NCBI GenBank assembly: GCA_017848855.1
Contig: JAFIHF010000008.1
Coordinates: 17,367 to 81,366 of the forward strand
Direction of reading: 5' to 3'
Source: Rhodanobacter denitrificans
Lineage (GTDB): Bacteria; Pseudomonadota; Gammaproteobacteria; Xanthomonadales; Rhodanobacteraceae
Length of the DNA: 64,000 bases
Part shown: piece by piece, positions 1 through 64,000 of the stretch
How positions within the stretch are numbered: the stretch's first letter is position 1
How the letters are laid out: each line of letters starts with the position of its first letter
Position numbers and translations under genes: made by a program
The notes under the pieces: generated by a model
Seen by the model: the letters and a program-made list of their open reading frames with translations, nothing else
Databases searched by the model: none
What the model was told of the DNA's origin: nothing

Positions 1-1
1 G

Positions 2-193
2 ATCGTGCTGCTGTCCGCGGTGGCTTCCACGTTCGGCGGTACGGCGGGCTTGTTCAACGTGGCGTATCGGCCGGTGGGGGCTGGCGAGCCTGCCGGGTTC
101 CGCATCGGTCGGCATCCGGCTTTGCTGATTGCCGGTGCGATCGTGACGCTGGCGTTTGCCGTGGTGCTAGGGCCCACTTTGTATTTGCGCTGA
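2..193 (+). CDS. C-terminal end of a membrane protein (5' end outside the window)
   Basis: The reading frame is open from the first bases of the window and stops with TGA at 191-193, so only about 63 residues are visible. They contain two hydrophobic stretches (start of the fragment and about residues 39-60) joined by a polar Gly/Pro/Arg linker, which fits the last two membrane segments of an inner-membrane protein. No family motif can be recognised. The stop codon lies inside a perfect stem-loop shared with the convergent amidase gene. An internal GTG at 5 could be taken as a start but is more likely just a codon of the truncated gene. Confidence 0.5.
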   Translation: MVLLSAVASTFGGTAGLFNVAYRPVGAGEPAGFRIGRHPALLIAGAIVTLAFAVVLGPTLYLR

Positions 194-211
194 GCGAGGG
201 CGCTCAGCGCA
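186..211. terminator. Stem-loop between convergent genes, covering both stop codons
   Basis: A perfect 11-bp stem (TGCGCTGAGCG and its complement) with an AGGG loop. It contains the TGA of the upstream membrane-protein gene and the TGA of the amidase gene on the other strand. There is no U-tract on either side, so intrinsic termination is unproven. It may instead block converging polymerases or protect mRNA 3' ends. Confidence 0.5.
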
Positions 212-1781
212 CGGTATCGAGGAACATCGGCTGCTGCCATGCGTGGCTGTGCTGCTCGTAGCCGTAGGCGATCGAGATCAGCGTGGGTTCGCTCCACTTC
301 GCGCCGAACAGCACGATGCCCACCGGCAGGCCGTGCGCCCAGCCGGCGGGCACGGTGATCGAGGGATAGCCCGCCACCGCGGCGGGTTGCGAGGCGCCGC
401 CGATGGTGGGGTCGCCGCTGACGATGTGGTCGCCGAGCACCGGATCGGTCATGAAGGCCGGGCCCCACGACGGCGCGAGCAACGCATCGAGATGCTGCGC
501 TTTGAGCGCCGCGTCGATGCCTTCGGGGCCGGCCAGTTGCTTCGCCTTGGCCAGCGCGTCGAGGTAAGCCTTGTCGGTGAGCGGGCCCTTCGTCTCGGCC
601 TGCTCGAACAGCTCCTGCCCGAACCACGCCATCTCCTGCGCGGTGTGCGCGGTGTCGAACGCGATCAGGTCGGCCAGCGTGTGCACCGCGAGGCCGGTGC
701 GGGTGGCGAGGTAGGCGTTGATGTCGTGCTTGAAGTCGTACAGCAGCACGGTCATTTCCGGGTCGCCGAGCTCCTTCAGGTGCGGCAGCGTCACCGGGTC
801 GACGACGATCGCGCCCTGCGCCTTCATCGTGGCGATGGCCGCATCGAGCACGCGGTCGGCGTTCGGCTCGTTGCCGGCCAGCGCGCGCACCACGCCGATG
901 CGCTTGCCCTTGAGGCCGTTCGGGTCGAGGAACTTCGTGTAGTCGGTGGCGTGCTTGTCGGCGTCGATGGTGGCCGGGTCGCGCGGGTCGCTGCCGGCGA
1001 TGACCGTGAGCAGGGCGGCGGCGTCGGCCACGTCGCGCGCCATCGGGCCGGCGGTGTCCTGGTTGTGGCTGATCGGCACGATGCCGGCGCGGCTCACCAG
1101 GCCCACGCTGGGCTTGATGCCGACGATGCCGTTCATCGAGGCGGGGCAGATGATCGAGCCGTCGGTCTCGGTGCCGAGTGCCACCGTGGCGAGGCCGGCC
1201 GCCACCGCGGTGCCGGAGCCGGCGCTGGAGCCGCAGGGGTTGCGGTCCAGCGCATACGGATTCCGCGTCTGCCCGCCCACGCCGCTCCAGCCGCTGCTGG
1301 CGTGGTTGGAGCGGAAGTCGGCCCATTCGCTGAGGTTGGTCTTGCCCAGGATCACCGCGCCGGCCGCGCGCAGCCTGGCGACCACGGTGGCGTCCTGCGG
1401 CGCCGGCGCGCCGGCCAGTGCGAGCGAACCGGCGGTGGTCTGCTCGCGGTCGCCGGTGTCGATGTTGTCCTTCAGCAGCACCGGGATGCCGTACAGCGGG
1501 CCGTGCTGCTTCGTGCGCTTCGCGTCGAGCGCGGCGGCGATCATCAGGGCGTCGGGGTTGGTCTGCAGCACCGCGTGCAGGCCGGCTTCGCCCTGGTCGA
1601 TGCGGCGGATGCGGTCGAGGAAATCCTGCGTCAGCGTCTTGCTGCTGAGCGAGCCGGCGTCCATGCGCTGCTGCAGCTGTGCGATGGAGGCGTATTCGCC
1701 GCCGCCCTGCTGCGCGGCCAGTGGCGCGCTGGCGAGCAGGGCGGCGGCAAACAGCGAGCGTGCGTACAGGCGATGCGACAT
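204..1781 (-). CDS. Secreted amidase (amidase signature family)
   Basis: A protein of 525 residues starting MSHRLYARS. The N-terminus is a typical Sec signal peptide (hydrophobic core LFAAALLASAPLAAQ). The amidase-signature core follows: an early Lys in PVLLKDNID (first catalytic residue) and a Gly/Ser-rich block NPCGSSAGSGTAVAAG followed by GTETDGSI, which supply the cis-Ser and nucleophile Ser of the Ser-Ser-Lys triad. The length fits full amidase-signature enzymes, which hydrolyse carboxamide bonds; the substrate cannot be told from sequence. Export suggests a periplasmic substrate such as a peptide amide. The start at 1781 is chosen because the signal peptide begins there; longer upstream readings have a non-natural Arg/Gly-rich composition. 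Confidence 0.88.
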   Translation of the reverse strand: MSHRLYARSLFAAALLASAPLAAQQGGGEYASIAQLQQRMDAGSLSSKTLTQDFLDRIRRIDQGEAGLHAVLQTNPDALMIAAALDAKRTKQHGPLYGIPVLLKDNIDTGDREQTTAGSLALAGAPAPQDATVVARLRAAGAVILGKTNLSEWADFRSNHASSGWSGVGGQTRNPYALDRNPCGSSAGSGTAVAAGLATVALGTETDGSIICPASMNGIVGIKPSVGLVSRAGIVPISHNQDTAGPMARDVADAAALLTVIAGSDPRDPATIDADKHATDYTKFLDPNGLKGKRIGVVRALAGNEPNADRVLDAAIATMKAQGAIVVDPVTLPHLKELGDPEMTVLLYDFKHDINAYLATRTGLAVHTLADLIAFDTAHTAQEMAWFGQELFEQAETKGPLTDKAYLDALAKAKQLAGPEGIDAALKAQHLDALLAPSWGPAFMTDPVLGDHIVSGDPTIGGASQPAAVAGYPSITVPAGWAHGLPVGIVLFGAKWSEPTLISIAYGYEQHSHAWQQPMFLDTVR

Positions 1782-1871
1782 GGTCTTGCCCCCGGCAGGC
1801 GCGACGCGCGGGTCGCGGTTGCCAGAGCATAGCCGCGCCGGCGCGGCGGCGAATCTGCCTATACTCCGGGC

Positions 1872-2612
1872 ATGACCCGACGACTGCCGGCCTTCGCGCT
1901 TCTGCTGCTGCTCACCCCCGCCTTTGCCGCCACGCCGACGCTGCCCTCCGCGCCGCCGGTGCCCGACACCCTGCAGCAGCGCATCGCCGCCTGCACCAGC
2001 TGCCATGGCGCGCAGGGCCAGGGTTCGCCCGGCAGCGGCTTCTTCCCGCGCCTAGCCGGCAAGCCGGCCGGCTACCTCGCGCGCCAGCTCGACGATTTCC
2101 AGCGCGGCCTGCGCAAGTACGCGCCGATGGAATACGCGGTGCGCGGACTCGATCCGACCTATCTGCGCCGGATCGCCGACTACTTCGCCGCGCAGCAGGT
2201 GCCGTATGCGCGCTCGCCGGTGCCGGCCTTGCCCGCCGCCGCCCTGCAGCGCGGCGAACAGCTCACCCGCGAGGGCGATCCCGCGCGCGGCATACCCGCC
2301 TGCGCGCGCTGCCACGGCAGCCAGCTCACCGGCGTGGAGCCGGACATCCCCGGCCTCGTCGGCCTGCCCTACGACTACCTCAGCGCCCAGCTCGGCGCGT
2401 GGCGCACGCACACCCGCGCCAGCGCGGCGCCGGATTGCATGGCCGAGATCGCCGGCCGCCTCGGCGAAGCCGACATCACCGCCGTCGCCGCCTGGCTTGC
2501 CAGCCGCGAACTGCCCGCCGACCTGCACGCGCAACCGGCCGGCAGCGTGCAGCCGCCGCTGCGTTGCGGTGTGCTGGCGGGCGATGGTGTGGATGCCAGG
2601 GCGGTGCGGTAG
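1872..2612 (+). CDS. Dihaem cytochrome c (class I, c4-like)
   Basis: A 246-residue exported protein. It has a signal peptide at about residues 1-20 and two haem-attachment motifs, CTSCH near residue 41 and CARCH near residue 143, each opening a cytochrome c domain. This two-domain layout is typical of cytochrome c4 and related periplasmic electron carriers that pass electrons to terminal oxidases. The first domain keeps a Gly/Pro-rich stretch and a YLARQL helix, and the second repeats YDYLSAQL, consistent with internal duplication. The gene is divergent from the amidase gene and is followed by a palindromic repeat. The partner oxidase is not in the window. Confidence 0.85.
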   Translation: MTRRLPAFALLLLLTPAFAATPTLPSAPPVPDTLQQRIAACTSCHGAQGQGSPGSGFFPRLAGKPAGYLARQLDDFQRGLRKYAPMEYAVRGLDPTYLRRIADYFAAQQVPYARSPVPALPAAALQRGEQLTREGDPARGIPACARCHGSQLTGVEPDIPGLVGLPYDYLSAQLGAWRTHTRASAAPDCMAEIAGRLGEADITAVAAWLASRELPADLHAQPAGSVQPPLRCGVLAGDGVDARAVR

Positions 2613-2640
2613 TGCGCGTGGCGTTGCCAAGGGGAGCACC

Positions 2641-2678
2641 CCACCCCGGCCCTCCCCTGCGCGCAGGGGAGGGGGTGG
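2641..2678. repeat. Palindromic intergenic repeat
   Basis: A nested palindrome: CCACCCC outer arm, an inner 24-bp self-complementary block CCCTCCCCTGC/GCAGGGGAGGG, then GGGGTGG. It belongs to the C-rich/G-rich short palindromes found between many genes of this window (also near 5690, 6050, 17380, 24280, 25070, 30600, 33310, 36060 and 38780). It lies between the stops of the cytochrome gene and the convergent glycosylase gene. Confidence 0.6.
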
Positions 2679-2699
2679 CGTTGTCGTAAGTGCCGATCC

Positions 2700-3212
2700 T
2701 CACCTTGGCGGGGAGCAGATCGCGGCCAGCTCGCGCCACGGCGCGAGATCCCAATGCCCACGCGCCTGCCCCGAGGGCGAAGGCAGCACGAATACGCGCG
2801 TGCTGCCGATGCATTCATCCTGCGGGCCGTAGTCGACGGCGTGCCCCAGCGCGGCGCGCGCCGCGTTCTTGCTGGTGAAGGCGAGCAGGCGCGGCGCATG
2901 GCGCACGATCTTCGCGCGCAGCGCGGGGGCGTCGAAGGCATCGTGCGGCAGTTCGTCGTCGTTGCCGCTGTGGCGCTTGGCGAGGTCGGTGAGGCCGATG
3001 CCGAACTGCGGCAGCAGCGGAAACTCCTGCGGTGCGAGCAGGCGCGGGGTGAAGCCGGCCTCGAACAGCGCGTGCCAGAACAGGTTGCCGGGGTGGGCGT
3101 AGTAGGCGCGTTCGGCGGCGGAGCGCTTGCCGGCGGCGGTGCCGCAGAACACCAGCGCGAGGCCGGGTTGCAGCACGTCGGGCAGCACATGGCGATCAAC
3201 CTTGCGCGGCAT
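2700..3212 (-). CDS. Mug-family mismatch-specific (uracil/hypoxanthine-type) DNA glycosylase
   Basis: A 170-residue protein matching the Mug/TDG fold family. An early block GLALVFCGTAAGKRSA corresponds to the active-site loop (GINPG in E. coli Mug), followed by AYYAHPGNLFWHALFEAGF, the conserved HP-N-FW segment. VFVLPSPSG near the C-terminus corresponds to the minor-groove loop NPSG. The family removes mispaired uracil, thymine or deaminated purines. The replacement of Asn by Thr-Ala-Ala in the first motif fits the variant often annotated as hypoxanthine-DNA glycosylase. It overlaps the upstream PP-loop gene by 17 bp and is probably the last gene of the operon. Confidence 0.82.
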   Translation of the reverse strand: MPRKVDRHVLPDVLQPGLALVFCGTAAGKRSAAERAYYAHPGNLFWHALFEAGFTPRLLAPQEFPLLPQFGIGLTDLAKRHSGNDDELPHDAFDAPALRAKIVRHAPRLLAFTSKNAARAALGHAVDYGPQDECIGSTRVFVLPSPSGQARGHWDLAPWRELAAICSPPR

Positions 3213-3894
3213 CGTCGAGCATGAAATCGGTGAACTGGAAACGGTTGTCGCGCAGCACCGATTCGCCGCGCCTGAGCTTGAGCGTGTGCTTGAACAGCGG
3301 GCCGCCGAAGCTCAGCGTGTGGAACTCGCCGCGCTCGCCGCAGGGGTCGACGCCGGCGGGCAGGGCGTCGAGCAGGGCGGCGTCGTAGGCGCGGCCGCAC
3401 CAGCTCGCGTCGAGCTGCTGCGTGTCCACGCAGCACAGCAGGGCGCGATGGCCTTCGGCCACGAAGCGGCGCGACAGCGCGGCGGTGTCCTCGCCCCACA
3501 GCGGGAACACCGCGCGCCAGTGCTCGCGCGCCAGCTGGCGCACGCGGTAGTCGCGCACGTCTTCGAGGAACAGGTCGCCGAATGCGCAGTGGCGGATGCC
3601 GGGCCAGCGCATGCGCGCATCGGCCAGCGCCTGCGCGTGCGCGGCCTCGTAGGCCTCGTTGCTGCCGGGCCAGTCCAGCGGCACCTCGACCAGCGGCAGG
3701 CCGAGCGCATCCACCTGGGCCTTGAGCACATCCGCGCGCACGCCGTGCATGGCGATGCGCGCATAGCTGCGGTTGATCGTGGTGAGCAGGCCGACGACCT
3801 GCCAGTGCGGATCGGCGCGCAGGCGCTGCAGCGCCATCAGGCAGTCCTTGCCGCCGCTCCAGGCGAGCAGGATGGGGGTGGGTGCGTCGCTCAT
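3196..3894 (-). CDS. PP-loop ATP pyrophosphatase, diphthamide-synthase (Dph6)-like
   Basis: A 232-residue protein. Near the N-terminus, ILLAWSGGKDCLMAL is the SGGKD PP-loop that binds ATP in N-type pyrophosphatases. The rest (TTINRSYARIAMHGVR, a central FGDLFLEDVRDYR and a C-terminal GERGEFHTLSFGGPLF) matches the bacterial Dph6-like ATP-binding family. Eukaryotic Dph6 amidates diphthamide, but bacteria lack diphthamide, so the substrate here is unknown. The start overlaps the end of the histidine-kinase gene by 4 bp (ATGA), indicating translational coupling. Pairing with the Mug-like glycosylase suggests a nucleotide- or tRNA-related function, but this is inference. Confidence 0.82.
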   Translation of the reverse strand: MSDAPTPILLAWSGGKDCLMALQRLRADPHWQVVGLLTTINRSYARIAMHGVRADVLKAQVDALGLPLVEVPLDWPGSNEAYEAAHAQALADARMRWPGIRHCAFGDLFLEDVRDYRVRQLAREHWRAVFPLWGEDTAALSRRFVAEGHRALLCCVDTQQLDASWCGRAYDAALLDALPAGVDPCGERGEFHTLSFGGPLFKHTLKLRRGESVLRDNRFQFTDFMLDDAAQG

Positions 3895-5291
3895 GGCGTG
3901 GCTCGTTCCCGGGTGATCGCGTTGCGCCAATCCAGCGTGGCATGCAGACGCTGCTGCGGATCGAGCCGGAAGTCCAGCGCGAGGCCGAGCGCCTGCGCGG
4001 CGGCGACGGTGAGCGCGAGGCCCAGCCCGGCGTGGCTGGCGTGCGGCAGCTGCTTGCGCCAGAAGCGCTGGCCGAAGCTGGCGAGATCGGCTTCGGCGAG
4101 GTCGGGCGCGACGTTGTCGATGGCGAGGCTGCGTGCGTCCACGCGCAGGTGCACGGTGTCGCCCGCGGGCGCGTAGGCGCAGGCGTTGCCGAGCAGGTTG
4201 CCCACGATCACTTCCAGCAGCGCGGGATCGGTGTGCAAGCCTTCCGGTGGGCTGCCTTCGCTCACCAACGCAAGGCCGCGCGCTGCAGCGGTGGCCTGTT
4301 GGCGCTGCAGCTGGCGTTCCAGCCACGGCGCCAGCGCCAGCGTCTGCCACTGCGGCTGCTCCAGCCCGGATTGCAGGCGGGTGAGCAGCAGCAGGGCGGT
4401 GACGGTGGCTTCCAGTTCCGCGCCGATGCTGCCGATCTCGGCGAGCAGCTCGGTCATGCTGCGGCCGCTGGGATAGCGCGCTTCCACTTCGGCCAGCGCG
4501 CGCAGCTCGGCGAGCCGGGTGCGCGTCTCGTGGGCGAGGCCGCTGGCGAACTGGCGCTCGCGCGCGAGGCCGTCGTCCATGCGCGCCAGCACATCGTTGA
4601 AGCGCGCCACCAGCGGATCGAGCTCCTTCAGGCCGATCGCCGCGAGCCGCTGGCCGGGCGCGTTCGGACCGATGCCGTGCATGCGTTCCACCAGCGCGCC
4701 GATCGGGCGCAGGCCGCGCCGCACCACCAGCGGCACCGCGATCAGCGCGATCGCGGCGGCGAGCAGCGGACCCAGCGCGAGGATCCAGTCGATCGCCAGC
4801 AGCAGCTGGTCGAGCGTGTGGCGATCCTGCACGAACAACAGCCGGCACGTGGCGGGCGCCGCGGCGCGGGCGCCGTCGTCCTCGCCGACGGGGCGGGCGA
4901 AGCTCAGTCGCACCGAGTCCAGGTGATGCTCGTGCTGGCCGAGCCGGGCGAAGCGCGGCCGCGGGCCCACGTCGTCAGGCCAACCCTTCGGCACGGCGGG
5001 CGGCGGCGGATCGCTGCGCTGCACCGGCGCACCGTCGCAGCGCAACTCGTACCAACTGTCGCCGGCCGGCAGGCCATCGGCGAGATGGCCGGCGGGCACG
5101 TCCTGCTCCAGCGCAACCATGTTGCCGAGCGCGTGGGCCTGGCTGAGCAGGTCCTGGCGATAGCGGCTGGCCATCTCGTGGTCGATCCGCCAGTCCATCA
5201 GTTTCGCGCCGCCGCCGAGCACGAGCAGGCAGACGATGGCGAGCAGGACGGTGACGCGGGCGGAGAGGGAGGTGGGCCTCATGGGGCACAC
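3891..5291 (-). CDS. Two-component sensor histidine kinase (PhoQ/QseC-type layout)
   Basis: A protein of about 466 residues. A first membrane helix (about residues 12-30) and a second (about 165-190) enclose a periplasmic sensor of roughly 130 residues. A HAMP-like linker follows, then an H-box (ASGLAHETRTRLAELRAL) with the phosphorylated His. The catalytic domain has N-box VGNLLGNACAYAP and a C-terminal GLGLALTV. The G1 region is short, so the ATP lid is reduced. The GTG start at 5291 has a GAGGGAAG ribosome site four bases upstream; an ATG nine bases in (5282) is possible. Its regulator is the OmpR-type gene at 6160-6825, transcribed ahead of it in the same direction but separated by an inserted repeat element. 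Confidence 0.85.
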   Translation of the reverse strand: MCPMRPTSLSARVTVLLAIVCLLVLGGGAKLMDWRIDHEMASRYRQDLLSQAHALGNMVALEQDVPAGHLADGLPAGDSWYELRCDGAPVQRSDPPPPAVPKGWPDDVGPRPRFARLGQHEHHLDSVRLSFARPVGEDDGARAAAPATCRLLFVQDRHTLDQLLLAIDWILALGPLLAAAIALIAVPLVVRRGLRPIGALVERMHGIGPNAPGQRLAAIGLKELDPLVARFNDVLARMDDGLARERQFASGLAHETRTRLAELRALAEVEARYPSGRSMTELLAEIGSIGAELEATVTALLLLTRLQSGLEQPQWQTLALAPWLERQLQRQQATAAARGLALVSEGSPPEGLHTDPALLEVIVGNLLGNACAYAPAGDTVHLRVDARSLAIDNVAPDLAEADLASFGQRFWRKQLPHASHAGLGLALTVAAAQALGLALDFRLDPQQRLHATLDWRNAITRERATP

Positions 5292-5348
5292 TTTTCTTCC
5301 CTCTCCCGCTGGCGGGAGAGGGGTAGGGGAGAGGGGCTCTTGCTGTTT

Positions 5349-6016
5349 CTCTCGCGAGATTCAAAGCGGTTTCGGCCGCCTGCCGGCGCCCGAGCTACTT
5401 TCTCTTTGCGTGCCCAAAGAGAAAGTAGCCAAAGAGAAAGGGCACCCCGCGGCGTCGCTTGCCGGGCGTCCTGCCCGGCAAGTCCGTGAGTCGGGGCCGG
5501 GCTTTTCGAGCGGGCTCCTGCCCGCGCGAAAAGGCGAGCCCATCCATGGGCTCGCCCGCTGCGCGGCCTTGTCGCCCCCGCCTCACCGCCGCCGAGGGGC
5601 CCCGGAGAAGCAGGCGCGCATCGTGCGCGCCAGAAGCAAGAGCGAAGCGTCGCAAGCTTGCAGGCTGTTGCTCCCTCCCCTGCGCGCAGGGGAGGGTTGG
5701 GGTGGGGTGCTCTTGATCTTGCTGTTGCTTCTGCGCGCTTGGAGCGCGCTGCTCTACCCGGGGCCCCTATGGCGCGGCGGGCGGGTGGAGGAAAGTCCGA
5801 CAGGATGGCCCGCATGGATGCGGGCCAGTTTTTCGCCGGCACACGGAGGTGCCGTCGAAAAACCCCGTAACCCGCACGCGCACCCGCAGGGCAGGATGCC
5901 CGGAGGGCGCGCCATCGGGGTGTCGTTTCCTCTTGGTTACTTCTCCTTTGGACAAGCAAAGGAGAAGTAACTCGGGCCGCGGCAGCGGCACGAAACCGCT
6001 TTGTTCCTTGCGAGAG
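5349..6016. repeat. Long inverted-repeat element, copy I (no protein product)
   Basis: This element fills most of the gene-free stretch 5292-6159. The ends are inverted repeats of about 45 bp sharing CAAAGCGGTTTCG and ...CCCGAG. Just inside each end is a perfect stem-loop: CTACTTTCTCTTTG with CAAAGAGAAAGTAG at 5395-5428, and a 15-bp stem at 5936-5971. Further hairpins occur at 5459-5481, 5503-5532, 5533-5556, 5806-5827, 5828-5863 and 5889-5901. Left and right halves read as inverted, diverged copies of one another. The centre holds a C-rich/G-rich palindrome (about 5675-5705). Frames inside are Arg/Ala/Pro-rich and start nowhere sensible, so I call it non-coding. The flanks 5292-5345 and 6035-6095 hold other palindromes of the CTCTCCC type. 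Confidence 0.75.
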
Positions 6017-6034
6017 CACAGAAGCAGAAGCCCC

Positions 6035-6090
6035 CCTCACCCCAACCCTCTCCCCCAACGATGAAGCTGTTGGGGGAGAGGGGGAACGGC
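6035..6090. repeat. Palindromic intergenic repeat
   Basis: CCCTCACCCCAACCCTCTCC followed by a hairpin whose arms are CCCTCTCCCCCAAC and GTTGGGGGAGAGGG. The same unit recurs next to the permease genes near 25143-25173 and 30686-30716. It lies between the long inverted-repeat element and the end of the response-regulator gene. A role as transcript terminator or mRNA stabiliser is possible but not shown. Confidence 0.55.
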
Positions 6091-6159
6091 ACGCGGGCGA
6101 GGAGAGGCCAGGCACGTGCGACGGCTCTGAATCACGCGACAGCGGAAGAGAAGGCACCC

Positions 6160-6825
6160 TCATGGGATCAAATACCCCGCCCCCCGCCGCGTCTCGATCA
6201 GCCCGGGCACGCCCGCCGCATCCAGCTTGCGCCGCAGACCGAACACCAATACCTCCACGCTGCGGTCGGAGGCTTCGCTGTCGCTGCCGGCGGTGCGGTC
6301 GAGGATTTCCTGGCGGCTGAAGGCGCGGCCGCGGTGGCGTAGCAGCAGGCCGAGTACGGCGAATTCGCGGGGGGTCAGCGCCAGTGGCTGGCCGTCCACG
6401 CTGACGCTGTGCGAGCGCGGGTCCCAGGACAGCGCGCCGTGGTTCAGCACGGTGGGCTGGGCCTGCTGCGGGCGGCGCGCCAGCGCATGCAGGCGGGCGA
6501 CCAGTTCGTCGAAGGAGAACGGCTTGACCAGGTAATCGTCGGCGCCGGCGTTCAGCGCCTCGATGCGGTCGGGCACCTGGTCGCGGGCGGACAGCACCAG
6601 CACGCGCGGCCGGCGCCCGCCGGCGGGCAGGCTGCGCAGCACGCCGATGCCGTCCAGCCGCGGCAGCATCAGGTCCAGCACCACCAGTTCGTAGTCGTAG
6701 CTGGACAGGAAACCGCAGGCCTCCACGCCGTCGCCGGCCGCGTCCACGGTGAAGCCGGCGCCCTGCAGGCCGTGGCGCAGGGTCTGGCGCAGGCGTTCGG
6801 AGTCTTCCACCAGCAGCAGTTTCAT
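6160..6825 (-). CDS. OmpR/PhoB-family response regulator
   Basis: A 221-residue protein. The receiver domain (about 1-115) has the acidic pocket LLLVEDSE, the phospho-acceptor Asp in LVVLDLMLPRLDG, the Thr/Ser-equivalent in VLVLSARD and the Lys in DYLVKPFSF. The C-terminal winged helix (about 125-221) has LTPREFAVLGLLLRHRGRAFSRQEIL and ends with the wing ETRRGAGYLI. It binds DNA when phosphorylated by the kinase at 3891-5291. The ATG at 6825 begins the conserved receiver strand; an upstream start would add 13 residues without homology. The kinase normally follows such a gene immediately, but here 868 bp of repeat DNA lie between them. Confidence 0.9.
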   Translation of the reverse strand: MKLLLVEDSERLRQTLRHGLQGAGFTVDAAGDGVEACGFLSSYDYELVVLDLMLPRLDGIGVLRSLPAGGRRPRVLVLSARDQVPDRIEALNAGADDYLVKPFSFDELVARLHALARRPQQAQPTVLNHGALSWDPRSHSVSVDGQPLALTPREFAVLGLLLRHRGRAFSRQEILDRTAGSDSEASDRSVEVLVFGLRRKLDAAGVPGLIETRRGAGYLIP

Positions 6826-6972
6826 GCCGGATCCATTGTCGAAGCCGGGGGCAGGGAACCCCATTGTCGCCGTTCGGGCTTAGCAAAACATTCGGTTGCC
6901 CGCACCGTGCGCCGCGCATCGACAGTCGGCGCGGGCTGCCGCTATAAAGGCTGCCTATCCGGGGAGTGGACC

Positions 6973-8451
6973 GTGAGTGAAGAAATCCTGATCAACGTGA
7001 CCCCGCGCGAGACGCGGGTGGGCGTGGTCGAGAACGGCATGTTGCAGGAAGTGCATGTCGAGCGCGCGTCGAGGCGCGGCTACGTGGGCAACATCTACAA
7101 GGGCCGGGTGCAGCGGGTGATGCCGGGCATGCAGGCCGCGTTCGTGGAGATCGGGCTGGACCGCGCGGCCTTCCTGCACGCTTCGGACATCGTGCGCCCG
7201 CCGGTTGCCGAAGGCGCCGAGGGCAACGGCCACGGCAACGGCCACACGCCGCCGATCAGCGAGTTGGTGCACGAGGGCCAGGAGATCGTGGTGCAGGTGG
7301 TGAAGGACCCGATCGGCAGCAAGGGCGCGCGGTTGTCGGCGCACCTGTCGATCCCCTCGCGCTACCTGGTGCTGCTGCCGCACGCGCACACCCTGGGCAT
7401 CTCCGCGCGCATCGAGGACGAAGCCGAGCGCGCGCGCCTGCGCGAGGTGATGGGCGCGCTGGTCGGCGAGCAGTCGCTGGGCTACATCGTGCGCACCAAC
7501 GCGGAGGGGCAGAGCGCCGAGTCGCTGGCCTTCGACGTGACCTACCTCGGCAAGGTCTGGCGCGTGGTGCAGGAGAACATCGCGAAGACGCGCGTGGGCG
7601 AGCGCGTGTACGAGGAGCTCTCGCTGCCGCTGCGCAGCCTGCGCGACATGCTCACCGACGACATCGAGAAGGTGCGCGTGGATTCGCGCGAGACCTTCGA
7701 GAAGGTGGTGAAGTTCGTGCACAAGTTCATGCCCAGCCTGGACGACCGGGTGGAGCACTACGACGGCGAGCGGCCGATCTTCGACCTGTACAGCGTGGAG
7801 GACGAGATCCAGCACGCGCTGAAGAAGGAGGTGCCGCTGAAGTCGGGCGGCTACCTGGTGGTCGACCAGACCGAGGCGATGACCACGATCGACGTCAACA
7901 CCGGCGCCTACCTCGGCACGCGCAATCTCGAAGAGACGGTCTACCGCACCAACCTGGAGGCGGCGCAGGCGGCGGCACGCCAGCTGCGGCTGCGCAACCT
8001 CGGCGGCATCATCATCATCGACTTCATCGACATGGTGGACGAGGAGCACAAGCGCCAGGTGTTGCGCATGCTGGGCAAGGGGCTGGCGCGCGACCACGCC
8101 AAGACCACGGTGTACCCGATGTCCTCGCTCGGCCTGGTCGAGATGACCCGCAAGCGCACCACCGAGAGCCTGGAGCGCCAGCTGTGCGAACCCTGCCCGG
8201 CCTGCGGCGGGCGCGGCACGCTGAAGACCGCCGAGACGGTGACCTACGAGATCTTCCGCGAGATCACCCGCGCGGTGCGCCAGTTCAACGCCGAGAAACT
8301 GCTGGTGATGGCCAGCCCGGCGGTGGTGAACCGCATCCTGGAGGAGGAGTCCGCCGCGGTGGCCGAACTGGAGGAGTTCATCTCCAAGAGCATACGCTTC
8401 CAGGCCGAGGAACATTATTCGCAGGAACAGTTTGATGTGGTGTTGCTGTAA
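6973..8451 (+). CDS. rng: Ribonuclease G
   Basis: A 492-residue protein starting at GTG. It has an S1-like RNA-binding domain with RRGYVGNIYKGRV near the N-terminus, the catalytic DNase-I-like core with VDQTEAMTTIDVNTGAY (metal-binding Asp residues), and the zinc-link CPACGGRG near residue 405. The length matches RNase G and it lacks the long C-terminal scaffold of RNase E. The enzyme processes the 5' end of 16S rRNA and degrades selected mRNAs. It is followed by yhdP and, after an insertion, tldD; this order is conserved in many gammaproteobacteria. Confidence 0.95.
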   Translation: MSEEILINVTPRETRVGVVENGMLQEVHVERASRRGYVGNIYKGRVQRVMPGMQAAFVEIGLDRAAFLHASDIVRPPVAEGAEGNGHGNGHTPPISELVHEGQEIVVQVVKDPIGSKGARLSAHLSIPSRYLVLLPHAHTLGISARIEDEAERARLREVMGALVGEQSLGYIVRTNAEGQSAESLAFDVTYLGKVWRVVQENIAKTRVGERVYEELSLPLRSLRDMLTDDIEKVRVDSRETFEKVVKFVHKFMPSLDDRVEHYDGERPIFDLYSVEDEIQHALKKEVPLKSGGYLVVDQTEAMTTIDVNTGAYLGTRNLEETVYRTNLEAAQAAARQLRLRNLGGIIIIDFIDMVDEEHKRQVLRMLGKGLARDHAKTTVYPMSSLGLVEMTRKRTTESLERQLCEPCPACGGRGTLKTAETVTYEIFREITRAVRQFNAEKLLVMASPAVVNRILEEESAAVAELEEFISKSIRFQAEEHYSQEQFDVVLL

Positions 8452-8478
8452 ATCGGCCGGCGTCGCGGTCGCATATCG

Positions 8479-11400
8479 ATGAACGCATCGTGGCAGCGTC
8501 GGCTGCACCTCGGCGCGCGCGCGCTGGGCTGGGTCGCCGGCATCGGCGTGATCGCGCTGGCGGTGCTGCTGGCGCTGGCGCAGCTGCTGTTGCCGCTGCT
8601 GGGGCGGCATCCGGAATGGGTGGCGCAGGAGCTGTCCGCCAAGCTGCACCGCCCGGTGAACTTCGCCTCGCTGCAGGGCCGCTGGACCGGCTCCGGCCCG
8701 CTGTTCGTGCTGCGCGACGTCACCGTGGGCGTGCCGCCGGGCGGCCACGGCGCGCCGATCGAGATCCCCGAATCCGAGCTGCGGCTGGACTTGGCCGGCT
8801 GGCTGCCCTCGCGGCACCTGCTCAACCTGCGCGTGAGCGGCCTGCAGCTGGACCTCAGCCGCGACGCGGACGGCCGCTGGCACGTCAACGGCTTCGGCAC
8901 CGGCGAGGGCGCGGAGCAGCAGGCCGGCTTCAGCCAGCTCTCGGTGGCGCTGTGGCTGGACAACCTGCGCCTGAACATCGCCAGCGCGGCCAGCGGCCGG
9001 CGCTACGCGCTGATTGCCGACCACTTGCGCCTGAGCCGGCAGGGCAGCCACATCCGCGTGGGCGCGCTGCTGCATCGCGAGGGCGCGCCGGGCGTGCTGC
9101 GCGGCGCGGGCCGCTTCAGCGACGACGGCAGCAGCGGGCGGCTGTGGCTGTCGGGGCAGAAGCTCGACCTCGCCGCGCTGTTCGCCGGCATCGACCTGGG
9201 CGGCTACGCGGTGCAGGGCGGCCACGGCGACGTGGCCGCGTGGCTGGACTGGAAGCAGGGCAAGGTGGTGCGCAACTTCAGCCGCCTCGACTTGGACGGC
9301 CTGCGCATTGCCGACGCGAACGGCCAGGTCGAAGTGCCCGCGCTGCGCGGCGAGGCGGAACTCGGCCAGACCGCCGACGGCTACGAACTGCGCTGGGCCG
9401 GCAATGACCAGGGCGCGCTGGCGGTGTGGCTGCACCATCCCGGCACGCCGCAACTGGCGGTGCAGGCGGCCGCGCGCGACCTGCAGCTGGCGCCGCTGCT
9501 GCCGTGGCTGGGCCTCGTGCCGAAGCTGTCGCCGGCGCTGGCGGCGTGGCTGGGCGAGGGGCATCCGCACGGCAAGCTGGACAATGTGGCGCTGGCCTGG
9601 ACGCAGGCCGGCGGATTGGAGCGCCTGACCGCCGATTTCAGCGGCCTCGGCATCGACCCGGCCGGCGCGCTGCCGGGCGTGGACCATCTCTCCGGCCAGC
9701 TGCGCGGCGACAGCGAGGCGGTGTCGCTGGAACTGCCCGCGCAGGCCGCCACGGTGCGCATGCCGCATGTTTTCCGCCAGCCGTTCGTGCTGGCGAAGCT
9801 GGGCGGCACGCTGGCGGCCTGGCACGCGGACGGCGATTGGCACCTGGGCCTGGCGCCGCTCGACTTCGAGGGCCAGGGCTACGGCGGCCAGCTGCGCGGC
9901 GAGCTGGCGCTGCACGACGCCGGCGGCCCGCCCTTCCTCGACCTGTACGCCGCGCTGGGCCACGGCGAGGTTCCCGCCGCCAAGCTGTTCTGGCCGGTCA
10001 ACGTGATGCCCAAACCCACGGTGGAATGGCTGGACCGCGCGCTGGTGGGCGGCAGCATCGATCACGCCGAGGTGGCGGTGCGCGGCGACCTCAAGGACTG
10101 GCCGTTCCACCAGCACGAGGGGCGCTTCGAGGCGCGCGCCGAGATCAGCGACCTCACGTTCCGCTATGCGCCGGACTGGCCCGAGGCCACCGGCGTGCAC
10201 GCGATCGCCAGCTTCGTCGACAGCGGCATGCTCGTGCAGGCCGACGGCGGCTCGTCGCTGGGCGTGAAGGCCGACAAGGTGGTGGCGCTGATTCCCGAAT
10301 TCGCCGACGGCACGCTCGACCTCAACGTCGACGGCAGCGGCAGCGGCGCCAGCCTGCTCGGCTTCGTGCTGAAGAGCCCGATCGCCAGCAGGCAGGCCGA
10401 CGTGCTGTCCAAACTCAAGCTGGGCGGCAGCGGCAGCTTCGGCTTCCACCTCTCGCTGCCGCTGGGCGCCGCGGAAAACTTCACCCTCGCCGGCAACGCG
10501 CAGCTCAAGGGCGTGGACGCGAGCGAGCCGGACTGGAACCTCAAACTGGACCAGCTCAGCGGCCCGGCCACGTTCGACGGCCACGGCTTCCACGCCGGCC
10601 CGCTCAGCGGCCTCGCCCATGGCCAGCCGTCCACGCTGGACCTGGCGATCGCCGGCGCCACCGGCGAGCCGAACACCGTGCTGGCGGCGAAACTCAGCGG
10701 CAACTACAGCTTCGCCGACCTCACCGAGGGCCTGCCCTCGCTCGACTGGCTGAATCCGCTGGGCGACGGGCGCAGCGCGTTCGACATCGGCTTCAAACTC
10801 ACCGAGCCGGCGAACGGCGGCGCGCTGGCGCAGACGCTGACGATGGATTCCAGCCTCGCCGGCATCGCGCTGAACGTGCCGGTGCCGCTGAAGAAGCCCG
10901 CCGCCGCGAGCCTGCCGCTGCACCTGACGCTGGCCCTGCCGCTGCAAGGCGCCGACCTCAAGCTGGCGCTGGGCGAGGCGGCACGCGGCCACCTGCGCCT
11001 GGCCGACGGCAGCAAGCCGCTGGCCGGCACGCTGGCGTTCGGCAGCCAGATGCCGGACGCATTGCCCGCGCAGGGGCTGCGCATCCGTGGCCATGCGGCC
11101 ACGCTGGACGTCACAGGCTGGGTGCAGCAGGCGATCGCGCTGACCGCGGGCGGCAACGGCACCGCGGGCAACACGGGCAATACGAACAACACGGGCGGCG
11201 GCCCCACGCTGGAAAGCGTGGACGTGGGCACCGACCACGCCGAATGGTTCGGCCGCCCGCTGGGCGCGATGACGCTGCGGGCCACGCCGGGCGCCGACAA
11301 CCTGCAGGTGGACGTGAACGGCCCGGCGATGGCCGGGCGCTTCAGCGTGCCCAACCGCGAGCTGGACAAGCGCGGCATCACCGCGCGCCTCGACCGCCTG

Positions 11401-12408
11401 TACTGGCCGGGCAATCCGCCCGCGCCCGCCGGCAAGGCCGTCGCCAATCAGCCGGAGGAGAACCCCGCCAACACCGGCATCAACCCCGCCGCGCTGCCGC
11501 CGTTCCACCTGTGGGTGGGCGCGCTGAGCTTCGGCGACGCCAAGCTGGGCGAGGCGCGATTGGAGACTTGGCCCACCGCGCAGGGCATGCACATCGACCA
11601 GCTGCGCGCGTTGTCGCCCAGCGTGCAGATCACCGGCAGCGGCGACTGGAACGGTACGCCCAGCGACAGCCACACGCGCATGCGCATCGGCTTCGCCGCC
11701 GCCGACCTCGGCCGCATGCTCACCGCGTTCGGCTACACCGGCCTGGTCAACGGCGGCAAGACCCAGGACCAGCTCGACGCCAGCTGGCCCGGCGCGCCGT
11801 CGGCCTTCAGCCTCGCCAACGCCACCGGCACGCTGGCCATCCACGTCAGCGACGGCCGCATCCCCGAGGTGGGGCCGGGCGTGGGCAGGCTGTTCGGCCT
11901 GGTTTCGCTGGCCGAGCTGCCGCGCCGCCTGACGCTGGATTTCGGCGACGTGTTCGGCAAGGGCCTGGGCTTCGATTCGATCAAGGGCGACTTCCGCCTC
12001 GCCGACGGCAACGCCAGCACCGACAACCTCGTCATCAAGGGGCCGGCGGCGCAGATCGGCATCAGCGGCCGCACCGGCCTGCGCGCCAAGGATTACGACC
12101 AGCAGGTAGTGGTGGTGCCGCACATCGGCAACAGCCTGCCGGTGATCGGCGCGGTGGTGGGCGGCCCGGTGGGCGCCGCCGCCGGCCTCGCCGTGCAGGG
12201 CCTCTTGGGCAAGGGCCTGAACCAGACCGCCAGCGCCCGCTACCACGTCACCGGCAGCTGGGACAAACCGGTGATGACCCTGGTCGAGAAACACGAACTG
12301 CCGGCCGCCCCCACGCCGCCGCTGGCGCCGATCAGCGTGCCGAGCCCGGCGACCACGGTGCCGCTGCGCGAGCCCGCGCCGGCCGCCGCCAGCTCCGCGC
12401 AACACTGA
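8479..12408 (+). CDS. yhdP: YhdP-family AsmA-like protein (phospholipid transport to the outer membrane)
   Basis: A 1309-residue protein with an N-terminal membrane anchor at about residues 17-40. The rest is a very long periplasmic region of repeated beta-strand segments (DUF3971-type, then an AsmA-like C-terminal region around residues 1120-1265). YhdP with TamB and YdbH forms bridge-like proteins that move phospholipids between membranes. The C-terminal block GRTGLRAKDYDQQVVVVP is a hallmark of the family. A Gly/Asn/Thr-rich linker lies near residues 893-910. It starts 27 bp after rng and is probably co-transcribed. Confidence 0.9.
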   Translation: MNASWQRRLHLGARALGWVAGIGVIALAVLLALAQLLLPLLGRHPEWVAQELSAKLHRPVNFASLQGRWTGSGPLFVLRDVTVGVPPGGHGAPIEIPESELRLDLAGWLPSRHLLNLRVSGLQLDLSRDADGRWHVNGFGTGEGAEQQAGFSQLSVALWLDNLRLNIASAASGRRYALIADHLRLSRQGSHIRVGALLHREGAPGVLRGAGRFSDDGSSGRLWLSGQKLDLAALFAGIDLGGYAVQGGHGDVAAWLDWKQGKVVRNFSRLDLDGLRIADANGQVEVPALRGEAELGQTADGYELRWAGNDQGALAVWLHHPGTPQLAVQAAARDLQLAPLLPWLGLVPKLSPALAAWLGEGHPHGKLDNVALAWTQAGGLERLTADFSGLGIDPAGALPGVDHLSGQLRGDSEAVSLELPAQAATVRMPHVFRQPFVLAKLGGTLAAWHADGDWHLGLAPLDFEGQGYGGQLRGELALHDAGGPPFLDLYAALGHGEVPAAKLFWPVNVMPKPTVEWLDRALVGGSIDHAEVAVRGDLKDWPFHQHEGRFEARAEISDLTFRYAPDWPEATGVHAIASFVDSGMLVQADGGSSLGVKADKVVALIPEFADGTLDLNVDGSGSGASLLGFVLKSPIASRQADVLSKLKLGGSGSFGFHLSLPLGAAENFTLAGNAQLKGVDASEPDWNLKLDQLSGPATFDGHGFHAGPLSGLAHGQPSTLDLAIAGATGEPNTVLAAKLSGNYSFADLTEGLPSLDWLNPLGDGRSAFDIGFKLTEPANGGALAQTLTMDSSLAGIALNVPVPLKKPAAASLPLHLTLALPLQGADLKLALGEAARGHLRLADGSKPLAGTLAFGSQMPDALPAQGLRIRGHAATLDVTGWVQQAIALTAGGNGTAGNTGNTNNTGGGPTLESVDVGTDHAEWFGRPLGAMTLRATPGADNLQVDVNGPAMAGRFSVPNRELDKRGITARLDRLYWPGNPPAPAGKAVANQPEENPANTGINPAALPPFHLWVGALSFGDAKLGEARLETWPTAQGMHIDQLRALSPSVQITGSGDWNGTPSDSHTRMRIGFAAADLGRMLTAFGYTGLVNGGKTQDQLDASWPGAPSAFSLANATGTLAIHVSDGRIPEVGPGVGRLFGLVSLAELPRRLTLDFGDVFGKGLGFDSIKGDFRLADGNASTDNLVIKGPAAQIGISGRTGLRAKDYDQQVVVVPHIGNSLPVIGAVVGGPVGAAAGLAVQGLLGKGLNQTASARYHVTGSWDKPVMTLVEKHELPAAPTPPLAPISVPSPATTVPLREPAPAAASSAQH

Positions 12409-12464
12409 ATCTGGAGGCCAGGTCCGGCGGTAACTGCCACCGGACCAGCCTCGCGGCCATGCGG

Positions 12465-13115
12465 TCAGTACACGCGAAAGCCGTAACTCGCGGGTTCGGG
12501 CAGGTAGCTGCTGGAACCGACCCGGCGGACGTGGGCGCGCAAGCCGGCTTCGGCGCAGCGGACCTGCTCCCAGTCCTTGCGGCTGAAGCTGAATTCGCCG
12601 ACCGCGCAGCCGCGCAGTTCGGCCTCGATCGCGCGCAGGCGGCAGTAGTCCAGGTAGCTGTCCACCTCGCCGGCCAGTTGCGGCCAGGCGGCGTCGACCA
12701 GGATGGCGTCGTCGAGCCGGTCGACCGGCGCGGGCTGGTGCGGGATCAGCACATGCTCACCGTGCACGTAGTCCACCACCACGCGGGCCGGCGCCGCCGC
12801 CTGGCTGGCCGGTTGCCAGTCCGGGTCGGCGATCATCCGCTCGACCGCGCCGGCCAGTTGCAGGCGCTGGCGGATGCCTTCCAGCGCGCCGCCCTGCGGC
12901 TGGCCGACCAGTTCGCGCGAGGCGGTGGCCAACTGGTCGCGGTCCAGCGGGAAATGCTGCAGGCGCGCCAGCAACCGGTTGAAGCGGGCCAGCGCCTCGG
13001 CCCGGATCGGGAAACGGCCGATGCTGCGGCGGCGGGCGGGGTGGCGCGGGCCGGCCCATGCGGGCGACTGCAGGGCGGCGGGCAGGGGGTTCAGGGTGGC
13101 GATCGTGGCGTTCAT
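12465..13115 (-). CDS. Unknown 216-residue protein
   Basis: The start at 13115 is supported by a TGAGGAGAC ribosome site. No signal peptide or membrane helix is seen. The N-terminal third is Arg/Leu-rich and helical. The middle has VHGEHVLIPHQPAPVDRLDD, faintly like the LIP-D-IP...LDD region of small YkvA/DUF1232 proteins, though too weak to assign. The C-terminal part ends with two Cys and an aromatic tail ...YGFRVY. It is divergent from the TPR regulator at 13257, with 141 bp between them, so the two may share a control region. With that regulator it forms part of a 3.4-kb block between yhdP and tldD. Confidence 0.65.
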   Translation of the reverse strand: MNATIATLNPLPAALQSPAWAGPRHPARRRSIGRFPIRAEALARFNRLLARLQHFPLDRDQLATASRELVGQPQGGALEGIRQRLQLAGAVERMIADPDWQPASQAAAPARVVVDYVHGEHVLIPHQPAPVDRLDDAILVDAAWPQLAGEVDSYLDYCRLRAIEAELRGCAVGEFSFSRKDWEQVRCAEAGLRAHVRRVGSSSYLPEPASYGFRVY

Positions 13116-13256
13116 GGCGTGTCTCCTCAGGGGTGATGCGCCGCGGCTTGCGGCGCAGGGGCAGATTCCCCCTCGGGGCCGATTTGAGTCATGATGGATC
13201 CCGCAGGTTTGTACGAGCGAAGGCTGAAGTTTGTGTGAGCGCCTGAGGGTTTCCCG

Positions 13257-15503
13257 ATGGACTGGACGGAACCGGGGGCGCGCAGCAGGGGAGCTGCGCC
13301 TTATCGCTTCGCCGATGTCGTGGTCGACCCGGCCGCGCATGTCCTGCTGCGGGCCGGCGTTCCCCGGCCCTTGGAGCCCAAGACCTACGCCGTGCTGCTG
13401 GTGCTGCTGCAGCACCCCGGCGAGCTGATCGGCCGCGACGACCTGCTCGACCAGGTCTGGGGCCACCGCCACGTCACCCCCGGCGTGCTGACCCGCGCCA
13501 TCGCGCAGCTGCGCCACGCGCTGGGCGAGGATCCCCATCAGCCGCATTACATCCAGACCCGGCATGCGCTGGGCTACAGCTTCATCGGGCAACTGGAGGA
13601 GCCGCCGCACGCCGCGGCGGAACCGGAGCCGGAGGCCGCTGCGCCGGCCGTCGCCGATCCGGTCCCGGCGACGGAGCCGGTCGCGAAGGAACCCCCGCCG
13701 CAGCCGGCGGACGCCGCCGTGCTGCCCGTTTGGGGCGCGGCCGAGCCGATGGCCGCCGGGCACGAGCAAGCCCGGCGCTGGCTGGCCTTGGCCGCCGCCT
13801 TGCTGCTGGCGGCGCTGGCGGCCGGGTTCGCGGTCGAACGGCTGGTGGCGCCGTCGAAGCGCGTGGCGGCCTCGGTCGCGGTGCTGCCGTTCGCCAACCT
13901 CAGCGGCAACCCCGGCGACGACTACTTCGCCGAAGGCCTGGCCGAGGAAATGCGCGACGCGCTGGCTGGCGTGAAGGGCCTGAAGGTGGTCGCCTCGGTG
14001 CCGCCCGCCGCGAAAGGCCAGGCGGTCGACATCAAGCAGCTGGGCGATCGGCTGGGCGTGGCCGCGGTGCTCGGCGCCAGCGTGCGGCGCGAGGGCCAGC
14101 GTGTGCGCATCACCGCCCGGCTCACCGACACGGCCACCGGCTACACGCTGTGGAGCCACACCTACGACCACGCGCTCGCGGGCATCTTCGACACCCAGGG
14201 CGACATCGCCGAGGAGGTGGTGCACGCGCTGCTGGGCTCGATTCCCGACGACGGCAAGGTGCTGACAAGGCGCCTGACCCCCACCCGCAACGAGGCGGCG
14301 TTCGACACCTATCTGCGGGGACTGCAGCTGCTGCACCGTGCCTTCCAGCCGGCGGCCGCCGATCAGGCGATTGCGCGCTTCGACCAGGCGCTCAAGCAGG
14401 ACAGCCAGTTCGCGCGGGCCCAGGCGGGTATCTGCCGCGCCGAGATCTGGCGCTTCCAGAGCCAGCACAGCCCGGCCGCATTCGACAACGCCAAGGCGGC
14501 CTGCCAACGCGCCGAGCAGATGGACCCGACGCTGGCGGAGACGGATCTGGCGCTGGGCGACCTGTACCGCGCCGCCGGCGACCTCGAACGCGCGCTGCAG
14601 CACTATCGCAGAAGCGCGCAGACGCCGAGCCAGGCGGTGAACGCACATCTGGGCATGGCCAGGGTCTACGCAGCGCAGGGGCGCAGCGATCTCGCGCTGG
14701 CAGAGTTCCAGCAGGCGCTGCAGCTGGATCCCGGCAGCGCCAGCGTGCATGCCGAGCTGGGCTATCAACAGTATCTCGACGGCAAGCTGCCGCAGGCCGT
14801 GGCCTCCTATCGCCGCGCAGTGGAGTTGCAGCCGGACAGCGCGAAGCTGTGGGGCACGCTGGGTGCACTCTACATGGAGGCCGGCAACGATGCCTCCGCG
14901 GAGGCGGCGCTGGAGCACGCGATCGGCATCGCACCTGCCGTCGATACCTTGACCGATCTCGGCTTGCTCAAGTACCAGCACGGCGACTACGCCACGGCAG
15001 TGGTGCTGCAGCGCCAGGCGGTGGCGCTGGACGACGAGGACTTCATGGTCTGGGGCAACCTGGGCGAGACCCTGAGTGCCGATCCGGCATCGAGTGCCGC
15101 GGAGGCACGCAAGGCCTTCGCGGAGGCTGCGACGCGTGCGGAGAGCTACCTCAAACTCAAGCCCGACGATGCCCGTGCCGTCGCCGCGCTGGGCCTGTAC
15201 CGGGCGGTGTTGGGCGACCCGGCAGCAGCACGGCAACTGGTCGCCCGCGCCGAGGCATTGCACGGCCAACCCGGCGAAGTGGCCCTGTTGAACGCCGAGA
15301 CGCTCGCGTTGCTGGGCGATCTCGGCGCGGCCCGTGAACGCCTCGTGGCCGCGCGCGCCGCCGGCATGGCCGAGACGCTGATCGCCGGCAACCATGTCTT
15401 CCGTCGCCTGGGCCTGCTGCCGCCGCTGTCCGCGGCAGACAAGCCCGGAGGCACGGAGCCACCCGCCCCGCACGCGAGTGCGGGGCTATCAACCGGAGGA
15501 TGA
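13257..15503 (+). CDS. CadC-like membrane transcription regulator with TolB-like and TPR domains
   Basis: A 748-residue protein with three parts. Residues about 15-105 form an OmpR-type winged helix (YRFADVVVDPAAH...LEPKTYAVLLVLLQHPGELI...DQVWGHRHVTPGVLTRAIAQLR). An acidic Pro/Ala linker is followed by one membrane helix (about 177-200). Outside the membrane comes a FlgO/TolB-like domain (VAVLPFANLSGNPGDDYFAEGLAEEM) and then at least six TPR repeats to the end. DNA binding inside and sensing outside without phosphorylation is the CadC/ToxR plan. Its signal and targets are unknown; the divergent gene at 12465 and the overlapping small gene at 15506 are obvious candidates. Confidence 0.82.
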   Translation: MDWTEPGARSRGAAPYRFADVVVDPAAHVLLRAGVPRPLEPKTYAVLLVLLQHPGELIGRDDLLDQVWGHRHVTPGVLTRAIAQLRHALGEDPHQPHYIQTRHALGYSFIGQLEEPPHAAAEPEPEAAAPAVADPVPATEPVAKEPPPQPADAAVLPVWGAAEPMAAGHEQARRWLALAAALLLAALAAGFAVERLVAPSKRVAASVAVLPFANLSGNPGDDYFAEGLAEEMRDALAGVKGLKVVASVPPAAKGQAVDIKQLGDRLGVAAVLGASVRREGQRVRITARLTDTATGYTLWSHTYDHALAGIFDTQGDIAEEVVHALLGSIPDDGKVLTRRLTPTRNEAAFDTYLRGLQLLHRAFQPAAADQAIARFDQALKQDSQFARAQAGICRAEIWRFQSQHSPAAFDNAKAACQRAEQMDPTLAETDLALGDLYRAAGDLERALQHYRRSAQTPSQAVNAHLGMARVYAAQGRSDLALAEFQQALQLDPGSASVHAELGYQQYLDGKLPQAVASYRRAVELQPDSAKLWGTLGALYMEAGNDASAEAALEHAIGIAPAVDTLTDLGLLKYQHGDYATAVVLQRQAVALDDEDFMVWGNLGETLSADPASSAAEARKAFAEAATRAESYLKLKPDDARAVAALGLYRAVLGDPAAARQLVARAEALHGQPGEVALLNAETLALLGDLGAARERLVAARAAGMAETLIAGNHVFRRLGLLPPLSAADKPGGTEPPAPHASAGLSTGG

Positions 15504-15505
15504 TC

Positions 15506-15769
15506 ATGGGTACCAGGCTCAAGCGTGACCAGTTGCGTGTCGAAAATGCACCTGCCATCGGTGCTCAAGCCGCTGCCTCGCGGCAGCGCGGAGGCGGCGA
15601 GGCCAGGCGGAAAGTCCCGCCGCCGGTGCGCGAACTCGCGACCTACAGTTTCGATCTCGCCGACATCAGGAGCATCAGTATTCGCCTGATATCCAAGGGT
15701 GTGGTGATCAATCCACCGCCGCCTCATTTCGAGATCGAATTGACTGTCGAGCAGGCACGCAGGGCCTGA
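15506..15769 (+). CDS. Small unknown protein, translationally coupled to the regulator
   Basis: An 87-residue basic protein with no signal peptide. The start at 15506 has a GGAGG site with ideal spacing. That site lies inside the last codons of the preceding regulator, whose stop is at 15501-15503, so the two are coupled. The N-terminal half is Arg/Ala/Gly-rich and probably flexible. The second half (ELATYSFDLADIRSISIRLI ... PPPPHFEIELTVEQ) looks like a small beta-rich domain. No family is recognised. A clear terminator follows at 15819, so it closes the operon. Confidence 0.6.
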   Translation: MGTRLKRDQLRVENAPAIGAQAAASRQRGGGEARRKVPPPVRELATYSFDLADIRSISIRLISKGVVINPPPPHFEIELTVEQARRA

Positions 15770-15818
15770 AATCCCGGTGCGGGCAAGGGGGATTCAGGCG
15801 CGTGCGGCTGCATGTACC

Positions 15819-15850
15819 AAGCCCGGCCAAGTGCCGGGCTTCTTCTTTTC
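15819..15850 (+). terminator. Intrinsic terminator after the regulator operon
   Basis: A 9-bp stem AAGCCCGGC / GCCGGGCTT with loop CAAGT at 15819-15841, followed directly by CTTCTTTTC. It ends the transcript of the TPR regulator and its small partner, about 70 bp before tldD. Confidence 0.75.
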
Positions 15851-15919
15851 GCCCGCACGTGCGTTGAATCGGCGCCGCATGCCACCATTGTCGTTTCCAC
15901 CGTATCGAATGGCCCATCC

Positions 15920-17359
15920 ATGGACTCCCTCATCACGCAGGCGCAAAGCCGGCTGCTCACCCCCGGCGGCCTCGCCACCGGCGACCTGGAGCGCGTGTTC
16001 GCGCAGCTGATGGGGCCGTCCATCGACGCTGCCGACCTGTATTTCCAGCATTCGCGCAGCGAGTCGTGGACGCTGGAGGAGGGCATCGTCAAGGACGGCA
16101 GCCATTCCATCGAGCAGGGCGTGGGCGTGCGCGCGATCTCGGGCGAGAAGACTGGCTTCGCCTACTCCGACGAGATCGTGCTGCCGCAGTTGCTGGAGGC
16201 CTCGAAGGCCGCACGGGCGATCGCGCAGGACGGCCGCGGCGCGGGCAAGCCGCTGGCGCTGGGCAACACGCGCGCCTTGTATCCCGCCATCGACCCAGTG
16301 GAGAGCCTGCCGAACCCCGACAAGATCGCCCTGCTGCGCGAGGTGGATGCGTATGCGCGTTCGCGCGACCCGCGCATCACCCAGGTGATCGTGAGCCTTG
16401 CCGCCACTATCGACACCGTGCTGATCGCCGCCTCCGACGGCACGCTCGCCGCCGACGTGCGCCCGCTGGTGCGCATCAACGTGCAGGTGATCGCCGAGGC
16501 GAACGGCCGCCGTGAGCAGGGCTACGCCGGCGGCGGCGGCCGCTACGGCTACCGTGAGCTGATCGAGAACGGCCGTGCGTTGGCCTTCGCCGACGAGGCC
16601 GTGCGCCAGGCACTGGTGAACCTCGATGCGGTCGATGCTCCCGCCGGCCAGATGACCGTGGTGCTCGGTCCCGGCTGGCCCGGCGTGCTGCTGCACGAGG
16701 CGATCGGCCACGGCCTGGAAGGCGACTTCAACCGCAAGGGCAGCTCCGCCTTCGCCGGCCGCCTCGGCCAGCGCGTGGCCGCGCCCGGCGTCACCGTGGT
16801 GGACGACGGCACGCTGCCCGGCCGCCGCGGCTCGCTCAGCATCGACGACGAAGGCACGCCGACGAACTGCACCGTGCTGATCGAGGACGGCATCCTCAAG
16901 GGCTACATGCAGGACAAGCTCAACGCGCGCCTGATGGGCATGGCGCCCACCGGCAACGGCCGCCGCGAGTCCTTCACCGCGCTGCCGATGCCGCGCATGA
17001 CCAACACCTACATGCGCAGCGGCGACGCCGATCCGGAGGAAATCGTCCGCTCGGTGAAGAAGGGCCTCTATGCGCCGAACTTCGGCGGCGGCCAGGTCGA
17101 CATCACCAACGGCAAGTTCGTGTTCTCCGCCAGCGAGGCCTACCTGATCGAGGACGGCAAAATCACCGTCCCGGTGAAGGGCGCCACGCTGATTGGTTCG
17201 GGCCCCGACGTGCTCACCCGCATCTCCATGATCGGCAACGACATGAAGCTCGACGAAGGCGTGGGCGTGTGCGGCAAGGACGGCCAGAGCGTGCCGGTAG
17301 GCGTGGGGCAGCCCACGCTGAAGATCGACGCGATGACGGTGGGCGGCACGGCGGCGTAG
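15920..17359 (+). CDS. tldD: Metalloprotease TldD
   Basis: A 479-residue protein. The zinc-protease motif [16 protein letters not shown] near residue 258 gives HExxxH, followed by the conserved GRLGQRVA and [13 protein letters not shown] blocks of the TldD/PmbA family. TldD pairs with TldE (PmbA) to form a protease that trims peptides such as the microcin B17 precursor and degrades CcdA in E. coli. No tldE is in this window. The start at 15920 (MDSLITQAQ) is chosen on homology; the upstream extension lies in the terminator region. The gene belongs to the rng-yhdP-tldD neighbourhood. Confidence 0.93.
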
Positions 17360-17371
17360 CTCGTGCCTTCG

Positions 17372-17393
17372 CCTCTCCCGCTTGCGGGAGAGG
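17372..17393. repeat. Short palindromic repeat
   Basis: Perfect palindrome CCTCTCCCGC-TT-GCGGGAGAGG just after tldD. It is the most common intergenic palindrome type of this window. No U-tract follows. Confidence 0.6.
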
Positions 17394-17479
17394 CTGCCCG
17401 CAGGGCTGAAGAGGGGCTTTTGAGCCGTAGCGCCGCGTGCCGGCCGGGCATCCATGCGGCCGATACGCCGGACTTGCTG

Positions 17480-17502
17480 TATATTGCGCAAAGAGCAATA
17501 TA
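17480..17502. promoter_or_regulatory. AT-rich operator/promoter palindrome upstream of the TumE/TumA-like pair
   Basis: TATATTGC and GCAATATA form a perfect 8-bp inverted repeat separated by 7 bp, 19 bp upstream of the toxin start. It stands out as A+T-rich in a high-GC region. TTGCTG at 17475 with TATA-like sequence 17 bp further on could be a promoter overlapping the palindrome. Autorepression by the HTH protein encoded second in the operon would be typical of toxin-antitoxin operons. Confidence 0.6.
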
Positions 17503-17520
17503 TGGTGCAGGATGCAACGC

Positions 17521-17805
17521 ATGGCCGATGCGGTGCTCATCATCCACTCCAAGGCGCTACACGGCCGCTGGATCGTCCAGCGCAAGGTGTGGGTACTCCC
17601 GGAAGCCAGCGCCGAGCGCCCGCACGGACTGAAGTACAGCCTGTTCTGCGGCGATGCCGCGCATTGCCTGGTGCGCTACGACAACGAGGCGGGCAAGGGC
17701 GACCACCGCCACTACGGCGAGCATGAAGAACCGTATGCATTCACCACGCTGGAAGCCTTGCTCGAGGATTTCCAGGCCGACGTGATCCGACTGACGCAGG
17801 AGTGA
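17521..17805 (+). CDS. TumE-like toxin (DUF6516 family)
   Basis: A 94-residue protein. The layout AVLIIHSK...RWIVQRKVWVLPEA...HGLKYSLFCGDAAHCLVRYDNEAGKGDHRHYGEHEEPYAFTTLEALLEDF matches the family now called TumE-type toxins. The conserved RYDNEAGKGDHRH block, rich in charged and His residues, is likely functional. It is followed after 3 bp by an HTH gene, the usual antitoxin partner. Toxicity is inferred from the family, not shown. An upstream frame extension has no homology and covers the operator, so the start at 17521 is preferred. Confidence 0.78.
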   Translation: MADAVLIIHSKALHGRWIVQRKVWVLPEASAERPHGLKYSLFCGDAAHCLVRYDNEAGKGDHRHYGEHEEPYAFTTLEALLEDFQADVIRLTQE

Positions 17806-17808
17806 GCC

Positions 17809-18168
17809 ATGAAAGCCATCATCGAGATCGCCAGCAATGCCGACATGCATCGTCGCGCCGTCGATGCGGCCCGCGCGCTCGCTGCCGGCAAGGCGAAAGC
17901 CACCGACTTCCGCATCGGCTTCGAGAATGCCGCGCAGGTGTTCGCCGAACTCAGCGCCGAACGGCTGCGCACGCTGGAAACCCTGCGACGCGAAGGCGCG
18001 CAGAGCATCTACGCACTGGCCAAGGCGCTGGGCCGCAACTACAGCAACGTGCATCAGGACGTGCAGCGCCTGATGGCGCTGGGCCTGGTCGAGCGCGACG
18101 ACGAGGGCGTGCGGGTGCCGTTCGACGAGCTGGAGATCCACGTGCCGCTGGGTGCGAAGGCGGCATGA
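17809..18168 (+). CDS. HTH antitoxin/regulator partner of the TumE-like protein
   Basis: A 119-residue protein. The C-terminal half is a winged-helix DNA-binding region: LETLRREGAQSIYALAKALGRNYSNVHQDVQRLMALGLVERDDEG, a MarR-like arrangement. The N-terminal half is helical and probably binds the toxin. It starts three bases after the toxin stop, so the genes are one operon in toxin-first order. It is a good candidate to bind the palindrome at 17480-17502. Confidence 0.78.
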   Translation: MKAIIEIASNADMHRRAVDAARALAAGKAKATDFRIGFENAAQVFAELSAERLRTLETLRREGAQSIYALAKALGRNYSNVHQDVQRLMALGLVERDDEGVRVPFDELEIHVPLGAKAA

Positions 18169-18258
18169 CCCGAGCGGCGGCGCCAAGCGCCTCCGCTTCC
18201 AAACCCGTAAAATACCCGCCTCGCGCGGCCGCCCGGTCCGTCCAGGAACACATCGAGC

Positions 18259-18720
18259 ATGAACATCATCGAAGGCGATTTCGCCACGCCCAAGGGTCGT
18301 TTCGCCATCGTGGCGGGCCGTTTCAACGGTTTCGTCGTGGAGCCGCTGGTGGCCGGGGCGCGCGACGCGCTGCTGCGCCACGGCGTGGCGGACGACGCCA
18401 TCGACCTGGTGCGCGTGCCCGGCGCGTGGGAGATCGCGCTGGCGGCGCACAGGCTGGCGACGTCCGGCAAGTACGCGGCGGTGATCGCGCTGGGCGCGGT
18501 GATCCGCGGCGCCACGCCGCACTTCGACTACGTGGCCGGCGAATGCGCCAAGGGCCTGGCCAAGGCGGCGCTGGACGCCGGCGTGCCGGTGGCGTTCGGC
18601 GTGCTCACCACCGACTCCATCGAGCAGGCGATCGAGCGTGCCGGCACCAAGGCCGGCAACAAGGGCGCCGACGCGGCCATCGCCGCGCTGGAGATGGTCA
18701 ACCTGTACGGTCGGTTGTGA
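18259..18720 (+). CDS. ribH: 6,7-dimethyl-8-ribityllumazine synthase
   Basis: A 153-residue protein of normal length for lumazine synthase, the penultimate enzyme of riboflavin synthesis. Visible family blocks are [13 protein letters not shown] (pyrimidine binding), [27 protein letters not shown] (with the catalytic His region) and [16 protein letters not shown]. ribH next to nusB and thiL is a conserved order in proteobacteria. No FMN riboswitch could be recognised upstream. Confidence 0.95.
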
Positions 18721-18732
18721 TGCACGCGCAGG

Positions 18733-19000
18733 AGAGCCTGTCTTCATATGCCAAGTGCCTCGCGTTGCACCTGGGCGACCGCCAGGTGGTAGTGCGTGGC
18801 GCAGCGCCTGACTGGCCGTCAGGTCAAGCCGCGCGCTGCCGCATGGCGGTCGCCCAGGTACAACCCGAAGGGCCGGGTCTGTTTGCCCGCAGGGCTGCGT
18901 CATCACTCAGTCGTGTATCGACATACACTCCTTCGTTCTTCCTTGCCCTGCGGGCAAACAGCTCCCGGCGCGAGGTACTTGGCATATGAAGACAGGCTCT
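18733..19000. repeat. Nested inverted-repeat element between ribH and nusB
   Basis: A 268-bp element. The outer arms of 32 bp (18733-18764 and 18969-19000, one mismatch) start AGAGCCTGTCTTCATATG. Next inward, TTGCACCTGGGCGACCGCCA at 18765-18784 pairs with 18844-18863 (one mismatch). GTTTGCCCGCAGGGC at 18881-18895 pairs perfectly with 18945-18959. A small hairpin GTGTAT-CGAC-ATACAC lies at 18913-18928. The right outer arm contains the start codon and first codons of nusB and a GCGAGG site upstream of it. No protein-coding frame is convincing inside. It looks like a non-autonomous mobile repeat. Confidence 0.75.
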
Positions 19001-19432
19001 GAAGGTATTGATCTCGCCGCGCGCTCGCGCGCCCGCCGCCGCGCGCTGCAGGCGCTGTACGCGTGGCAGCTTTCCGGCAGCCACATGAACGCGGTGATCG
19101 AGCAGTTCCGCCACGAGCAGGACATGGAAGTGGCCGACCTCGACTACTTCGAGGATCTGCTGCACGGCGTGGAGAAGAACGTCGACGCGCTGGACGCCAC
19201 GCTGCGCCCCTACCTCGACCGCGAGGTGGCCGAGGTCGATCCGATCGAGCGCGCCGCGCTGCGCCTGGCCGCCTACGAGCTGAAATTCCGCCCCGACGTG
19301 CCGTACCGCGTGGTGATCAACGAGGCGATCGAAGTCACCAAGCGCTTCGGCGCCGACCACGGCCACAGCTACGTCAACGGCGTGCTGGACAAGGTGGCCG
19401 GCGCGCTGCGCAGCGCGGAGAAGCGCGGCTGA
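18986..19432 (+). CDS. nusB: Transcription antitermination factor NusB
   Basis: A 148-residue all-helical RNA-binding protein that with NusE (S10) binds boxA of rRNA operons. Recognisable blocks are ARSRARRRALQALYAWQLSG, DYFEDLLHGV, PYLDR and VPYRVVINEAIEVTKRFG...YVNGVLDKVAG. The first five or so codons (MKTGS) come from the right arm of the inverted-repeat element 18733-19000. The homologous part begins only after that, so the element may have replaced the original start. No later ATG would keep the conserved first helix. Confidence 0.93.
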   Translation: MKTGSEGIDLAARSRARRRALQALYAWQLSGSHMNAVIEQFRHEQDMEVADLDYFEDLLHGVEKNVDALDATLRPYLDREVAEVDPIERAALRLAAYELKFRPDVPYRVVINEAIEVTKRFGADHGHSYVNGVLDKVAGALRSAEKRG

Positions 19433-19971
19433 TGGATGCCGGCGCCCGCGCGGAAGAACGCGTGCCGGTGCTGGAAACCGCGCGGCTGCGCCTGCGCGGC
19501 CACCGCGCGGACGATTACGCGGCATCCGCCGCGCTCTGGGCCGATCCCGAGGTGGTGCGCTACATCGGCGGCAAGCCGTCCACGCCGCAGGCGAGCTGGC
19601 TGCGCCTGCTCACCTATCCCGGCCTGTGGTGCCTGCTCGGCTATGGCTACTGGGCGATCGAGGAAAAGGCCAACGGCCGCCTGATCGGCGATATCGGCTA
19701 TGCCGATTTCAAGCGCGGCATCGATGGCGCGTTGGATGGCATGCCCGAGCTGGGCTGGGCGCTGGCCACCGCGGCACAGGGCAAGGGCTACGCCAGCGAG
19801 GCGCTGGCCGCCGTGCTGGCCTGGGGGCAGGCGCATTTCGGAGAGTGTCGCGTCGCCTGCATCATCGCGGCGGAGAACGCCGCCTCGATCCGCCTGGCGA
19901 CCAAGGCCGGTTTTCGCCTGGAGCGGGAAATCGCGTACCAGGGATCGCCGCATCTGCTGTTCCTCCGCTGA
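19432..19971 (+). CDS. GNAT-family N-acetyltransferase (RimJ/RimL-like)
   Basis: A 179-residue protein with the layout of acetyltransferases that modify protein N-termini or small amines: ETARLRLRGHRADDY at the start, WALATAAQGKGYASEAL as the acetyl-CoA loop, and AENAASIRLATKAGF near the end. Its ATG overlaps the nusB stop (TGATG), implying coupled translation. This gene is an accessory insertion between nusB and thiL compared with the usual order. The substrate is unknown. Confidence 0.85.
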   Translation: MDAGARAEERVPVLETARLRLRGHRADDYAASAALWADPEVVRYIGGKPSTPQASWLRLLTYPGLWCLLGYGYWAIEEKANGRLIGDIGYADFKRGIDGALDGMPELGWALATAAQGKGYASEALAAVLAWGQAHFGECRVACIIAAENAASIRLATKAGFRLEREIAYQGSPHLLFLR

Positions 19972-19986
19972 TACGGCGCGCGCCTC

Positions 19987-20958
19987 GTGGAATTCCGCCT
20001 GATCGACCGCATCCGCGAACGCACCGCCCAGCCGCGCGACGACGTGCGTCTGGGCATCGGCGACGATGCCGCGCTGCTGGCGGTGCCGGCCGGCATGGAG
20101 CTGGCGGTGGCGGTGGACACCATGGTCGAGGGCGTGCATTTCCTGCCCGGCCAGGCGGCGTTCGACCTTGGCTGGAAATCGCTGGCGGTGAACCTCTCCG
20201 ACCTCGCCGCCATGGGCGCGGAGCCGGCGTGGGCGCTGCTGGCGCTGACCCTGCCGACCGCGCAAAGCGCGCAGGCGCGTGCCGACTTCGTCGATGGTTT
20301 TGCCGACGGCTTTGCCGCGCTGGCGCGCGAACATCGCGTGGCGCTGGTGGGGGGCGACACCACGGGCGGGCCGCTGGCGATGAGCGTGACCGTGCACGGT
20401 TTCGTGCCGCCGGGGCGGGCGCTGACGCGCGCCGGCGCCAGGCCGGGCGATGCGGTGCTGGTCACCGGCACGCTGGGCGATGCGGTGGCCGCGCTGCATC
20501 TGCTGCGCACGGAAACGGCGAGCGGGAGCGACGCGCCGCTGCTTGCGCGCATGCATCGGCCCACGCCGCGCGTGGCGGCAGGCCTTGCGCTGCGCGGTCG
20601 CGCGCATGCCTGCCAGGATATTTCCGATGGCCTCGTGGCCGACCTTGGCCACATCTGCGCCGCCAGTGGCGTGGCGGCCGAGATCGACGCGGATGCGCTG
20701 CCGCGTTCGCCGGCGCTGGTCGCCCGCTTCGGTGCGGCTGCCGCGCGCGATTTCGCGCTGGACTGCGGCGACGATTACGAGCTGGTGTTCACTGCGCCGG
20801 AAGCCGACGTGGCCGGCATCGTCGACGCGTTGGCGCGGCTGGGCTGCGGCGCCACGCGCATCGGCCGCATCGTGGCGGGCGAGGGCGTGCGCGTGCGCGA
20901 TGCGGATGGCCACTGGCTGGAGCCGGCGCATCGAGGCTGGGATCATTTCCCAACGTAG
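19987..20958 (+). CDS. thiL: Thiamine-monophosphate kinase
   Basis: A 323-residue protein starting at GTG. It phosphorylates thiamine monophosphate to thiamine diphosphate. The Mg-ATP site blocks are visible: GIGDDAALL near residue 23, VDTMVEGVHF, NLSDLAAMGAEP, VGGDTTGGPLAMSVTVHG and ACQDISDGLVADLGH. It starts 15 bp after the acetyltransferase gene and is likely in the same transcript as nusB. No TPP riboswitch was recognised. Confidence 0.95.
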   Translation: MEFRLIDRIRERTAQPRDDVRLGIGDDAALLAVPAGMELAVAVDTMVEGVHFLPGQAAFDLGWKSLAVNLSDLAAMGAEPAWALLALTLPTAQSAQARADFVDGFADGFAALAREHRVALVGGDTTGGPLAMSVTVHGFVPPGRALTRAGARPGDAVLVTGTLGDAVAALHLLRTETASGSDAPLLARMHRPTPRVAAGLALRGRAHACQDISDGLVADLGHICAASGVAAEIDADALPRSPALVARFGAAAARDFALDCGDDYELVFTAPEADVAGIVDALARLGCGATRIGRIVAGEGVRVRDADGHWLEPAHRGWDHFPT

Positions 20959-20974
20959 CGTGGATCGGATGTAG

Positions 20975-21020
20975 GTCGGGCTTCAGCCCGACATCCCGCC
21001 AAGTCGGGCTGAAGCCCGAC
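20975..21020. repeat. REP-like double palindrome
   Basis: GTCGGGCTTCAGCCCGAC at 20975-20992 and the closely related inverted copy at 21003-21020, with a 10-bp spacer. Each half is itself self-complementary. This is a common REP-type sequence of xanthomonads and pseudomonads, placed between thiL and pgpA. Confidence 0.7.
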
Positions 21021-21055
21021 CCACGCTCGGTTCACATGCACGTTTTGGACGCCTC

Positions 21056-21565
21056 ATGACCGCTTCCGCCGAACGCAAGACGCTGACCCCCGCACAACGC
21101 CGCGCGCTGCTCGCCACGCCCGCGGGCTGGATCGCCTGCGGCTTGGGTTCGGGACTCGCGCCGGTGGCGCAGGGCACGTTCGGCTCGCTGGCGGCGATCC
21201 TGCCGTGGTTGCTGTTGCGCGAGCTGTCGCTGCCCGCGAACCTGGCAGTCATCGTGCTGGGCTTCCTGCTCGGCGTGTGGGCTTGCGACGCGGCCAGCCG
21301 CGCGCTGGGCGTGGACGACCACCGTGCGCTGGTGTGGGACGAATTCGTCGGCCAGTGGATCGCGCTGCTGCCCGCGCTGCTCGCGCCGTGGTGGGCCGCC
21401 GCCCTCGGCTTCGCGCTGTTCCGCCTGTTCGACGTGTGGAAGCCGTGGCCGATCCGCGTGTTCGACCGCCGCCTGCACGGCGGCTTGGGCGTGATGGTGG
21501 ACGACGCGATCGCCGGCGTGTTCGCCGCGGTGGTGCTGGGCGCCGCGCTGCATTTCCTGCGCTGA
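21056..21565 (+). CDS. pgpA: Phosphatidylglycerophosphatase A
   Basis: A 169-residue membrane protein that removes phosphate from phosphatidylglycerol phosphate. Family signatures are GSGLAPVAQGTFGSLAAILPW near residue 28, the acidic DEFVGQWIALLPA and FRLFDVWKPWPI. Four hydrophobic segments are visible. It follows thiL, a neighbourhood found in many proteobacteria, although a REP-like palindrome lies in between. Confidence 0.93.
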   Translation: MTASAERKTLTPAQRRALLATPAGWIACGLGSGLAPVAQGTFGSLAAILPWLLLRELSLPANLAVIVLGFLLGVWACDAASRALGVDDHRALVWDEFVGQWIALLPALLAPWWAAALGFALFRLFDVWKPWPIRVFDRRLHGGLGVMVDDAIAGVFAAVVLGAALHFLR

Positions 21566-21646
21566 TTGGCGCAGGGCGGCTTGCATTCGCCGCCATCGCA
21601 GCGACAGCATGGCGGATCGTTTTCGCGCCTTGCGCAGGAGCCTGCC

Positions 21647-22615
21647 ATGCAATACCGCCGCCTCGGCCGTTCCGGCCTGCAACTTTCCGCGCTGTCCTTC
21701 GGCGCCTGGGCCACGTTCGGCAAGAGCGTGGATCGTTCGCTGGCGCGCGAGCTGCTGGCGCTGGCCTGGGATCGCGGCGTCAACTACTTCGACAACGCCG
21801 AAACCTACGGCGAGGGCGCGGCCGAGTCGCTGATGGGCGACGTGCTGGCCGACCTGCGCCTGCCGCGCGACAGCTGGTGCGTGTCGAGCAAGGTGTACTT
21901 CGGCGCGTACGACAAACCCCGGCCCACCCAGCGCGGCCTCTCGCGCAAGCACGTGGTCGAGGCCTGCCACCAGGCCATGCAGCGCCTGCGCGTGGATTAC
22001 CTCGACCTCTATTTCTGCCACCGGCCCGATCCGGAGACGCCGATCGCGGAAACCGTGGCGGCGATGGACATGCTGGTGCGCCAGGGCAAGGTGCTGTACT
22101 GGGGCACCAGCGAGTGGCCGGCGGAGGCGATCGTCGAGGCGCAGCGCGTGGCGGCGGAAAACCACCTGACCGCGCCGGCGATGGAGCAGCCGCAGTACAA
22201 CCTGCTGCACCGCGAGCGGGTCGAGGTGGAGTACGCGCCGCTGTACGCGGCCTACGGCATGGGCACCACGATCTGGTCGCCGCTGGCCTCGGGCCTGCTC
22301 AGCGGCAAGTACGACGACGGCGTGCCGGCCGGCTCGCGGCTGGCGCATCCCGATTACGCCTGGTTGCGCGAAAGCGTGTTGGGCGAACACGGCGAGCGCG
22401 TGGCGAAGGCGCGCCAGCTGAAACCCATCGCCGAAGAGCTGGGCTGCAGCAGCGCGCAACTGGCGATCGCCTGGTGCCTCGCCAACCCGCATGTCTCCAC
22501 GGTGATGCTGGGCGCGAGCCGGCTCGCGCAACTGGAGCAGAACCTCGGCGCGCTCGACGTGCTGCCGAAGCTGGACGCGGCGGTGCTGCAGCGGATCGGG
22601 CAGGCCGTGGCCTGA
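21647..22615 (+). CDS. Aldo/keto reductase (potassium-channel beta-subunit-like group)
   Basis: A 322-residue (alpha/beta)8-barrel NADPH reductase. Visible are MQYRRLGRSGLQLSALSFG, the catalytic-site block YFDNAETYGEGAAESLMG (Asp/Tyr), SSKVYFGAYDKPRPTQRGLSRKHV (Lys region), YLDLYFCHRPD (His) and the cofactor-binding STVMLGASRLAQLEQNL. The insertion with Lys-Pro-Arg-Pro resembles the Kv-beta/YghZ group. The start at 21647 has a CAGGAG site; 25 further residues upstream are not conserved in the family. The substrate is probably a small aldehyde. Confidence 0.88.
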   Translation: MQYRRLGRSGLQLSALSFGAWATFGKSVDRSLARELLALAWDRGVNYFDNAETYGEGAAESLMGDVLADLRLPRDSWCVSSKVYFGAYDKPRPTQRGLSRKHVVEACHQAMQRLRVDYLDLYFCHRPDPETPIAETVAAMDMLVRQGKVLYWGTSEWPAEAIVEAQRVAAENHLTAPAMEQPQYNLLHRERVEVEYAPLYAAYGMGTTIWSPLASGLLSGKYDDGVPAGSRLAHPDYAWLRESVLGEHGERVAKARQLKPIAEELGCSSAQLAIAWCLANPHVSTVMLGASRLAQLEQNLGALDVLPKLDAAVLQRIGQAVA

Positions 22616-22685
22616 GCCAGGGCGCGACGGCGGCCATCGCTGGCCGCCTGCGCGCAGCGATCGGCTGATCCGCCGCCGCGTCCGC

Positions 22686-22708
22686 TGTCCGCACACTGTC
22701 CGCGGACA
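22686..22708. promoter_or_regulatory. Putative upstream activator site (TGTCC/GGACA) for the export operon
   Basis: A perfect 12-bp palindrome TGTCCGCGGACA at 22697-22708. An extra half-site TGTCC at 22686 lies exactly 11 bp (one helical turn) before the first half-site. The centre lies about 85 bp upstream of the sigma-54 -12 element, a normal distance for enhancer sites of NtrC-family activators. Another TGTCC half-site is in the leader at 22812. The likely binder is the activator encoded at 46219-47559; this link is inferred. Confidence 0.55.
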
Positions 22709-22774
22709 CTGTTCTCCCACGGCGGCGTGAGCGCAAGTCACGGATATCGCGCGTGTTTTTTCGGCACGCCCAGC

Positions 22775-22790
22775 TGGCACGCAGCTTGCT
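22775..22790 (+). promoter_or_regulatory. Sigma-54 promoter of the HlyD-ATPase-permease operon
   Basis: TGGCACG-CAGC-TTGCT matches the sigma-54 consensus (TGGCAC, 5-bp spacing, TTGC) with the invariant GG (-24) and GC (-12) at correct spacing. It lies 45 bp before the adaptor start. The cluster ends with an NtrC-type activator, the protein class that sigma-54 promoters require. This makes regulation by that two-component pair very likely. Confidence 0.85.
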
Positions 22791-22834
22791 GAGCTAAGTG
22801 CAAAGCCGCACTGTCCGCGGCCGGGGAATGCACG

Positions 22835-24106
22835 ATGATCCGCGACACGTCCGCACAAGACCGCCTGGTCGAGGTGAAGCCCAACCGCAAGCGCCGCCTG
22901 CTGTTCATTGGCGGCGGCGTGGCGCTGCTGGTGGCGCTGGCGATCGCCATGCCCGGCATCCTGCGCCTGTTCTCCGCCGACGCTTCGGTGAGCGCGTCGC
23001 GGCTGGCCTTCGCCACCGTCGAGCGCGGGCCGTTCGTGCGCGACATCGCCGCCGAGGGCAAGGTGGTGGCGGCGAACAGCCCCACGCTCTACGCCACCTA
23101 CGGTGGCGCGGTGGTGCTCAAGGTGCACGCCGGCGACGCGGTGAAGAAGGGCCAGGTGCTGGCGGTGGTCGACAGCCCCGAGCTGCGCAACAAGCTGGCG
23201 CAGGAACAGAGCAACGCCGACGGCATGAAGGTGGCCTGGGAGCGCGCGCAGATCGACGCGCGCAAGCAGGGCGCGCAGTTGCAGGAGGCGTACGAGAACG
23301 CGCACATCGACGAGCAGACCGCCGCGCGCAACCTCGACCGCTACCAGACCGCGTTCGCCAAGGGCGCGGTGTCCAGCATGGACGTGGACAAGGCCAAGGA
23401 CGCGCTGGAAAAGGCGCAGATCGCCAGCCGCCAGGCCAAGTCCAACCTCGGCCTGGACAAGGACAGCTCGAACTTCGACATCCAGGCGAAGAAGCTCGCC
23501 TACGAGCGCCAGCAACTGCTGGTGCAGGATCTGCAGCGCCAGGTGGACGACTTGAACGTCAAGTCGCCGGTGGACGGCCAGGTCGGCCAGCTGTTCGTCG
23601 CGCCGGTGGCCACGGTGGCGAAGGACGCGCAACTGCTCAGCGTGGTCGACCTCACCGCGCTGGAAGTGGAAGTGAAGGTGCCGGAGAGCTTCGCCCGCGA
23701 CCTCGCGATCGGCATGACCGGCGAGATCAGCGGCAACGGCAACACCTGGAAGGGCCTGGTCAGCGCGATCTCGCCCGAAGTGGTGAACGGCGAAGTGGCC
23801 GCCCGCGTGCGCTTCGAGGGCGAAACGCCCAAGCAGTTGCGCCAGAACCAGCGTCTGTCCGTGCGCATCCTGCTCGACAAGCGCGACAACGTGCTCACCG
23901 TGCAGCGCGGCTCCTTCGTCGACGAATCCGGCGGCGCGTACGCCTACGTGGTCCGGGACGGCATCGCCACCAAGACCCCGATCCGCGTGGGCGTCTCCAG
24001 CATCGACAAGGTGGAGATCCTGCAGGGCCTGAAGGAAGGCGACCGCATCGTGATCTCCGGCACCGACAGCTTCAAGGGCGCGCAGACGGTAGCTATCGCG
24101 CGTTGA
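22835..24106 (+). CDS. Efflux adaptor (HlyD/MacA-type membrane fusion protein)
   Basis: A 423-residue protein. A membrane anchor at about residues 22-48 is followed by half a lipoyl domain (YGGAVVLKVHAGDAVKKGQVLAVVDS), a long coiled-coil hairpin (about 105-235, rich in Glu, Lys, Gln and Ala), the second lipoyl half (LNVKSPVDGQVGQLFVAPVATV) and a beta-barrel plus membrane-proximal domain. It would link the inner-membrane permease to an outer-membrane channel; no TolC-like gene is in the window. It is the first gene after the sigma-54 promoter. Confidence 0.88.
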   Translation: MIRDTSAQDRLVEVKPNRKRRLLFIGGGVALLVALAIAMPGILRLFSADASVSASRLAFATVERGPFVRDIAAEGKVVAANSPTLYATYGGAVVLKVHAGDAVKKGQVLAVVDSPELRNKLAQEQSNADGMKVAWERAQIDARKQGAQLQEAYENAHIDEQTAARNLDRYQTAFAKGAVSSMDVDKAKDALEKAQIASRQAKSNLGLDKDSSNFDIQAKKLAYERQQLLVQDLQRQVDDLNVKSPVDGQVGQLFVAPVATVAKDAQLLSVVDLTALEVEVKVPESFARDLAIGMTGEISGNGNTWKGLVSAISPEVVNGEVAARVRFEGETPKQLRQNQRLSVRILLDKRDNVLTVQRGSFVDESGGAYAYVVRDGIATKTPIRVGVSSIDKVEILQGLKEGDRIVISGTDSFKGAQTVAIAR

Positions 24107-24114
24107 CAGATTTC

Positions 24115-24299
24115 CCTTCCCCCTCCGGGGGAAGGTGCCCACCTGCAGGCGCAGGAAGCGCCTGCGGAACAGCGAAGCTGGCCCCGCAGGGGTGAGCGAC
24201 AGGGATGGAGCGAATACAGGGCGGATGGGGGTACGGGCGGAGCGAAACATTCGCCTTGGCCGAACACTCACCCCAACCCCTCTCCCGGCGGGAGAGGGG
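24115..24299. repeat. Two hairpin repeats between the adaptor and ATPase genes
   Basis: Hairpin CCTTCCCCC-TCC-GGGGGAAGG at 24115-24135 and hairpin CCCCTCTCCC-GGC-GGGAGAGGGG at 24277-24299, within a 228-bp stretch without a gene. The sequence between has GC-rich, repeat-like composition. Such palindromes could lower expression of the downstream ATPase and permeases relative to the adaptor or protect processed mRNA ends. Confidence 0.55.
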
Positions 24300-24334
24300 C
24301 TCCAAGAACCACCACCACCGAAGGACGCACAACC

Positions 24335-25054
24335 ATGCTGAAGATGACCCACCTGTCCAAGGTCTACCGCACCGAAGTGGTGGAGACCTACGCGCTGCGC
24401 GATTTCAACATCGACGTGAAGGAGGGCGAGTTCGTCGCCGTCACCGGGCCGTCCGGTTCGGGCAAGACCACCTTCCTCACCATCGCCGGCCTGCTCGAAA
24501 CCTTCACCGGCGGCGAGTACCACCTCGACGGCATCGAGGTGAGCAACTTGAACGACAACGCACGCTCGAAGATCCGCAACGAGAAGATCGGCTTCATCTT
24601 CCAGGCGTTCAACCTGATCCCCGACCTCAACGTGTTCGACAACGTGGAAGTGCCGCTGCGCTACCGCGGCATGAAGGCGCCCGAGCGCAAGCAGCGCATC
24701 ATGGACGCGCTGGAGCGCGTGGGCCTGGCCTCGCGCTACAAGCACTACCCGGCCGAACTCTCCGGCGGCCAGCAGCAGCGCGTGGCGATCGCCCGCGCGC
24801 TGGCCGGCAGCCCGCGCCTGCTGCTCGCCGACGAACCCACCGGCAACCTGGACACGCAGATGGCCCGCGGCGTGCTGGAGCTGCTGGAGGAGATCCACCG
24901 CGACGGCGCCACCATCGTGATGGTGACCCACGACCCCGAGCTCGCCGCGCGCGCGCAGCGCAACGTGCACATCATCGACGGCCAGGTGGTGGATCTCTCG
25001 GTGGACCCGCGCTTCCACGCCGCGCACCACGCCGCCAGCGAGGCGCACGGTTGA
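24335..25054 (+). CDS. ABC transporter ATPase (MacB/LolD type)
   Basis: A 239-residue ATP-binding subunit. Walker A GPSGSGKTT near residue 40, Q-loop FQAFNLIPDLNVFDNV, signature LSGGQQQR near 144, Walker B RLLLADEPTGNLD and H-loop VTHDPELA are all intact. The Q-loop and signature types place it with the MacB/LolD/FtsE group that works with FtsX-like permeases. It is the only ATPase in a cluster with fourteen permease genes, so it would have to serve all of them unless other ATPases come from elsewhere in the genome. Confidence 0.92.
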   Translation: MLKMTHLSKVYRTEVVETYALRDFNIDVKEGEFVAVTGPSGSGKTTFLTIAGLLETFTGGEYHLDGIEVSNLNDNARSKIRNEKIGFIFQAFNLIPDLNVFDNVEVPLRYRGMKAPERKQRIMDALERVGLASRYKHYPAELSGGQQQRVAIARALAGSPRLLLADEPTGNLDTQMARGVLELLEEIHRDGATIVMVTHDPELAARAQRNVHIIDGQVVDLSVDPRFHAAHHAASEAHG

Positions 25055-25064
25055 GGCCTGAAAG

Positions 25065-25173
25065 CCCTCTCCCCCGGCTGTGCCGGGGGAGAGGGCTGGG
25101 TGAGGGGGCTGTTCGCGCGCAAAAAACACTCCCTCACCCCAACCCTCTCCCCCAATGCTGTTGGGGGAGAGGG
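25065..25173. repeat. Composite palindromic repeat before permease pair 1
   Basis: A 14-bp stem CCCTCTCCCCCGGC / GCCGGGGGAGAGGG at 25065-25095 and a 13-bp stem CCCTCTCCCCCAA / TTGGGGGAGAGGG at 25143-25173. The GTGAGGG and CCCTCAC segments between them are also complementary. An almost identical composite sits at 30598-30716. Confidence 0.7.
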
Positions 25174-25197
25174 CGCCAACCACCACCCGAGATCACG

Positions 25198-26508
25198 ATG
25201 CTCGCCTACTACTTCCACCTCGGCCTGCGCAGCCTGCGCCGCAACCCCGCCCTCACCACGCTGATGGTGATGGCGGTCGGTTTCGGCGTGGCCGCGTCGA
25301 TGATCACGTACTCCGTGTTCCGCGCGGTGTCGGGCAATCCGATCCCGGACAAGTCGGCGCAGCTGTTCATCCCGCAGATCGACGGCTGGGGCCCGCAGCA
25401 GAACCAGAAGGGCGAGCCGGCGGAAGCGCTGACTTACAACGACGCGATGGCGCTGCTGCGCGCGCACGAGGCGAAGCGCCAGACCATGCTGTATCCGGTG
25501 CAACTCGCGGTGTTGCCGGACGGCAAGCGCGACCTGCCGCTGAACGCGAGCGGCTACGCCGTGGGTAGCGATTTCTTCGCCATGTTCGAGGTGCCGTTCC
25601 GCTACGGCGGCGGCTGGAGCCTGCAGGACGACGACGCGCGCGCCGCCGACGTGGTCATCAGCGGCGAGCTCAACCAGAAGCTGTTCGGCGGGGCCAACAG
25701 CGTGGGGCGCACGATCGACCTCGGTGGCCACGACTACCGCGTGGTGGGCGTCGCCAGCCACTGGAACCCGCGCCCGCGTTTCTACGACCTGTTCAGTACC
25801 AGCGGTTTCGCCGACGAGCCGGACTTCTACCTGCCGTTCGCCCGCGCGCTGGATCTGCACATGTACACCGGCGGCCGCAACAGCTGCCGCGGCGAGCTGA
25901 GCTTCACCAACTGGACGGACTACACGCAGAGCAACTGCGTGTGGATCACGCCGTGGGTGGAACTGGACACCCCCGCCGAAGTCGCGAGCTACCGCAGCTT
26001 CCTCACCCACTACGCCGCCGAGCAGCAGCGCGCCGGCCGCTTCAACTGGGCGCCGAACGTGCGCCTGCGCGACGTGGCGCAGTGGCTGGACCACGAGCGC
26101 GTGGTGCCGCCCGAAAGCCGCATCTCGCTGGCGGTGGCGCTGGGCTTCTTCCTGATCTGCCTGGTCAACACCATCGGCCTCTTGCTGGCGAAGTTCCTGC
26201 GCCGCAGCGGCGAAATCGGCGTGCGCCGCGCGCTGGGCGCCACGCGCCGGGAGATCTACACGCAATACCTGATCGAGGCGGGCACGGTGGGCCTGGCCGG
26301 CGGCGTGCTGGGCCTGCTGCTCACCGCGCTGGGCGTGGGCGGCGTGGGCGTGCTGTTCCCGCCGCAGATCGCGAAGCTGGCGCAGCTCGACGCCTCGCTG
26401 GTGGGGCTCACGCTGGCGGTGGCCATCGTCGCCACCGTGCTGGCGGCGTTCTATCCGGCCTGGCGCGCGGCGCACGTGCAGCCGGCCTGGCAATTGAAGT
26501 CGAGCTGA
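25198..26508 (+). CDS. FtsX/MacB-type ABC permease, A-type, pair 1
   Basis: 436 residues. TM1 is at about 17-40, then a large periplasmic MacB-like domain (SDFFAMFEVPFRYGGGWS, LNQKLFGGANSVGRTI) and three C-terminal helices (about 310-333, 358-385, 400-425). The cytoplasmic loop LLAKFLRRSGEIGVRRALGA is the coupling-helix region that contacts the ATPase. Two periplasmic Cys (about 229 and 247) probably form a disulfide. It ends QPAWQLKSS. It is partnered with the B-type gene 10 bp downstream. MacB-type permeases act by mechanotransmission and move substrates from the periplasm through an adaptor and outer-membrane channel. Confidence 0.88.
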   Translation: MLAYYFHLGLRSLRRNPALTTLMVMAVGFGVAASMITYSVFRAVSGNPIPDKSAQLFIPQIDGWGPQQNQKGEPAEALTYNDAMALLRAHEAKRQTMLYPVQLAVLPDGKRDLPLNASGYAVGSDFFAMFEVPFRYGGGWSLQDDDARAADVVISGELNQKLFGGANSVGRTIDLGGHDYRVVGVASHWNPRPRFYDLFSTSGFADEPDFYLPFARALDLHMYTGGRNSCRGELSFTNWTDYTQSNCVWITPWVELDTPAEVASYRSFLTHYAAEQQRAGRFNWAPNVRLRDVAQWLDHERVVPPESRISLAVALGFFLICLVNTIGLLLAKFLRRSGEIGVRRALGATRREIYTQYLIEAGTVGLAGGVLGLLLTALGVGGVGVLFPPQIAKLAQLDASLVGLTLAVAIVATVLAAFYPAWRAAHVQPAWQLKSS

Positions 26509-26518
26509 GGAGAGGACG

Positions 26519-27757
26519 ATGAACCTGCCCATCCGCCCCATCCTCGTCGCGCTGCGCCGGCACAAGGCGGGCACCGTGCTGATCGCGCTGCAGATCGCGC
26601 TGACCCTGGCCATCGTGTGCAACGCGCTGTTCATCATCCACGCGCGGCTGGCCAACCTGTCCGAAGCCAGCGGCGTGGACGAGCCCAACGTGTTCGTCAT
26701 CAAGAACCAGTGGGCGGCCGAGCGGCCCACGGCGCAGGTGGATGCGCAGGTGCAGGCCGACCTGCTCGCGCTGCGGCAATTGCCCGCCGTGCGCGACGCC
26801 GCACCGGCCAGCGGCTACCCGCTGCAGGGCGGCGGCTGGGACAACCTGGTCACGCTGACGCCCGACCAGACCCATCCGATCACCGATTCGGCGGTGTACA
26901 CCAGCGACGAGCATTTCATCGACACGCTCGGCGCGCGGCTGGTCGCGGGGCGCAACTTCCGCCCCGACGAAGTGATGGTGATGGGTACGCAGCAGTCGAT
27001 CACCCCGCCCACGGTGATCGTGACCCGCGCGCTGGCCGACAAGCTGTTCCCCGGCGGCCACGCGTTGGGCAAGAGCTTCTACGCGATGGGCACCACGCCC
27101 AGCACCATCGTCGGCATCGTCGACCCGCTGCACCGGCAGGGCGTGAGCCAGTGGAACAAGGCCTATGCCGGGCAGGCGCTGATCTGGCCGCTGCGTGCGG
27201 ACGATGCGCGCGGCATCTTCTACATCGTGCGCGCCAAGCCCGGCCAGCTCGCCGCCGCGATGCGCGAGGCGCCCAAGGCGCTGTATGCGCAGAGCCGCAT
27301 GCGCATCATCGATCCGAAGGACGGCGTGCAGGACTACGCCGCCATCCGCCACAAGGTCTACGACAGCGACCGCGGCATGGCGATCCTGATGGGCATCATC
27401 TGCGCCGTGCTGCTGGCGATCACCGCCGCGGGCATCGTCGGCCTCACCAGCTTCTGGGTCGGCCAGCGGCGCAAGCAGATCGGCGTGCGCCGCGCGCTGG
27501 GCGCGCGCCAGCGCGACATCCTCGCCTACTTCCTCACCGAGAACTTCCTGATCAGCGCGGCGGGCGTGCTGCTCGGCGTCGTGCTGGCGGTCGCCTTCAA
27601 CCTGTGGACGGTGACCCGCTTCGAGCTGGATCGCATGTCGCTGGCCTATGTGGGCGTCGGCGTGCTCGTGCTGTTGCTGCTGGGGCAGGGCGCGACGTTC
27701 GCGCCGGCGCTGCGCGCCTCGCGCGTGTCGCCGGTGGAGGCGACGCGCAGCGTGTGA
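26519..27757 (+). CDS. FtsX/MacB-type ABC permease, B-type, pair 1
   Basis: 412 residues. It is shorter than the A-type and starts with a cytoplasmic RRHKAGTVLIALQIALTLAI helix. The periplasmic domain carries TRALADKLFPGGHALGKSFY. The C-terminal FtsX part has ITAAGIVGLTSFWVGQRRKQ and IGVRRALGARQRDILAYFLTE. It ends VEATRSV, a tail shared in form by all seven B-type proteins. It probably forms a heterodimer with the preceding A-type protein. B1 and B2 are the most alike of the B-types by eye. Confidence 0.88.
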   Translation: MNLPIRPILVALRRHKAGTVLIALQIALTLAIVCNALFIIHARLANLSEASGVDEPNVFVIKNQWAAERPTAQVDAQVQADLLALRQLPAVRDAAPASGYPLQGGGWDNLVTLTPDQTHPITDSAVYTSDEHFIDTLGARLVAGRNFRPDEVMVMGTQQSITPPTVIVTRALADKLFPGGHALGKSFYAMGTTPSTIVGIVDPLHRQGVSQWNKAYAGQALIWPLRADDARGIFYIVRAKPGQLAAAMREAPKALYAQSRMRIIDPKDGVQDYAAIRHKVYDSDRGMAILMGIICAVLLAITAAGIVGLTSFWVGQRRKQIGVRRALGARQRDILAYFLTENFLISAAGVLLGVVLAVAFNLWTVTRFELDRMSLAYVGVGVLVLLLLGQGATFAPALRASRVSPVEATRSV

Positions 27758-27815
27758 CTGCTTTGCTCCCCTCTCCCGCAAGCGGGCGAGGGGAGACCAA
27801 TCACGGAGGCTTTGA

Positions 27816-29132
27816 ATGTTTGCCTACTACATGGAACTGGCCCTGCGCAGCCTGAAGCGCAGCCCCGGCCTCACCACGCTGATGGTGCTGGCGATCGGCT
27901 TCGGCGTGGCCGCCTCGATGACTTCGTGGTCGGTGTTCCGCGCGGTGTCGGGCGACCCGATCCCGTGGAAGTCCGCGAAGCTGTTCGTGCCGCAGATCGA
28001 CAACTGGGGATCGAACGGCCGCAGCAGCGACGGCGAGCCGCCGAACGCGATGGACTACGCCGATGCCATGGCGCTGATGCGCCAGCACCGCGCCAAGCTG
28101 CAGTCGGCGATGTACCAGATCTCGCCTTCGATCGTGCCCGCGGAAGCCTCCCGGCATCCGGTCAACGTCGGCGGGCATGCGGTGTACGGCGAGTTCTTCC
28201 CGATGCTGGACGTGCCGTTCAAGTACGGCAGCGGCTGGAGCGCCAGCGACGATGCCAACCGGGCGCAGGTGGTGGTGATCGGCAGCAAGCTCAACCAGAA
28301 GCTGTTCGGCGGCGCGAACAGCGTGGGCCGGAGTGTCAACATCGAGGGCCACGACTACCGCGTGGTGGGCGTGCTGGACCACTGGAACCCGCAGCCGCGC
28401 TACTACGACGTGGTCAACTCCGGCGGCTTCAACAGCCAGTCCGACGACGTGTTCCTGCCGTTCCAGACCGCCATCCAGGCGAACATCCAGAACGACGGCA
28501 ACACCAACTGCTACGCGGTGCCCAAGGAACCCGGCTTCGTCGGCCTGCAGCACTCCGAGTGCGTGTGGATCGCTTTCATGGTGGAGCTGGACGACGCCGC
28601 GGCGGTGAGCGCGTACCGCAGCTACCTCGATGGCTACGCGAAGGAACAGCAGCAGGCCGGTCGCTTCGGCTGGGCGCCGAACAACCGCCTGCGCGACCTG
28701 CCGGCCTGGCTGGACAACCAGCACGTGGTGCCCAGCGACACCAAGGTGTCGCTGCTGGTGGCGCTGGGCCTCTTGCTGGTGTGCCTGGTCAACACCATCG
28801 GCCTCTTGCTGGCGAAGTTCCTGCGCCGCAGCGGCGAGATCGGCGTGCGCCGCGCGCTGGGCGCGCCGCGCCGCGCGATCTACCTGCAATTCCTCACCGA
28901 GGCCGGCATGGTCGGCGCGGCCGGCGGCGTGCTCGGCCTGCTGCTTACCTGCGCCGGCGTGGCCAGCGTGGGCTGGGTGATGCCCAAGGACATCGCCAGC
29001 CTCGCGCGGCTCGACGTCTCGCTGCTGGTGCTGACCCTGCTGGTGGCGGTGCTCGCCACCATGCTGGCCGGCCTGTACCCCACCTGGCGCGCCTCGCGGG
29101 TGCAGCCGGCGTGGCAGCTCAAATCGAATTGA
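27816..29132 (+). CDS. FtsX/MacB-type ABC permease, A-type, pair 2
   Basis: 438 residues. Very close to A1 in the N-terminal helix, in LNQKLFGGANSVGR and in the C-terminal helices (SLLVALGLLLVCLVNTIGLLLAKFLRR), but the periplasmic domain differs more (ISPSIVPAEASRHPVNVGGH). Periplasmic Cys lie at about 231 and 248. It ends QPAWQLKSN. A palindrome (about 27770-27795) precedes it. The high similarity to A1 suggests pair 2 arose by a relatively recent duplication of pair 1. Confidence 0.88.
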   Translation: MFAYYMELALRSLKRSPGLTTLMVLAIGFGVAASMTSWSVFRAVSGDPIPWKSAKLFVPQIDNWGSNGRSSDGEPPNAMDYADAMALMRQHRAKLQSAMYQISPSIVPAEASRHPVNVGGHAVYGEFFPMLDVPFKYGSGWSASDDANRAQVVVIGSKLNQKLFGGANSVGRSVNIEGHDYRVVGVLDHWNPQPRYYDVVNSGGFNSQSDDVFLPFQTAIQANIQNDGNTNCYAVPKEPGFVGLQHSECVWIAFMVELDDAAAVSAYRSYLDGYAKEQQQAGRFGWAPNNRLRDLPAWLDNQHVVPSDTKVSLLVALGLLLVCLVNTIGLLLAKFLRRSGEIGVRRALGAPRRAIYLQFLTEAGMVGAAGGVLGLLLTCAGVASVGWVMPKDIASLARLDVSLLVLTLLVAVLATMLAGLYPTWRASRVQPAWQLKSN

Positions 29133-29186
29133 GGCGAGCCATGTCGCATGTCGCTTTCCCGATTCGTCCTGTGCCATCGCCTTCCA

Positions 29187-29293
29187 CCGTTCGCCCTGAG
29201 CGTAGGCGCGTAGCGCCGAAGTCGAAGGGCATCACCCATCAGCCTGTGGTTCCGTGCCCTTCGACTCCGCTTCGCTACGCTCAGGGCGAACGG
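29187..29293. repeat. Inverted repeat inserted inside permease pair 2
   Basis: CCGTTCGCCCTGAGCGTAG at 29187-29205 pairs exactly with 29275-29293. Inside, GTCGAAGGGCA at 29221-29231 pairs with TGCCCTTCGAC at 29255-29265. It makes the A2-B2 gap 196 bp, whereas the other A-B gaps are 24 bp or less. Similar CCCTTCGACTCCGC sequences are widespread repeats in many proteobacteria. Confidence 0.75.
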
Positions 29294-29328
29294 GTGCGCG
29301 TTGGCCATGCCTCACCGAGGAGCACCCC

Positions 29329-30588
29329 ATGAAACTCCACCCCATGATTGCGGCATTGCGCAAGCACAAGGCGGGCGTGGTGCTGATCGCGCTGCAGATC
29401 GCGCTGACCCTGGCCATCGTCTGCAACGCGATCTTCATCATCGGCCAGCGCATCAGCCGGGTGAACCGCCCCACCGGGCTGGACGAGAGCAACCTGTTCC
29501 TGGTCAGCCAGCAATGGGTGGGCGCGCCCAGCGCCGATTCCGCCGATGGCGTGGCCAAGCTCGACGCGATGCAGAAGGAGGATCTCGTCGCCTTGCGCAA
29601 CCTGCCCAGCGTGGCGTCGGTGGCGCCGATCAATTCGCTGCCGCTGCTGAATTCTTCTTGGATCGGTTCGGTGTCGCTCAAACCCGATGCCAAGTTCAGC
29701 GACAAGGCAGGCAACGCGCGCACCGCGTACTACTTCACCGACGAGCAGGCAATGTCGACACTGGGCGTGAAACTGGTGGCTGGCCGCTGGTTCAATGCCG
29801 GCGACGTGCAGCATCAGGGTTTCCGCGACAATCCCCCGCATCCTGTCGTCATCGTCACCAAAGCGATGGCGGACAAGCTGTTCCCAGCGGGCGATGCGGT
29901 GGGCAAGGCGGTCTACGCCGACGGCAGCAGCTCGCCCAGCACCATCGTCGGCGTGGTCGCGCGCCTGCAGGTGCCCGCCACCGGCAGCTGGGTCAACGAC
30001 TTCGCGTGGAACGCCACCCTGATCCCCACCCGGTTGAACAGCAATGGATCGCGCTACGCGGTGCGCGCCAAGCCGGGCCAGCTGGAGGCAGCGATGAAGG
30101 CCGTGGCGCCCACGCTGTACCGGGTGAACCCGCTGCGCGTGCTCGACGACGACAGCGTCAAGTCGTTCGCCGACATCCGCGCCAAGGCCTACCGCGCCGA
30201 CGTGGGCATGGCGATCCTGATGGGTGTGATCTGCCTCGTGCTGCTCAGCGTCACCGCCGCCGGTATCGTGGGCCTTACCAGCTTCTGGGTGGGCCAGCGC
30301 CACCGCCAGATCGGCGTGCGCCGCGCGCTGGGCGCGCGCAAGGTCGACATCCTGCACTACTTCCAGCTGGAGAACCTGCTGATCGCGGGCAGCGGCGCGC
30401 TGATCGGCATCGGCCTGGCGCTCGCCCTCAACCTGTGGCTGATGCGCCACTACGAGATGGACCGCCTGCCGCTGCCCTACACGTTGATCGGCGTGCTGGC
30501 CGTGCTGGTGCTCGGCCAGTGCGCGGTGTTCGTGCCCGCGCGGCGCGCCTCCAACGTGCCGCCGGTGACCGCCACGCGCGCGGTGTGA
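29329..30588 (+). CDS. FtsX/MacB-type ABC permease, B-type, pair 2
   Basis: 419 residues. N-terminal KHKAGVVLIALQIALTLAIV helix almost identical to B1. The periplasmic domain has VTKAMADKLFPAGDAVGKAVY and the C-terminal part VGLTSFWVGQRHRQIGVRRA. It ends VPPVTATRAV. It is separated from its A-type partner by an inserted repeat, so coupling of translation is lost here. The ribosome site GAGGAG lies 8 bp before the ATG. Confidence 0.88.
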   Translation: MKLHPMIAALRKHKAGVVLIALQIALTLAIVCNAIFIIGQRISRVNRPTGLDESNLFLVSQQWVGAPSADSADGVAKLDAMQKEDLVALRNLPSVASVAPINSLPLLNSSWIGSVSLKPDAKFSDKAGNARTAYYFTDEQAMSTLGVKLVAGRWFNAGDVQHQGFRDNPPHPVVIVTKAMADKLFPAGDAVGKAVYADGSSSPSTIVGVVARLQVPATGSWVNDFAWNATLIPTRLNSNGSRYAVRAKPGQLEAAMKAVAPTLYRVNPLRVLDDDSVKSFADIRAKAYRADVGMAILMGVICLVLLSVTAAGIVGLTSFWVGQRHRQIGVRRALGARKVDILHYFQLENLLIAGSGALIGIGLALALNLWLMRHYEMDRLPLPYTLIGVLAVLVLGQCAVFVPARRASNVPPVTATRAV

Positions 30589-30597
30589 CTGCTTGAA

Positions 30598-30716
30598 CCC
30601 TCTCCCCCGGCTGCGCCGGGGGAGAGGGCAGGGTGAGGGGGGCTTCTGCACTGCTCGCGTGGCGAAGAGCGCCCCCTCACCCCGACCCTCTCCCCCAACG
30701 AAGTTGGGGGAGAGGG
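30598..30716. repeat. Composite palindromic repeat between permease pairs 2 and 3
   Basis: A 14-bp stem CCCTCTCCCCCGGC with its complement at 30598-30628, a spacer, and a 14-bp stem CCCTCTCCCCCAAC / GTTGGGGGAGAGGG at 30686-30716. The same arrangement occurs before pair 1 (25065-25173), suggesting a mobile composite unit or a duplication product. Confidence 0.7.
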
Positions 30717-30742
30717 AGTCTGAAAACTGAGGAAAGTCTGGA

Positions 30743-32068
30743 ATGTTTGCTTACTACCTCGACCTCGCCCTGCGCAGCCTGAAGCGCAACCGCGTGCTCA
30801 CCGCGCTGATGGTGCTGGCGATCGCCGTGGGCATCGGTGCCAGCATGACCACGCTGACGGTGATGCACATCCTGTCCGGCGATCCCATGCCGGGCAAAAG
30901 CGCGCGGCTGTATTTCCCGCAGCTCGATCCCGCCCCGGCCGACTGGAAAACGCCGTTGCATCCGCGACCGATGATGGACTACCGCTCGGCGATGGATCTT
31001 TGGAGCGCGCATCGTGCCGATCGGCAGGCGCTGGTAGTGCAAAGCCCGGTGAAGGTCCTTGCACCGGGTACGGGGCGCCCGCCATTGATGCTGATGATGA
31101 TGTCGACGACGACGGATTTCTTCCCGATGTTCGACGTGCCGTTTGCGTACGGTGGCGCGTGGACGCCCGCGGACGAGGCCGGTCGTGCGCATGTGGCGGT
31201 GATATCGAGCGACCTCAACGACAGACTGTTCGGCGGTGGCAACAGCGTAGGCAGGACCTTGCATCTCAGGGACGCCGACGTGCGCATCGTCGGCGTGTTG
31301 AAACCGTGGCGTCCGACGCCCCTGTTCTACGATCCCGTGGGTGGCATCACCGGCAGCATGACGCCTACGGGCTTTTATGGCAGGCCCGAGGACGTCTTCA
31401 TGCCGTTCCTCGCCGGCCTCGACGTCAACGACGGCAACTTCTTCCAGTACACCTGCTGGGGCAGCGGGCCGGCGAAACCCGGGCATTTGCAGGACGCGCC
31501 ATGCCTCTGGCTCGCCTTGTGGGTGGAGCTGGACAGCCCCGCCAAGGCAGCCGCGTATCGCTCGTTCCTCGACGGTTACGTGCGGCAGCAGAAGGCACTG
31601 GGGCGTTTCGCGCACATCGACACGGACATGCCGGACCTGATGCAGCAGCTGGACCGGGCGCACGCAATACCGGCGAACGTCCGGCTGCAGACCTGGCTGG
31701 CGCTCTCCTTCCTGGCGATCTGCCTGTTCAACATGGTGGGTCTGTTGCTGGCCAAGTTCCTTCAGCGCAGCGGCGAGATCGGCGTGCGCCGCGCCTTGGG
31801 CGCGTCGCGGCCTGCGGTGTTCGCGCAATGCCTGGCCGAGGCCGGATTGATCGGTCTGATCGGTGGCGTGGGTGGATGGTTGTTGACGCTCGCCGGGCTG
31901 TGGCTGGTGCGCCGCCAGCAGTTGCCGTACTCCGACCTCGTGCATATGGACATGCCGATGTTCGCGAGCACGTTCGTGCTGGCGGTCGCGGCCAGCTTGA
32001 TCGCAGGGTTGTTGCCGGCATTGCGTGCGAGCAGGGTTGCGCCAGCGCTGCAGTTGAAGACCTTGTGA
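30743..32068 (+). CDS. FtsX/MacB-type ABC permease, A-type, pair 3
   Basis: 441 residues. N-terminus MFAYYLDLALRSLKRNRVLTALMVLAIAVGIG. The periplasmic domain has TDFFPMFDVPFAYGGAWT and LNDRLFGGGNSVGRTLHLRD, and Cys at about 237 and 253. The C-terminal loop is LLAKFLQRSGEIGVRRALGASRPAVFAQCLAE and it ends VAPALQLKTL. The periplasmic region is richer in Met (LMLMMMSTTT) and its codon use is a little less GC-biased than in A1 and A2, suggesting a different history. Confidence 0.88.
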   Translation: MFAYYLDLALRSLKRNRVLTALMVLAIAVGIGASMTTLTVMHILSGDPMPGKSARLYFPQLDPAPADWKTPLHPRPMMDYRSAMDLWSAHRADRQALVVQSPVKVLAPGTGRPPLMLMMMSTTTDFFPMFDVPFAYGGAWTPADEAGRAHVAVISSDLNDRLFGGGNSVGRTLHLRDADVRIVGVLKPWRPTPLFYDPVGGITGSMTPTGFYGRPEDVFMPFLAGLDVNDGNFFQYTCWGSGPAKPGHLQDAPCLWLALWVELDSPAKAAAYRSFLDGYVRQQKALGRFAHIDTDMPDLMQQLDRAHAIPANVRLQTWLALSFLAICLFNMVGLLLAKFLQRSGEIGVRRALGASRPAVFAQCLAEAGLIGLIGGVGGWLLTLAGLWLVRRQQLPYSDLVHMDMPMFASTFVLAVAASLIAGLLPALRASRVAPALQLKTL

Positions 32069-32076
32069 GGACAATC

Positions 32077-33297
32077 ATGCAGATCAAGCCCATCTTATCG
32101 GCTCTGAAAAAGCACAGGCTCGCGACCTTCTTGATCGCTATGGAAATCGCGCTTGCCTGCGCGGTGCTGTGCAACGCGGTGTTCATGATCGCCAATCGCC
32201 TGACGGCGATGAACCTCGACAGCGGCGTGGACGAGTCTTCGCTGGGTGCGATCACGGTGACTGGATTCGACCCCGCGCAAGCTACCGATTTGAACGCGCG
32301 GATGGTGGCGGGCCTGCGCGCGGTGCCCGGCGTCGAGTCCGCGCAGGTCATCTCCTCCGTGCCGTTCGGCGCGCAGTCGCTCGTGGCCGGCATCAGCCTC
32401 GACCCGTCCGGCAAGAAAACACCGGCCGTGGTCCAGTTCTACCAAGGTGCCCCCGGAACCATCGACGCGCTGGGCTTGAAACTGGAGGCAGGGCGGCTGC
32501 CCGCGACGAGCGACTACCAGCCCTTGTCGGGGCAGGAGTATTTCCCAGCCGTGTCGCCGGTGCTGGTCACCCGCGCGCTGGCCGAGCATCTGTGGCCTGG
32601 CCAGAATCCGCTGGGCCGCGAGTTCTGGATGGCCAAATGGCAATTCCGCGTCATCGGAGTGCTATCCCACCTTTCGGTGTCCCAGTACACCGAGTACGCC
32701 GAACAGGGCGCGGAGTGGACCGTGTTCGTGCCAACCCTGCCGGGTGGCCAGTTGGCGGGCACCTACCTGATCCGCGCAAAGCCGCAGGACATCGAGAGCG
32801 TCATGACGACGGCGCGTGCCGCAGTGGCGAAGATCGCACCGGAAGTGGTGCTGGATCACGAGAACAGCCATTCGGTTTCCTTCCTGCGCGAGCGTTTCTT
32901 TCGGACCGATCGCGCCATGGCCGGCATGCTGGTGGGCGTGATCGTGGCGCTGCTCGGCGTCACCGCACTGGGCATCGTGGGCCTGGCCAGCTTCTGGGTG
33001 GCGCAGCGGCGCAAGCAGATCGGCATCCGCCGCGCGATCGGCGCCACGCGCGGCGACATCCTGCGCTACTTCCAGACCGAGAACTTCCTGATCGTCACGT
33101 TCGGCATCGCGCTCGGCATGGCGCTGGCCTTCGTGCTCAACGCGGTGCTGATGAAGTTCTACGAACTGCCGCACCTGCCGCTGTACTACCTGCCGGTCGG
33201 CGCACTGGCGCTGTGGGCGCTGGGCCAACTCGCCGTACTCGGCCCCGCCCTGCGCGCCGCGAACGTGCCGCCGGTAGTGGCAACCCGCAGCGTGTGA
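32077..33297 (+). CDS. FtsX/MacB-type ABC permease, B-type, pair 3
   Basis: 406 residues. LKKHRLATFLIAMEIALACAVLCNAVFM forms TM1. The periplasmic domain is shorter than in B1. The C-terminal part FWVAQRRKQIGIRRAIGATRGDILRYFQTENFLIV is typical of B3, B5 and B6. It ends VPPVVATRSV. The last 93 bp of the gene plus the following 46 bp are identical to the end of B4, a sign of gene conversion or recent duplication. Confidence 0.88.
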   Translation: MQIKPILSALKKHRLATFLIAMEIALACAVLCNAVFMIANRLTAMNLDSGVDESSLGAITVTGFDPAQATDLNARMVAGLRAVPGVESAQVISSVPFGAQSLVAGISLDPSGKKTPAVVQFYQGAPGTIDALGLKLEAGRLPATSDYQPLSGQEYFPAVSPVLVTRALAEHLWPGQNPLGREFWMAKWQFRVIGVLSHLSVSQYTEYAEQGAEWTVFVPTLPGGQLAGTYLIRAKPQDIESVMTTARAAVAKIAPEVVLDHENSHSVSFLRERFFRTDRAMAGMLVGVIVALLGVTALGIVGLASFWVAQRRKQIGIRRAIGATRGDILRYFQTENFLIVTFGIALGMALAFVLNAVLMKFYELPHLPLYYLPVGALALWALGQLAVLGPALRAANVPPVVATRSV

Positions 33298-33510
33298 CGC
33301 TTAAGCCCTCCCCTTCAAGGGGAGGGTTGGGTGGGGATGGTTGCGAGGGGTGGCGTTGGGTGGGGATGGTTGTTCTGCGGAGTGTTGGGAGGGGATGGTG
33401 TGGTGGCATCGCGCACTGGCCGAACCCTCTCCCCCCCCAACCCCTCTCCCGCAAGCGGGCGAGGGGAGTGATGAAGGGCCTCTCCCGCGGGGGAGTTCAA
33501 TCAAGGAGGG
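33298..33510. repeat. G-rich and palindromic intergenic repeat after pair 3
   Basis: It holds a hairpin CCTCCCCTT/AAGGGGAGG at about 33307-33325, overlapping a four-tract G-run (GGGG-A-GGG-TT-GGG-T-GGGG, 33319-33336), followed by repeats of GTTGGGTGGGGATGGTT and a CCTCTCCCGC palindrome. Its first 46 bp equal those after pair 4, and the last 40 bp before the next ribosome site (33470-33508) differ by one base from 36182-36220. Confidence 0.7.
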
Positions 33511-33515
33511 AATGG

Positions 33516-34826
33516 ATGTTTGCTTACTACCTCGACCTGGCATGGCGCAGCCTGAAGCGCACGCCTATCCTCGCCGGCCTGATGGTGCTGGCGATTGCGC
33601 TGGGCATCGGTGCGTCGATCACCATGCTCACGGTGCTGCGCAACCTGTCGGGCAACCCGCTGCCGGGGCGCAGCGAGGTGCTTTTCCATCCGCAGGTCGA
33701 TCCGCGGCCGGCCGATCTGCCGGGCGCCAAGGAGGAGCCGCCGGACGACCTCACTTATCTCGATGCGGTGAACCTCTACCAGCTCGGCATCGCGCCGCGT
33801 CGCGCGGTGATGAGCAGCAACTGGCTGCCGGTGCGCAAGGACGCGCCGGACAGCCCGCTGGCGATGTTCAGCGACCGCGCCACCACCGCGGATTTCTTCG
33901 CGATGTTCGGCGTGCCCTTCGTTTACGGCTCCGCGTGGTCGGCGCAGGACGACGCGAACCACGCGCAGGTGGTGGTGCTGTCGCGGGCGATGAACCAGAA
34001 ACTGTTCGGTGGCGAGAACAGCGTGGGCAAGACCCTGGTGATCGCCACCAAGACCTTCCGCGTGGCAGGCGTGGTCGACGACTGGAACCCGCAGCCGCAC
34101 TTCTACGATTTGAACGGTGGCGCCTACGGCAAGGGCGAGCAGATGTATCTGCCGTTCTTCACCTGGCTCGACTTGCCGCAGGACTACGGCTACGGCCCGA
34201 TGCAGTGCTGGGGCAACGACCCGAACGCGGGCACGCACGATCCCAAGGCGAAGCAGTGCACCTGGGCGCAGTTCTGGGTGCAGTTGGACACGCCCGCGCA
34301 AGTGGCGGACTACCGCGCGGCGCTCAACCAGTACAGCGCGCAGCAGCACCAGCTCGGCCGCTACCAGCGCGCGCCGGACGTGCGCCTGCGCGGCCTGCTC
34401 GACTGGCTGGACGCCAAGCACGTGATCCCGGTGACGGTGCGCATGCAGACCTGGATCGCCTTCGGCGTGCTCCTGATCTGCCTGGTCAACACCGTGGGCC
34501 TGATGGTGGCGAAGTTCCTGCGCAAGTCGGGCGAGATCGGCGTGCGCCGCGCGCTGGGCGCCTCGCGCCGCGCGGTGTTCACGCAATGCCTGGTGGAGGC
34601 CGGCGTGATCGGCGTGGCCGGCGGCCTGCTCGGCCTGCCGCTGGCGTGGCTGGGCCTGTGGATGGTGCGCCAGCAGCCGGTGAGCTTCGCTGCCTCCGCG
34701 CATTTCGAGCCGTCCATGCTGGGCGCGGCGCTGGCGCTGGCCGTGTTGTCGGCGCTCGCCGCCGGCGTGTGGCCCGCGCTGCGCGCCTCGAGCGTGGCCC
34801 CCGCCCTGCAGGTGAAGTCGCTATGA
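33516..34826 (+). CDS. FtsX/MacB-type ABC permease, A-type, pair 4
   Basis: 436 residues. MFAYYLDLAWRSLKRTPILAGLMVLAIALGIG at the start. Periplasmic domain: FFAMFGVPFVYGSAWSAQDD, MNQKLFGGENSVGKTLVI, Cys at about 230 and 248. C-terminal loop VAKFLRKSGEIGVRRALGASRRAVFTQC; it ends VAPALQVKSL. The ATG at 33516 is chosen because it begins the conserved MFAYY; an ATG four bases earlier is out of frame. Its stop overlaps the next start (ATGA). Confidence 0.88.
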   Translation: MFAYYLDLAWRSLKRTPILAGLMVLAIALGIGASITMLTVLRNLSGNPLPGRSEVLFHPQVDPRPADLPGAKEEPPDDLTYLDAVNLYQLGIAPRRAVMSSNWLPVRKDAPDSPLAMFSDRATTADFFAMFGVPFVYGSAWSAQDDANHAQVVVLSRAMNQKLFGGENSVGKTLVIATKTFRVAGVVDDWNPQPHFYDLNGGAYGKGEQMYLPFFTWLDLPQDYGYGPMQCWGNDPNAGTHDPKAKQCTWAQFWVQLDTPAQVADYRAALNQYSAQQHQLGRYQRAPDVRLRGLLDWLDAKHVIPVTVRMQTWIAFGVLLICLVNTVGLMVAKFLRKSGEIGVRRALGASRRAVFTQCLVEAGVIGVAGGLLGLPLAWLGLWMVRQQPVSFAASAHFEPSMLGAALALAVLSALAAGVWPALRASSVAPALQVKSL

Positions 34827-36040
34827 GAATCCTCCATCAGATCCGCCCTATCCTCGCCGCGCTGCGCAGCCACAAGACCGCCGTGATGCTGCTGGTGCTG
34901 GAGATCGCGCTGACCATGGCGGTGCTCGGCAACCTGGTGTTTATCGTGTACGACACCATCAACCGCTCGCATGTGTCCACGGGGATTGCTGAGAGCCAGA
35001 TCGGCTGGCTGCAGAACATTGGCGTGGTCGGCCAGGACAATCCCGTTACGGGTGCGGAGAATCTCGCTGTGCTGCGTGCCGTACCCGGCGTAGCGGATGC
35101 AGCCTATGTCAGCCCGCCACTCGTGTATGCGCAGCGCAATCCTCTCTTCATCGATCCATCGCGCAAGCAGCCTGTTGCACAGGTATACGAGTTTCAGGGC
35201 AGTCAGGGGCTAGTCGATACCTTCGGACTGCACGTCATCCAGGGACGGGAGCCCACGCTCGATGAACTGCCGGTGGCGGCCACCGTCACGAGTGACGCCG
35301 TGTTTCCAGTGTTGGTGACCCAAGCCTTGGCCGCGCACCTGTTCCCCGACGGTCACGCGTTGGGCAAGCTGATCTACGACGGCGGCGGCAATCCGATGCG
35401 CATCGTTGGCATCGTGGATCACTTGCGTGGCGAGATTACCGGGCGCGTCGATGACGACTATGCGGTCGTCACCCAGTTGTTGCTGGGCGCTCAGAATGTT
35501 GGCGGCGGTTTCACCATACGCGTTCACGAGGCCACGCAGTTGCCGCAAGTGTTGCAAGCTGCTGCCATCGCCCTGCAGAAAGCCAACCCGGGCCACGTGC
35601 AGAACGCTGCTCTCACCATGGCTGAGGCGCGCGAAAGCTATTTCCGCAACGCTCTCGCCGCCGGCCGCATGTTGGTGGCGATCATGCTGATCCTGCTGGT
35701 GGTCACCGCGCTGGGTGTGAGCGGCTTGGCCAGCTTCTGGGTGCAGCAGCGGCGAAGGCAGATCGGCATGCGCCGCGCGCTGGGTGCCACCCGTCGCGAC
35801 ATCCTGCATTACTTCCAGATGGAAAATCTGCTCATCGTCAGCGGCGGCGTTCTGCTGGGCACGCTGTTCGCGTATGCGCTGAACCTGTTCCTGATGCACC
35901 GCTTCGAACTGGCCCACCTGCCGGCGCATTACCTCGTGGTCGGCGCGCTGGCGCTGTGGGCGCTGGGCCAACTCGCCGTACTCGGCCCCGCCCTGCGCGC
36001 CGCGAACGTGCCGCCGGTAGTGGCAACCCGCAGCGTGTGA
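34823..36040 (+). CDS. FtsX/MacB-type ABC permease, B-type, pair 4
   Basis: 405 residues, overlapping A4 by 4 bp, which implies coupled translation and assembly. LRSHKTAVMLLVLEIALTMAVLGNLVFI is TM1. The periplasmic part diverges from other B-types (SQIGWLQNIGVVGQDNP) and its DNA is less GC-rich, about 34980-35640. The C-terminal part returns to the common form (FWVQQRRRQIGMRRALGATRRDILHYFQMEN) and the 3' end is identical to B3. The mosaic pattern suggests recombination. Confidence 0.87.
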   Translation: MRILHQIRPILAALRSHKTAVMLLVLEIALTMAVLGNLVFIVYDTINRSHVSTGIAESQIGWLQNIGVVGQDNPVTGAENLAVLRAVPGVADAAYVSPPLVYAQRNPLFIDPSRKQPVAQVYEFQGSQGLVDTFGLHVIQGREPTLDELPVAATVTSDAVFPVLVTQALAAHLFPDGHALGKLIYDGGGNPMRIVGIVDHLRGEITGRVDDDYAVVTQLLLGAQNVGGGFTIRVHEATQLPQVLQAAAIALQKANPGHVQNAALTMAEARESYFRNALAAGRMLVAIMLILLVVTALGVSGLASFWVQQRRRQIGMRRALGATRRDILHYFQMENLLIVSGGVLLGTLFAYALNLFLMHRFELAHLPAHYLVVGALALWALGQLAVLGPALRAANVPPVVATRSV

Positions 36041-36222
36041 CGCTTAAGCCCTCCCCTTCAAGGGGAGGGTTGGGTGGGGATGGTTGTTCTGCGGAGGGTT
36101 GGGTGGGAATGGTGTTGCGGCATGGCGCGCTGGCCGAACCCTCTTCCCCAACCCCTCTCCCGCAAGCGGGAGAGGGGGGGCGATGAAGGGCCTCTCCCGC
36201 GGGGGAGTTCGATCAAGGAGAT
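36041..36222. repeat. G-rich and palindromic intergenic repeat after pair 4
   Basis: Close duplicate of the spacer after pair 3: the same CCTCCCCTT hairpin, a G-tract run at 36062-36079, GTTGGGTGGGAATGGT-type repeats, a CCTCTCCCGC palindrome and the same 40-bp segment before the next ribosome site. Confidence 0.7.
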
Positions 36223-36227
36223 GTGGA

Positions 36228-37517
36228 ATGTTCGGCTATTACCTCGACCTGGCGCTGCGCAGCCTCAAGCGCAACAAGGCGCTCACCGCGCTGATGGTAC
36301 TGGCGATCGCGCTGGGCATCGGCACCAGCATGACCACGCTGACCGTGATGCACGTGCTGTCGGGCGATCCGATTCCGCAGAAGAGCGCGCAGCTGTTCCG
36401 TGTGCGCATGAACGTGTTTCCGGACGACAGTTTCCGCCCGGGCGACAAGGTGCCGGACAACCTGACCCGCCGCGATGTCGAGGCGCTGCTGCGCGATGCG
36501 CGTGCCGACCGTCAGGCGGCGATGTCGGCCGGCGCGATGGTGGTGGCCGCGCAGGGCGAGCCGCTGCGCGTGGCGACGCGTTACACCGGCGCGGATTTCT
36601 TCCCCATGTTCGACGTGCCGATGCGCTACGGCCGCGCCTGGAGCCGCGCCGACGATGCGAGCCGTGCACGCGTCGCGGTGATCTCGAGCGTGCTGAACGA
36701 GCAGCTCTTCGGCGGCGTGGACAGCGTGGGCAAGACGTTGCAGGTGGGCGAGCAGTCCCTGCGCATCGTCGGCGTGCTGGGCGACTGGAACATGAACCCG
36801 CGCTTCTACGACCTCAGCAACGGCCAGTTCGGCGACAGCGAGCAGGTGTTTCTGCCGCTGTCCACGGCGCTGGACCTGAAGCTGTCCAGCAGCGGCTCCA
36901 CGAATTGCTGGAGCCGCACAAATGATGCACGCGCCGCCGATGCGCCCTGCATCTGGCTGCAGTACTGGGCGGAACTGGACACGCCGGCGAAGGCGGCGAC
37001 CTACCGGCAATACCTGCAGAACTACATCGCCCTGCAACAACAGGCCGGGCGTTTCAGCCATGCCGGCCAGGCCGAGGCGCTGGACGTGATGCAGTGGCTG
37101 GACGCCAAGGGCGTGGTGCCCGCCGACGTGCGCCTGCAGACCTGGCTGGCGCTGGGCTTCCTCGGCATCTGCCTGCTCAATACCGTGGGCCTGCTGCTGG
37201 CGAAGTTCCTGCGCCGCAGCGGCGAAATCGGCGTGCGCCGCGCGTTGGGCGCTTCACGCCGCGCGATCTTCCTGCAGTGCCTGGTCGAGGCCGGCGTGGT
37301 GGGGCTCGCCGGCGGCGTGCTCGGCCTGGCATTGGCGGCCCTGGGTCTGGTGCTGGTGCGCCACCAGCCGACCGACTACGCCGCCTACATCCACATGGAC
37401 CTGCGCATGTTGCTGGCCACCTTCGTGCTGGCGCTGGCGAGCAGCCTGCTGGCCGGCCTGCTGCCGGCGTGGCGGGCCATGCAGGTGGCGCCCGCCGTGG
37501 CGCTCAAGTCGAACTAG
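36228..37517 (+). CDS. FtsX/MacB-type ABC permease, A-type, pair 5
   Basis: 429 residues. MFGYYLDLALRSLKRNKALTALMVLAIALGIG at the start. The periplasmic domain has ADFFPMFDVPMRYGRAWSRADD and LNEQLFGGVDSVGKTLQVG, with Cys at about 227 and 241. C-terminal loop LLAKFLRRSGEIGVRRALGA; it ends VAPAVALKSN. It is closest to A3 in the N-terminal third (TTLTVMH.LSGDP). Partner gene 24 bp downstream. Confidence 0.88.
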   Translation: MFGYYLDLALRSLKRNKALTALMVLAIALGIGTSMTTLTVMHVLSGDPIPQKSAQLFRVRMNVFPDDSFRPGDKVPDNLTRRDVEALLRDARADRQAAMSAGAMVVAAQGEPLRVATRYTGADFFPMFDVPMRYGRAWSRADDASRARVAVISSVLNEQLFGGVDSVGKTLQVGEQSLRIVGVLGDWNMNPRFYDLSNGQFGDSEQVFLPLSTALDLKLSSSGSTNCWSRTNDARAADAPCIWLQYWAELDTPAKAATYRQYLQNYIALQQQAGRFSHAGQAEALDVMQWLDAKGVVPADVRLQTWLALGFLGICLLNTVGLLLAKFLRRSGEIGVRRALGASRRAIFLQCLVEAGVVGLAGGVLGLALAALGLVLVRHQPTDYAAYIHMDLRMLLATFVLALASSLLAGLLPAWRAMQVAPAVALKSN

Positions 37518-37541
37518 ACCGTCAGGCGAGAGGACTACGCG

Positions 37542-38765
37542 ATGCACTTCCGTCACATCCTGAGCGCGCTGGGCCGCCACCGGATCGCCGTTGGCCTGCT
37601 GGTGCTGGAGATCGCCTTTTCCTGCGCGGTGGTCTGCAACGCGCTGTTCCTCATCGGCAGCCGGCTGGAGCGCATGCAGCGGCCCACCGGCGTGGACGAG
37701 GCGCACCTGGTCGAGATGTTCATCGGCAGCGTTACGCGCGGCTCGGCGGACGCGGTCATGGCGCAGACGCGCACCGACCTGGCCGCGCTGCGGGCCATTC
37801 CCGGTGTCGCCAATGCCTCCGTCGTCAACCAGACGCTGTTCGGCAACTCGCTCAATGCCAGCGGCGTCAGCCTCAGTGACGAGGCGAAGGCGCCGAGCAT
37901 CCCGGTCACGCAGTACATGGGCGATGCGCAACTGGCCGACACCCTGGGCCTGAAACTGGTGGATGGCCAGTGGTTCAAGCCGGACGAATTCATCACCGAG
38001 GAGCAGCTTGAAAGCGGCCACTCCGGCCTGCCCGTGATCATCACCAAGGCGTTGGCAGACCATTTCTTTCCGGGCCAGTCGGCGGTCGGCAAGACCATCC
38101 ATGCCTTCGGCACCAACCGCGTGGTGGGGGTGCTGGATCGGCTGGTGCAGCCGCACGACTCCGGCCCTGCGGAGTATTACGGCTACGCCATGCTGTTTCC
38201 GGTGAACCTGCCGTACACGGAAGGCGCCTACGTGATCCGGGTGAGGGATGCGGCGCAGCGCGCCGCGGTGCTCCAGGGCGCATTGCGCGCGCTGAAGGCC
38301 GACGGCCCGCTGCGGCTGATCTCGCCGAAGTACGCCTTCACGCTGGAGTCGCAGCGCGACAAGTACTACCGCAACGACCGCGCGATGGCCTGGATGCTGG
38401 TGGGCGTGTGCCTGCTGCTGCTGGTCGTCACGGCGGTGGGCATCGTGGGCCTGACCAGCTTCTGGGTGGCGCAGCGGCGCCGGCAGATCGGCATCCGCCG
38501 CGCGATTGGAGCCACGCGCGGCGACATCCTGCGCTACTTCCAGACCGAGAATTTTCTGATCGCGACGCTTGGCATCGCCCTGGGCATGGTGCTGGCCTTC
38601 GGCCTCAACCTGCTGTTGATGCGGCACTACGAACTGGGGCGTTTGCCGGGCTACTACTTCCCAGTGGGCGCCATCGTGCTGTGGCTGCTCGGGCAACTCG
38701 CCGTACTCGGCCCCGCGCTGCGCGCGGCGGCAGTGCCGCCGGTGGTGGCGACACGCAGCGTGTGA
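37542..38765 (+). CDS. FtsX/MacB-type ABC permease, B-type, pair 5
   Basis: 407 residues. LGRHRIAVGLLVLEIAFSCAVVCNALFL forms TM1. The periplasmic domain has ITKALADHFFPGQSAVGKTIH. C-terminal part VTAVGIVGLTSFWVAQRRRQ and IGIRRAIGATRGDILRYFQTEN, nearly the same as B3. It ends VPPVVATRSV. The 3' end resembles B3 and B4 but is not identical, so any conversion there is older. Confidence 0.88.
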   Translation: MHFRHILSALGRHRIAVGLLVLEIAFSCAVVCNALFLIGSRLERMQRPTGVDEAHLVEMFIGSVTRGSADAVMAQTRTDLAALRAIPGVANASVVNQTLFGNSLNASGVSLSDEAKAPSIPVTQYMGDAQLADTLGLKLVDGQWFKPDEFITEEQLESGHSGLPVIITKALADHFFPGQSAVGKTIHAFGTNRVVGVLDRLVQPHDSGPAEYYGYAMLFPVNLPYTEGAYVIRVRDAAQRAAVLQGALRALKADGPLRLISPKYAFTLESQRDKYYRNDRAMAWMLVGVCLLLLVVTAVGIVGLTSFWVAQRRRQIGIRRAIGATRGDILRYFQTENFLIATLGIALGMVLAFGLNLLLMRHYELGRLPGYYFPVGAIVLWLLGQLAVLGPALRAAAVPPVVATRSV

Positions 38766-38946
38766 CGTACAAGCCCTCCCCTTCAAGGGGAGGGTTGGGT
38801 GGGGATGGTTGCGAGGCGTGACGTTGGGTGGGGATGGTTGTTCTGCGGATGGCGTTGGGGTGGGGATGGTTGCGGTGGATGGAGTTGGGTGGGGATGGCG
38901 TAGCGGCATCGCCGCGCGCCGGTCAGCGAAGGTGGAGGTCGATTCC
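38766..38946. repeat. G-rich repeat array after pair 5
   Basis: Opens with the CCTCCCCTT hairpin and a G-tract run (38787-38804). Four copies of a TTGGGTGGGGATGGTTG-like unit then follow at irregular spacing, to about 38900. The reverse complement of the same unit lies on the other side of the broken DUF559 gene (39309-39392), so that gene is bracketed by inverted repeats. Confidence 0.7.
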
Positions 38947-39424
38947 GTGCAAGGACAAACCAACCCGTCGATTCTCCGGCCGAAGCTGCAACGCCGGTTG
39001 CGAAATGCCCCGACCGAGGCGGAGCGTGTGCTGTGGCGGCATTTGCGCGCGCCAGCTGGATGGATGCAAGTTCCGCCGCCAGCATCCGTTCGGCGACTTC
39101 ATCCTGGACTTCGCATGCCTGGAACGCAGGCTCGTGATCGAGCTGGACGGCGGCCAGCATGCAGAGCGGGCGCGGGCGGATGCCTTGCGCACGGCTTTTC
39201 TGGAGCGCGCCGGATTCCGGGTGCTGCGGTTCTGGAACAACCAGGTATTCGAGGACATGGAGGGCATGCTCGAGGCGATCCGGCAGGCGTTGATGATGAG
39301 CGGCGGCAACCATCCCCACCCCAATCCTCCCCGGCACCACCATCCCCACCTCGGCGCCACCTATAGCAACCATCCCCACCCCAACCCTCCCCTTGAAGGG
39401 GAGGGAGAAGGCAAGGAGGACTGA
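38947..39424 (+). pseudogene. Frameshifted DUF559 (Vsr-like) endonuclease gene
   Basis: The first part starts at a GTG and reads QTNPSILRPKLQRRLRNAPT, then EAERVLWRHLRA. The frame then breaks in a GCGCGCGCC run at about 39045-39053. In the next frame it continues RQLDGCKFRRQHPFGDFILD, FACLERRLVIELDGGQHAER and VLRFWNNQVFEDMEGMLEAI, all hallmarks of DUF559, a small PD-(D/E)XK nuclease related to Vsr. Restoring two bases (or removing one) gives an intact family-length protein. The tail NHPHPNPP comes from translating the flanking repeat. It sits between permease pairs 5 and 6 and interrupts the array. Confidence 0.82.
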
Positions 39425-39425
39425 C

Positions 39426-40739
39426 ATGTTCGGCTACTACCTCGACCTTGCGCTGCGCAGCCTGAAGCGCACGCCCATCCTCACCGGCCTGATGGTGCTC
39501 GCCATCGGCCTGGGCATCGGCGCGGCCATGACCATGCTGACGGTGCTGCACGTGATGACCGACGATCCGCTGCCGGGACGCAGCGCGCACTTGTACACGC
39601 CGCATCTCGATCCCTTGCCGCTCGACTACAAGCAGGGCGGCGACGGCCCCGACCCCACCGACGACCTCACCTGGCCCGATGCGATGGCGCTGCTCAAGGC
39701 GCAGCGCGCCACGCGGCAGGCGGCGATGGCGGGCGGCTCGTTGTTGCTGCGGCCGGGTCGTGCCGACCTGCGTCCGTTCTATGTGGATGGCCGCTACGCC
39801 ACGGCGGATTTCTTCGCGCTGTTCGGCGTGCCGTTCCTGCAAGGCAGCGGCTGGAGCGCCGCGGACGACGCGGCCGGCGCGCAGGTGGTGGTGCTGGTCG
39901 ACGCGCTGGCGCGCAAGTTGTTCGGCACGGGCAACGCGGTGGGCCGGATGGTGCGCCTGGGCGAGCACGATTACCGCGTGATCGGCGTGACGCGCGATTG
40001 GCAGCCTGCGCCGATGTTCTACGTCGACGCTTCGGCCAAGCGTTACAGCGATGGCGACATGTTCTTTCTGCCGCTGGCTACCGCGGTGGATCGGAAGCTC
40101 GACGTCAACGGCAACTTCAGCAGTTGGGGCGAGGATCGTGCCGAGACGCGCATGGTCAGCCCGACCACGACCTGGTTGCAGTTCTGGGCGCAGTTGGACA
40201 CACCGGCACAAGCGGCGGCGTATCGCCAATACCTGGTCGATTACTCCGCGCAGCAGAAGGCGTTGGGCCGTTTCCAGCGTCCGCCGGCGAACGCGAAGCT
40301 GTACGGCCTGATGGGTTGGCTGGCGCACGAAAACCTGGTGCCCGGCGACGTGCGCCTGCAACTGTGGCTGGCGCTGGGCTTCCTGTTCGTGTGCATGCTC
40401 AACATCGTGGCCTTGCTGCTGGCGAAGTTTTTGCGCCGCAGCGGCGAGATCAGCGTGCGCCGCGCGCTGGGCGCGAAGCGGCGCGACATCTTCGTGCAGC
40501 TCGGCATCGAGTCGGCGCTGATCGGCGTGGCCGGCGGCGCGCTGGGCCTGGCCATCGCGCAGCTCGGCCTGTGGAGCATCCGCCAGCGCCCGGACGACTA
40601 CGCCAGGCTGGCGCAGATGGATATGCCGATGCTGCTCGGAACCTTGGCGCTCGCCGTGCTCGCCAGCGTGCTGGCCGGCCTGCTGCCGGCGTGGCGCGCG
40701 TGCCGGGTGCCGCCGGCGCTGCAACTCAAGATGCTTTGA
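39426..40739 (+). CDS. FtsX/MacB-type ABC permease, A-type, pair 6 (lacks the Cys pair)
   Basis: 437 residues. MFGYYLDLALRSLKRTPILTGLMVLAIGLGIG at the start, periplasmic ADFFALFGVPFLQGSGWSAADD and LARKLFGTGNAVGRMVRLG. Where the other A-types have two Cys, this one has NGNFSSWGED ... SPTTTWLQF, so both are replaced. C-terminal loop LLAKFLRRSGEISVRRALGAKRRDIFVQL; it ends VPPALQLKML. Its ATG follows two bases after the stop of the frameshifted DUF559 gene. Confidence 0.87.
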   Translation: MFGYYLDLALRSLKRTPILTGLMVLAIGLGIGAAMTMLTVLHVMTDDPLPGRSAHLYTPHLDPLPLDYKQGGDGPDPTDDLTWPDAMALLKAQRATRQAAMAGGSLLLRPGRADLRPFYVDGRYATADFFALFGVPFLQGSGWSAADDAAGAQVVVLVDALARKLFGTGNAVGRMVRLGEHDYRVIGVTRDWQPAPMFYVDASAKRYSDGDMFFLPLATAVDRKLDVNGNFSSWGEDRAETRMVSPTTTWLQFWAQLDTPAQAAAYRQYLVDYSAQQKALGRFQRPPANAKLYGLMGWLAHENLVPGDVRLQLWLALGFLFVCMLNIVALLLAKFLRRSGEISVRRALGAKRRDIFVQLGIESALIGVAGGALGLAIAQLGLWSIRQRPDDYARLAQMDMPMLLGTLALAVLASVLAGLLPAWRACRVPPALQLKML

Positions 40740-40749
40740 CGGAGGCGGC

Positions 40750-42003
40750 ATGGAACTTCGACCGATCCTTTCCACCCTGCGCCACCACAAGCTCACCGCC
40801 AGCCTGCTGACGCTGCAGGTGGCCTTCACCTGCGCCATCGTCTGCAACGTGGTGTTCATGATCGCGAACCGCGTGCACCAGATCAGCCTGCCGAGCGGGC
40901 TTGCCGAGAGCGAGTTGTCGATGCTGAAAATCGCCGGGATCGACCCGGGGGAAAATTCGCAGGCGCGGCATGCCGCGGATCTGGCCGCGCTGCGGGCGAT
41001 CCCCGGCGTGCAGGCGGCAGTGGCGGTGGACAGCCTGCCGCTGGGCCGCAACGACTCCAGCTATGGCACCTGCGCCAACCAGCAAGCGTGGAACCGCGCC
41101 ATGGCGGCGCGTTCGCTCAATGGCGTGCAAGGCTGCCTGAACCCCAGCGTCTACAGCGGTTCGCCCGGCGAGCTGGAGGCGTTGGGACTGCACCTGGTTG
41201 CCGGGCGCGATTTCCAACCGGATGACTATGTGCCGGCAAAGCCCGGCTACGTCGCGGCCAATGTGCCCAGCGCCATCGTCACCCGCAGCCTGGCAGCGAA
41301 GCTGTATCCGGGACGGGACGCGCTGGGGCAGAGCCTCTACATGGGCGGGCGTCCGCCCATGCGCATCGTCGGCGTGGTGGAAAACCTGCTGCGCCCGCGC
41401 CTGCGCGAGCCGGGCGTGAATCAATACAGCGTCTTGTTGCCCTCGATCCCCGGCGAACCGTCGGTGACCTACGTGCTGCGCAGCGCACCGCAGGATCGGG
41501 CCCGCGTGCTCGGGTCGGCGGTTGCCGCGTTGACGCGGCTCGACCCCAACCGCCTGATACCGCCGGATGGCGTGCGCACCTACACCCAGATCCGCCACGC
41601 CTACTTCCAGCGCGACACCACCATGATCGGCCTGCTGATCGCCTCGGCGCTGGGCCTCTTGTTCGTCACCGCGCTGGGCATCGCCGGGCTGGCGAATTTC
41701 TGGGTGCAGCAGCGCACGCGCAGCATCGGCATACGTCGTGCGATTGGAGCGACCCGCGGCGATATCCTGCGCTACTTCCAGGCCGAGAACTTCCTCATCG
41801 TCACGGTCGGCATCGTGCTCGGCGTGCTGCTCGCCATCGTGCTGAACCTGCTGCTGATGACGCATTACGAACTGCCGCGCCTGCCGCTGTGGTACCTGCC
41901 CATCGGCGCGGCGGTGCTGTGGGCGCTGGGGCAACTCGCGGTGCTCTCGCCGGCGCTGCGCGCCTCGCATGTGCCGCCGGTGGTGGCGACGAGGAGCGTG
42001 TGA
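40750..42003 (+). CDS. FtsX/MacB-type ABC permease, B-type, pair 6
   Basis: 417 residues. LRHHKLTASLLTLQVAFTCAIVCNVVFMI is TM1. The periplasmic domain is longer than in the other B-types and has its own pair of Cys (YGTCANQQ and QGCLNPS). C-terminal part VTALGIAGLANFWVQQRTRSIGIRRAIGATRGDILRYFQAEN. It ends VPPVVATRSV. It is followed by a convergent toxin-antitoxin operon. Confidence 0.88.
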   Translation: MELRPILSTLRHHKLTASLLTLQVAFTCAIVCNVVFMIANRVHQISLPSGLAESELSMLKIAGIDPGENSQARHAADLAALRAIPGVQAAVAVDSLPLGRNDSSYGTCANQQAWNRAMAARSLNGVQGCLNPSVYSGSPGELEALGLHLVAGRDFQPDDYVPAKPGYVAANVPSAIVTRSLAAKLYPGRDALGQSLYMGGRPPMRIVGVVENLLRPRLREPGVNQYSVLLPSIPGEPSVTYVLRSAPQDRARVLGSAVAALTRLDPNRLIPPDGVRTYTQIRHAYFQRDTTMIGLLIASALGLLFVTALGIAGLANFWVQQRTRSIGIRRAIGATRGDILRYFQAENFLIVTVGIVLGVLLAIVLNLLLMTHYELPRLPLWYLPIGAAVLWALGQLAVLSPALRASHVPPVVATRSV

Positions 42004-42062
42004 TGGAGCAGGGCGACGAGAGGGGCGGAGCCGGATTCGGCAAAGCGACGGAGCAGGTTCCC

Positions 42063-42365
42063 TTACGGGCTTTCGCTGACGCGATGCCGCCAGTATCCCG
42101 GTTGGCGGTGGCAGTGCATCACCGCAAGGATCAGCACATCGTCGGATTCGACGGTGTAAAGCACGGCATAAGGAAAAACGCGCGGGAGCCGGCGACGGAT
42201 GTCCTGCTCCAGCAGTGCGCCCGCCAGCGGCTGTTTGACGATTTCGCCGATGGCGCTCTCCATGCAGGCGATGAAACGCGTGGCGAGATTCGGACTGATC
42301 GACGCGTAGTGGAGCGCCGCCTCCTCGTACTCCGCCAAGGCTTCCGGGTGGAACGCAAAGCTCAT
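42063..42365 (-). CDS. RelE/ParE-family toxin
   Basis: 100 residues. FHPEALAEYEEAALHYASIS at the start, then LARFI-type helices and RRRLPRVFPYAVLYTVESDDVLILAVMHCHRQPGYW, the ParE-like beta-sheet ending in the conserved HxxRxPxYW. It overlaps the upstream antitoxin gene by 4 bp. ParE-type toxins poison gyrase and RelE-type toxins cut mRNA; the family cannot be narrowed here. It lies on the minus strand, between permease pairs 6 and 7. Confidence 0.85.
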   Translation of the reverse strand: MSFAFHPEALAEYEEAALHYASISPNLATRFIACMESAIGEIVKQPLAGALLEQDIRRRLPRVFPYAVLYTVESDDVLILAVMHCHRQPGYWRHRVSESP

Positions 42366-42595
42366 CGCGCGAGGCGGTCGCGCACGCGCTGCAAGGCCTC
42401 GTTGCCGGGGATGGGCTGGATATCGCCGCGGCGCAGCTCGTCGCGGCGTCGCACGGCTTCGGCCGTCCACGCAATCTGGATTTCGTCGTCCTGCCCGGGG
42501 GCGAGGCTTTCCACCAACCGGTCGGCCAGTTGCGCGCGGGCTTCGCTGGGTAGCGACAGCGCGGCTTGCGTGAGTTGTTCGATGCTGATGGCCAT
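42362..42595 (-). CDS. Addiction-module antitoxin (CHP02574-type)
   Basis: 77 residues. ALSLPSEARAQLADRLVESLAP is the signature helix of the small antitoxins paired with RelE/ParE toxins, followed by IQIAWTAEAVRRRDELRRGDIQPIPG. It precedes and overlaps the toxin. It is the second gene of a three-gene minus-strand set beginning at 42784. Confidence 0.82.
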   Translation of the reverse strand: MAISIEQLTQAALSLPSEARAQLADRLVESLAPGQDDEIQIAWTAEAVRRRDELRRGDIQPIPGNEALQRVRDRLAR

Positions 42596-42604
42596 GGGAC
42601 AGAC

Positions 42605-42784
42605 CTATGCGGGCAGGTGGTGGAGCTTGACGGCTTGCGGGCCGACCTCGTTGTCGAAGTGGCAGCGCACGGTGTCGCGCAATTCAACCAGCGATTCGGC
42701 ATCAGCGAAGAGCGCATGTCCGAATGCTTGGGCCATGTACGCGCCCTTCGCGGTTTCCTCGACCTGGAAAACACTCTCGTGCAC
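42605..42784 (-). CDS. Small HicB-like/DUF protein upstream of the toxin-antitoxin pair
   Basis: 59 residues with a GTG start (42784): VHESVFQVEETAKGAYMAQA, FGHALFADAESLVELRDTVR, then CHFDNEVGPQAVKLHHLPA. It resembles small proteins of about 60-70 residues with the pattern EGGY-ARALG-SIFTEA-LEELR-VRDAVRCHF, often misannotated as a 2-oxoisovalerate dehydrogenase subunit and fold-related to HicB. It ends 9 bp before the antitoxin start. The frame is open further upstream but no better start exists, so the original 5' end may have been lost by recombination next to permease A7. Confidence 0.6.
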   Translation of the reverse strand: MHESVFQVEETAKGAYMAQAFGHALFADAESLVELRDTVRCHFDNEVGPQAVKLHHLPA

Positions 42785-42842
42785 GGCGTGCTCCGGTTCG
42801 GGAATCCATCTTACTTCAATGCCTTGGGCGAGGGAGTTCTGA

Positions 42843-44162
42843 ATGTTCGACTACTACCTGCGCCTCGCCCTGCGCCGCTGCCGGCAGAACCTGGCGATGG
42901 TGGGCCTCTTGGTGCTGACCATGGCCATCGGCATCGCCGCGACGATGACGGCGATGACGATCTTCGGCGCGCTTGCCGGCGATCCGCTGCCGGGCATCAG
43001 CCCGCACCTTTACGTGGCGACGATGGATGCGCGCGAGGCGGTGGACAAGGACAACCCCGACTACAAGCAACCGGACAGCTGGCTCAAGCTCGGCGACGCC
43101 AAGGCGCTGGTGGATGCGCACCGCGCGCCGCAGCAACTGGCGTTGGCGCAGAGCCTGACCACGATGGACAGTCCCGACGGCAAGCACAGCGAACAGGCCT
43201 GGGGCTTCATGGCCTACGGCGAACCGCTGGGCATGCTGGGTGTGCCATTGCGCTTCGGTCGGCCGTGGACGGCGCAGGAGCTGGCGGCGCGTGCGCCGGT
43301 GGTGGTGATCGACAGCGATCTGGCGCAGAAGCTGTTCGGCACCGCAGACGCGGTGGGCCGCAGCGTGCTGCTGGGTGGCAAGCCGTTTCGCGTGGTTGGC
43401 GTCACAGTGCCGTGGAAGCCGCACACGGTGTTCCTCGACCTGCAGCGCAACCAGGGCAACCCGCAGGGCAGCAACGACGAGTTCTTCGTGCCTGCGGAGG
43501 CGGCGCTGGATGCGGGCGTGGGGCCGTTCACCTCGGGCGAGTGCGGCAAGGGGGCGCCAGTCATCGGCTTCCAGTCGGCGGCGGTACAACATTGCCGCTG
43601 GCTGGAAGTGTGGTCGCGGCTGGACACGCCGGCGCAGGTAGCGGACTGGCGGCAATTCCTCGCCAACTACGCCGATGCGCAGCGCGCGGCGGGCCGTTTC
43701 GTCTATCCGCCGCAGCCGAAGCTCTACGGCGCGCGCGCATGGATGACGCTGAATCACGTGGTGCCCGACGACGTGCGCCTGAACCTGATGCTGGCCGGCG
43801 CGTTCCTGCTGCTGTGCATGGTCAACGTGGCGGGCCTCCTGGCCGCGCGCTTCCTGCGCCGGCAGGCGGACGTGGCGATCCGCCGCGCGCTGGGCGCGTC
43901 CAAGCGCACGGTGTTCGCGCAGCACCTGGTGGAGACCGGCATCCTCGGCCTCGCCGGCGGCGTGCTGGCCTTGCCGCTGACCTGGCTGGGCCTGTGGATC
44001 GTGCGCCTGCAGCCGGTGAGCTATGCGGAGGCGGCGAAGTTCAGCCCCGGCGTGTTCGGTGCGCTGCTGCTGTTTTCGCTCATCGTGGGCCTGCTGGTGG
44101 GCGTGTTGCCCGCATGGCGCGTGTGCCGGCAGCCGCCGGCCCTGCAGATCAAGGTGGCTTGA
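42843..44162 (+). CDS. FtsX/MacB-type ABC permease, A-type, pair 7 (most diverged)
   Basis: 439 residues. N-terminus MFDYYLRLALRRCRQNLAMVGLLVLTMAIGIA; the Cys in the first loop and LTMAIG differ from A1-A6. Periplasmic LAQKLFGTADAVGRSVLLGG and Cys at about 233 and 250. C-terminal loop AARFLRRQADVAIRRALGASKRTVFAQHLVE lacks the SGEIGVRRA form, so ATPase coupling may differ. It ends QPPALQIKVA. Partner gene 4 bp downstream. Confidence 0.87.
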   Translation: MFDYYLRLALRRCRQNLAMVGLLVLTMAIGIAATMTAMTIFGALAGDPLPGISPHLYVATMDAREAVDKDNPDYKQPDSWLKLGDAKALVDAHRAPQQLALAQSLTTMDSPDGKHSEQAWGFMAYGEPLGMLGVPLRFGRPWTAQELAARAPVVVIDSDLAQKLFGTADAVGRSVLLGGKPFRVVGVTVPWKPHTVFLDLQRNQGNPQGSNDEFFVPAEAALDAGVGPFTSGECGKGAPVIGFQSAAVQHCRWLEVWSRLDTPAQVADWRQFLANYADAQRAAGRFVYPPQPKLYGARAWMTLNHVVPDDVRLNLMLAGAFLLLCMVNVAGLLAARFLRRQADVAIRRALGASKRTVFAQHLVETGILGLAGGVLALPLTWLGLWIVRLQPVSYAEAAKFSPGVFGALLLFSLIVGLLVGVLPAWRVCRQPPALQIKVA

Positions 44163-44166
44163 GGAG

Positions 44167-45408
44167 ATGGCCGTGCGACATATCGTGAATCCCTTGTTGC
44201 GCCATCGCCTGATGCCGCTGCTGGTCGTGCTGCAGGTGGCGCTGGCCTGCGCCATCGCCTGCAACGCACTGTTCCTGCTGCAGCAGAAGCTGGTGCCCAT
44301 CCTCGCGCCTGATGGTATCGGCACTCCGGACCGGCTGGTGATGGCCTGGAATATCGCGTCGCGCGGCAAGCCCTGGCCGACCGGCCGTCTGCTGGAAGTG
44401 CGCCAGGCGTTGCGGGCATTGCCGGGCGTGAGCGCAGCCAGCGTGGCCGGTTCGCTGCCGATGGAGACCAATGCGCAGATGAACGGCGAGGCGATTGCGG
44501 AGGACACACACGCCAAGGCCGGCGATGCGGCTGTCTACATCGGTGCCGACCTGGTCGATACGCTGGGCTTGCACCTGGTCGCCGGGCGCGATTTCAGCGC
44601 CGAAGAGCAATCCATCCAGTACCACGGCATGGGCATCAACGATTCCGGCCCGGCCATCATCACCCGCGCGCTGGCGAACCGCCTGTTTCCCGATGGGCAT
44701 GCGCTGGGCAAGGTGATACGCATCGGTGCAGCTGCCGATGCCGGGCGCCGCACCGTGGTCGGTGTGGTCGCGCACCTGATGAGCAACAAGTTCGACGCCG
44801 ACGGCGGCAATGTGGACTACACCATGCTGTTTCCCGGCGTGCCGGGCAATTGGCCGATGCCGGTGTTCGCGGTGCGCGTGGCGCCGGGCGCGGACGTGGA
44901 ACGCGTGCGCAAGGCGGTCGATGCCACCATCCACCGCGAACTGGGCAATGAAATGATCCGGGGCTTCGAGCCGAGCATCCAGATGTACGGCGACATGCGT
45001 GCGCATGCCCTGGCGAAGTTCAAGGCCGCCGTATGGCTGCTCGCCGGCGTCAGCGTGGTGGTGCTGATCGTCACCCTCGCCGGCATCATGGGCCTCACCG
45101 GCTACTGGGTGCAGCAGCGCACGCGGCAAATCGGCATCCGCCGTGCGCTGGGCGCGCGCCGCCGCCACATCCTGCGCGAGCTGCAACTGGAAAACCTGCT
45201 GGTGGTCGGCGTCGGCGTGCTGCTCGGGCTGGCCTGCGCCTACGCGATCAACCTGTGGCTGATGCGGCACTACGAACTCACCCGCCTGCCGTGGATCTAC
45301 CTGCCCGTCGGCGCGGCGCTGATGCTGCTGCTCGGCCAGCTCGCCGTGCTGTCGCCCGCGCTGCGCGCCTCGCGCGTGCCGCCGGTGGTGGCGACGCGGA
45401 GCGTGTGA
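44167..45408 (+). CDS. FtsX/MacB-type ABC permease, B-type, pair 7
   Basis: 413 residues. LLRHRLMPLLVVLQVALACAIACNALFLLQ is TM1. Periplasmic ITRALANRLFPDGHALGKVIRIG. C-terminal part VTLAGIMGLTGYWVQQRTRQ and IGIRRALGARRRHILRELQLENLLVV. It ends VPPVVATRSV. It closes the permease array. A GTG six bases after the chosen ATG is an alternative start. Confidence 0.88.
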   Translation: MAVRHIVNPLLRHRLMPLLVVLQVALACAIACNALFLLQQKLVPILAPDGIGTPDRLVMAWNIASRGKPWPTGRLLEVRQALRALPGVSAASVAGSLPMETNAQMNGEAIAEDTHAKAGDAAVYIGADLVDTLGLHLVAGRDFSAEEQSIQYHGMGINDSGPAIITRALANRLFPDGHALGKVIRIGAAADAGRRTVVGVVAHLMSNKFDADGGNVDYTMLFPGVPGNWPMPVFAVRVAPGADVERVRKAVDATIHRELGNEMIRGFEPSIQMYGDMRAHALAKFKAAVWLLAGVSVVVLIVTLAGIMGLTGYWVQQRTRQIGIRRALGARRRHILRELQLENLLVVGVGVLLGLACAYAINLWLMRHYELTRLPWIYLPVGAALMLLLGQLAVLSPALRASRVPPVVATRSV

Positions 45409-45495
45409 GCCTTGCAGCCGTCCCTTTCGAGAGCAAGGGGCAATATGGCCAGTTATGCTAGCCTTGTCGTGGCATATGCAAAGCGGGGTCGGATC

Positions 45496-45762
45496 ATGCA
45501 GACGAACGTGCTGGATGCAAAAAATCGGCTTTCCCAACTCATCAAGTCGGCACAGGCTGGCGAAGAGGTGGTGATTGCCAATCGCGGCGAGCCGGTGGCG
45601 AAACTGGTGGCCGTGCATGGCAAGGGCGCGTCGAATGCCGAGCCGGGTAGTCCGGAGGCGATTCTTTCGTGGCTGAAAAATCGCCGGCTGCCGGCTTATG
45701 CCCGTCGCAGCGCGAAGGAAATCAATGCCGACATCAGGGAAGCGAGGGAGTCATGGGACTGA
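45496..45762 (+). CDS. Phd/YefM-family antitoxin
   Basis: 88 residues. MQTNVLDAKNRLSQLIKSAQ and AGEEVVIANRGEPVAKLVAV form the Phd/YefM DNA-binding fold, with a C-terminal helix INADIREARESWD that would bind and block the toxin. Its end overlaps the PIN toxin gene by 10 bp. The start at 45496 fits the family; the upstream extension is not conserved. Confidence 0.87.
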   Translation: MQTNVLDAKNRLSQLIKSAQAGEEVVIANRGEPVAKLVAVHGKGASNAEPGSPEAILSWLKNRRLPAYARRSAKEINADIREARESWD

Positions 45763-46148
45763 TCTATCTGGACAGCTGCCTGGTGATCTATCTGACCGAA
45801 AACCATCCCCAATGGTCGGCTCGGGTAGTGGCTGCCATTGGCAGGGCGAAAGGCGCGCGGTTCGCCATCTCGCCGCTGGTGAAGATGGAGTGCCTGGTCG
45901 GGCCGGCCAAACGTGGCGACCCGGTCTTGCAACGCGAATACACCGAGTCGTTCGCGGCTTTCGCCGCGCTGACGATGCCGGAGCAGGTGTATTTGCAAGC
46001 CGCGCAATTGCGCGCGCGGTTCGGCATGAAGACGCCCGATGCGTTGCACCTGGCCTGTGCCCAGCACCATCGCTGCGAGGCCTTGTGGACGAACGACAAC
46101 CGTCTTGCGGCAGCCTCGCACGGCCTGGCGCGGAAACTCCCCGCGTGA
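45753..46148 (+). CDS. VapC-type PIN-domain ribonuclease toxin
   Basis: 131 residues with the four acidic positions of the PIN active site: Asp in IYLDSCL, Glu in VKMECLVG, Asp in TPDALHLACA and Asp in LWTNDNRL. VapC toxins usually cleave tRNA or 23S rRNA. It overlaps the antitoxin gene by 10 bp in the usual antitoxin-first order. The pair separates the permease array from its regulator genes. Confidence 0.88.
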   Translation: MGLIYLDSCLVIYLTENHPQWSARVVAAIGRAKGARFAISPLVKMECLVGPAKRGDPVLQREYTESFAAFAALTMPEQVYLQAAQLRARFGMKTPDALHLACAQHHRCEALWTNDNRLAAASHGLARKLPA

Positions 46149-46218
46149 GACTCGCGGCCTTGGGCATTGCAACCTTTTTCACTGGAGCCGCATCCATGCG
46201 GACATGTGCAGGAACAAG

Positions 46219-47559
<1,341 letters not shown>

Positions 47560-47613
47560 GCTTGTCGCTGTGCGGGTTTGCGACGAGACTGCGCGCCAGG
47601 GGTAATGCGACCC

Positions 47614-47690
47614 GTAGGAGCGCACCCTGTGCGCGAATGCTCTGGCGCCCGATCGAAGCAAGAGCATTCGCGCACAGGGTGCGCTCCTAC
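47614..47690. repeat. REP-like inverted repeat (GTAGGAGCGCAC type)
   Basis: Starts GTAGGAGCGCACCCTGTGCG and ends with the exact inverse, with a 30-bp centre that also pairs partly (AATGCTCT/AGAGCATT). The second copy lies at 49462-49538. Similar sequences are abundant REP-type repeats in pseudomonads and xanthomonads. It separates the regulator from the next gene. Confidence 0.75.
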
Positions 47691-47715
47691 CTGGTCAGGT
47701 CATCGGGAGTAGGTC

Positions 47716-48048
47716 ATGCGTATCGGTAGCCTCATCGTCCTGCCGCTGTACCTGCTGGCCTTCGCGGCCGCGGCGCAGACGGCCGCGCCCGCCGCGAGCG
47801 ACCAGTGGAAACCGCCCGCGCCCGCCGCGAGCGTTGCCGGCGCGCACGGGCAGGCCGTGGCTGGCGGCGACGCGGCGGCGAAGCCTTCGCCGTTCAAGTT
47901 CAAGCAGGCGCGCAAGACCTGGGAACCGGAGCCGCCGCCGCCGCGCGCGAACGACAAGGCCGCGGTGATGGGCACCGACCGCGCCTGGCAGAACGGCCAG
48001 CCGCCGGTGAGCTGCGCGCAGACGCCGCGGGACCCCGCATGCCGCTGA
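47716..48048 (+). CDS. Small secreted Pro/Ala-rich protein in the regulatory locus
   Basis: 110 residues. A signal peptide (MRIGSLIVLPLYLLAFAAAAQ) is followed by a low-complexity region rich in Ala, Pro and Lys and a tail SCAQTPRDPACR with two Cys. No known domain. Its place between the response regulator and the kinase of the same system suggests that it senses or modulates the kinase periplasmic side, but nothing in the sequence proves it. Confidence 0.65.
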   Translation: MRIGSLIVLPLYLLAFAAAAQTAAPAASDQWKPPAPAASVAGAHGQAVAGGDAAAKPSPFKFKQARKTWEPEPPPPRANDKAAVMGTDRAWQNGQPPVSCAQTPRDPACR

Positions 48049-48079
48049 GCGCCGCGCCGCCGACTGCGAGGCGCCGCTG

Positions 48080-49465
48080 ATGTGGCGCCGCCTGAATTCG
48101 CTGCAGGGCCGGTTGACCTTGCTGCTGCTGCTGGCCGCTGTGAGCGGCGCGCTGGTCTACGTGGGCATCACGCAGTGGCCGCTGCCGCAGGTGCTCGACT
48201 GGCTGCACAAGGACCTCGCGCTGTCGGTGCGCACGCCCGCGCAACTGGGGCGCTATGGCGGTTTCGCGCTCAGCGTGCTGGTGCTGCTGCCGGTGGCGTG
48301 GTGGCTGGCGCATCGCGCGATGGCGCCGGTGAGCCGCCTGCTGCGCGCGCTGGAAGGCGCGGTGGCGAGCTATCGCGACGGCGATTTCAGCTTCTCCATC
48401 GCGGCGCGCCGCAGCGATGAGCTGGGCGAGCTGATCCATATGCACAACGCGCTGGGCCAGACCCTGCGCGAGCAGCGCCAGCACCTGGTGCAGCGCGAGC
48501 TGCTGCTGGAGACGGTGGTGCAGAACACGCCGGTGGCGCTGGTGCTCACTGACAGCAGCGGCCGCGTGGCCTACGCCAACCTGGCCTCGCGCCACCTGTT
48601 CAACGAGGGCAAGAGCCTCAACGGGCTGGACTTCGCCGAGCTGCTGGCCGAGGCGCCGGAGACGCTGCGCCGCGCGGTGGAAAGCGGCGAGGACGCGCTG
48701 CTCAGCGTGGAGATGGACGGCAGCGAGGAGACCTTCCACCTGTCGCAGCGCGCGTTCCGCCTGCAGGGGCGGCCGCACCGGCTGCACCTGTTCCGGCGCA
48801 TGACGCGCGAGCTGTCGCGGCAGGAGGTGGCGACTTGGAAGCGGGTGATCCGCGTGATCAGCCACGAGCTCAACAACTCGCTGGCGCCGATCTCCTCGAT
48901 GGCGCATTCGGGCGCAGAGCTGGCGCGCCGCGGCCAGCTCGACCGCCTGCCCGGCGTGTTCGCCACCATCAGCGAGCGCGCCAAGCACCTGCACGGCTTC
49001 ATCGCCGGCTACGCCAGCTTCGCGAAACTGCCGGCGCCGCAGCCGCGCCCGGTGGAGTGGGAGCCGTTCCTCGCCTCGCTGGCGCTGCATTGCAAGTACC
49101 GGCTTGCCGCGCCGGTGCCCACGCACCCCGGCCGCTTCGATCCGGTGCAGATCGAGCAGGTGCTGATCAACCTGATCAAGAACGCGCACGAGTCCGGCAG
49201 CCCCGAGGACGAGGTGAGTCTGACCCTGCTCGACGCCGGCAACGAGCTGCGCATCGAGGTGGCCGACCGCGGCCCCGGCATGAGCGAGAACGTGCTGGCG
49301 CAGGCGCTGCTGCCGTTCTATTCCACCAAGCGCTCCGGCACCGGCCTCGGCCTCGCGCTGGCGCGCGAGATCGCCGAGGCGCACGGCGGCCGCGTGCTGC
49401 TGGCCAACCGCGAAGGCGGCGGCCTGCGCGTGAGCCTGCGCCTGCCGCAGTCCGGGGTGCTGTAG
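48080..49465 (+). CDS. NtrY-like sensor histidine kinase
   Basis: 461 residues. Membrane helices at about 12-32 and 63-85 enclose a short periplasmic loop of 30 residues. A HAMP segment (about 86-130) and a PAS domain (about 145-230, TPVALVLTDSSGRVAYANLA) follow, then the H-box VISHELNNSLAPISSM with the phospho-His, N-box QVLINLIKNAHESG, and G-boxes VADRGPGMSEN and STKRSGTGLGLALAREI. The short sensor loop and PAS fit NtrY-type kinases that feed NtrC-type regulators, here the gene at 46219. The stop codon lies in a REP-like repeat. Confidence 0.9.
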   Translation: MWRRLNSLQGRLTLLLLLAAVSGALVYVGITQWPLPQVLDWLHKDLALSVRTPAQLGRYGGFALSVLVLLPVAWWLAHRAMAPVSRLLRALEGAVASYRDGDFSFSIAARRSDELGELIHMHNALGQTLREQRQHLVQRELLLETVVQNTPVALVLTDSSGRVAYANLASRHLFNEGKSLNGLDFAELLAEAPETLRRAVESGEDALLSVEMDGSEETFHLSQRAFRLQGRPHRLHLFRRMTRELSRQEVATWKRVIRVISHELNNSLAPISSMAHSGAELARRGQLDRLPGVFATISERAKHLHGFIAGYASFAKLPAPQPRPVEWEPFLASLALHCKYRLAAPVPTHPGRFDPVQIEQVLINLIKNAHESGSPEDEVSLTLLDAGNELRIEVADRGPGMSENVLAQALLPFYSTKRSGTGLGLALAREIAEAHGGRVLLANREGGGLRVSLRLPQSGVL

Positions 49466-49538
49466 GAGCGCACCCTGTGCGCGAAGGCTTTTGCTCCGAT
49501 CAGCGCCAGAGCAATTCGCGCACAGGGTGCGCTCCTAC
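49462..49538. repeat. REP-like inverted repeat (GTAGGAGCGCAC type), second copy
   Basis: Same arms as the copy at 47614-47690 (starting GTAGGAGCGCACCCTGTGCG and ending in the inverse). It begins inside the stop codon of the kinase gene. The two copies bracket the small secreted protein and kinase genes. Confidence 0.75.
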
Positions 49539-49592
49539 AACGCGCACCACGCTCGCCTATACTGCGGCCCTCACCGGGGAATGGAGCACGTC

Positions 49593-50540
49593 ATGGGATC
49601 GGTTCTTGCGTTGGTCATCGTGGGGCTGGTGGTGGTCACCCTGCTCAAGATGGTGCGCATCGTGCCGCAAGGCTACGAATGGACGGTGGAGACGTTCGGC
49701 AAGTACACGCGCACGCTCACGCCGGGCCTGCACCTCTTGATCCCGATCTACCAGTCGGTCGGCCGCAAGATGAACATGATGGAGCAGGTGCTGGACGTGC
49801 CCTCGCAGGACGTCATCACCAAGGACAACGCGGTGGTGCGCGTGGACGGCGTGGTGTTCTACCAGGTGCTGGACGCGGCCAAGGCGGCGTATGAAGTGGC
49901 GCAGCTGGAGCAAGCCACGCTGGCGCTGATCATGACCAACATCCGTACCGTGCTCGGCTCGCTCGATCTCGACGAGAGCCTGAGCCAGCGCGACGCGATC
50001 AACGCCAAGCTGCTGCGCGTGGTGGACGAGGCCACGCACCCGTGGGGCGTCAAGGTCAACCGCATCGAGATCAAGGACATCGCCCCGCCGCGCGACCTGG
50101 TGGACGCGATGGCGCGGCAGATGAAGGCCGAGCGCGAGAAGCGCGCGAACATCCTCGACGCCGAGGGCCTGCGCCAGGCGGCGATCCTCAAGGCCGAGGG
50201 CGCCAAGCAGTCGGTGATCCTCGCCGCCGAAGGCGAGAAGGAAGCCGCGTTCCGCGCCGCCGAGGCGCGCGAGCGCACCGCCGAGGCGGAGGCCAAGGCC
50301 ACCACGATGGTCTCCGACGCGATCGCCGGCGGCAACGTCAACGCGCTCAACTACTTCGTCGCCAACAACTACGTGGAGGCGCTGAAGGTCATGGCCGCCT
50401 CGCCGAACCAGAAGATGCTGCTGCTGCCGATCGAGGCCACCGGCGTGATCGGCGCGATGGCCGGCATCGCCGAGCTGGCGAAGGAGTCGCTGGGGCAGCA
50501 GCAGGCGGCTGCGAAGGCGGCGCCATCGTTGCCGCGCTGA
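49593..50540 (+). CDS. qmcA: SPFH/Band-7 membrane protein QmcA
   Basis: 315 residues. N-terminal membrane anchor (about 2-22), then the SPFH domain (VRIVPQGYEWTVETFGKYTR ... PGLHLLIPIYQSVGRKMNMMEQVLDVP ... DVITKDNAVVRVDGVVFYQV) and a long Glu/Ala coiled coil (about 190-265). QmcA interacts with FtsH-HflKC-type quality control in E. coli. I prefer the ATG at 49593, with GGAG six bases upstream, over the one 12 bases earlier, whose spacing is too tight. Confidence 0.88.
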   Translation: MGSVLALVIVGLVVVTLLKMVRIVPQGYEWTVETFGKYTRTLTPGLHLLIPIYQSVGRKMNMMEQVLDVPSQDVITKDNAVVRVDGVVFYQVLDAAKAAYEVAQLEQATLALIMTNIRTVLGSLDLDESLSQRDAINAKLLRVVDEATHPWGVKVNRIEIKDIAPPRDLVDAMARQMKAEREKRANILDAEGLRQAAILKAEGAKQSVILAAEGEKEAAFRAAEARERTAEAEAKATTMVSDAIAGGNVNALNYFVANNYVEALKVMAASPNQKMLLLPIEATGVIGAMAGIAELAKESLGQQQAAAKAAPSLPR

Positions 50541-50559
50541 GGCGCTTTGCCGGTTCCCC

Positions 50560-50670
50560 CGCAAGTTGCAGGGCGGTTTCGCGCCGCTGCCGCGACCCTC
50601 TTTGCTTGCCCGGCAAAGAAGAAGTGACTCGGGTGCCGACAGGCGCCCGAAACCGCTTTGAAACTTGCGG
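50560..50670. repeat. Short copy of the long inverted-repeat family (ends only)
   Basis: The left end (CGCAAGTTGCAGGGCGGTTT ... CTCTTTG) is joined, after 9 bp, to the right end (CAAAGAAGAAGTGACTCGGG ... AAACCGCTTTGAAACTTGCGG). This is the pair of terminal inverted repeats seen at 5349-6016, 53671-54306 and 57341-57900, without the internal modules. It lies between qmcA and the bamD terminator. Confidence 0.75.
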
Positions 50671-50734
50671 CAGCACGAAAGCAAAAGCCCTCCCCGCCGG
50701 GGGGGGGGGAGGGCGGGCCTTGCGAAAACCCCGC

Positions 50735-50764
50735 ACAAAAAAACACCGGGCAAGCGCCCGGTGT
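50735..50764 (-). terminator. Intrinsic terminator of bamD
   Basis: Read on the minus strand: stem ACACCGGGC / GCCCGGTGT (9 bp, loop of 4) followed by a run of seven T. It lies 32 bp after the bamD stop codon. Confidence 0.85.
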
Positions 50765-50795
50765 CTTCGGTGCCGCAAAGTCGCCGCGTTCAGTT

Positions 50796-51629
50796 TCAGT
50801 GGTGCCGCACGAACGGCACCATCTTGCGCCACATTGCCACCTCGTGCGGCCACTTCGCATCCTTCAGGTAAGGATGGTCCGGGTAGTTGAGCGCCAGCAC
50901 CTGGCGCACCTGGGCGGCCTGCTTGTCCTGGCCCAGCGCGAGGTAGCTGCGGGTGAGGATGGCCAGCGCGTCGCCGGTCTGCGGCGCCTGCTGGTAGTGC
51001 TCGATCACGTACTGCGCGCGGTCGGCGGCGCCGATGTAGACGCGGTTGAACAGGTAGAACTCGGCCACGTTGATCTCGTACTGCGCCAGCACGTTGCGCA
51101 GGTAGATCATGCGCTGGCGCGCGTCGGCGGCGTAGGCGCTGTCGGGGAAGCGGCGCGACAGCTCGGCGAAGTCGTCGAACGACTGCAGGTTGTAGGCCTG
51201 GTCGCGGCGCGACTGCGCCTGCTTGTCGTGCGAGATGCGGTCCATGAAGCCGGTGGTGCGGTCGAAGTTGATCAGGCCGCGCAGGTAATAGGCATAATCC
51301 ACATGCTTGTTGGCCGGATAGGTCTTGATGAAGCGGTTGATCGTCGAATACGCGTCGTCCGACTCGTTGTCCTTGTACTGCGCGTAGGCCAGCTCCAGCT
51401 GGGCCTGCTCGTTGTAGTCGCCGGACGGGAAGCGGGCGATCAGGCGCTGGTAGGCCTTGATCGCCGCGGCGTAGTCCGCGTTCTGCAGCGAGGTGTGCGC
51501 GTTGTTGTACAGCGCGTCCACCGGCATGGTGTCGATGTTGTCGCGCTTGTGGCCGAACAGCGAGCAGGCGCTCATCGTCAGCGCCAGGGCGAGCACGGCG
51601 AGCGTCCTGAGGCAGAACCGGGTGGTCAT
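50796..51629 (-). CDS. bamD: Outer-membrane assembly lipoprotein BamD
   Basis: 277 residues. A lipoprotein signal peptide with lipobox LTMSAC is followed by an all-helical TPR region (about 35-260) including LYNNAHTSLQNADYAAAIKA, YQRLIARFPSG and YPANKHVDYAYYLRGL. BamD binds BamA and BamC in the complex that inserts beta-barrel proteins. The start MTTRFCL gives a standard signal peptide; an ATG 33 bases upstream (51662) would add a non-conserved stretch. It is divergent from rluD, as in E. coli. Confidence 0.92.
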   Translation of the reverse strand: MTTRFCLRTLAVLALALTMSACSLFGHKRDNIDTMPVDALYNNAHTSLQNADYAAAIKAYQRLIARFPSGDYNEQAQLELAYAQYKDNESDDAYSTINRFIKTYPANKHVDYAYYLRGLINFDRTTGFMDRISHDKQAQSRRDQAYNLQSFDDFAELSRRFPDSAYAADARQRMIYLRNVLAQYEINVAEFYLFNRVYIGAADRAQYVIEHYQQAPQTGDALAILTRSYLALGQDKQAAQVRQVLALNYPDHPYLKDAKWPHEVAMWRKMVPFVRHH

Positions 51630-51758
51630 CGGCAGCTTGAGCGAGTCGATAGTTGGACGCATTGGATAAAGGGTTCAGATGTTTGATCGAAAAGGCATGA
51701 TAGCCGAAACCGCCGCCGCCCCGCGGCCTGCCGCCGCCCGCCGCCCGGGAGGCCGCGC

Positions 51759-52733
51759 ATGACCGCGATACGCCACGAAGCCCGGGTGCCGCTGTCCGCG
51801 GCAGGACGCAGGTTCGACCAGGCGCTGGCCGAGTTGTTCCCGGACTACTCGCGCTCGCGCCTCAGCGCTTGGATCAAGTCCGGCGCGGCCACGCTGGACG
51901 GTGCCGCGGTGCCGCCGCGCCAGCTGCTCAAGGGCGGCGAGCAGGTACGGCTGGAAGCCGAGCTGCAAACCGAGGTGGAAAGCGCTCCCGAGGCCATCGC
52001 GCTCGCCATCGTGCACGAGGACGAGCACCTGCTGGTGCTGGACAAGCCCGCCGGCCTGGTGGTGCATCCGGGCGCCGGCAACCCCTCCGGCACCCTGCTC
52101 AACGCGCTGCTGCACCACGACCCGAAGCTGGCCGAGCTGCCGCGCGCCGGCATCGTGCACCGGCTGGACAAGGACACCAGCGGCCTGATGGTGGTGGCCA
52201 AGACCCTGCCCGCGATGACCGCGCTGGTGGAGATGCTGTCGCGCCACGACGTGGAGCGCCAGTACGAGGCCGTGGTGCTGGGCAGCCTCGTCTCCGGCGG
52301 CACCGTGGACGCGCCGATCGGCCGCAGCATGGGCGACCGCCTGCGCCAGGCCGTGCGCGACGAGGAGGGCGGCAAGCACGCCGTCACCCACTACCGCCTG
52401 CGCGAGCGCTTCCGCGCGCATTCGCTGATCCAGTGCAACCTGGAAACCGGCCGCACCCACCAGATCCGCGTGCACCTCACCCACGTCGGCCACCCGCTGG
52501 TGGGCGACCCGCTCTACGGCGGCGGCCTCAAGTTGCCCCGGCGCGCCACGCCGGAACTGGTCGCCGCGTTGCGCGGCTTCCGCCGCCAGGCGCTGCACGC
52601 CGAGCGGCTGGCGTTCGCGCACCCAGTCACCGGCGAACCGCTGGCCTTCACCGCCGAACGTCCCGCCGACATGACCGCGCTGATCGCCGCCCTGCGCGAC
52701 GACCTCGCCGCCCACGGTCACGACGACGATTGA
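51759..52733 (+). CDS. rluD: 23S rRNA pseudouridine synthase RluD
   Basis: 324 residues. N-terminal S4 RNA-binding domain ([20 protein letters not shown]) and a RluA-type catalytic domain with [15 protein letters not shown] (catalytic Asp near residue 140), [27 protein letters not shown] near 228. It makes the pseudouridines at helix 69 of 23S rRNA. The bamD-rluD-pgeF-clpB order matches E. coli yfiO-rluD-yfiH-clpB. Confidence 0.94.
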
Positions 52734-52857
52734 GCTGCGTGATTCCCTCTCCAGCATGCAGGGGAGGCCGGGGCGGGGTGCTCTCGCCTCGGCATGCGAC
52801 ACGTCCGCGGGTGTGCGAAGCTAGCCGCTTCCCCACCTCCCACCCGCGTCGAAGGAC

Positions 52858-53607
52858 ATGGCCGATACCTGGATCTTCCCCGACTGGCCCGCGCCCGCGC
52901 GCGTGCACGCGGCGGTCAGCACGCGCGACGGCCCCGGCGTCTCCGCACCGCCGTTCGGCCGCTTCAACCTCGGCCTGCGCAGCGGCGAATCCGCCGAGGT
53001 GGTGGACAGCAACCGCAGCGTGCTGCAGCAGGCCATGAACCTGCCCAGCGCGCCGCGCTGGCTGCACCAGGTGCACGGCTGCACCGTGGCCGAACTGGGC
53101 CCGCTGCCCGGCGAACACGAGCCGCAGGCCGACGCCGCCGTCTCGCGCATCCCCGGCACCACGCTCGCGATCCTCACCGCCGACTGCCTGTCGGTGCTGT
53201 TCTGCGCCGACGACGGCAGCACCATCGGCGCCGCCCACGCCGGCTGGCGCGGCCTCGCCGCCGGCGTGCTCGAAGCCACCATCGAGCAGATGCAGCTCGC
53301 GCCGGCGCGCCTGCTGGCGTGGCTGGGGCCGTGTATCGGCGGGGCTTCCTACGAGGTGGGCGAGGAAGTGCGCGCCGCCTTCGTGGAGCATTCCGCCGGC
53401 GCCGCCGCCTGTTTCGCGGCGACACGGCCGGGGCACTGGCATTGCGACCTCGCCGCGCTGGCGCGGCAGCGCTTGGCTGCGGCGGGTGTCCTGCGGGTGC
53501 ATGGGGGAGGCTTCGATACGTTTACTGACGCGCGGTTCTATTCGTATCGGCGGGAGGGGGCGCGAAGTGGGCGGTTTGCCAGTTTGATCTGGCTGGCGGG
53601 CGGCTGA
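52858..53607 (+). CDS. pgeF: Peptidoglycan editing factor / laccase-domain protein
   Basis: 249 residues of the YfiH (PgeF) family. Metal-site blocks: RWLHQVHG (His), ILTADCLSVLFC (Cys) and GAAHAGWRGLAAGV (His), plus WLGPCIGGASYEVGEEV. Formerly called a polyphenol oxidase; E. coli work shows it prevents incorporation of wrong amino acids into cell wall precursors. It lies between rluD and clpB as in other gammaproteobacteria, but is separated from clpB by a repeat element. Confidence 0.9.
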   Translation: MADTWIFPDWPAPARVHAAVSTRDGPGVSAPPFGRFNLGLRSGESAEVVDSNRSVLQQAMNLPSAPRWLHQVHGCTVAELGPLPGEHEPQADAAVSRIPGTTLAILTADCLSVLFCADDGSTIGAAHAGWRGLAAGVLEATIEQMQLAPARLLAWLGPCIGGASYEVGEEVRAAFVEHSAGAAACFAATRPGHWHCDLAALARQRLAAAGVLRVHGGGFDTFTDARFYSYRREGARSGRFASLIWLAGG

Positions 53608-53670
53608 TTATCTGGCGCTGCTCTGTCTCCCTCTCCCCGGCGGGGAGAGGGCTGGGGTGAGGGGCGGGTG

Positions 53671-54306
53671 CTCGCGAAAACCGTTCGATTTCGCAATTGG
53701 GCTCGCCTGCGGCGGGCTTTCGGACGCCTGCCGGCGCCCGAGCTACTTTCTCTTTGCGTGCCCAAAGAGAAAGGGCACCCCGCGGCGGCGCTTGCCGGGC
53801 GTCCTGCCCGGCAAGTCCGTGAGCCGTGGCCGGGCTTTTCGGCCGGGCATCCTGCCCGGTCGAAAAAGCATCGCCGTCCATGGCGATGCCCGCTGCGCGG
53901 CCTTCTCGTCCCCGTCTCACCGCCGCCGAGGGGCCCCGGGAACAGCAGACGCGCATCGTGCGCGCCAGAAGCCAAGGCAAAAGCCGCGGCGCCGCAAACT
54001 TGCGGCGCTGTTGCTCTTTTGAAGAGTGCGCGCTTGGAGCGCGCTGCTTCACCCGGGGCCCCTATGGCGCGGCGGGTGGGTGGAGGAAAGTCCGTCAGGA
54101 TGGCCCGCACGGACGCGGGCCAGTTTTTCGCCGGTACATGGATGTGCCGTCGAAAAACCCCGTAACCCGCCCGCGCACCCGCAGGGCAGGATGCCCGGAG
54201 GGCGCGCCATCGGGGTGGCCTCTCTTTTGGTTCCTTTTCTCTGGCCAAACAGAGAAAAGGAACTCGGGCCGCGGCAGCGGCTCGAAACCGCTTTGAACCT
54301 TGCGCA
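53671..54306. repeat. Long inverted-repeat element, copy II (no protein product)
   Basis: Fills most of the 865-bp gap 53608-54472 between pgeF and clpB. Left end with GCCTGCCGGCGCCCGAG and a stem CTTTCTCTTTG/CAAAGAGAAAG; right end with stem GTTCCTTTTCTCTG/CAGAGAAAAGGAAC at 54230-54263 and AAACCGCTTTGAACC. Internal hairpins match copy I: CTTGCCGGGC/GCCCGGCAAG, TTTTCGGCCGGGC/GCCCGGTCGAAAA, GGCCCGC/GCGGGCC and GTTTTTCG/CGAAAAAC. Short frames within are Arg/Pro-rich and not credible genes. The remainder to 54472 shows no gene and no clear promoter. Confidence 0.75.
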
Positions 54307-54472
54307 GATCAGGAAATGTGCGAAGCCACCCTTCGCCACGCCCAAGGCGAACGCACATTGCGTGAAGCCTTGACGCCCACAAGGCACCCCGCCTGCTTGA
54401 ATCCACAGACGCCACCCGCATCTCAGCGCTCAGTGGCGGCCCGCCCGCCAAAACCTTCGTGGGGAACTACCG

Positions 54473-57073
54473 ATGCGGATGGACAAACTCACCTCGCGTT
54501 TCCAGCAGGCGCTGGCCGACGCGCAGTCGTTGGCCGTGGGCCGCGACCACAACATGCTCGAACCCGCGCACGTGATGGCGGCGCTGCTGGCCCAGCAGGG
54601 CGGTTCGACCGCGCCGCTGCTCACGCACGCGGGCGTCAACGTGCCCGCGCTGCGCCAGCGCGTGAACGAGTTGCTGGACCGCCTGCCCAAGGTCAGCGGG
54701 CAGGAGGGCAATCTCAATGTCGGCAACGACCTCAACCGCCTGCTCAACCTCACCGACAAGCTGGCGCAGCAGCGCGGCGACCAGTTCATCGCCAGCGAGC
54801 TGTTCGTGCTGGCGGCGCTGGAGGACAAGGGCGAGCTGGGCCAGGCGCTGAAGGCCGCGGGCGCAAGCAAGGCGAATCTCGAAGCGGCGATCGAGCAGGT
54901 GCGCGGCGGCGAGAAGGTGCAGAGCGAGAGCGCCGAGGACCAGCGCCAAGCGCTGCAGAAGTACTGCATCGACCTCACCGGGCGCGCCGAGTCGGGCAAG
55001 CTCGATCCGGTGATCGGCCGCGACGAGGAGATCCGCCGCACCATCCAGGTGCTGCAGCGGCGCACCAAGAACAACCCGGTGCTGATCGGCGAACCCGGCG
55101 TGGGCAAGACCGCGATCGTGGAAGGCCTGGCCCAGCGCATCGTCAAGGGCGAGGTGCCCGAGGGCCTGCGCGACCGCCGCGTGCTGGCGCTGGACATGGG
55201 CGCGCTGATCGCCGGCGCGAAGTTCCGCGGCGAGTTCGAGGAACGCCTCAAGGCGGTGCTCAACGATCTCGCCAAGAACGAAGGCCAGATCATCTTGTTC
55301 ATCGACGAGCTGCACACGATGGTCGGCGCCGGCAAGGCCGAGGGCGCGATGGACGCAGGCAACATGCTCAAGCCCGCGCTGGCGCGCGGCGAGCTGCACT
55401 GCATCGGCGCCACCACGCTGGACGAGTACCGCCAGTACATCGAGAAGGACGCCGCGCTGGAGCGCCGCTTCCAGAAGGTGTTCGTGGGCGAGCCCTCGGT
55501 GGAGGACACCATCGCGATCCTGCGCGGGCTGAAGGAACGCTACGCCGTGCATCACGGCGTGGAGATCACCGACCCGGCGATCGTCGCCGCGGCCACGCTG
55601 TCGAACCGCTACATCACCGACCGCCAGTTGCCCGACAAGGCCATCGACCTGATGGACGAGGCGGCCTCGCGCATCCGCATGGAGATCGACTCCAAGCCGG
55701 AGGAACTCGATCGCCTCGAACGCCGGCTGATCCAGCTGAAGATCCAGCGCGAGATGCTGAAGAAGGAGAAGGACAGCGAATCCAAGCAGCGCCTCGCCGA
55801 CCTGGAAACCGACATCGCCAAGCAGGAGCGCGAGTTCTCCGACTTGAACGAGGTGTGGAAGTCGGAGAAGGCCGCGCTGCAGGGCACCACCAAGGTGAAG
55901 GAGCAGATCGAGCAGGCGCGGCTGGAGCTGGATGCGGCGCAGCGTCGGCAGGACTACGCGAAGATGAGCGAGATCCAGTACGGCAAGCTGCCGGAGCTGG
56001 AGAAGCAGCTTGCCGCCGCGCAGGCCGCCGAGCAGAAGGGCGAGTTCAAGCTGGTGCAGGACAAGGTCACCGCCGAGGAGATCGCCGAGGTGGTGGCGCG
56101 CTGGACCGGCATTCCGGTGGCGAAGATGCTCGAAGGCGAGCGCGAGAAGCTGCTGCACATGGAGGACGAGCTGCACCAGCGCGTGGTGGGCCAGGACGAA
56201 GCGGTGCGCGCGGTGTCCGACGCGGTGCGCCGCGCGCGCGCGGGGCTGTCCGACCCGAATCGGCCCAGCGGCTCCTTCCTGTTCCTCGGCCCCACCGGCG
56301 TGGGCAAGACCGAGCTGTGCAAGGCGCTGGCCGAGTTCCTGTTCGACACCACCGACGCGATGGTGCGCATCGACATGAGCGAGTTCATGGAGAAGCACGC
56401 CGTGAGCCGCCTGGTCGGCGCGCCCCCGGGCTACGTGGGCTACGAGGAAGGCGGCTACCTCACCGAGGCCGTGCGCCGTCGTCCGTACAGCGTGATCCTG
56501 CTGGACGAAGTGGAGAAGGCGCACCCGGACGTGTTCAACATCCTGCTGCAGGTGCTGGACGACGGCCGCCTCACCGACGGCCAGGGCCGCACGGTGGACT
56601 TCCGCAACACCGTGATCGTGATGACCTCCAACCTCGGCTCGCAGCTGATCCAGGAGGCCGCCAGCGAAGGCGGGGCGGGCGATTCGGAAGCGGACTACCT
56701 GCAGATGAAGGCCGCGGTGCTCGGCGTGGTGCAGGCGCACTTCCGCCCCGAGTTCATCAACCGCCTCGACGAGATCGTGGTGTTCCGCCCGCTGCAGAAG
56801 GCGCAGATCCGCCGCATCGCGCTGATCCAGCTCACCGCGCTGGAGAAGCGCCTCGCCGAGCGCCAGCTGAAGCTGGAGATCAGCGAGAAGGCGCTGGACC
56901 TGCTCGGCAACGTGGGCTTCGACCCGGTGTACGGCGCGCGGCCGCTGAAGCGCGCGATCCAGCAGCAGCTGGAGAACCCGCTGGCGAAGGAGATCCTGGA
57001 AGGCCGCTACGCGCCGGGCAGCACCATCGCGGTGGATGCGAGCGGCGGGCACCTGGCGTTCCGGCCGGGCTGA
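54473..57073 (+). CDS. clpB: ATP-dependent disaggregase ClpB
   Basis: 866 residues, the normal ClpB length. N-domain (1-145), first AAA+ domain with Walker A GEPGVGKT near residue 206 and Walker [11 protein letters not shown], the middle coiled-coil domain (about 405-525) that marks ClpB, and a second AAA+ domain with GPTGVGKTE near 606 and [16 protein letters not shown]. It works with DnaK to rescue aggregated proteins after heat stress. A sigma-32 promoter could be expected upstream, but I could not fix one in the 165 bp after the repeat. Confidence 0.96.
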
Positions 57074-57108
57074 TCGATGCTCAAGGCTCAAGCGGCCTCC
57101 AACCCGTC

Positions 57109-57128
57109 ATTCCAGCGCAAGCTGGAAT
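57109..57128. repeat. dRS3-like short palindrome
   Basis: ATTCCAGC-GCAA-GCTGGAAT, within CGTCATTCCAGCGCAAGCTG. It resembles the dispersed ATTCC...GGAAT repeats (dRS3 in Neisseria and similar in xanthomonads) that often serve as integration targets for filamentous phages. It lies 36 bp after clpB, at the start of a 1-kb gene-free stretch. Confidence 0.6.
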
Positions 57129-57340
57129 CCAGTGCCTCTGGCGCATGATGAAAGTCGCTGGATCCCGGCTTGCGCTCACTGGTGTCCGGAATATTCGATG
57201 TTCCAGTTCGCAGGCTCCAGGCACCGCAGGCTCTCGCCTTGAACGACGAAGCCGAGCGACTCGCATTCGGGAAGGTGCTGGTTGGTGAATCCCTCTCCCT
57301 CCGGGAGAGGGATGGGGTAGGGGCTCTTGCTTCTGCGTTA

Positions 57341-57900
57341 TCGCGAGCGACAAAGCGGTTTCGTGCCGCTGCCGCGGCCCGAGTTCCTTTCTCTTTGCGT
57401 GGCCAAAGAGAAAGGAACCAAAGAGAAAGGCCACCCCGCGGCGACGCTTTCCGTCCATCCATGGACGGAAAGTCCGTGAGTCGGGGCCGGGCTTTTCGAG
57501 CGGGCTCCTGCCTGCGCGAAAAGGCGAGCCCATCCATGGACTCGCCCGCTGCGCGGCCTCCTCGTCCCCGCCTCACCGTCGCCGAGGGGCCCCGGGAAAA
57601 GCAGCGCGCTCCTGCGCGCAGAAGCAACAGCCAGAGCAAAGCCAAGCAAAGCGAAGCGCCGCAAGGTTTGGCCCCTCGGTTTCCAGATACGTCGCGGTGT
57701 GGCCGCGTTGGAGGACGTGGCGACGAGCGTAGATCCAACGTCCTCGACACAGCGGGCTTGTAGGGTCGGCGGATTGACTAGGCCATTTCTCTTGGTTACT
57801 TCTCTTTGGGCCAGCAAAGAGAAGTGACTCGGGCGCCGGCAGGCGGCCGAAAGCCCGCCGCAGGCGAGCCAAGGTGCGGAATCCAATGGTTCTCGCGAGC
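57341..57900. repeat. Long inverted-repeat element, copy III (asymmetric, no protein product)
   Basis: Lies in the gene-free stretch 57074-58077. Left end with 15-bp stem GTTCCTTTCTCTTTG/CAAAGAGAAAGGAAC at 57383-57418; right end with stem at 57795-57828 (one G-T pair) and GGCGCCGGCAGGCGGCCGAA. The left half carries the TTTTCG/CGAAAA and CGAGCCCATCC hairpins. The right half lacks the GGCCCGC and GTTTTTCG modules and instead holds about 120 bp of other sequence (about 57660-57780), so this copy is rearranged. The flanks 57129-57340 and 57901-58012 show no gene. Confidence 0.72.
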
Positions 57901-58012
57901 ACCCGTCCCGGAGGGAGAGGAGAGCAGATCACCGGCGAAATATTCCGGACAGCGGTGGGCTTGGCCGGGATGACGGCACTGAAGTTCGAGGCATTGCGGA
58001 TAATGACGGCAC

Positions 58013-58052
58013 ACTGAAAACGAAGAACCCCGGCGCGCGCCGGGGTTCTTCG
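58013..58052 (-). terminator. Intrinsic terminator of the TonB-dependent receptor gene
   Basis: A perfect 16-bp self-complementary block CGAAGAACCCCGGCGC and its inverse at 58021-58052, followed on the minus strand by TTTTC. It lies 25 bp after the receptor stop. Confidence 0.85.
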
Positions 58053-58077
58053 TTGTGCATGGTCGGGTGCCGCTTCG

Positions 58078-60585
58078 TTACCAGCTGTAGCGCACCTTGC
58101 CATAGGCGTAGGCGCCGTTGTAGCCGAACGGCGAGAACGTGGAGTAGGGCAGGGTGCCGTTGTTGGTGTTGTTCGCGATGTTCTTGTCGGGGTGCACGTT
58201 CAGCGCGTTGTCCACGCCCAGGGTGAAGGTCCAGTGCTGCCAGCGGTAGTTGCCGGCGAGGTCGAGTATCCACTTCGGGCTGAAGGTCTGGTCGACGATG
58301 CCCTTGTCGGGGTTGTAGCTGGCGAGGCTGCTCACGTAGCTGGTGTAGCGGCCGTAGCGGGTCAGCGTGCCGGTGAAGCCCCAGTTGCCGATGTCGTACT
58401 GCTCGTTCCAGATCAGCTTGCTGCGCGGCGAGGAGTTGGCGAGGTAGCCCTTGATGTCCTGCCGGCTCAGGCGCGCGAAGCCGACCACGCCCAGCGTGTC
58501 CAGCACCGCCGGGTTCGGCTTGACGCTGGTGACCTTGTTCTGGTTGTAGTTCGCGGTGAGCGTGCTGGTCAGCGTGCCGGCGTCGCCGAAGTTGGCCAGG
58601 TAGCTGCCCACGAAATCCACGCCGCGGGTGCGCGTGTCGGCCGCGTTGGTGAAGTAGTTGACGCTGGCGTAGTCGAGGTTGGCGATGCCGTTGGCGGCGA
58701 GGTAGCCGACCACCGCCGGCGTGGTGGTGGAGATGGCGCCGGACAGCGCGATGCGGTTGCTGATGTCGATCTGGTAGAGGTCGAGGCTGAGGTTCAGTGC
58801 ATTGGTGGGGCTCCACACCGCGCCCACGGTGAAGTTCTTCGACTTCTCGGGCTTCAGCGGTTCGGCGCCGAGCAGGCTGGCGATCGGGCTGCCCACCGGC
58901 ACCAGGCCGCGGTTGTAGATGCCGGCGGGCAGGCCCGGCAGCGCGCCGTTGCCGTAGAACAGCGAGGAGATCTGCGAGAAGTATTCCTGCCCCAGCGCCG
59001 GCGCGCGGAAGCCGGTGGAGGCGCTGCCGCGCAGCGCGAAGCTGTCGGTGAAGTCGTAACGCGCCGACAGCGCGCCCGAGGTGGTGTTGCCGAAGTCGGA
59101 ATAGTCCTCGTGGCGCACCGCCAGCGAGGCGCCCAGCTTGTCGGTGAGGTTGGTTTCGAAGTCGATGTACTCGGCCACGTCGTGGCGCGAGGCGTTCACC
59201 GCGTTGGCCGGCTGCCAGCCGGCGAAGCCCTGCGCGCCGCCGGGCTTGCCCGAGGTGCCCACGTACCAGGACGGCAGTTCGCCCGCGACGATCTGGTAGC
59301 CCTGGCGCAGGTATTCGGCGCCGAAGGCCACGGTGACGGCGTTCGGCAGCCAGCCGACCTGGAGGTCCTTGGCGACGTCGACGTCGAAGGACTGCTGGGT
59401 GGCCTTGAGGATGCCGTCGCGGAACACGGTCGGCGTGCTGCCGAAATCGTTGAGGTAGGCGTAGTTCATGCTGTGGCGCGTCTGGTAGCCGACGCGGTTG
59501 CCGCCGGCGTTGGCCGAGACGTCCCAGCGCCAGCCGCCCTGCGTGCCGCGCAGGCCGGCGACCAGCGACTGGTCGGTGGAGTCGGCGCGCTCCAGCGGCA
59601 GGAAGCCGTCGGGGTAGACCGAGGCCATCAGCGGGTTGTTCGGCTTCGGGCTGTTCAGGCCGTAGCGGAAGAACGCCGGCGAGGTGCTGCGGCGGCGGCC
59701 GTAGTGGCCGAACGCGTAGAACTCCACGTTCGGCGCGATCTCGTACTGCGCGTTGAGCAGCACGTTGTGGCTGTGCACGTCGGGGTCGCCCTGGCGGAAG
59801 TTCACGCCCAGCGCGGCCCAGGCCGGCGAGCGGTTGTCCGGGCCGGCGCGGTTGGTGTGGTCCTCGTTGCCGCTTTCCAGCGCGAGGCGCAGCCAGCCGC
59901 GGTCGTTGCCGAGCGGGATACCGAAGTTCGCCGAACCCAGCCACTGCCGGCCGTCGCCGGCGGAATACTGGCCGCCGCTCACTTCCACGTCGCCGCCCTT
60001 GGCGCCCTTCTTCAGGATCACGTTGATCACGCCGGCGATCGCGTCGGAGCCGTACTGCGCCGAGGCGCCGTCGCGCAGCACCTCGATGTGGTCGATCGCC
60101 GTGAGCGGGATGGTGTTCAAGTCCACCGGCTGCGAGCCGCGGCCGATCACGCCGTTGTTGAGCAGGATCGCACCGGGGTGCCAGCGCTTGCCGTTCACCA
60201 GCACCAGCACCTGGTCGGGCGACAGGCCGCGCAGCTGGGCCGGGCGCTGGGTGTCGGCGGTGTCGGCCGCGGCCGGACGCGGGAAGTTCAGCGAGGGGAT
60301 GATGCGCGCCAGCGCGGTGGGCAGGTCGGTGGTGCCGGTCTGCTGCAGCACCTGGGCGGAGACCACGTCGATCGGCGTCAGCGAGCTGCTGACGGTGCGG
60401 TCGCTGGAACGGGTGCCGGTGACGATCACCGTCTGCAGCTGCTTGGCCTTGGCGTTCGCGGCGGCTGCTGTGTTGGTACTCGTGGTCGTGCCGGTGTTGT
60501 CCTGGGCGGCGGCGGTGCCGGCGAGCGCCAGCAGCACGGCGGCAGCCAGCGCGGAGGGTAGAAGGGTGCGATGCGGCTTGTTCAT
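58078..60585 (-). CDS. TonB-dependent outer-membrane receptor
   Basis: 835 residues. Signal peptide (1-27), a low-complexity Thr/Asn/Ala stretch, a TonB-box-like LQTVIVTGTR near residue 50, a plug domain (LRGLSPDQVLVLVNGKRWHP, IDHIEVLRDGASAQYGSDAIAGVINVILKKG) and a 22-strand barrel ending in an aromatic residue (GKVRYSW), as needed for BAM assembly. The RWHPG in the plug and the barrel style resemble the iron/complex-carbohydrate receptors expanded in this group; the ligand is unknown. No transporter gene is adjacent. Confidence 0.93.
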   Translation of the reverse strand: MNKPHRTLLPSALAAAVLLALAGTAAAQDNTGTTTSTNTAAAANAKAKQLQTVIVTGTRSSDRTVSSSLTPIDVVSAQVLQQTGTTDLPTALARIIPSLNFPRPAAADTADTQRPAQLRGLSPDQVLVLVNGKRWHPGAILLNNGVIGRGSQPVDLNTIPLTAIDHIEVLRDGASAQYGSDAIAGVINVILKKGAKGGDVEVSGGQYSAGDGRQWLGSANFGIPLGNDRGWLRLALESGNEDHTNRAGPDNRSPAWAALGVNFRQGDPDVHSHNVLLNAQYEIAPNVEFYAFGHYGRRRSTSPAFFRYGLNSPKPNNPLMASVYPDGFLPLERADSTDQSLVAGLRGTQGGWRWDVSANAGGNRVGYQTRHSMNYAYLNDFGSTPTVFRDGILKATQQSFDVDVAKDLQVGWLPNAVTVAFGAEYLRQGYQIVAGELPSWYVGTSGKPGGAQGFAGWQPANAVNASRHDVAEYIDFETNLTDKLGASLAVRHEDYSDFGNTTSGALSARYDFTDSFALRGSASTGFRAPALGQEYFSQISSLFYGNGALPGLPAGIYNRGLVPVGSPIASLLGAEPLKPEKSKNFTVGAVWSPTNALNLSLDLYQIDISNRIALSGAISTTTPAVVGYLAANGIANLDYASVNYFTNAADTRTRGVDFVGSYLANFGDAGTLTSTLTANYNQNKVTSVKPNPAVLDTLGVVGFARLSRQDIKGYLANSSPRSKLIWNEQYDIGNWGFTGTLTRYGRYTSYVSSLASYNPDKGIVDQTFSPKWILDLAGNYRWQHWTFTLGVDNALNVHPDKNIANNTNNGTLPYSTFSPFGYNGAYAYGKVRYSW

Positions 60586-60873
60586 GGTGTCTCCCTGGGA
60601 AAGGATTTGTGCGGCGCAATAGCCGCAGGCTAGTGCCGGATGTGCTGATCGTCAATAGCCGTATAGACGTCCAAATGAAACAGCTTGCGCGTGCCTTGGC
60701 GTGTCGCGTGCGGTCATGCGGATGGCCCCTGTTGCCAAGCCTGCCGCGATGCGCGCCCGGCTGTCCATGCGCCATATGACGCATTGAAATGCGGGGGCGC
60801 GGCCCGAATAATGGGATGCTGCCGCGTCGCCGGCCCGGTCCGGGCGACGCGGGCCGGCAGTCACGGAGTACCC

Positions 60874-61182
60874 ATGCCCATCTACGAATTCGAATGCAGC
60901 CAGTGCGGCCACCGCTACGACCGCCTGCAGAAACTGTCCGACGCCGATCCCGTCGATTGCCCCGAATGCGGCGCGCCCAAGGTGCGCCGCCGCGTGAGCG
61001 CGCCCTCGTTCCGGCTGGCCGGCGGCGGCTGGTACGAGACCGACTTCAAGAAGGACGGCGACAAGAAGCGCAACCTCGCCGGCGACGGCGGCGCCGCCGC
61101 GGCGCCGGCTGCGGCGGCTGCTCCCGCGCCTGCGCCCGCCGCGGCGCCGGCCGCCAGTTCCCCGACGAGCGGCACAAGCTGA
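60874..61182 (+). CDS. FmdB-family zinc-ribbon protein
   Basis: 102 residues. MPIYEFECSQCGHRYDRLQK and VDCPECGAPKVRRRVSAPSF give a CxxC...CxxC zinc ribbon, the FmdB/CxxC-CxxC-SSSS family. The C-terminal half is an Ala/Pro tail and is probably disordered. The family is often near aspS, as here, and is thought to be a small regulatory protein; the exact role is unknown. The start at 60874 begins the conserved domain. Confidence 0.9.
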   Translation: MPIYEFECSQCGHRYDRLQKLSDADPVDCPECGAPKVRRRVSAPSFRLAGGGWYETDFKKDGDKKRNLAGDGGAAAAPAAAAAPAPAPAAAPAASSPTSGTS

Positions 61183-61276
61183 ATCGCCGCATGCCGGGCC
61201 GCTCGGCAGGCGCTATCCGCCTGTTGGCGGCTCGGTTAATTTGGCGGCACCACCACCACTGGCATGCAGGGCCGTC

Positions 61277-61843
61277 ATGCACACCGCGCTGAAGATCGTG
61301 CTGGCCGTCGGCGTATCGCTGCTCGCCGCGGCGTTCGCCGCGCCCGATGCGCAGGCCCAGCGTTATTACGGCGACCGTGGCCAGCAGCCGGTGTACTGCG
61401 CAAGCAACGACAACCGCGGCACGCGCTGCCAGGTGCCGTGGCGCGATTCGGTGCTGGTCCAGCAGATGTCCCGCTCGGCCTGCATCGAGGGCCAGACCTG
61501 GGGCAGCGATCCCTACAGCGTGTGGATCAAGGGCGGCTGCCGCGGCAACTTCGGCAACGCGCGCGACTACCGCTACGGCTGGCGTGACCGCGGCCGTTAC
61601 GACCGCGATGACCGCTACGGCCGCGACGACGACCGCGGCGGACAGGAGGTCTACTGCGCCAGCAACGACCGCCGCGGCACGCGCTGCCAGATGCCGTGGC
61701 GCTACTCGGTGCTGTCGCGGCAGATGTCCGACGCCGCCTGCATCGAGGGCCAGACCTGGGGCAGCGACCCCTACAGCGTGTGGGTGAAGGGCGGCTGCCG
61801 CGGCCAGTTCCGCGACGCCCGCGACGACTGGCCGCGCTGGTAG
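61277..61843 (+). CDS. Secreted protein with two DUF3011 repeats
   Basis: 188 residues. Signal peptide (1-27) followed by two nearly identical 55-residue repeats (about 37-92 and 124-179), each with [33 protein letters not shown] and KGGCRG, giving three conserved Cys per copy. The repeats are joined by an Arg/Asp/Tyr-rich linker ([20 protein letters not shown]). The similarity is high at DNA level too, so the duplication seems recent. Function unknown; Cys-rich periplasmic binding domains are plausible. Confidence 0.85.
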
Positions 61844-61962
61844 TCCCGTCGCCTCCGGCGCGGCGCATCGGGAGCCGCGGGAAGGCAGTTTGCCGGCGGC
61901 CTGCTAAAATCCCGAGCCTTTCCTTCCCGTTTCCCATGGGCCACGCCCGGAGTTCCAAGCGC

Positions 61963-63765
61963 ATGCGCACGCATTACTGCGGCCTCATCGACGAGTCGCT
62001 GCTCGGCCAGACCGTCACCCTGTGCGGCTGGGTCAACAAGATCCGCCTGCAGTCCCACGTGGCCTTCGTCGACCTGCGCGACCACGAGGGCCTGGCCCAG
62101 GTGGTGGTGGAGCGCGAGAACGAAGCCGCGTTCGCGGTGGCCGGCGAGCTGGGCTACGAGTACTGCGTGCGCGTCACCGGCACGCTGCGCAAGCGGCTGT
62201 CGGTGAACGACAAGCTGCGCACCGGCACGGTGGAAGTGCTGGCCGACCGGGTGGAGGTGCTCAACGCCGCGAAGGACCTGCCGTTCGCGCTGCACGAGAA
62301 CCCCAACGAGGATCTGCGGATGACCTACCGCTACCTCGACCTGCGCCGTCCCGAGATGCAGGCGATGATGCGCAAGCGCATCAAGCTGGTGCAGGCGCTG
62401 CGTCGCTACCTCGACGCGCGCGGCTTCCAGGACATCGAGACGCCGATCCTCACCAAGGCCACGCCGGAAGGCGCGCGCGACTACCTCGTGCCCAGCCGCG
62501 TGCACCCCGGCCAGTTCTACGCGCTGCCGCAGTCGCCGCAGCTGTTCAAGCAGATCCTGATGATGGCGGGCTTCGACCGCTACTACCAGATCGCGCGCTG
62601 CTTCCGCGACGAGGACCTGCGCGCCGACCGCCAGCCCGAATTCACCCAGCTCGACCTCGAGTTCGCCTTCGTCGAGGAAAAGGACGTGCAGGACTTCGTG
62701 GAGGAGCTGATCCGCCACGTGTTCAAGGAAGTGCAGGGCGTGGAGCTGGACGCCGCCTTCCCGCGCATGACCTGGGCGGAGGCGATGCGCCGCTACGGTT
62801 CGGACAAACCCGACCTGCGCATCGCGCTGGAGCTGGTGGACGTGGCCGACGCGCTCAAGCAGGTCGAGTTCAAGGTGTTCGCCGAGCCCGCGAACGATGC
62901 GGCCGGCCGCGTGGCCGCGCTGCGCGTGCCGGGCGGCGCGGCGCTGTCGCGCAAGGAGATCGACGGGCTCACCGAATACGTGGCGAAGTACGGCGCCAAG
63001 GGCTTGGCCTGGATCAAGGTGGACGACCTCGCCAAGGGCCGCGAGGGCGTGAACTCGCCGGTGGCGAAGTTCCTCGACGACACGGCGCTGGACGCCGTGC
63101 TCAAGGCCACCGGCGCCGAGTCGGGCGACATCGTGTTCGTGGGCGCGGGCAAGTGGAAGGCCGTCACCGACTTCATGGGCGCGCTGCGCCTCAAGGTCGG
63201 CAAGGACCGCGGCCTGGTCGCGGACGGCTGGCGCCCGCTGTGGGTCACCGACTTCCCGATGTTCGAATACGACGAGGAAGAGCAGCGCTACGTGGCCCTG
63301 CACCACCCGTTCACCGCGCCGAAGATCGACGACATCGCCGACCTGCGCAGCCACGCCGCCACCGCGGTGAGCCGCGGCTACGACATGGTGCTGAACGGCA
63401 ACGAGATCGGCGGCGGCTCCATCCGCATCCATCGCCCGGAGATGCAGAGCGCGGTGTTCGAGCTGCTCGGCATCGGCGCGGAAGAAGCCGAGATGAAGTT
63501 CGGCTTCCTGCTCAAGGCACTCAAGTTCGGCGCGCCGCCGCACGGCGGTCTCGCCTTCGGCATCGACCGCATCGCCGCGCTGATGGCCGGTACCGAGTCG
63601 ATCCGCGACGTGATCGCCTTCCCCAAGACCACCAGCGCGCAGGACCTGATGACCGATGCGCCGTCGATGGTGAGCGAGGGGCAGCTCAAGGAGTTGAGTG
63701 TGGCCGTGGTCCGTTGGTCGCGCGTTCGAGTCGCGCACTACCCACCAATGAAATCAAGCACTTAG
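61963..63765 (+). CDS. aspS: Aspartyl-tRNA synthetase (altered C-terminus)
   Basis: 600 residues. Anticodon-binding OB domain ([20 protein letters not shown] ...), class II core with motif 2 [21 protein letters not shown] and motif 3 [28 protein letters not shown], and the bacterial GAD insertion. The start at 61963 fits homologues; another ATG at 61936 would add nine residues. The last ~20 residues after KELSVAVV ([17 protein letters not shown]) are not family-like: they are translated from a tRNA-3'-half-like sequence, so the natural end seems to have been replaced. Confidence 0.93.
63708..63747 (+). other. tRNA 3'-half-like sequence, putative attachment site
   Basis: TCCGTTGGTC, then a perfect T-arm (GCGCG at 63720-63724, loop TTCGAGT, CGCGC at 63732-63736), acceptor strand ACTACCC, discriminator A and CCA at 63745-63747. 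The TCCGTTGGTC start and ...CCCACCA end are most like tRNA-Lys. The 5' half of a tRNA is absent, so this is not a complete tRNA gene. Such 3'-end copies are the usual attachment sites left by integrase-driven islands and phages. Confidence 0.75.
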
Positions 63766-64000
63766 CCCCTTCAGGCGGCCGTGTGCTCGCCCGTTGCGCG
63801 GGGCGCTTCGCCACCCGCCGCCACGGCGCGACGGGGGGGCGGCGTGGCCGCGTGGCGGCATCGGCGGGGGCTTGTCTGAGAATTGTAGTCCAATTTCCCG
63901 TCTACCGTGCAAAGGTTGCCTCTTTTGTTATTAATCTGGCAGGCGGGGCTCTCGCGAAGTGCATCCACAAAAACATGGCCGAGACCGCTGGGCCGGCCTC
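63766..64000. other. Gene-free end of window, possible start of an integrated element
   Basis: After the aspS stop there is a very G+C-rich stretch to about 63870, then markedly A+T-richer DNA (about 63875-63945, including AGAATTGTAGTCC and TTTTGTTATTAATC). No credible gene or terminator is seen. The change of composition right after the tRNA-like sequence supports a junction with foreign DNA. Confidence 0.45.

Follow-up and report, generated by a model that had tools for sequence, protein, structure and literature searches.

MacB-type pumps are usually viewed as one pump with one permease. In the window, the whole stretch of 64,000 nucleotides analysed from the soil bacterium Rhodanobacter denitrificans, one adaptor gene and one ATPase gene are followed by seven A-B permease pairs (25198..45408), then by a sigma-54 response regulator and a histidine kinase, which raises the question of whether a single motor can drive many permeases, and for what load.

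All the genes are on the plus strand. The periplasmic adaptor (22835..24106) is HlyD/MacA/DarC-like: it scored above the cut-offs of HlyD_D23 and HlyD_3, and it is of the MacA type by RND_mfp (135.5 bits, cut-off 94.9), with 60 of the 342 bits set by the MacA equivalog model. The single ATPase of the array (24335..25054, ABC_tran) matches the next ATPase of the same genome at 57%. The permeases are A1 (25198..26508, 436 aa) and B1 (26519..27757, 412 aa); A2 (27816..29132, 438 aa) and B2 (29329..30588, 419 aa, with its start corrected to 29329); A3 (30743..32068, 441 aa) and B3 (32077..33297, 406 aa); A4 (33516..34826, 436 aa) and B4 (34823..36040, 405 aa, overlapping A4 by 4 bp); A5 (36228..37517, 429 aa, whose orthologue is solitary in genome G202) and B5 (37542..38765, 407 aa); A6 (39426..40739, 437 aa) and B6 (40750..42003, 417 aa); A7 (42843..44162, 439 aa, the most divergent) and B7 (44167..45408, 413 aa). 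They are followed by the response regulator (46102..47559, start uncertain), with receiver, sigma-54 activation domain and Fis HTH, and by the kinase (48080..49465), with HAMP and HATPase_c.

The preliminary description had reported strict A,B alternation, with A proteins of 429-441 and B proteins of 405-419 residues and gaps of -4 to 24 bp inside all pairs but the second; all 14 reading frames are open, and the measured gaps of pairs 1-7 (10, 196, 8, -4, 24, 10 and 4 bp) bear this out. Its terminal motifs hold in part: M[FL]xYY opens all seven A proteins, but LKS lies near the end of three only (A1, A2, A5), and PPVVATRSV closes five of the seven B proteins, B1 ending in SPVEATRSV and B2 in PPVTATRAV. 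The array is not seamless, because its inter-pair gaps contain a DUF559 reading frame and a ParE-type toxin-antitoxin module.

As for the permeases, they are of type VII (MacB-type), with TM1, a periplasmic domain, TM2-4 and a coupling helix; MacB_PCD and FtsX exceeded the Pfam cut-offs in A1, B1, A7 and B7, the four proteins scanned. Single-chain predictions of B5 and A5 (pLDDT 94.5 and 89.1) both had MacB 5gko as their top Foldseek match (TM 0.68 and 0.67, respectively). The paralogues of the window are 35-59% identical, and their divergence is uneven: mean identity is 80% (A) and 75% (B) in the coupling loop versus 39% and 29% in the periplasmic domain, as had been claimed from the first reading.

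Several known systems share parts of this design. MacAB-TolC, a type VII ABC exporter, has the same permease fold, the MacB_PCD and FtsX domains and an adaptor of the MacA/RND_mfp kind; MacB proper, however, is a homodimer of a fused ATPase-permease, whereas here the ATPase is a separate gene, the permease is an A-B couple, and many pairs accompany one ATPase. The acidobacterial duplicated orphan permeases (ADOP, TIGR03434) form large paralogue sets without ATPases of their own. A1 and A7 matched the N half of this fused model (from 5/7 to 399/401) and B1 and B7 its C half (from 411/412 to 801), scoring 165-181 bits where the cut-off is 622; unlike ADOP, the two parts are separate genes and the locus includes ATPase and adaptor. 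In group II ECF transporters one motor is common to several membrane units. MsmK is likewise an ATPase that several membrane units have in common (PMC4519317). Both systems resemble the present locus in the single motor, but they serve import, belong to different ABC classes and have different folds. The darobactin exporter DarBCD provides the closest NCBIfam ATPase model, DarD (256 of 375 bits), and its adaptor model DarC also matches (88 of 450 bits), but the many permease pairs set the locus apart from it. Finally, LolCDE combines a separate ATPase with a heterodimeric permease that belongs to the same class, according to PMC5985334 and PMC8277102; it releases lipoproteins with one pair, its LolD model gave 219 bits versus 308, and the cut-offs of the LolC and LolE models were likewise not reached.

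The array ATPase was found again in 209 of the 233 genomes of the host's family, with identities of 88-97% among the matches listed and 73-81% in further genera. The loci of relatives read adaptor-ATPase-(A-B)n-regulator-kinase, with n varying between species from 1 to at least 12; these counts of array size, like those of promoter, palindrome, co-inheritance, couplings, ATPase/adaptor divergence and closest paralogues given below, take in some species twice. In the first 40 relatives, A-B genes follow the ATPase in all 40 and number two pairs or more in 39, so the array is not a product of chance. An adaptor gene accompanies the array in almost every locus (none is in view in L058, one of the first 40), as does the two-component system in those followed to their end, and the NtrC-type regulator gene again comes after the permeases. 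All 18 merged long arrays have A and B genes in equal number. Of the 196 pieces with any permease match, 128 have more than two, and in nine of these the alternation is broken; one of the nine has only an A and two B genes, and one genome appears twice among them. Split or remnant permease genes occur in L060, L064, L148 and L208, and an additional unpaired B stands about 110 bp after a B in four genomes (L107, L134/L223, L207, L214).

Outside the family, n = 1 is usual among the loci seen, and Roseateles, Massilia, Solimonas, Lysobacter and Pseudoalteromonas have the gene order found here with a single pair, which is likely the ancestral form. Position 1 does not stand out clearly as the ancestral pair: position 3 is most often the closest to single-pair loci (42/96), but the mean identities are close.

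Regarding the control of the array, a sigma-54 -24/-12 promoter, TGGCACGCAGCTTGCT (22775..22790, plus strand, exact match), ends 44 bp before the adaptor start, and the palindrome TGTCCGCGGACA (22697..22708, contig 40063-40074) precedes it as a likely enhancer (UAS) of an NtrC-type regulator. A scan for sigma-54 sites found no second one in the remaining gaps of the window, in agreement with the earlier proposal that the array is under one promoter. Across loci, the sigma-54 site is present in 143 of 175 upstream regions versus 1% of shuffles, and the palindrome lies upstream in 114 of the 144 sigma-54 promoter regions examined. With the receiver, sigma-54 activation domain and Fis HTH of the regulator, these elements correspond to an NtrC-type sigma-54 circuit, in which the regulator would act at TGTCCGCGGACA. 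This palindrome has only four copies in the genome; two of them (L249, L250) are without a nearby sigma-54 site and may be chance occurrences.

A new observation is that the promoter elements of the array also precede solitary A-B pairs, small membrane peptides and, once, a TolC-type gene. The 54 palindrome-plus-sigma-54 sites with downstream genes read lead to the adaptor operon (25), peptides (22), solitary pairs (4) and the TolC-type gene (one genome), and two are unclear (L263, on the minus strand, and L316). The genomes searched from single-pair genera have 0-1 such sites each.

The solitary pairs bear directly on whether the ATPase is common to the pairs, as first proposed. All four carry the palindrome and the sigma-54 site, with no ABC ATPase in view, the view around three of them being 1.5 kb upstream and less than 1 kb downstream; at two of the four sites the palindrome is about 22 bp nearer the sigma-54 site than usual. 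The fourth, in G202, is orthologous to pair 5 of the window (82/78%), and no ABC ATPase was seen in the surrounding 29 kb. The pair-5 lineage was not found in the array of G202 itself; since it is also absent from four other arrays of the same genus (G197, G201, G205, G207), relocation is only one reading of this pair, which could also have arrived laterally. Because it adjoins an opposite-strand operon for an MFS pump, an HlyD-type adaptor and an outer-membrane factor, it could borrow other partners. Taken together, solitary pairs with the promoter elements of the array favour one motor with many heads. ATPases elsewhere in the genome that vary along with particular array pairs would speak against a common motor; in this genome, the related ATPases beside FtsX-type permeases have permeases of their own. 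To judge from the sequences, one ATPase probably serves many A-B pairs. ATPase conservation was not used as an argument for sharing, because the ATPase/adaptor divergence ratios of multi- and single-pair loci at matched regulator identity differ little and not always in the same direction (0.36 vs 0.42 and 0.29 vs 0.32, but 0.32 vs 0.28 in the closest bin).

From the gene layout and its conservation, the co-inheritance of A and B, the promoter and the palindrome, all read in sequence, a sigma-54-controlled exporter of the MacB type with many heads is, on balance, the explanation we favour as a whole. An ATPase dimer and one periplasmic adaptor would serve many dedicated A-B heterodimers, each A joining its neighbouring B by TM1-TM2 contacts; the highly conserved coupling loops of both would engage the shared ATPase, the divergent periplasmic domains would face the adaptor and the load, and a TolC-type duct would form the final part of the pump. 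Kinase and NtrC-type regulator would act through the palindromic enhancers before sigma-54 promoters on a regulon made up of the array, the solitary pairs and the small membrane peptides, together with the tolC-type gene of one genome. The leading candidate for the load would be the peptides, or products that share their anchoring or processing, which the heads would collect on the outer side of the inner membrane and deliver to the duct. In its fullest form, which is put forward tentatively, one ATPase, adaptor and TolC duct may drive up to 12 or more dedicated heterodimers, in the array and remote from it, that handle a new tail-variable peptide family, with heads gained, lost and moved like cassettes into a species-specific repertoire.

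The peptides have 28-76 residues, and for four of them neither Pfam nor NCBIfam gave a substantial match. In the best-scoring 30 loci, the sigma-54 site lies at -57 to -63 in all 30 and the palindrome is present in 29. Most copies have a two-cysteine tail (C-x8-CP or similar), and the tails vary among tandem copies. A beta-lactamase-family or M3 peptidase gene may come after them. That they are cargo of the heads is conceivable but doubtful, and the odds are lowered by their absence from four array-bearing genera: no peptide was found in g2, g11, g18 and g24, despite genomes with 2-4 pairs (G015, G002, G092, G126, G215). A correspondence of one peptide per pair was rejected, as the two numbers are uncorrelated in 47 multi-pair genomes (rho 0.06) and in 41 genomes left after removing single-pair genera and seven other genomes (rho -0.07); with single-pair genera included (64 genomes), rho is 0.55, a value that kinship by itself may account for. 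Among individual genomes, G080 has one pair and two peptides, G017 one peptide and no close ATPase, and G000 four peptide matches, two of which are pieces of one interrupted gene.

Alternatively, the peptides may associate with, or regulate, the pump or the kinase within the membrane, much as AcrZ does for AcrB, or may simply be fellow members of an envelope-stress regulon, a reading with a fair chance, though less than even, of being right. Conservation is concentrated in residues 1-27, which include the membrane stretch (identity 65% vs 45% in the remainder), and the shortest copies, of 28 residues, stop directly after this stretch, which is odd for cargo; the lack of correlation with pair number in multi-pair genomes and the beta-lactamase-family or peptidase gene that can come next fit partners too. 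However, the two-cysteine tail of most copies exceeds what a bare membrane partner needs, and its variation among tandem copies also argues against such a role.

As FtsX and BceB count among the relatives of type VII, and as a two-component system accompanies almost every locus that was followed to its end, the pairs might be mainly sensors or mechanical devices, in the manner of FtsX or BceAB, rather than exporters. This seems unlikely, given the MacA/DarC-like adaptor present in almost every locus and the TolC-type gene with the same promoter elements in one genome.

It is similarly improbable that the array is an ordinary multidrug-pump amplification whose heads are redundant instead of specialised. 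MacB is a known drug exporter (PMC5985334), and the adjacent pair is the closest paralogue in 219 of 294 cases, versus 115.5 expected, as amplification would have it; the array copies are nevertheless diverged, the most similar couple within one locus being 74.5% identical, and for several lineages reciprocal best matches recur in many loci (pair 5 in 78/96, pair 1 in 74/96).

Returning to the proposed heterodimers, A and B are co-inherited as couples in 417 of 419 comparisons (98.6 by chance). In 510 A-B sequence pairs kept from 180 loci, after removal of truncated pairs and then of identical ones only, the co-variations A321-B30, A324-B26 and A307-B41 (positions are columns of the alignment profile) rank within the top 25 of 142,200 couplings; they join TM2 to TM1 in antiparallel fashion and match the expected TM1-TM2 interface. 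Three in-locus shuffles placed no coupling of this TM2-TM1 band in the top 100; the bands were chosen after the top list was seen, and the shuffled runs had higher top scores (z 7.8-8.2 vs 6.8-7.4) and a larger effective number. These data support heterodimers of neighbours without free mixing, so that the pairing of A and B first suggested gains ground, but the idea of a "combinatorial set", if it is taken to mean A/B mixing, does not agree with couples inherited together. Free combination into up to n x n heterodimers, with which the closely similar coupling loops and the second B behind a B in four genomes would be compatible, is very unlikely because of this co-inheritance and because the interface couplings, detected for neighbours only, are lost on in-locus shuffling.

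In conclusion, no published account of a many-heads, one-motor layout for MacB-type pumps was found in a search limited largely to open-licence papers. If the proposal is true, motor and connector of the MacB class can be a common platform, comparable to ECF importers, and species with 1-12 heads and a defined two-component circuit would offer a natural assay of the role of each head. The peptides behind the promoter elements of the array would be the first concrete lead to its load or partner, and their genes, standing behind the likely switch of the pump, make its purpose testable.

The locus, read from ORFs and domain matches in a genome of 3.49 Mb, runs on the forward strand from 22835 to 49465 and comprises a MacA/HlyD-like adaptor (22835), an ABC ATPase (24335), seven pairs of A and B permeases (25198-45408), an NtrC-type response regulator and a histidine kinase. 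Re-reading of the ORFs confirmed the permease coordinates, lengths and gaps of the preliminary description, and the terminal motifs it assigned are present in most copies. C-rich hairpin repeats (CCCTCTCCCCC / CCCTCCCCTTCAAGGGG) occupy inter-unit gaps (25060-25180, 30598-30716, 33306-33466, 36049-36177, 38774-39405), and a DUF559 (restriction-endonuclease-like) ORF lies between pairs 5 and 6 (38828-39424, forward strand) with inverted repeats on both sides. ParE-type toxin and antitoxin genes (Pfam ParE_toxin, Unstab_antitox; 42066-42595, reverse strand) separate pairs 6 and 7, and a Phd/YefM antitoxin with a PIN-domain toxin (45445-46145, forward strand) fills the interval to the regulator; modules placed inside and after a tandem array may impede its loss by deletion.

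As for the relatives, an ATPase match at E ≤ 1e-90 occurs in 209 of the 233 family genomes (25 of 26 genera), and all 40 loci fetched first combine it with A and B genes, with at least two pairs in 39 and a visible adaptor in 39, L058 being the exception for the latter; one A is split in L060 and one B is a remnant in L064. In Rhodanobacter sp. C06 (G197, loci L058 / L130), two equal-scoring ATPase copies, each accompanied by permeases, are facing each other across 110 bp, which could be an assembly artefact. Merged with their extensions, 18 long arrays hold 6 to 12 pairs each, with equal numbers of A and B in all 18, and the regulator closes 17 of them. The 102 further closed loci, a tally in which some species are entered twice, have one pair in 54 cases, two in 7, three in 13, four in 15, five in 10 and six in 3. 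Outside the family, a single pair is found in the closed named loci of Roseateles, Massilia, Duganella, Solimonas, Lysobacter and Arenimonas, and in Pseudoalteromonas xiamenensis; three or more occur in four Stenotrophomonas and one of two Luteimonas. Because most closed named loci outside the family have one pair, and the A type reaches E ≤ 1e-50 in 6 of 229 genomes of a class-wide draw, the window's own among them, the single-pair form seems to be the older one, with the array a derived, variable state.

A paralogous adaptor-ATPase-A-B-regulator-kinase locus, its ATPase 57% identical, exists in the window's genome (L011, contig C19) and in G206 (L126); it comprises roughly one pair and a remnant in the former and three pairs in the latter, which suggests that arrays form at this locus as well. 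In another G206 locus (L124, 2501-3204), the ATPase gene reads in two frames, through either a real frameshift or a sequencing error.

Regarding the relation between A and B, 510 distinct pairs were used for co-variation. Within loci, the two distance matrices agree with a median r of 0.92 (58 loci with at least four pairs), significantly in 45 of the 58 (permutation p ≤ 0.05), and the best B match adjoins the best A match in 417 of 419 cross-locus comparisons against target loci with at least three pairs (98.6 expected). Direct-coupling analysis (effective number 311) placed A321-B30 at rank 1, A307-B41 at rank 13 and A324-B26 at rank 22; these couplings join TM2 of A to TM1 of B at positions whose numbers have a constant sum, as expected for an antiparallel contact, and A26-B301 is the mirror case. 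The TM bands, picked after a first inspection of the ranking, hold three (first band) and one (second band) of the top 50 couplings, against 0.09 expected in each, the remaining top couplings being scattered; multi-pair loci alone gave three and none. After in-locus partner swaps, the first band held none of the top 100 couplings in any of three trials, and the second held one in a single trial; the top z was higher in the shuffled runs (7.8-8.2). The combinatorial set of heterodimers proposed earlier, taken as free mixing of A and B, is thus unlikely, as the adjoining best matches and the couplings lost on swapping point to A and B being inherited as couples. Strict alternation is broken in nine pieces, among them four genomes in which a B is followed by another; this unpaired second B lies about 110 bp behind the first, with no A of its own (L107, L134/L223, L207, L214).

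The periplasmic domains vary far more than the coupling loops, as first described in the window: over 748 within-locus comparisons of paralogues for each type, mean identity is 41% (A) and 30% (B) in the former, and 76% for both types in the latter. The adjacent pair is the nearest paralogue in 219 of 294 cases (115.5 expected), and the most similar within-locus couple is 74.5% identical. Reciprocal best partners exist for window pairs 1, 2, 3 and 5 in at least 74, 54, 55 and 78 of 96 multi-pair loci, and for pairs 4, 6 and 7 in at least 9, 18 and 12, all lower bounds since many loci end at a 20 kb limit; with the first four widely partnered and the others seldom, the heads seem to form a common core plus a quickly changing set.

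The window's adaptor is preceded by an exact sigma-54 site whose end is 44 bp upstream of the gene, and the same search found no further one in the window's other gaps. In 143 of 175 loci such a site is found no more than 250 bp upstream, versus 1% of shuffled sequences, and the palindrome TGTCCGCGGACA precedes it in 114 of 144 regions. Two of the four TGTCCGCGGACA palindromes in the window's genome are followed by a sigma-54 site, those of the array and of one locus for a small membrane peptide. Of the 15 same-genus genomes, 12 have the joint pattern and none the reversed one; across the family, 183 of 230 genomes have it, against 1 with the reversed pattern, and it occurs in 15 of 30 named genomes. 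Downstream of 54 joint sites (25 from same-genus and 29 from named genomes) are 25 adaptor operons, 22 peptides, four solitary A-B pairs, one TolC-type gene (for an outer-membrane efflux protein, in G484) and two unclear cases.

The peptides (51 distinct ORFs, including one nested start and one interrupted copy of 24 residues) have the pattern MK-x-E-xxML-xx-LF-x-AC-xx-VC..., 28 to 76 residues and, in most copies, a tail like C-x8-CP; often two stand in tandem. Among the best 30 family matches, the sigma-54 site is at -57 to -63 in all 30 and the palindrome at -136 to -142 in 29. Peptides of 28 residues precede a beta-lactamase-family gene (identified in L341; the gene in L274 and L275 begins similarly), and an M3 peptidase gene follows a 52-residue peptide. 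The family is present in 139 of 230 family genomes (17 of 26 genera), and the 209 other gammaproteobacteria sampled gave no match; four peptides had no match of weight in Pfam and NCBIfam (best E 0.046). Nine genera gave no peptide: in g4, g5, g19, g22 and g25 the fetched loci are all single-pair, one g4 locus having an extra B, and g2, g11, g18 and g24 have an array in at least one genome each. Genus g2 (G005, G015, G016) carries four or five palindrome-sigma-54 sites per genome and no family peptide, so other regulon members would be expected there. An insertion interrupts the second peptide gene of the window's genome (L248 1640-2355, contig C42), where an extra match to model positions 1-30, with an internal stop (C45, 13826-13915), is probably of the 28-residue type.

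Solitary pairs stand behind palindrome and sigma-54 site in G202 (L276), G487 (L322/L344), G484 (L324/L346) and G489 (L327/L345), with a shorter spacing between the two elements in G484 and G489. For G202, neither an ABC ATPase nor an array-type adaptor was found within the 29 kb viewed; an operon for an MFS pump, a HlyD-type adaptor and an outer-membrane factor adjoins the pair on the opposite strand (L276 11084-15464, reverse strand of contig C33). This pair is 82/78% identical (A/B) to window pair 5. Its A shares 79-84% identity, and its B 75-85%, with array members of five further same-genus genomes, compared with at most 55/50% for the pairs of G202's own array, the ninth among them; the pair-5 lineage is also absent from four other same-genus arrays. 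An array unit that moved out would be the simplest reading, lateral arrival being another.

In conclusion, the parts are of known kinds (type VII permeases, adaptor, ATPase, sigma-54 circuit); the literature reached by search held neither multiplied heads with one motor, nor solitary heads behind the array's promoter elements, nor the peptide family. With regard to the load, one head per peptide of this family is disfavoured, because peptide and head numbers do not match among multi-pair genomes. The peptides are the best lead as candidate load, the main rival being that they are membrane helpers instead; according to PMC5985334, MacAB-TolC takes in its substrates on the periplasmic side, between MacB and MacA, a route consistent with peptides exposed at the periplasmic surface of the inner membrane. 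A common ATPase and adaptor would drive many dedicated A-B heads and, since the solitary heads have no ABC ATPase in view, the simplest reading of these sequences is that the ATPase would be shared with them in trans.
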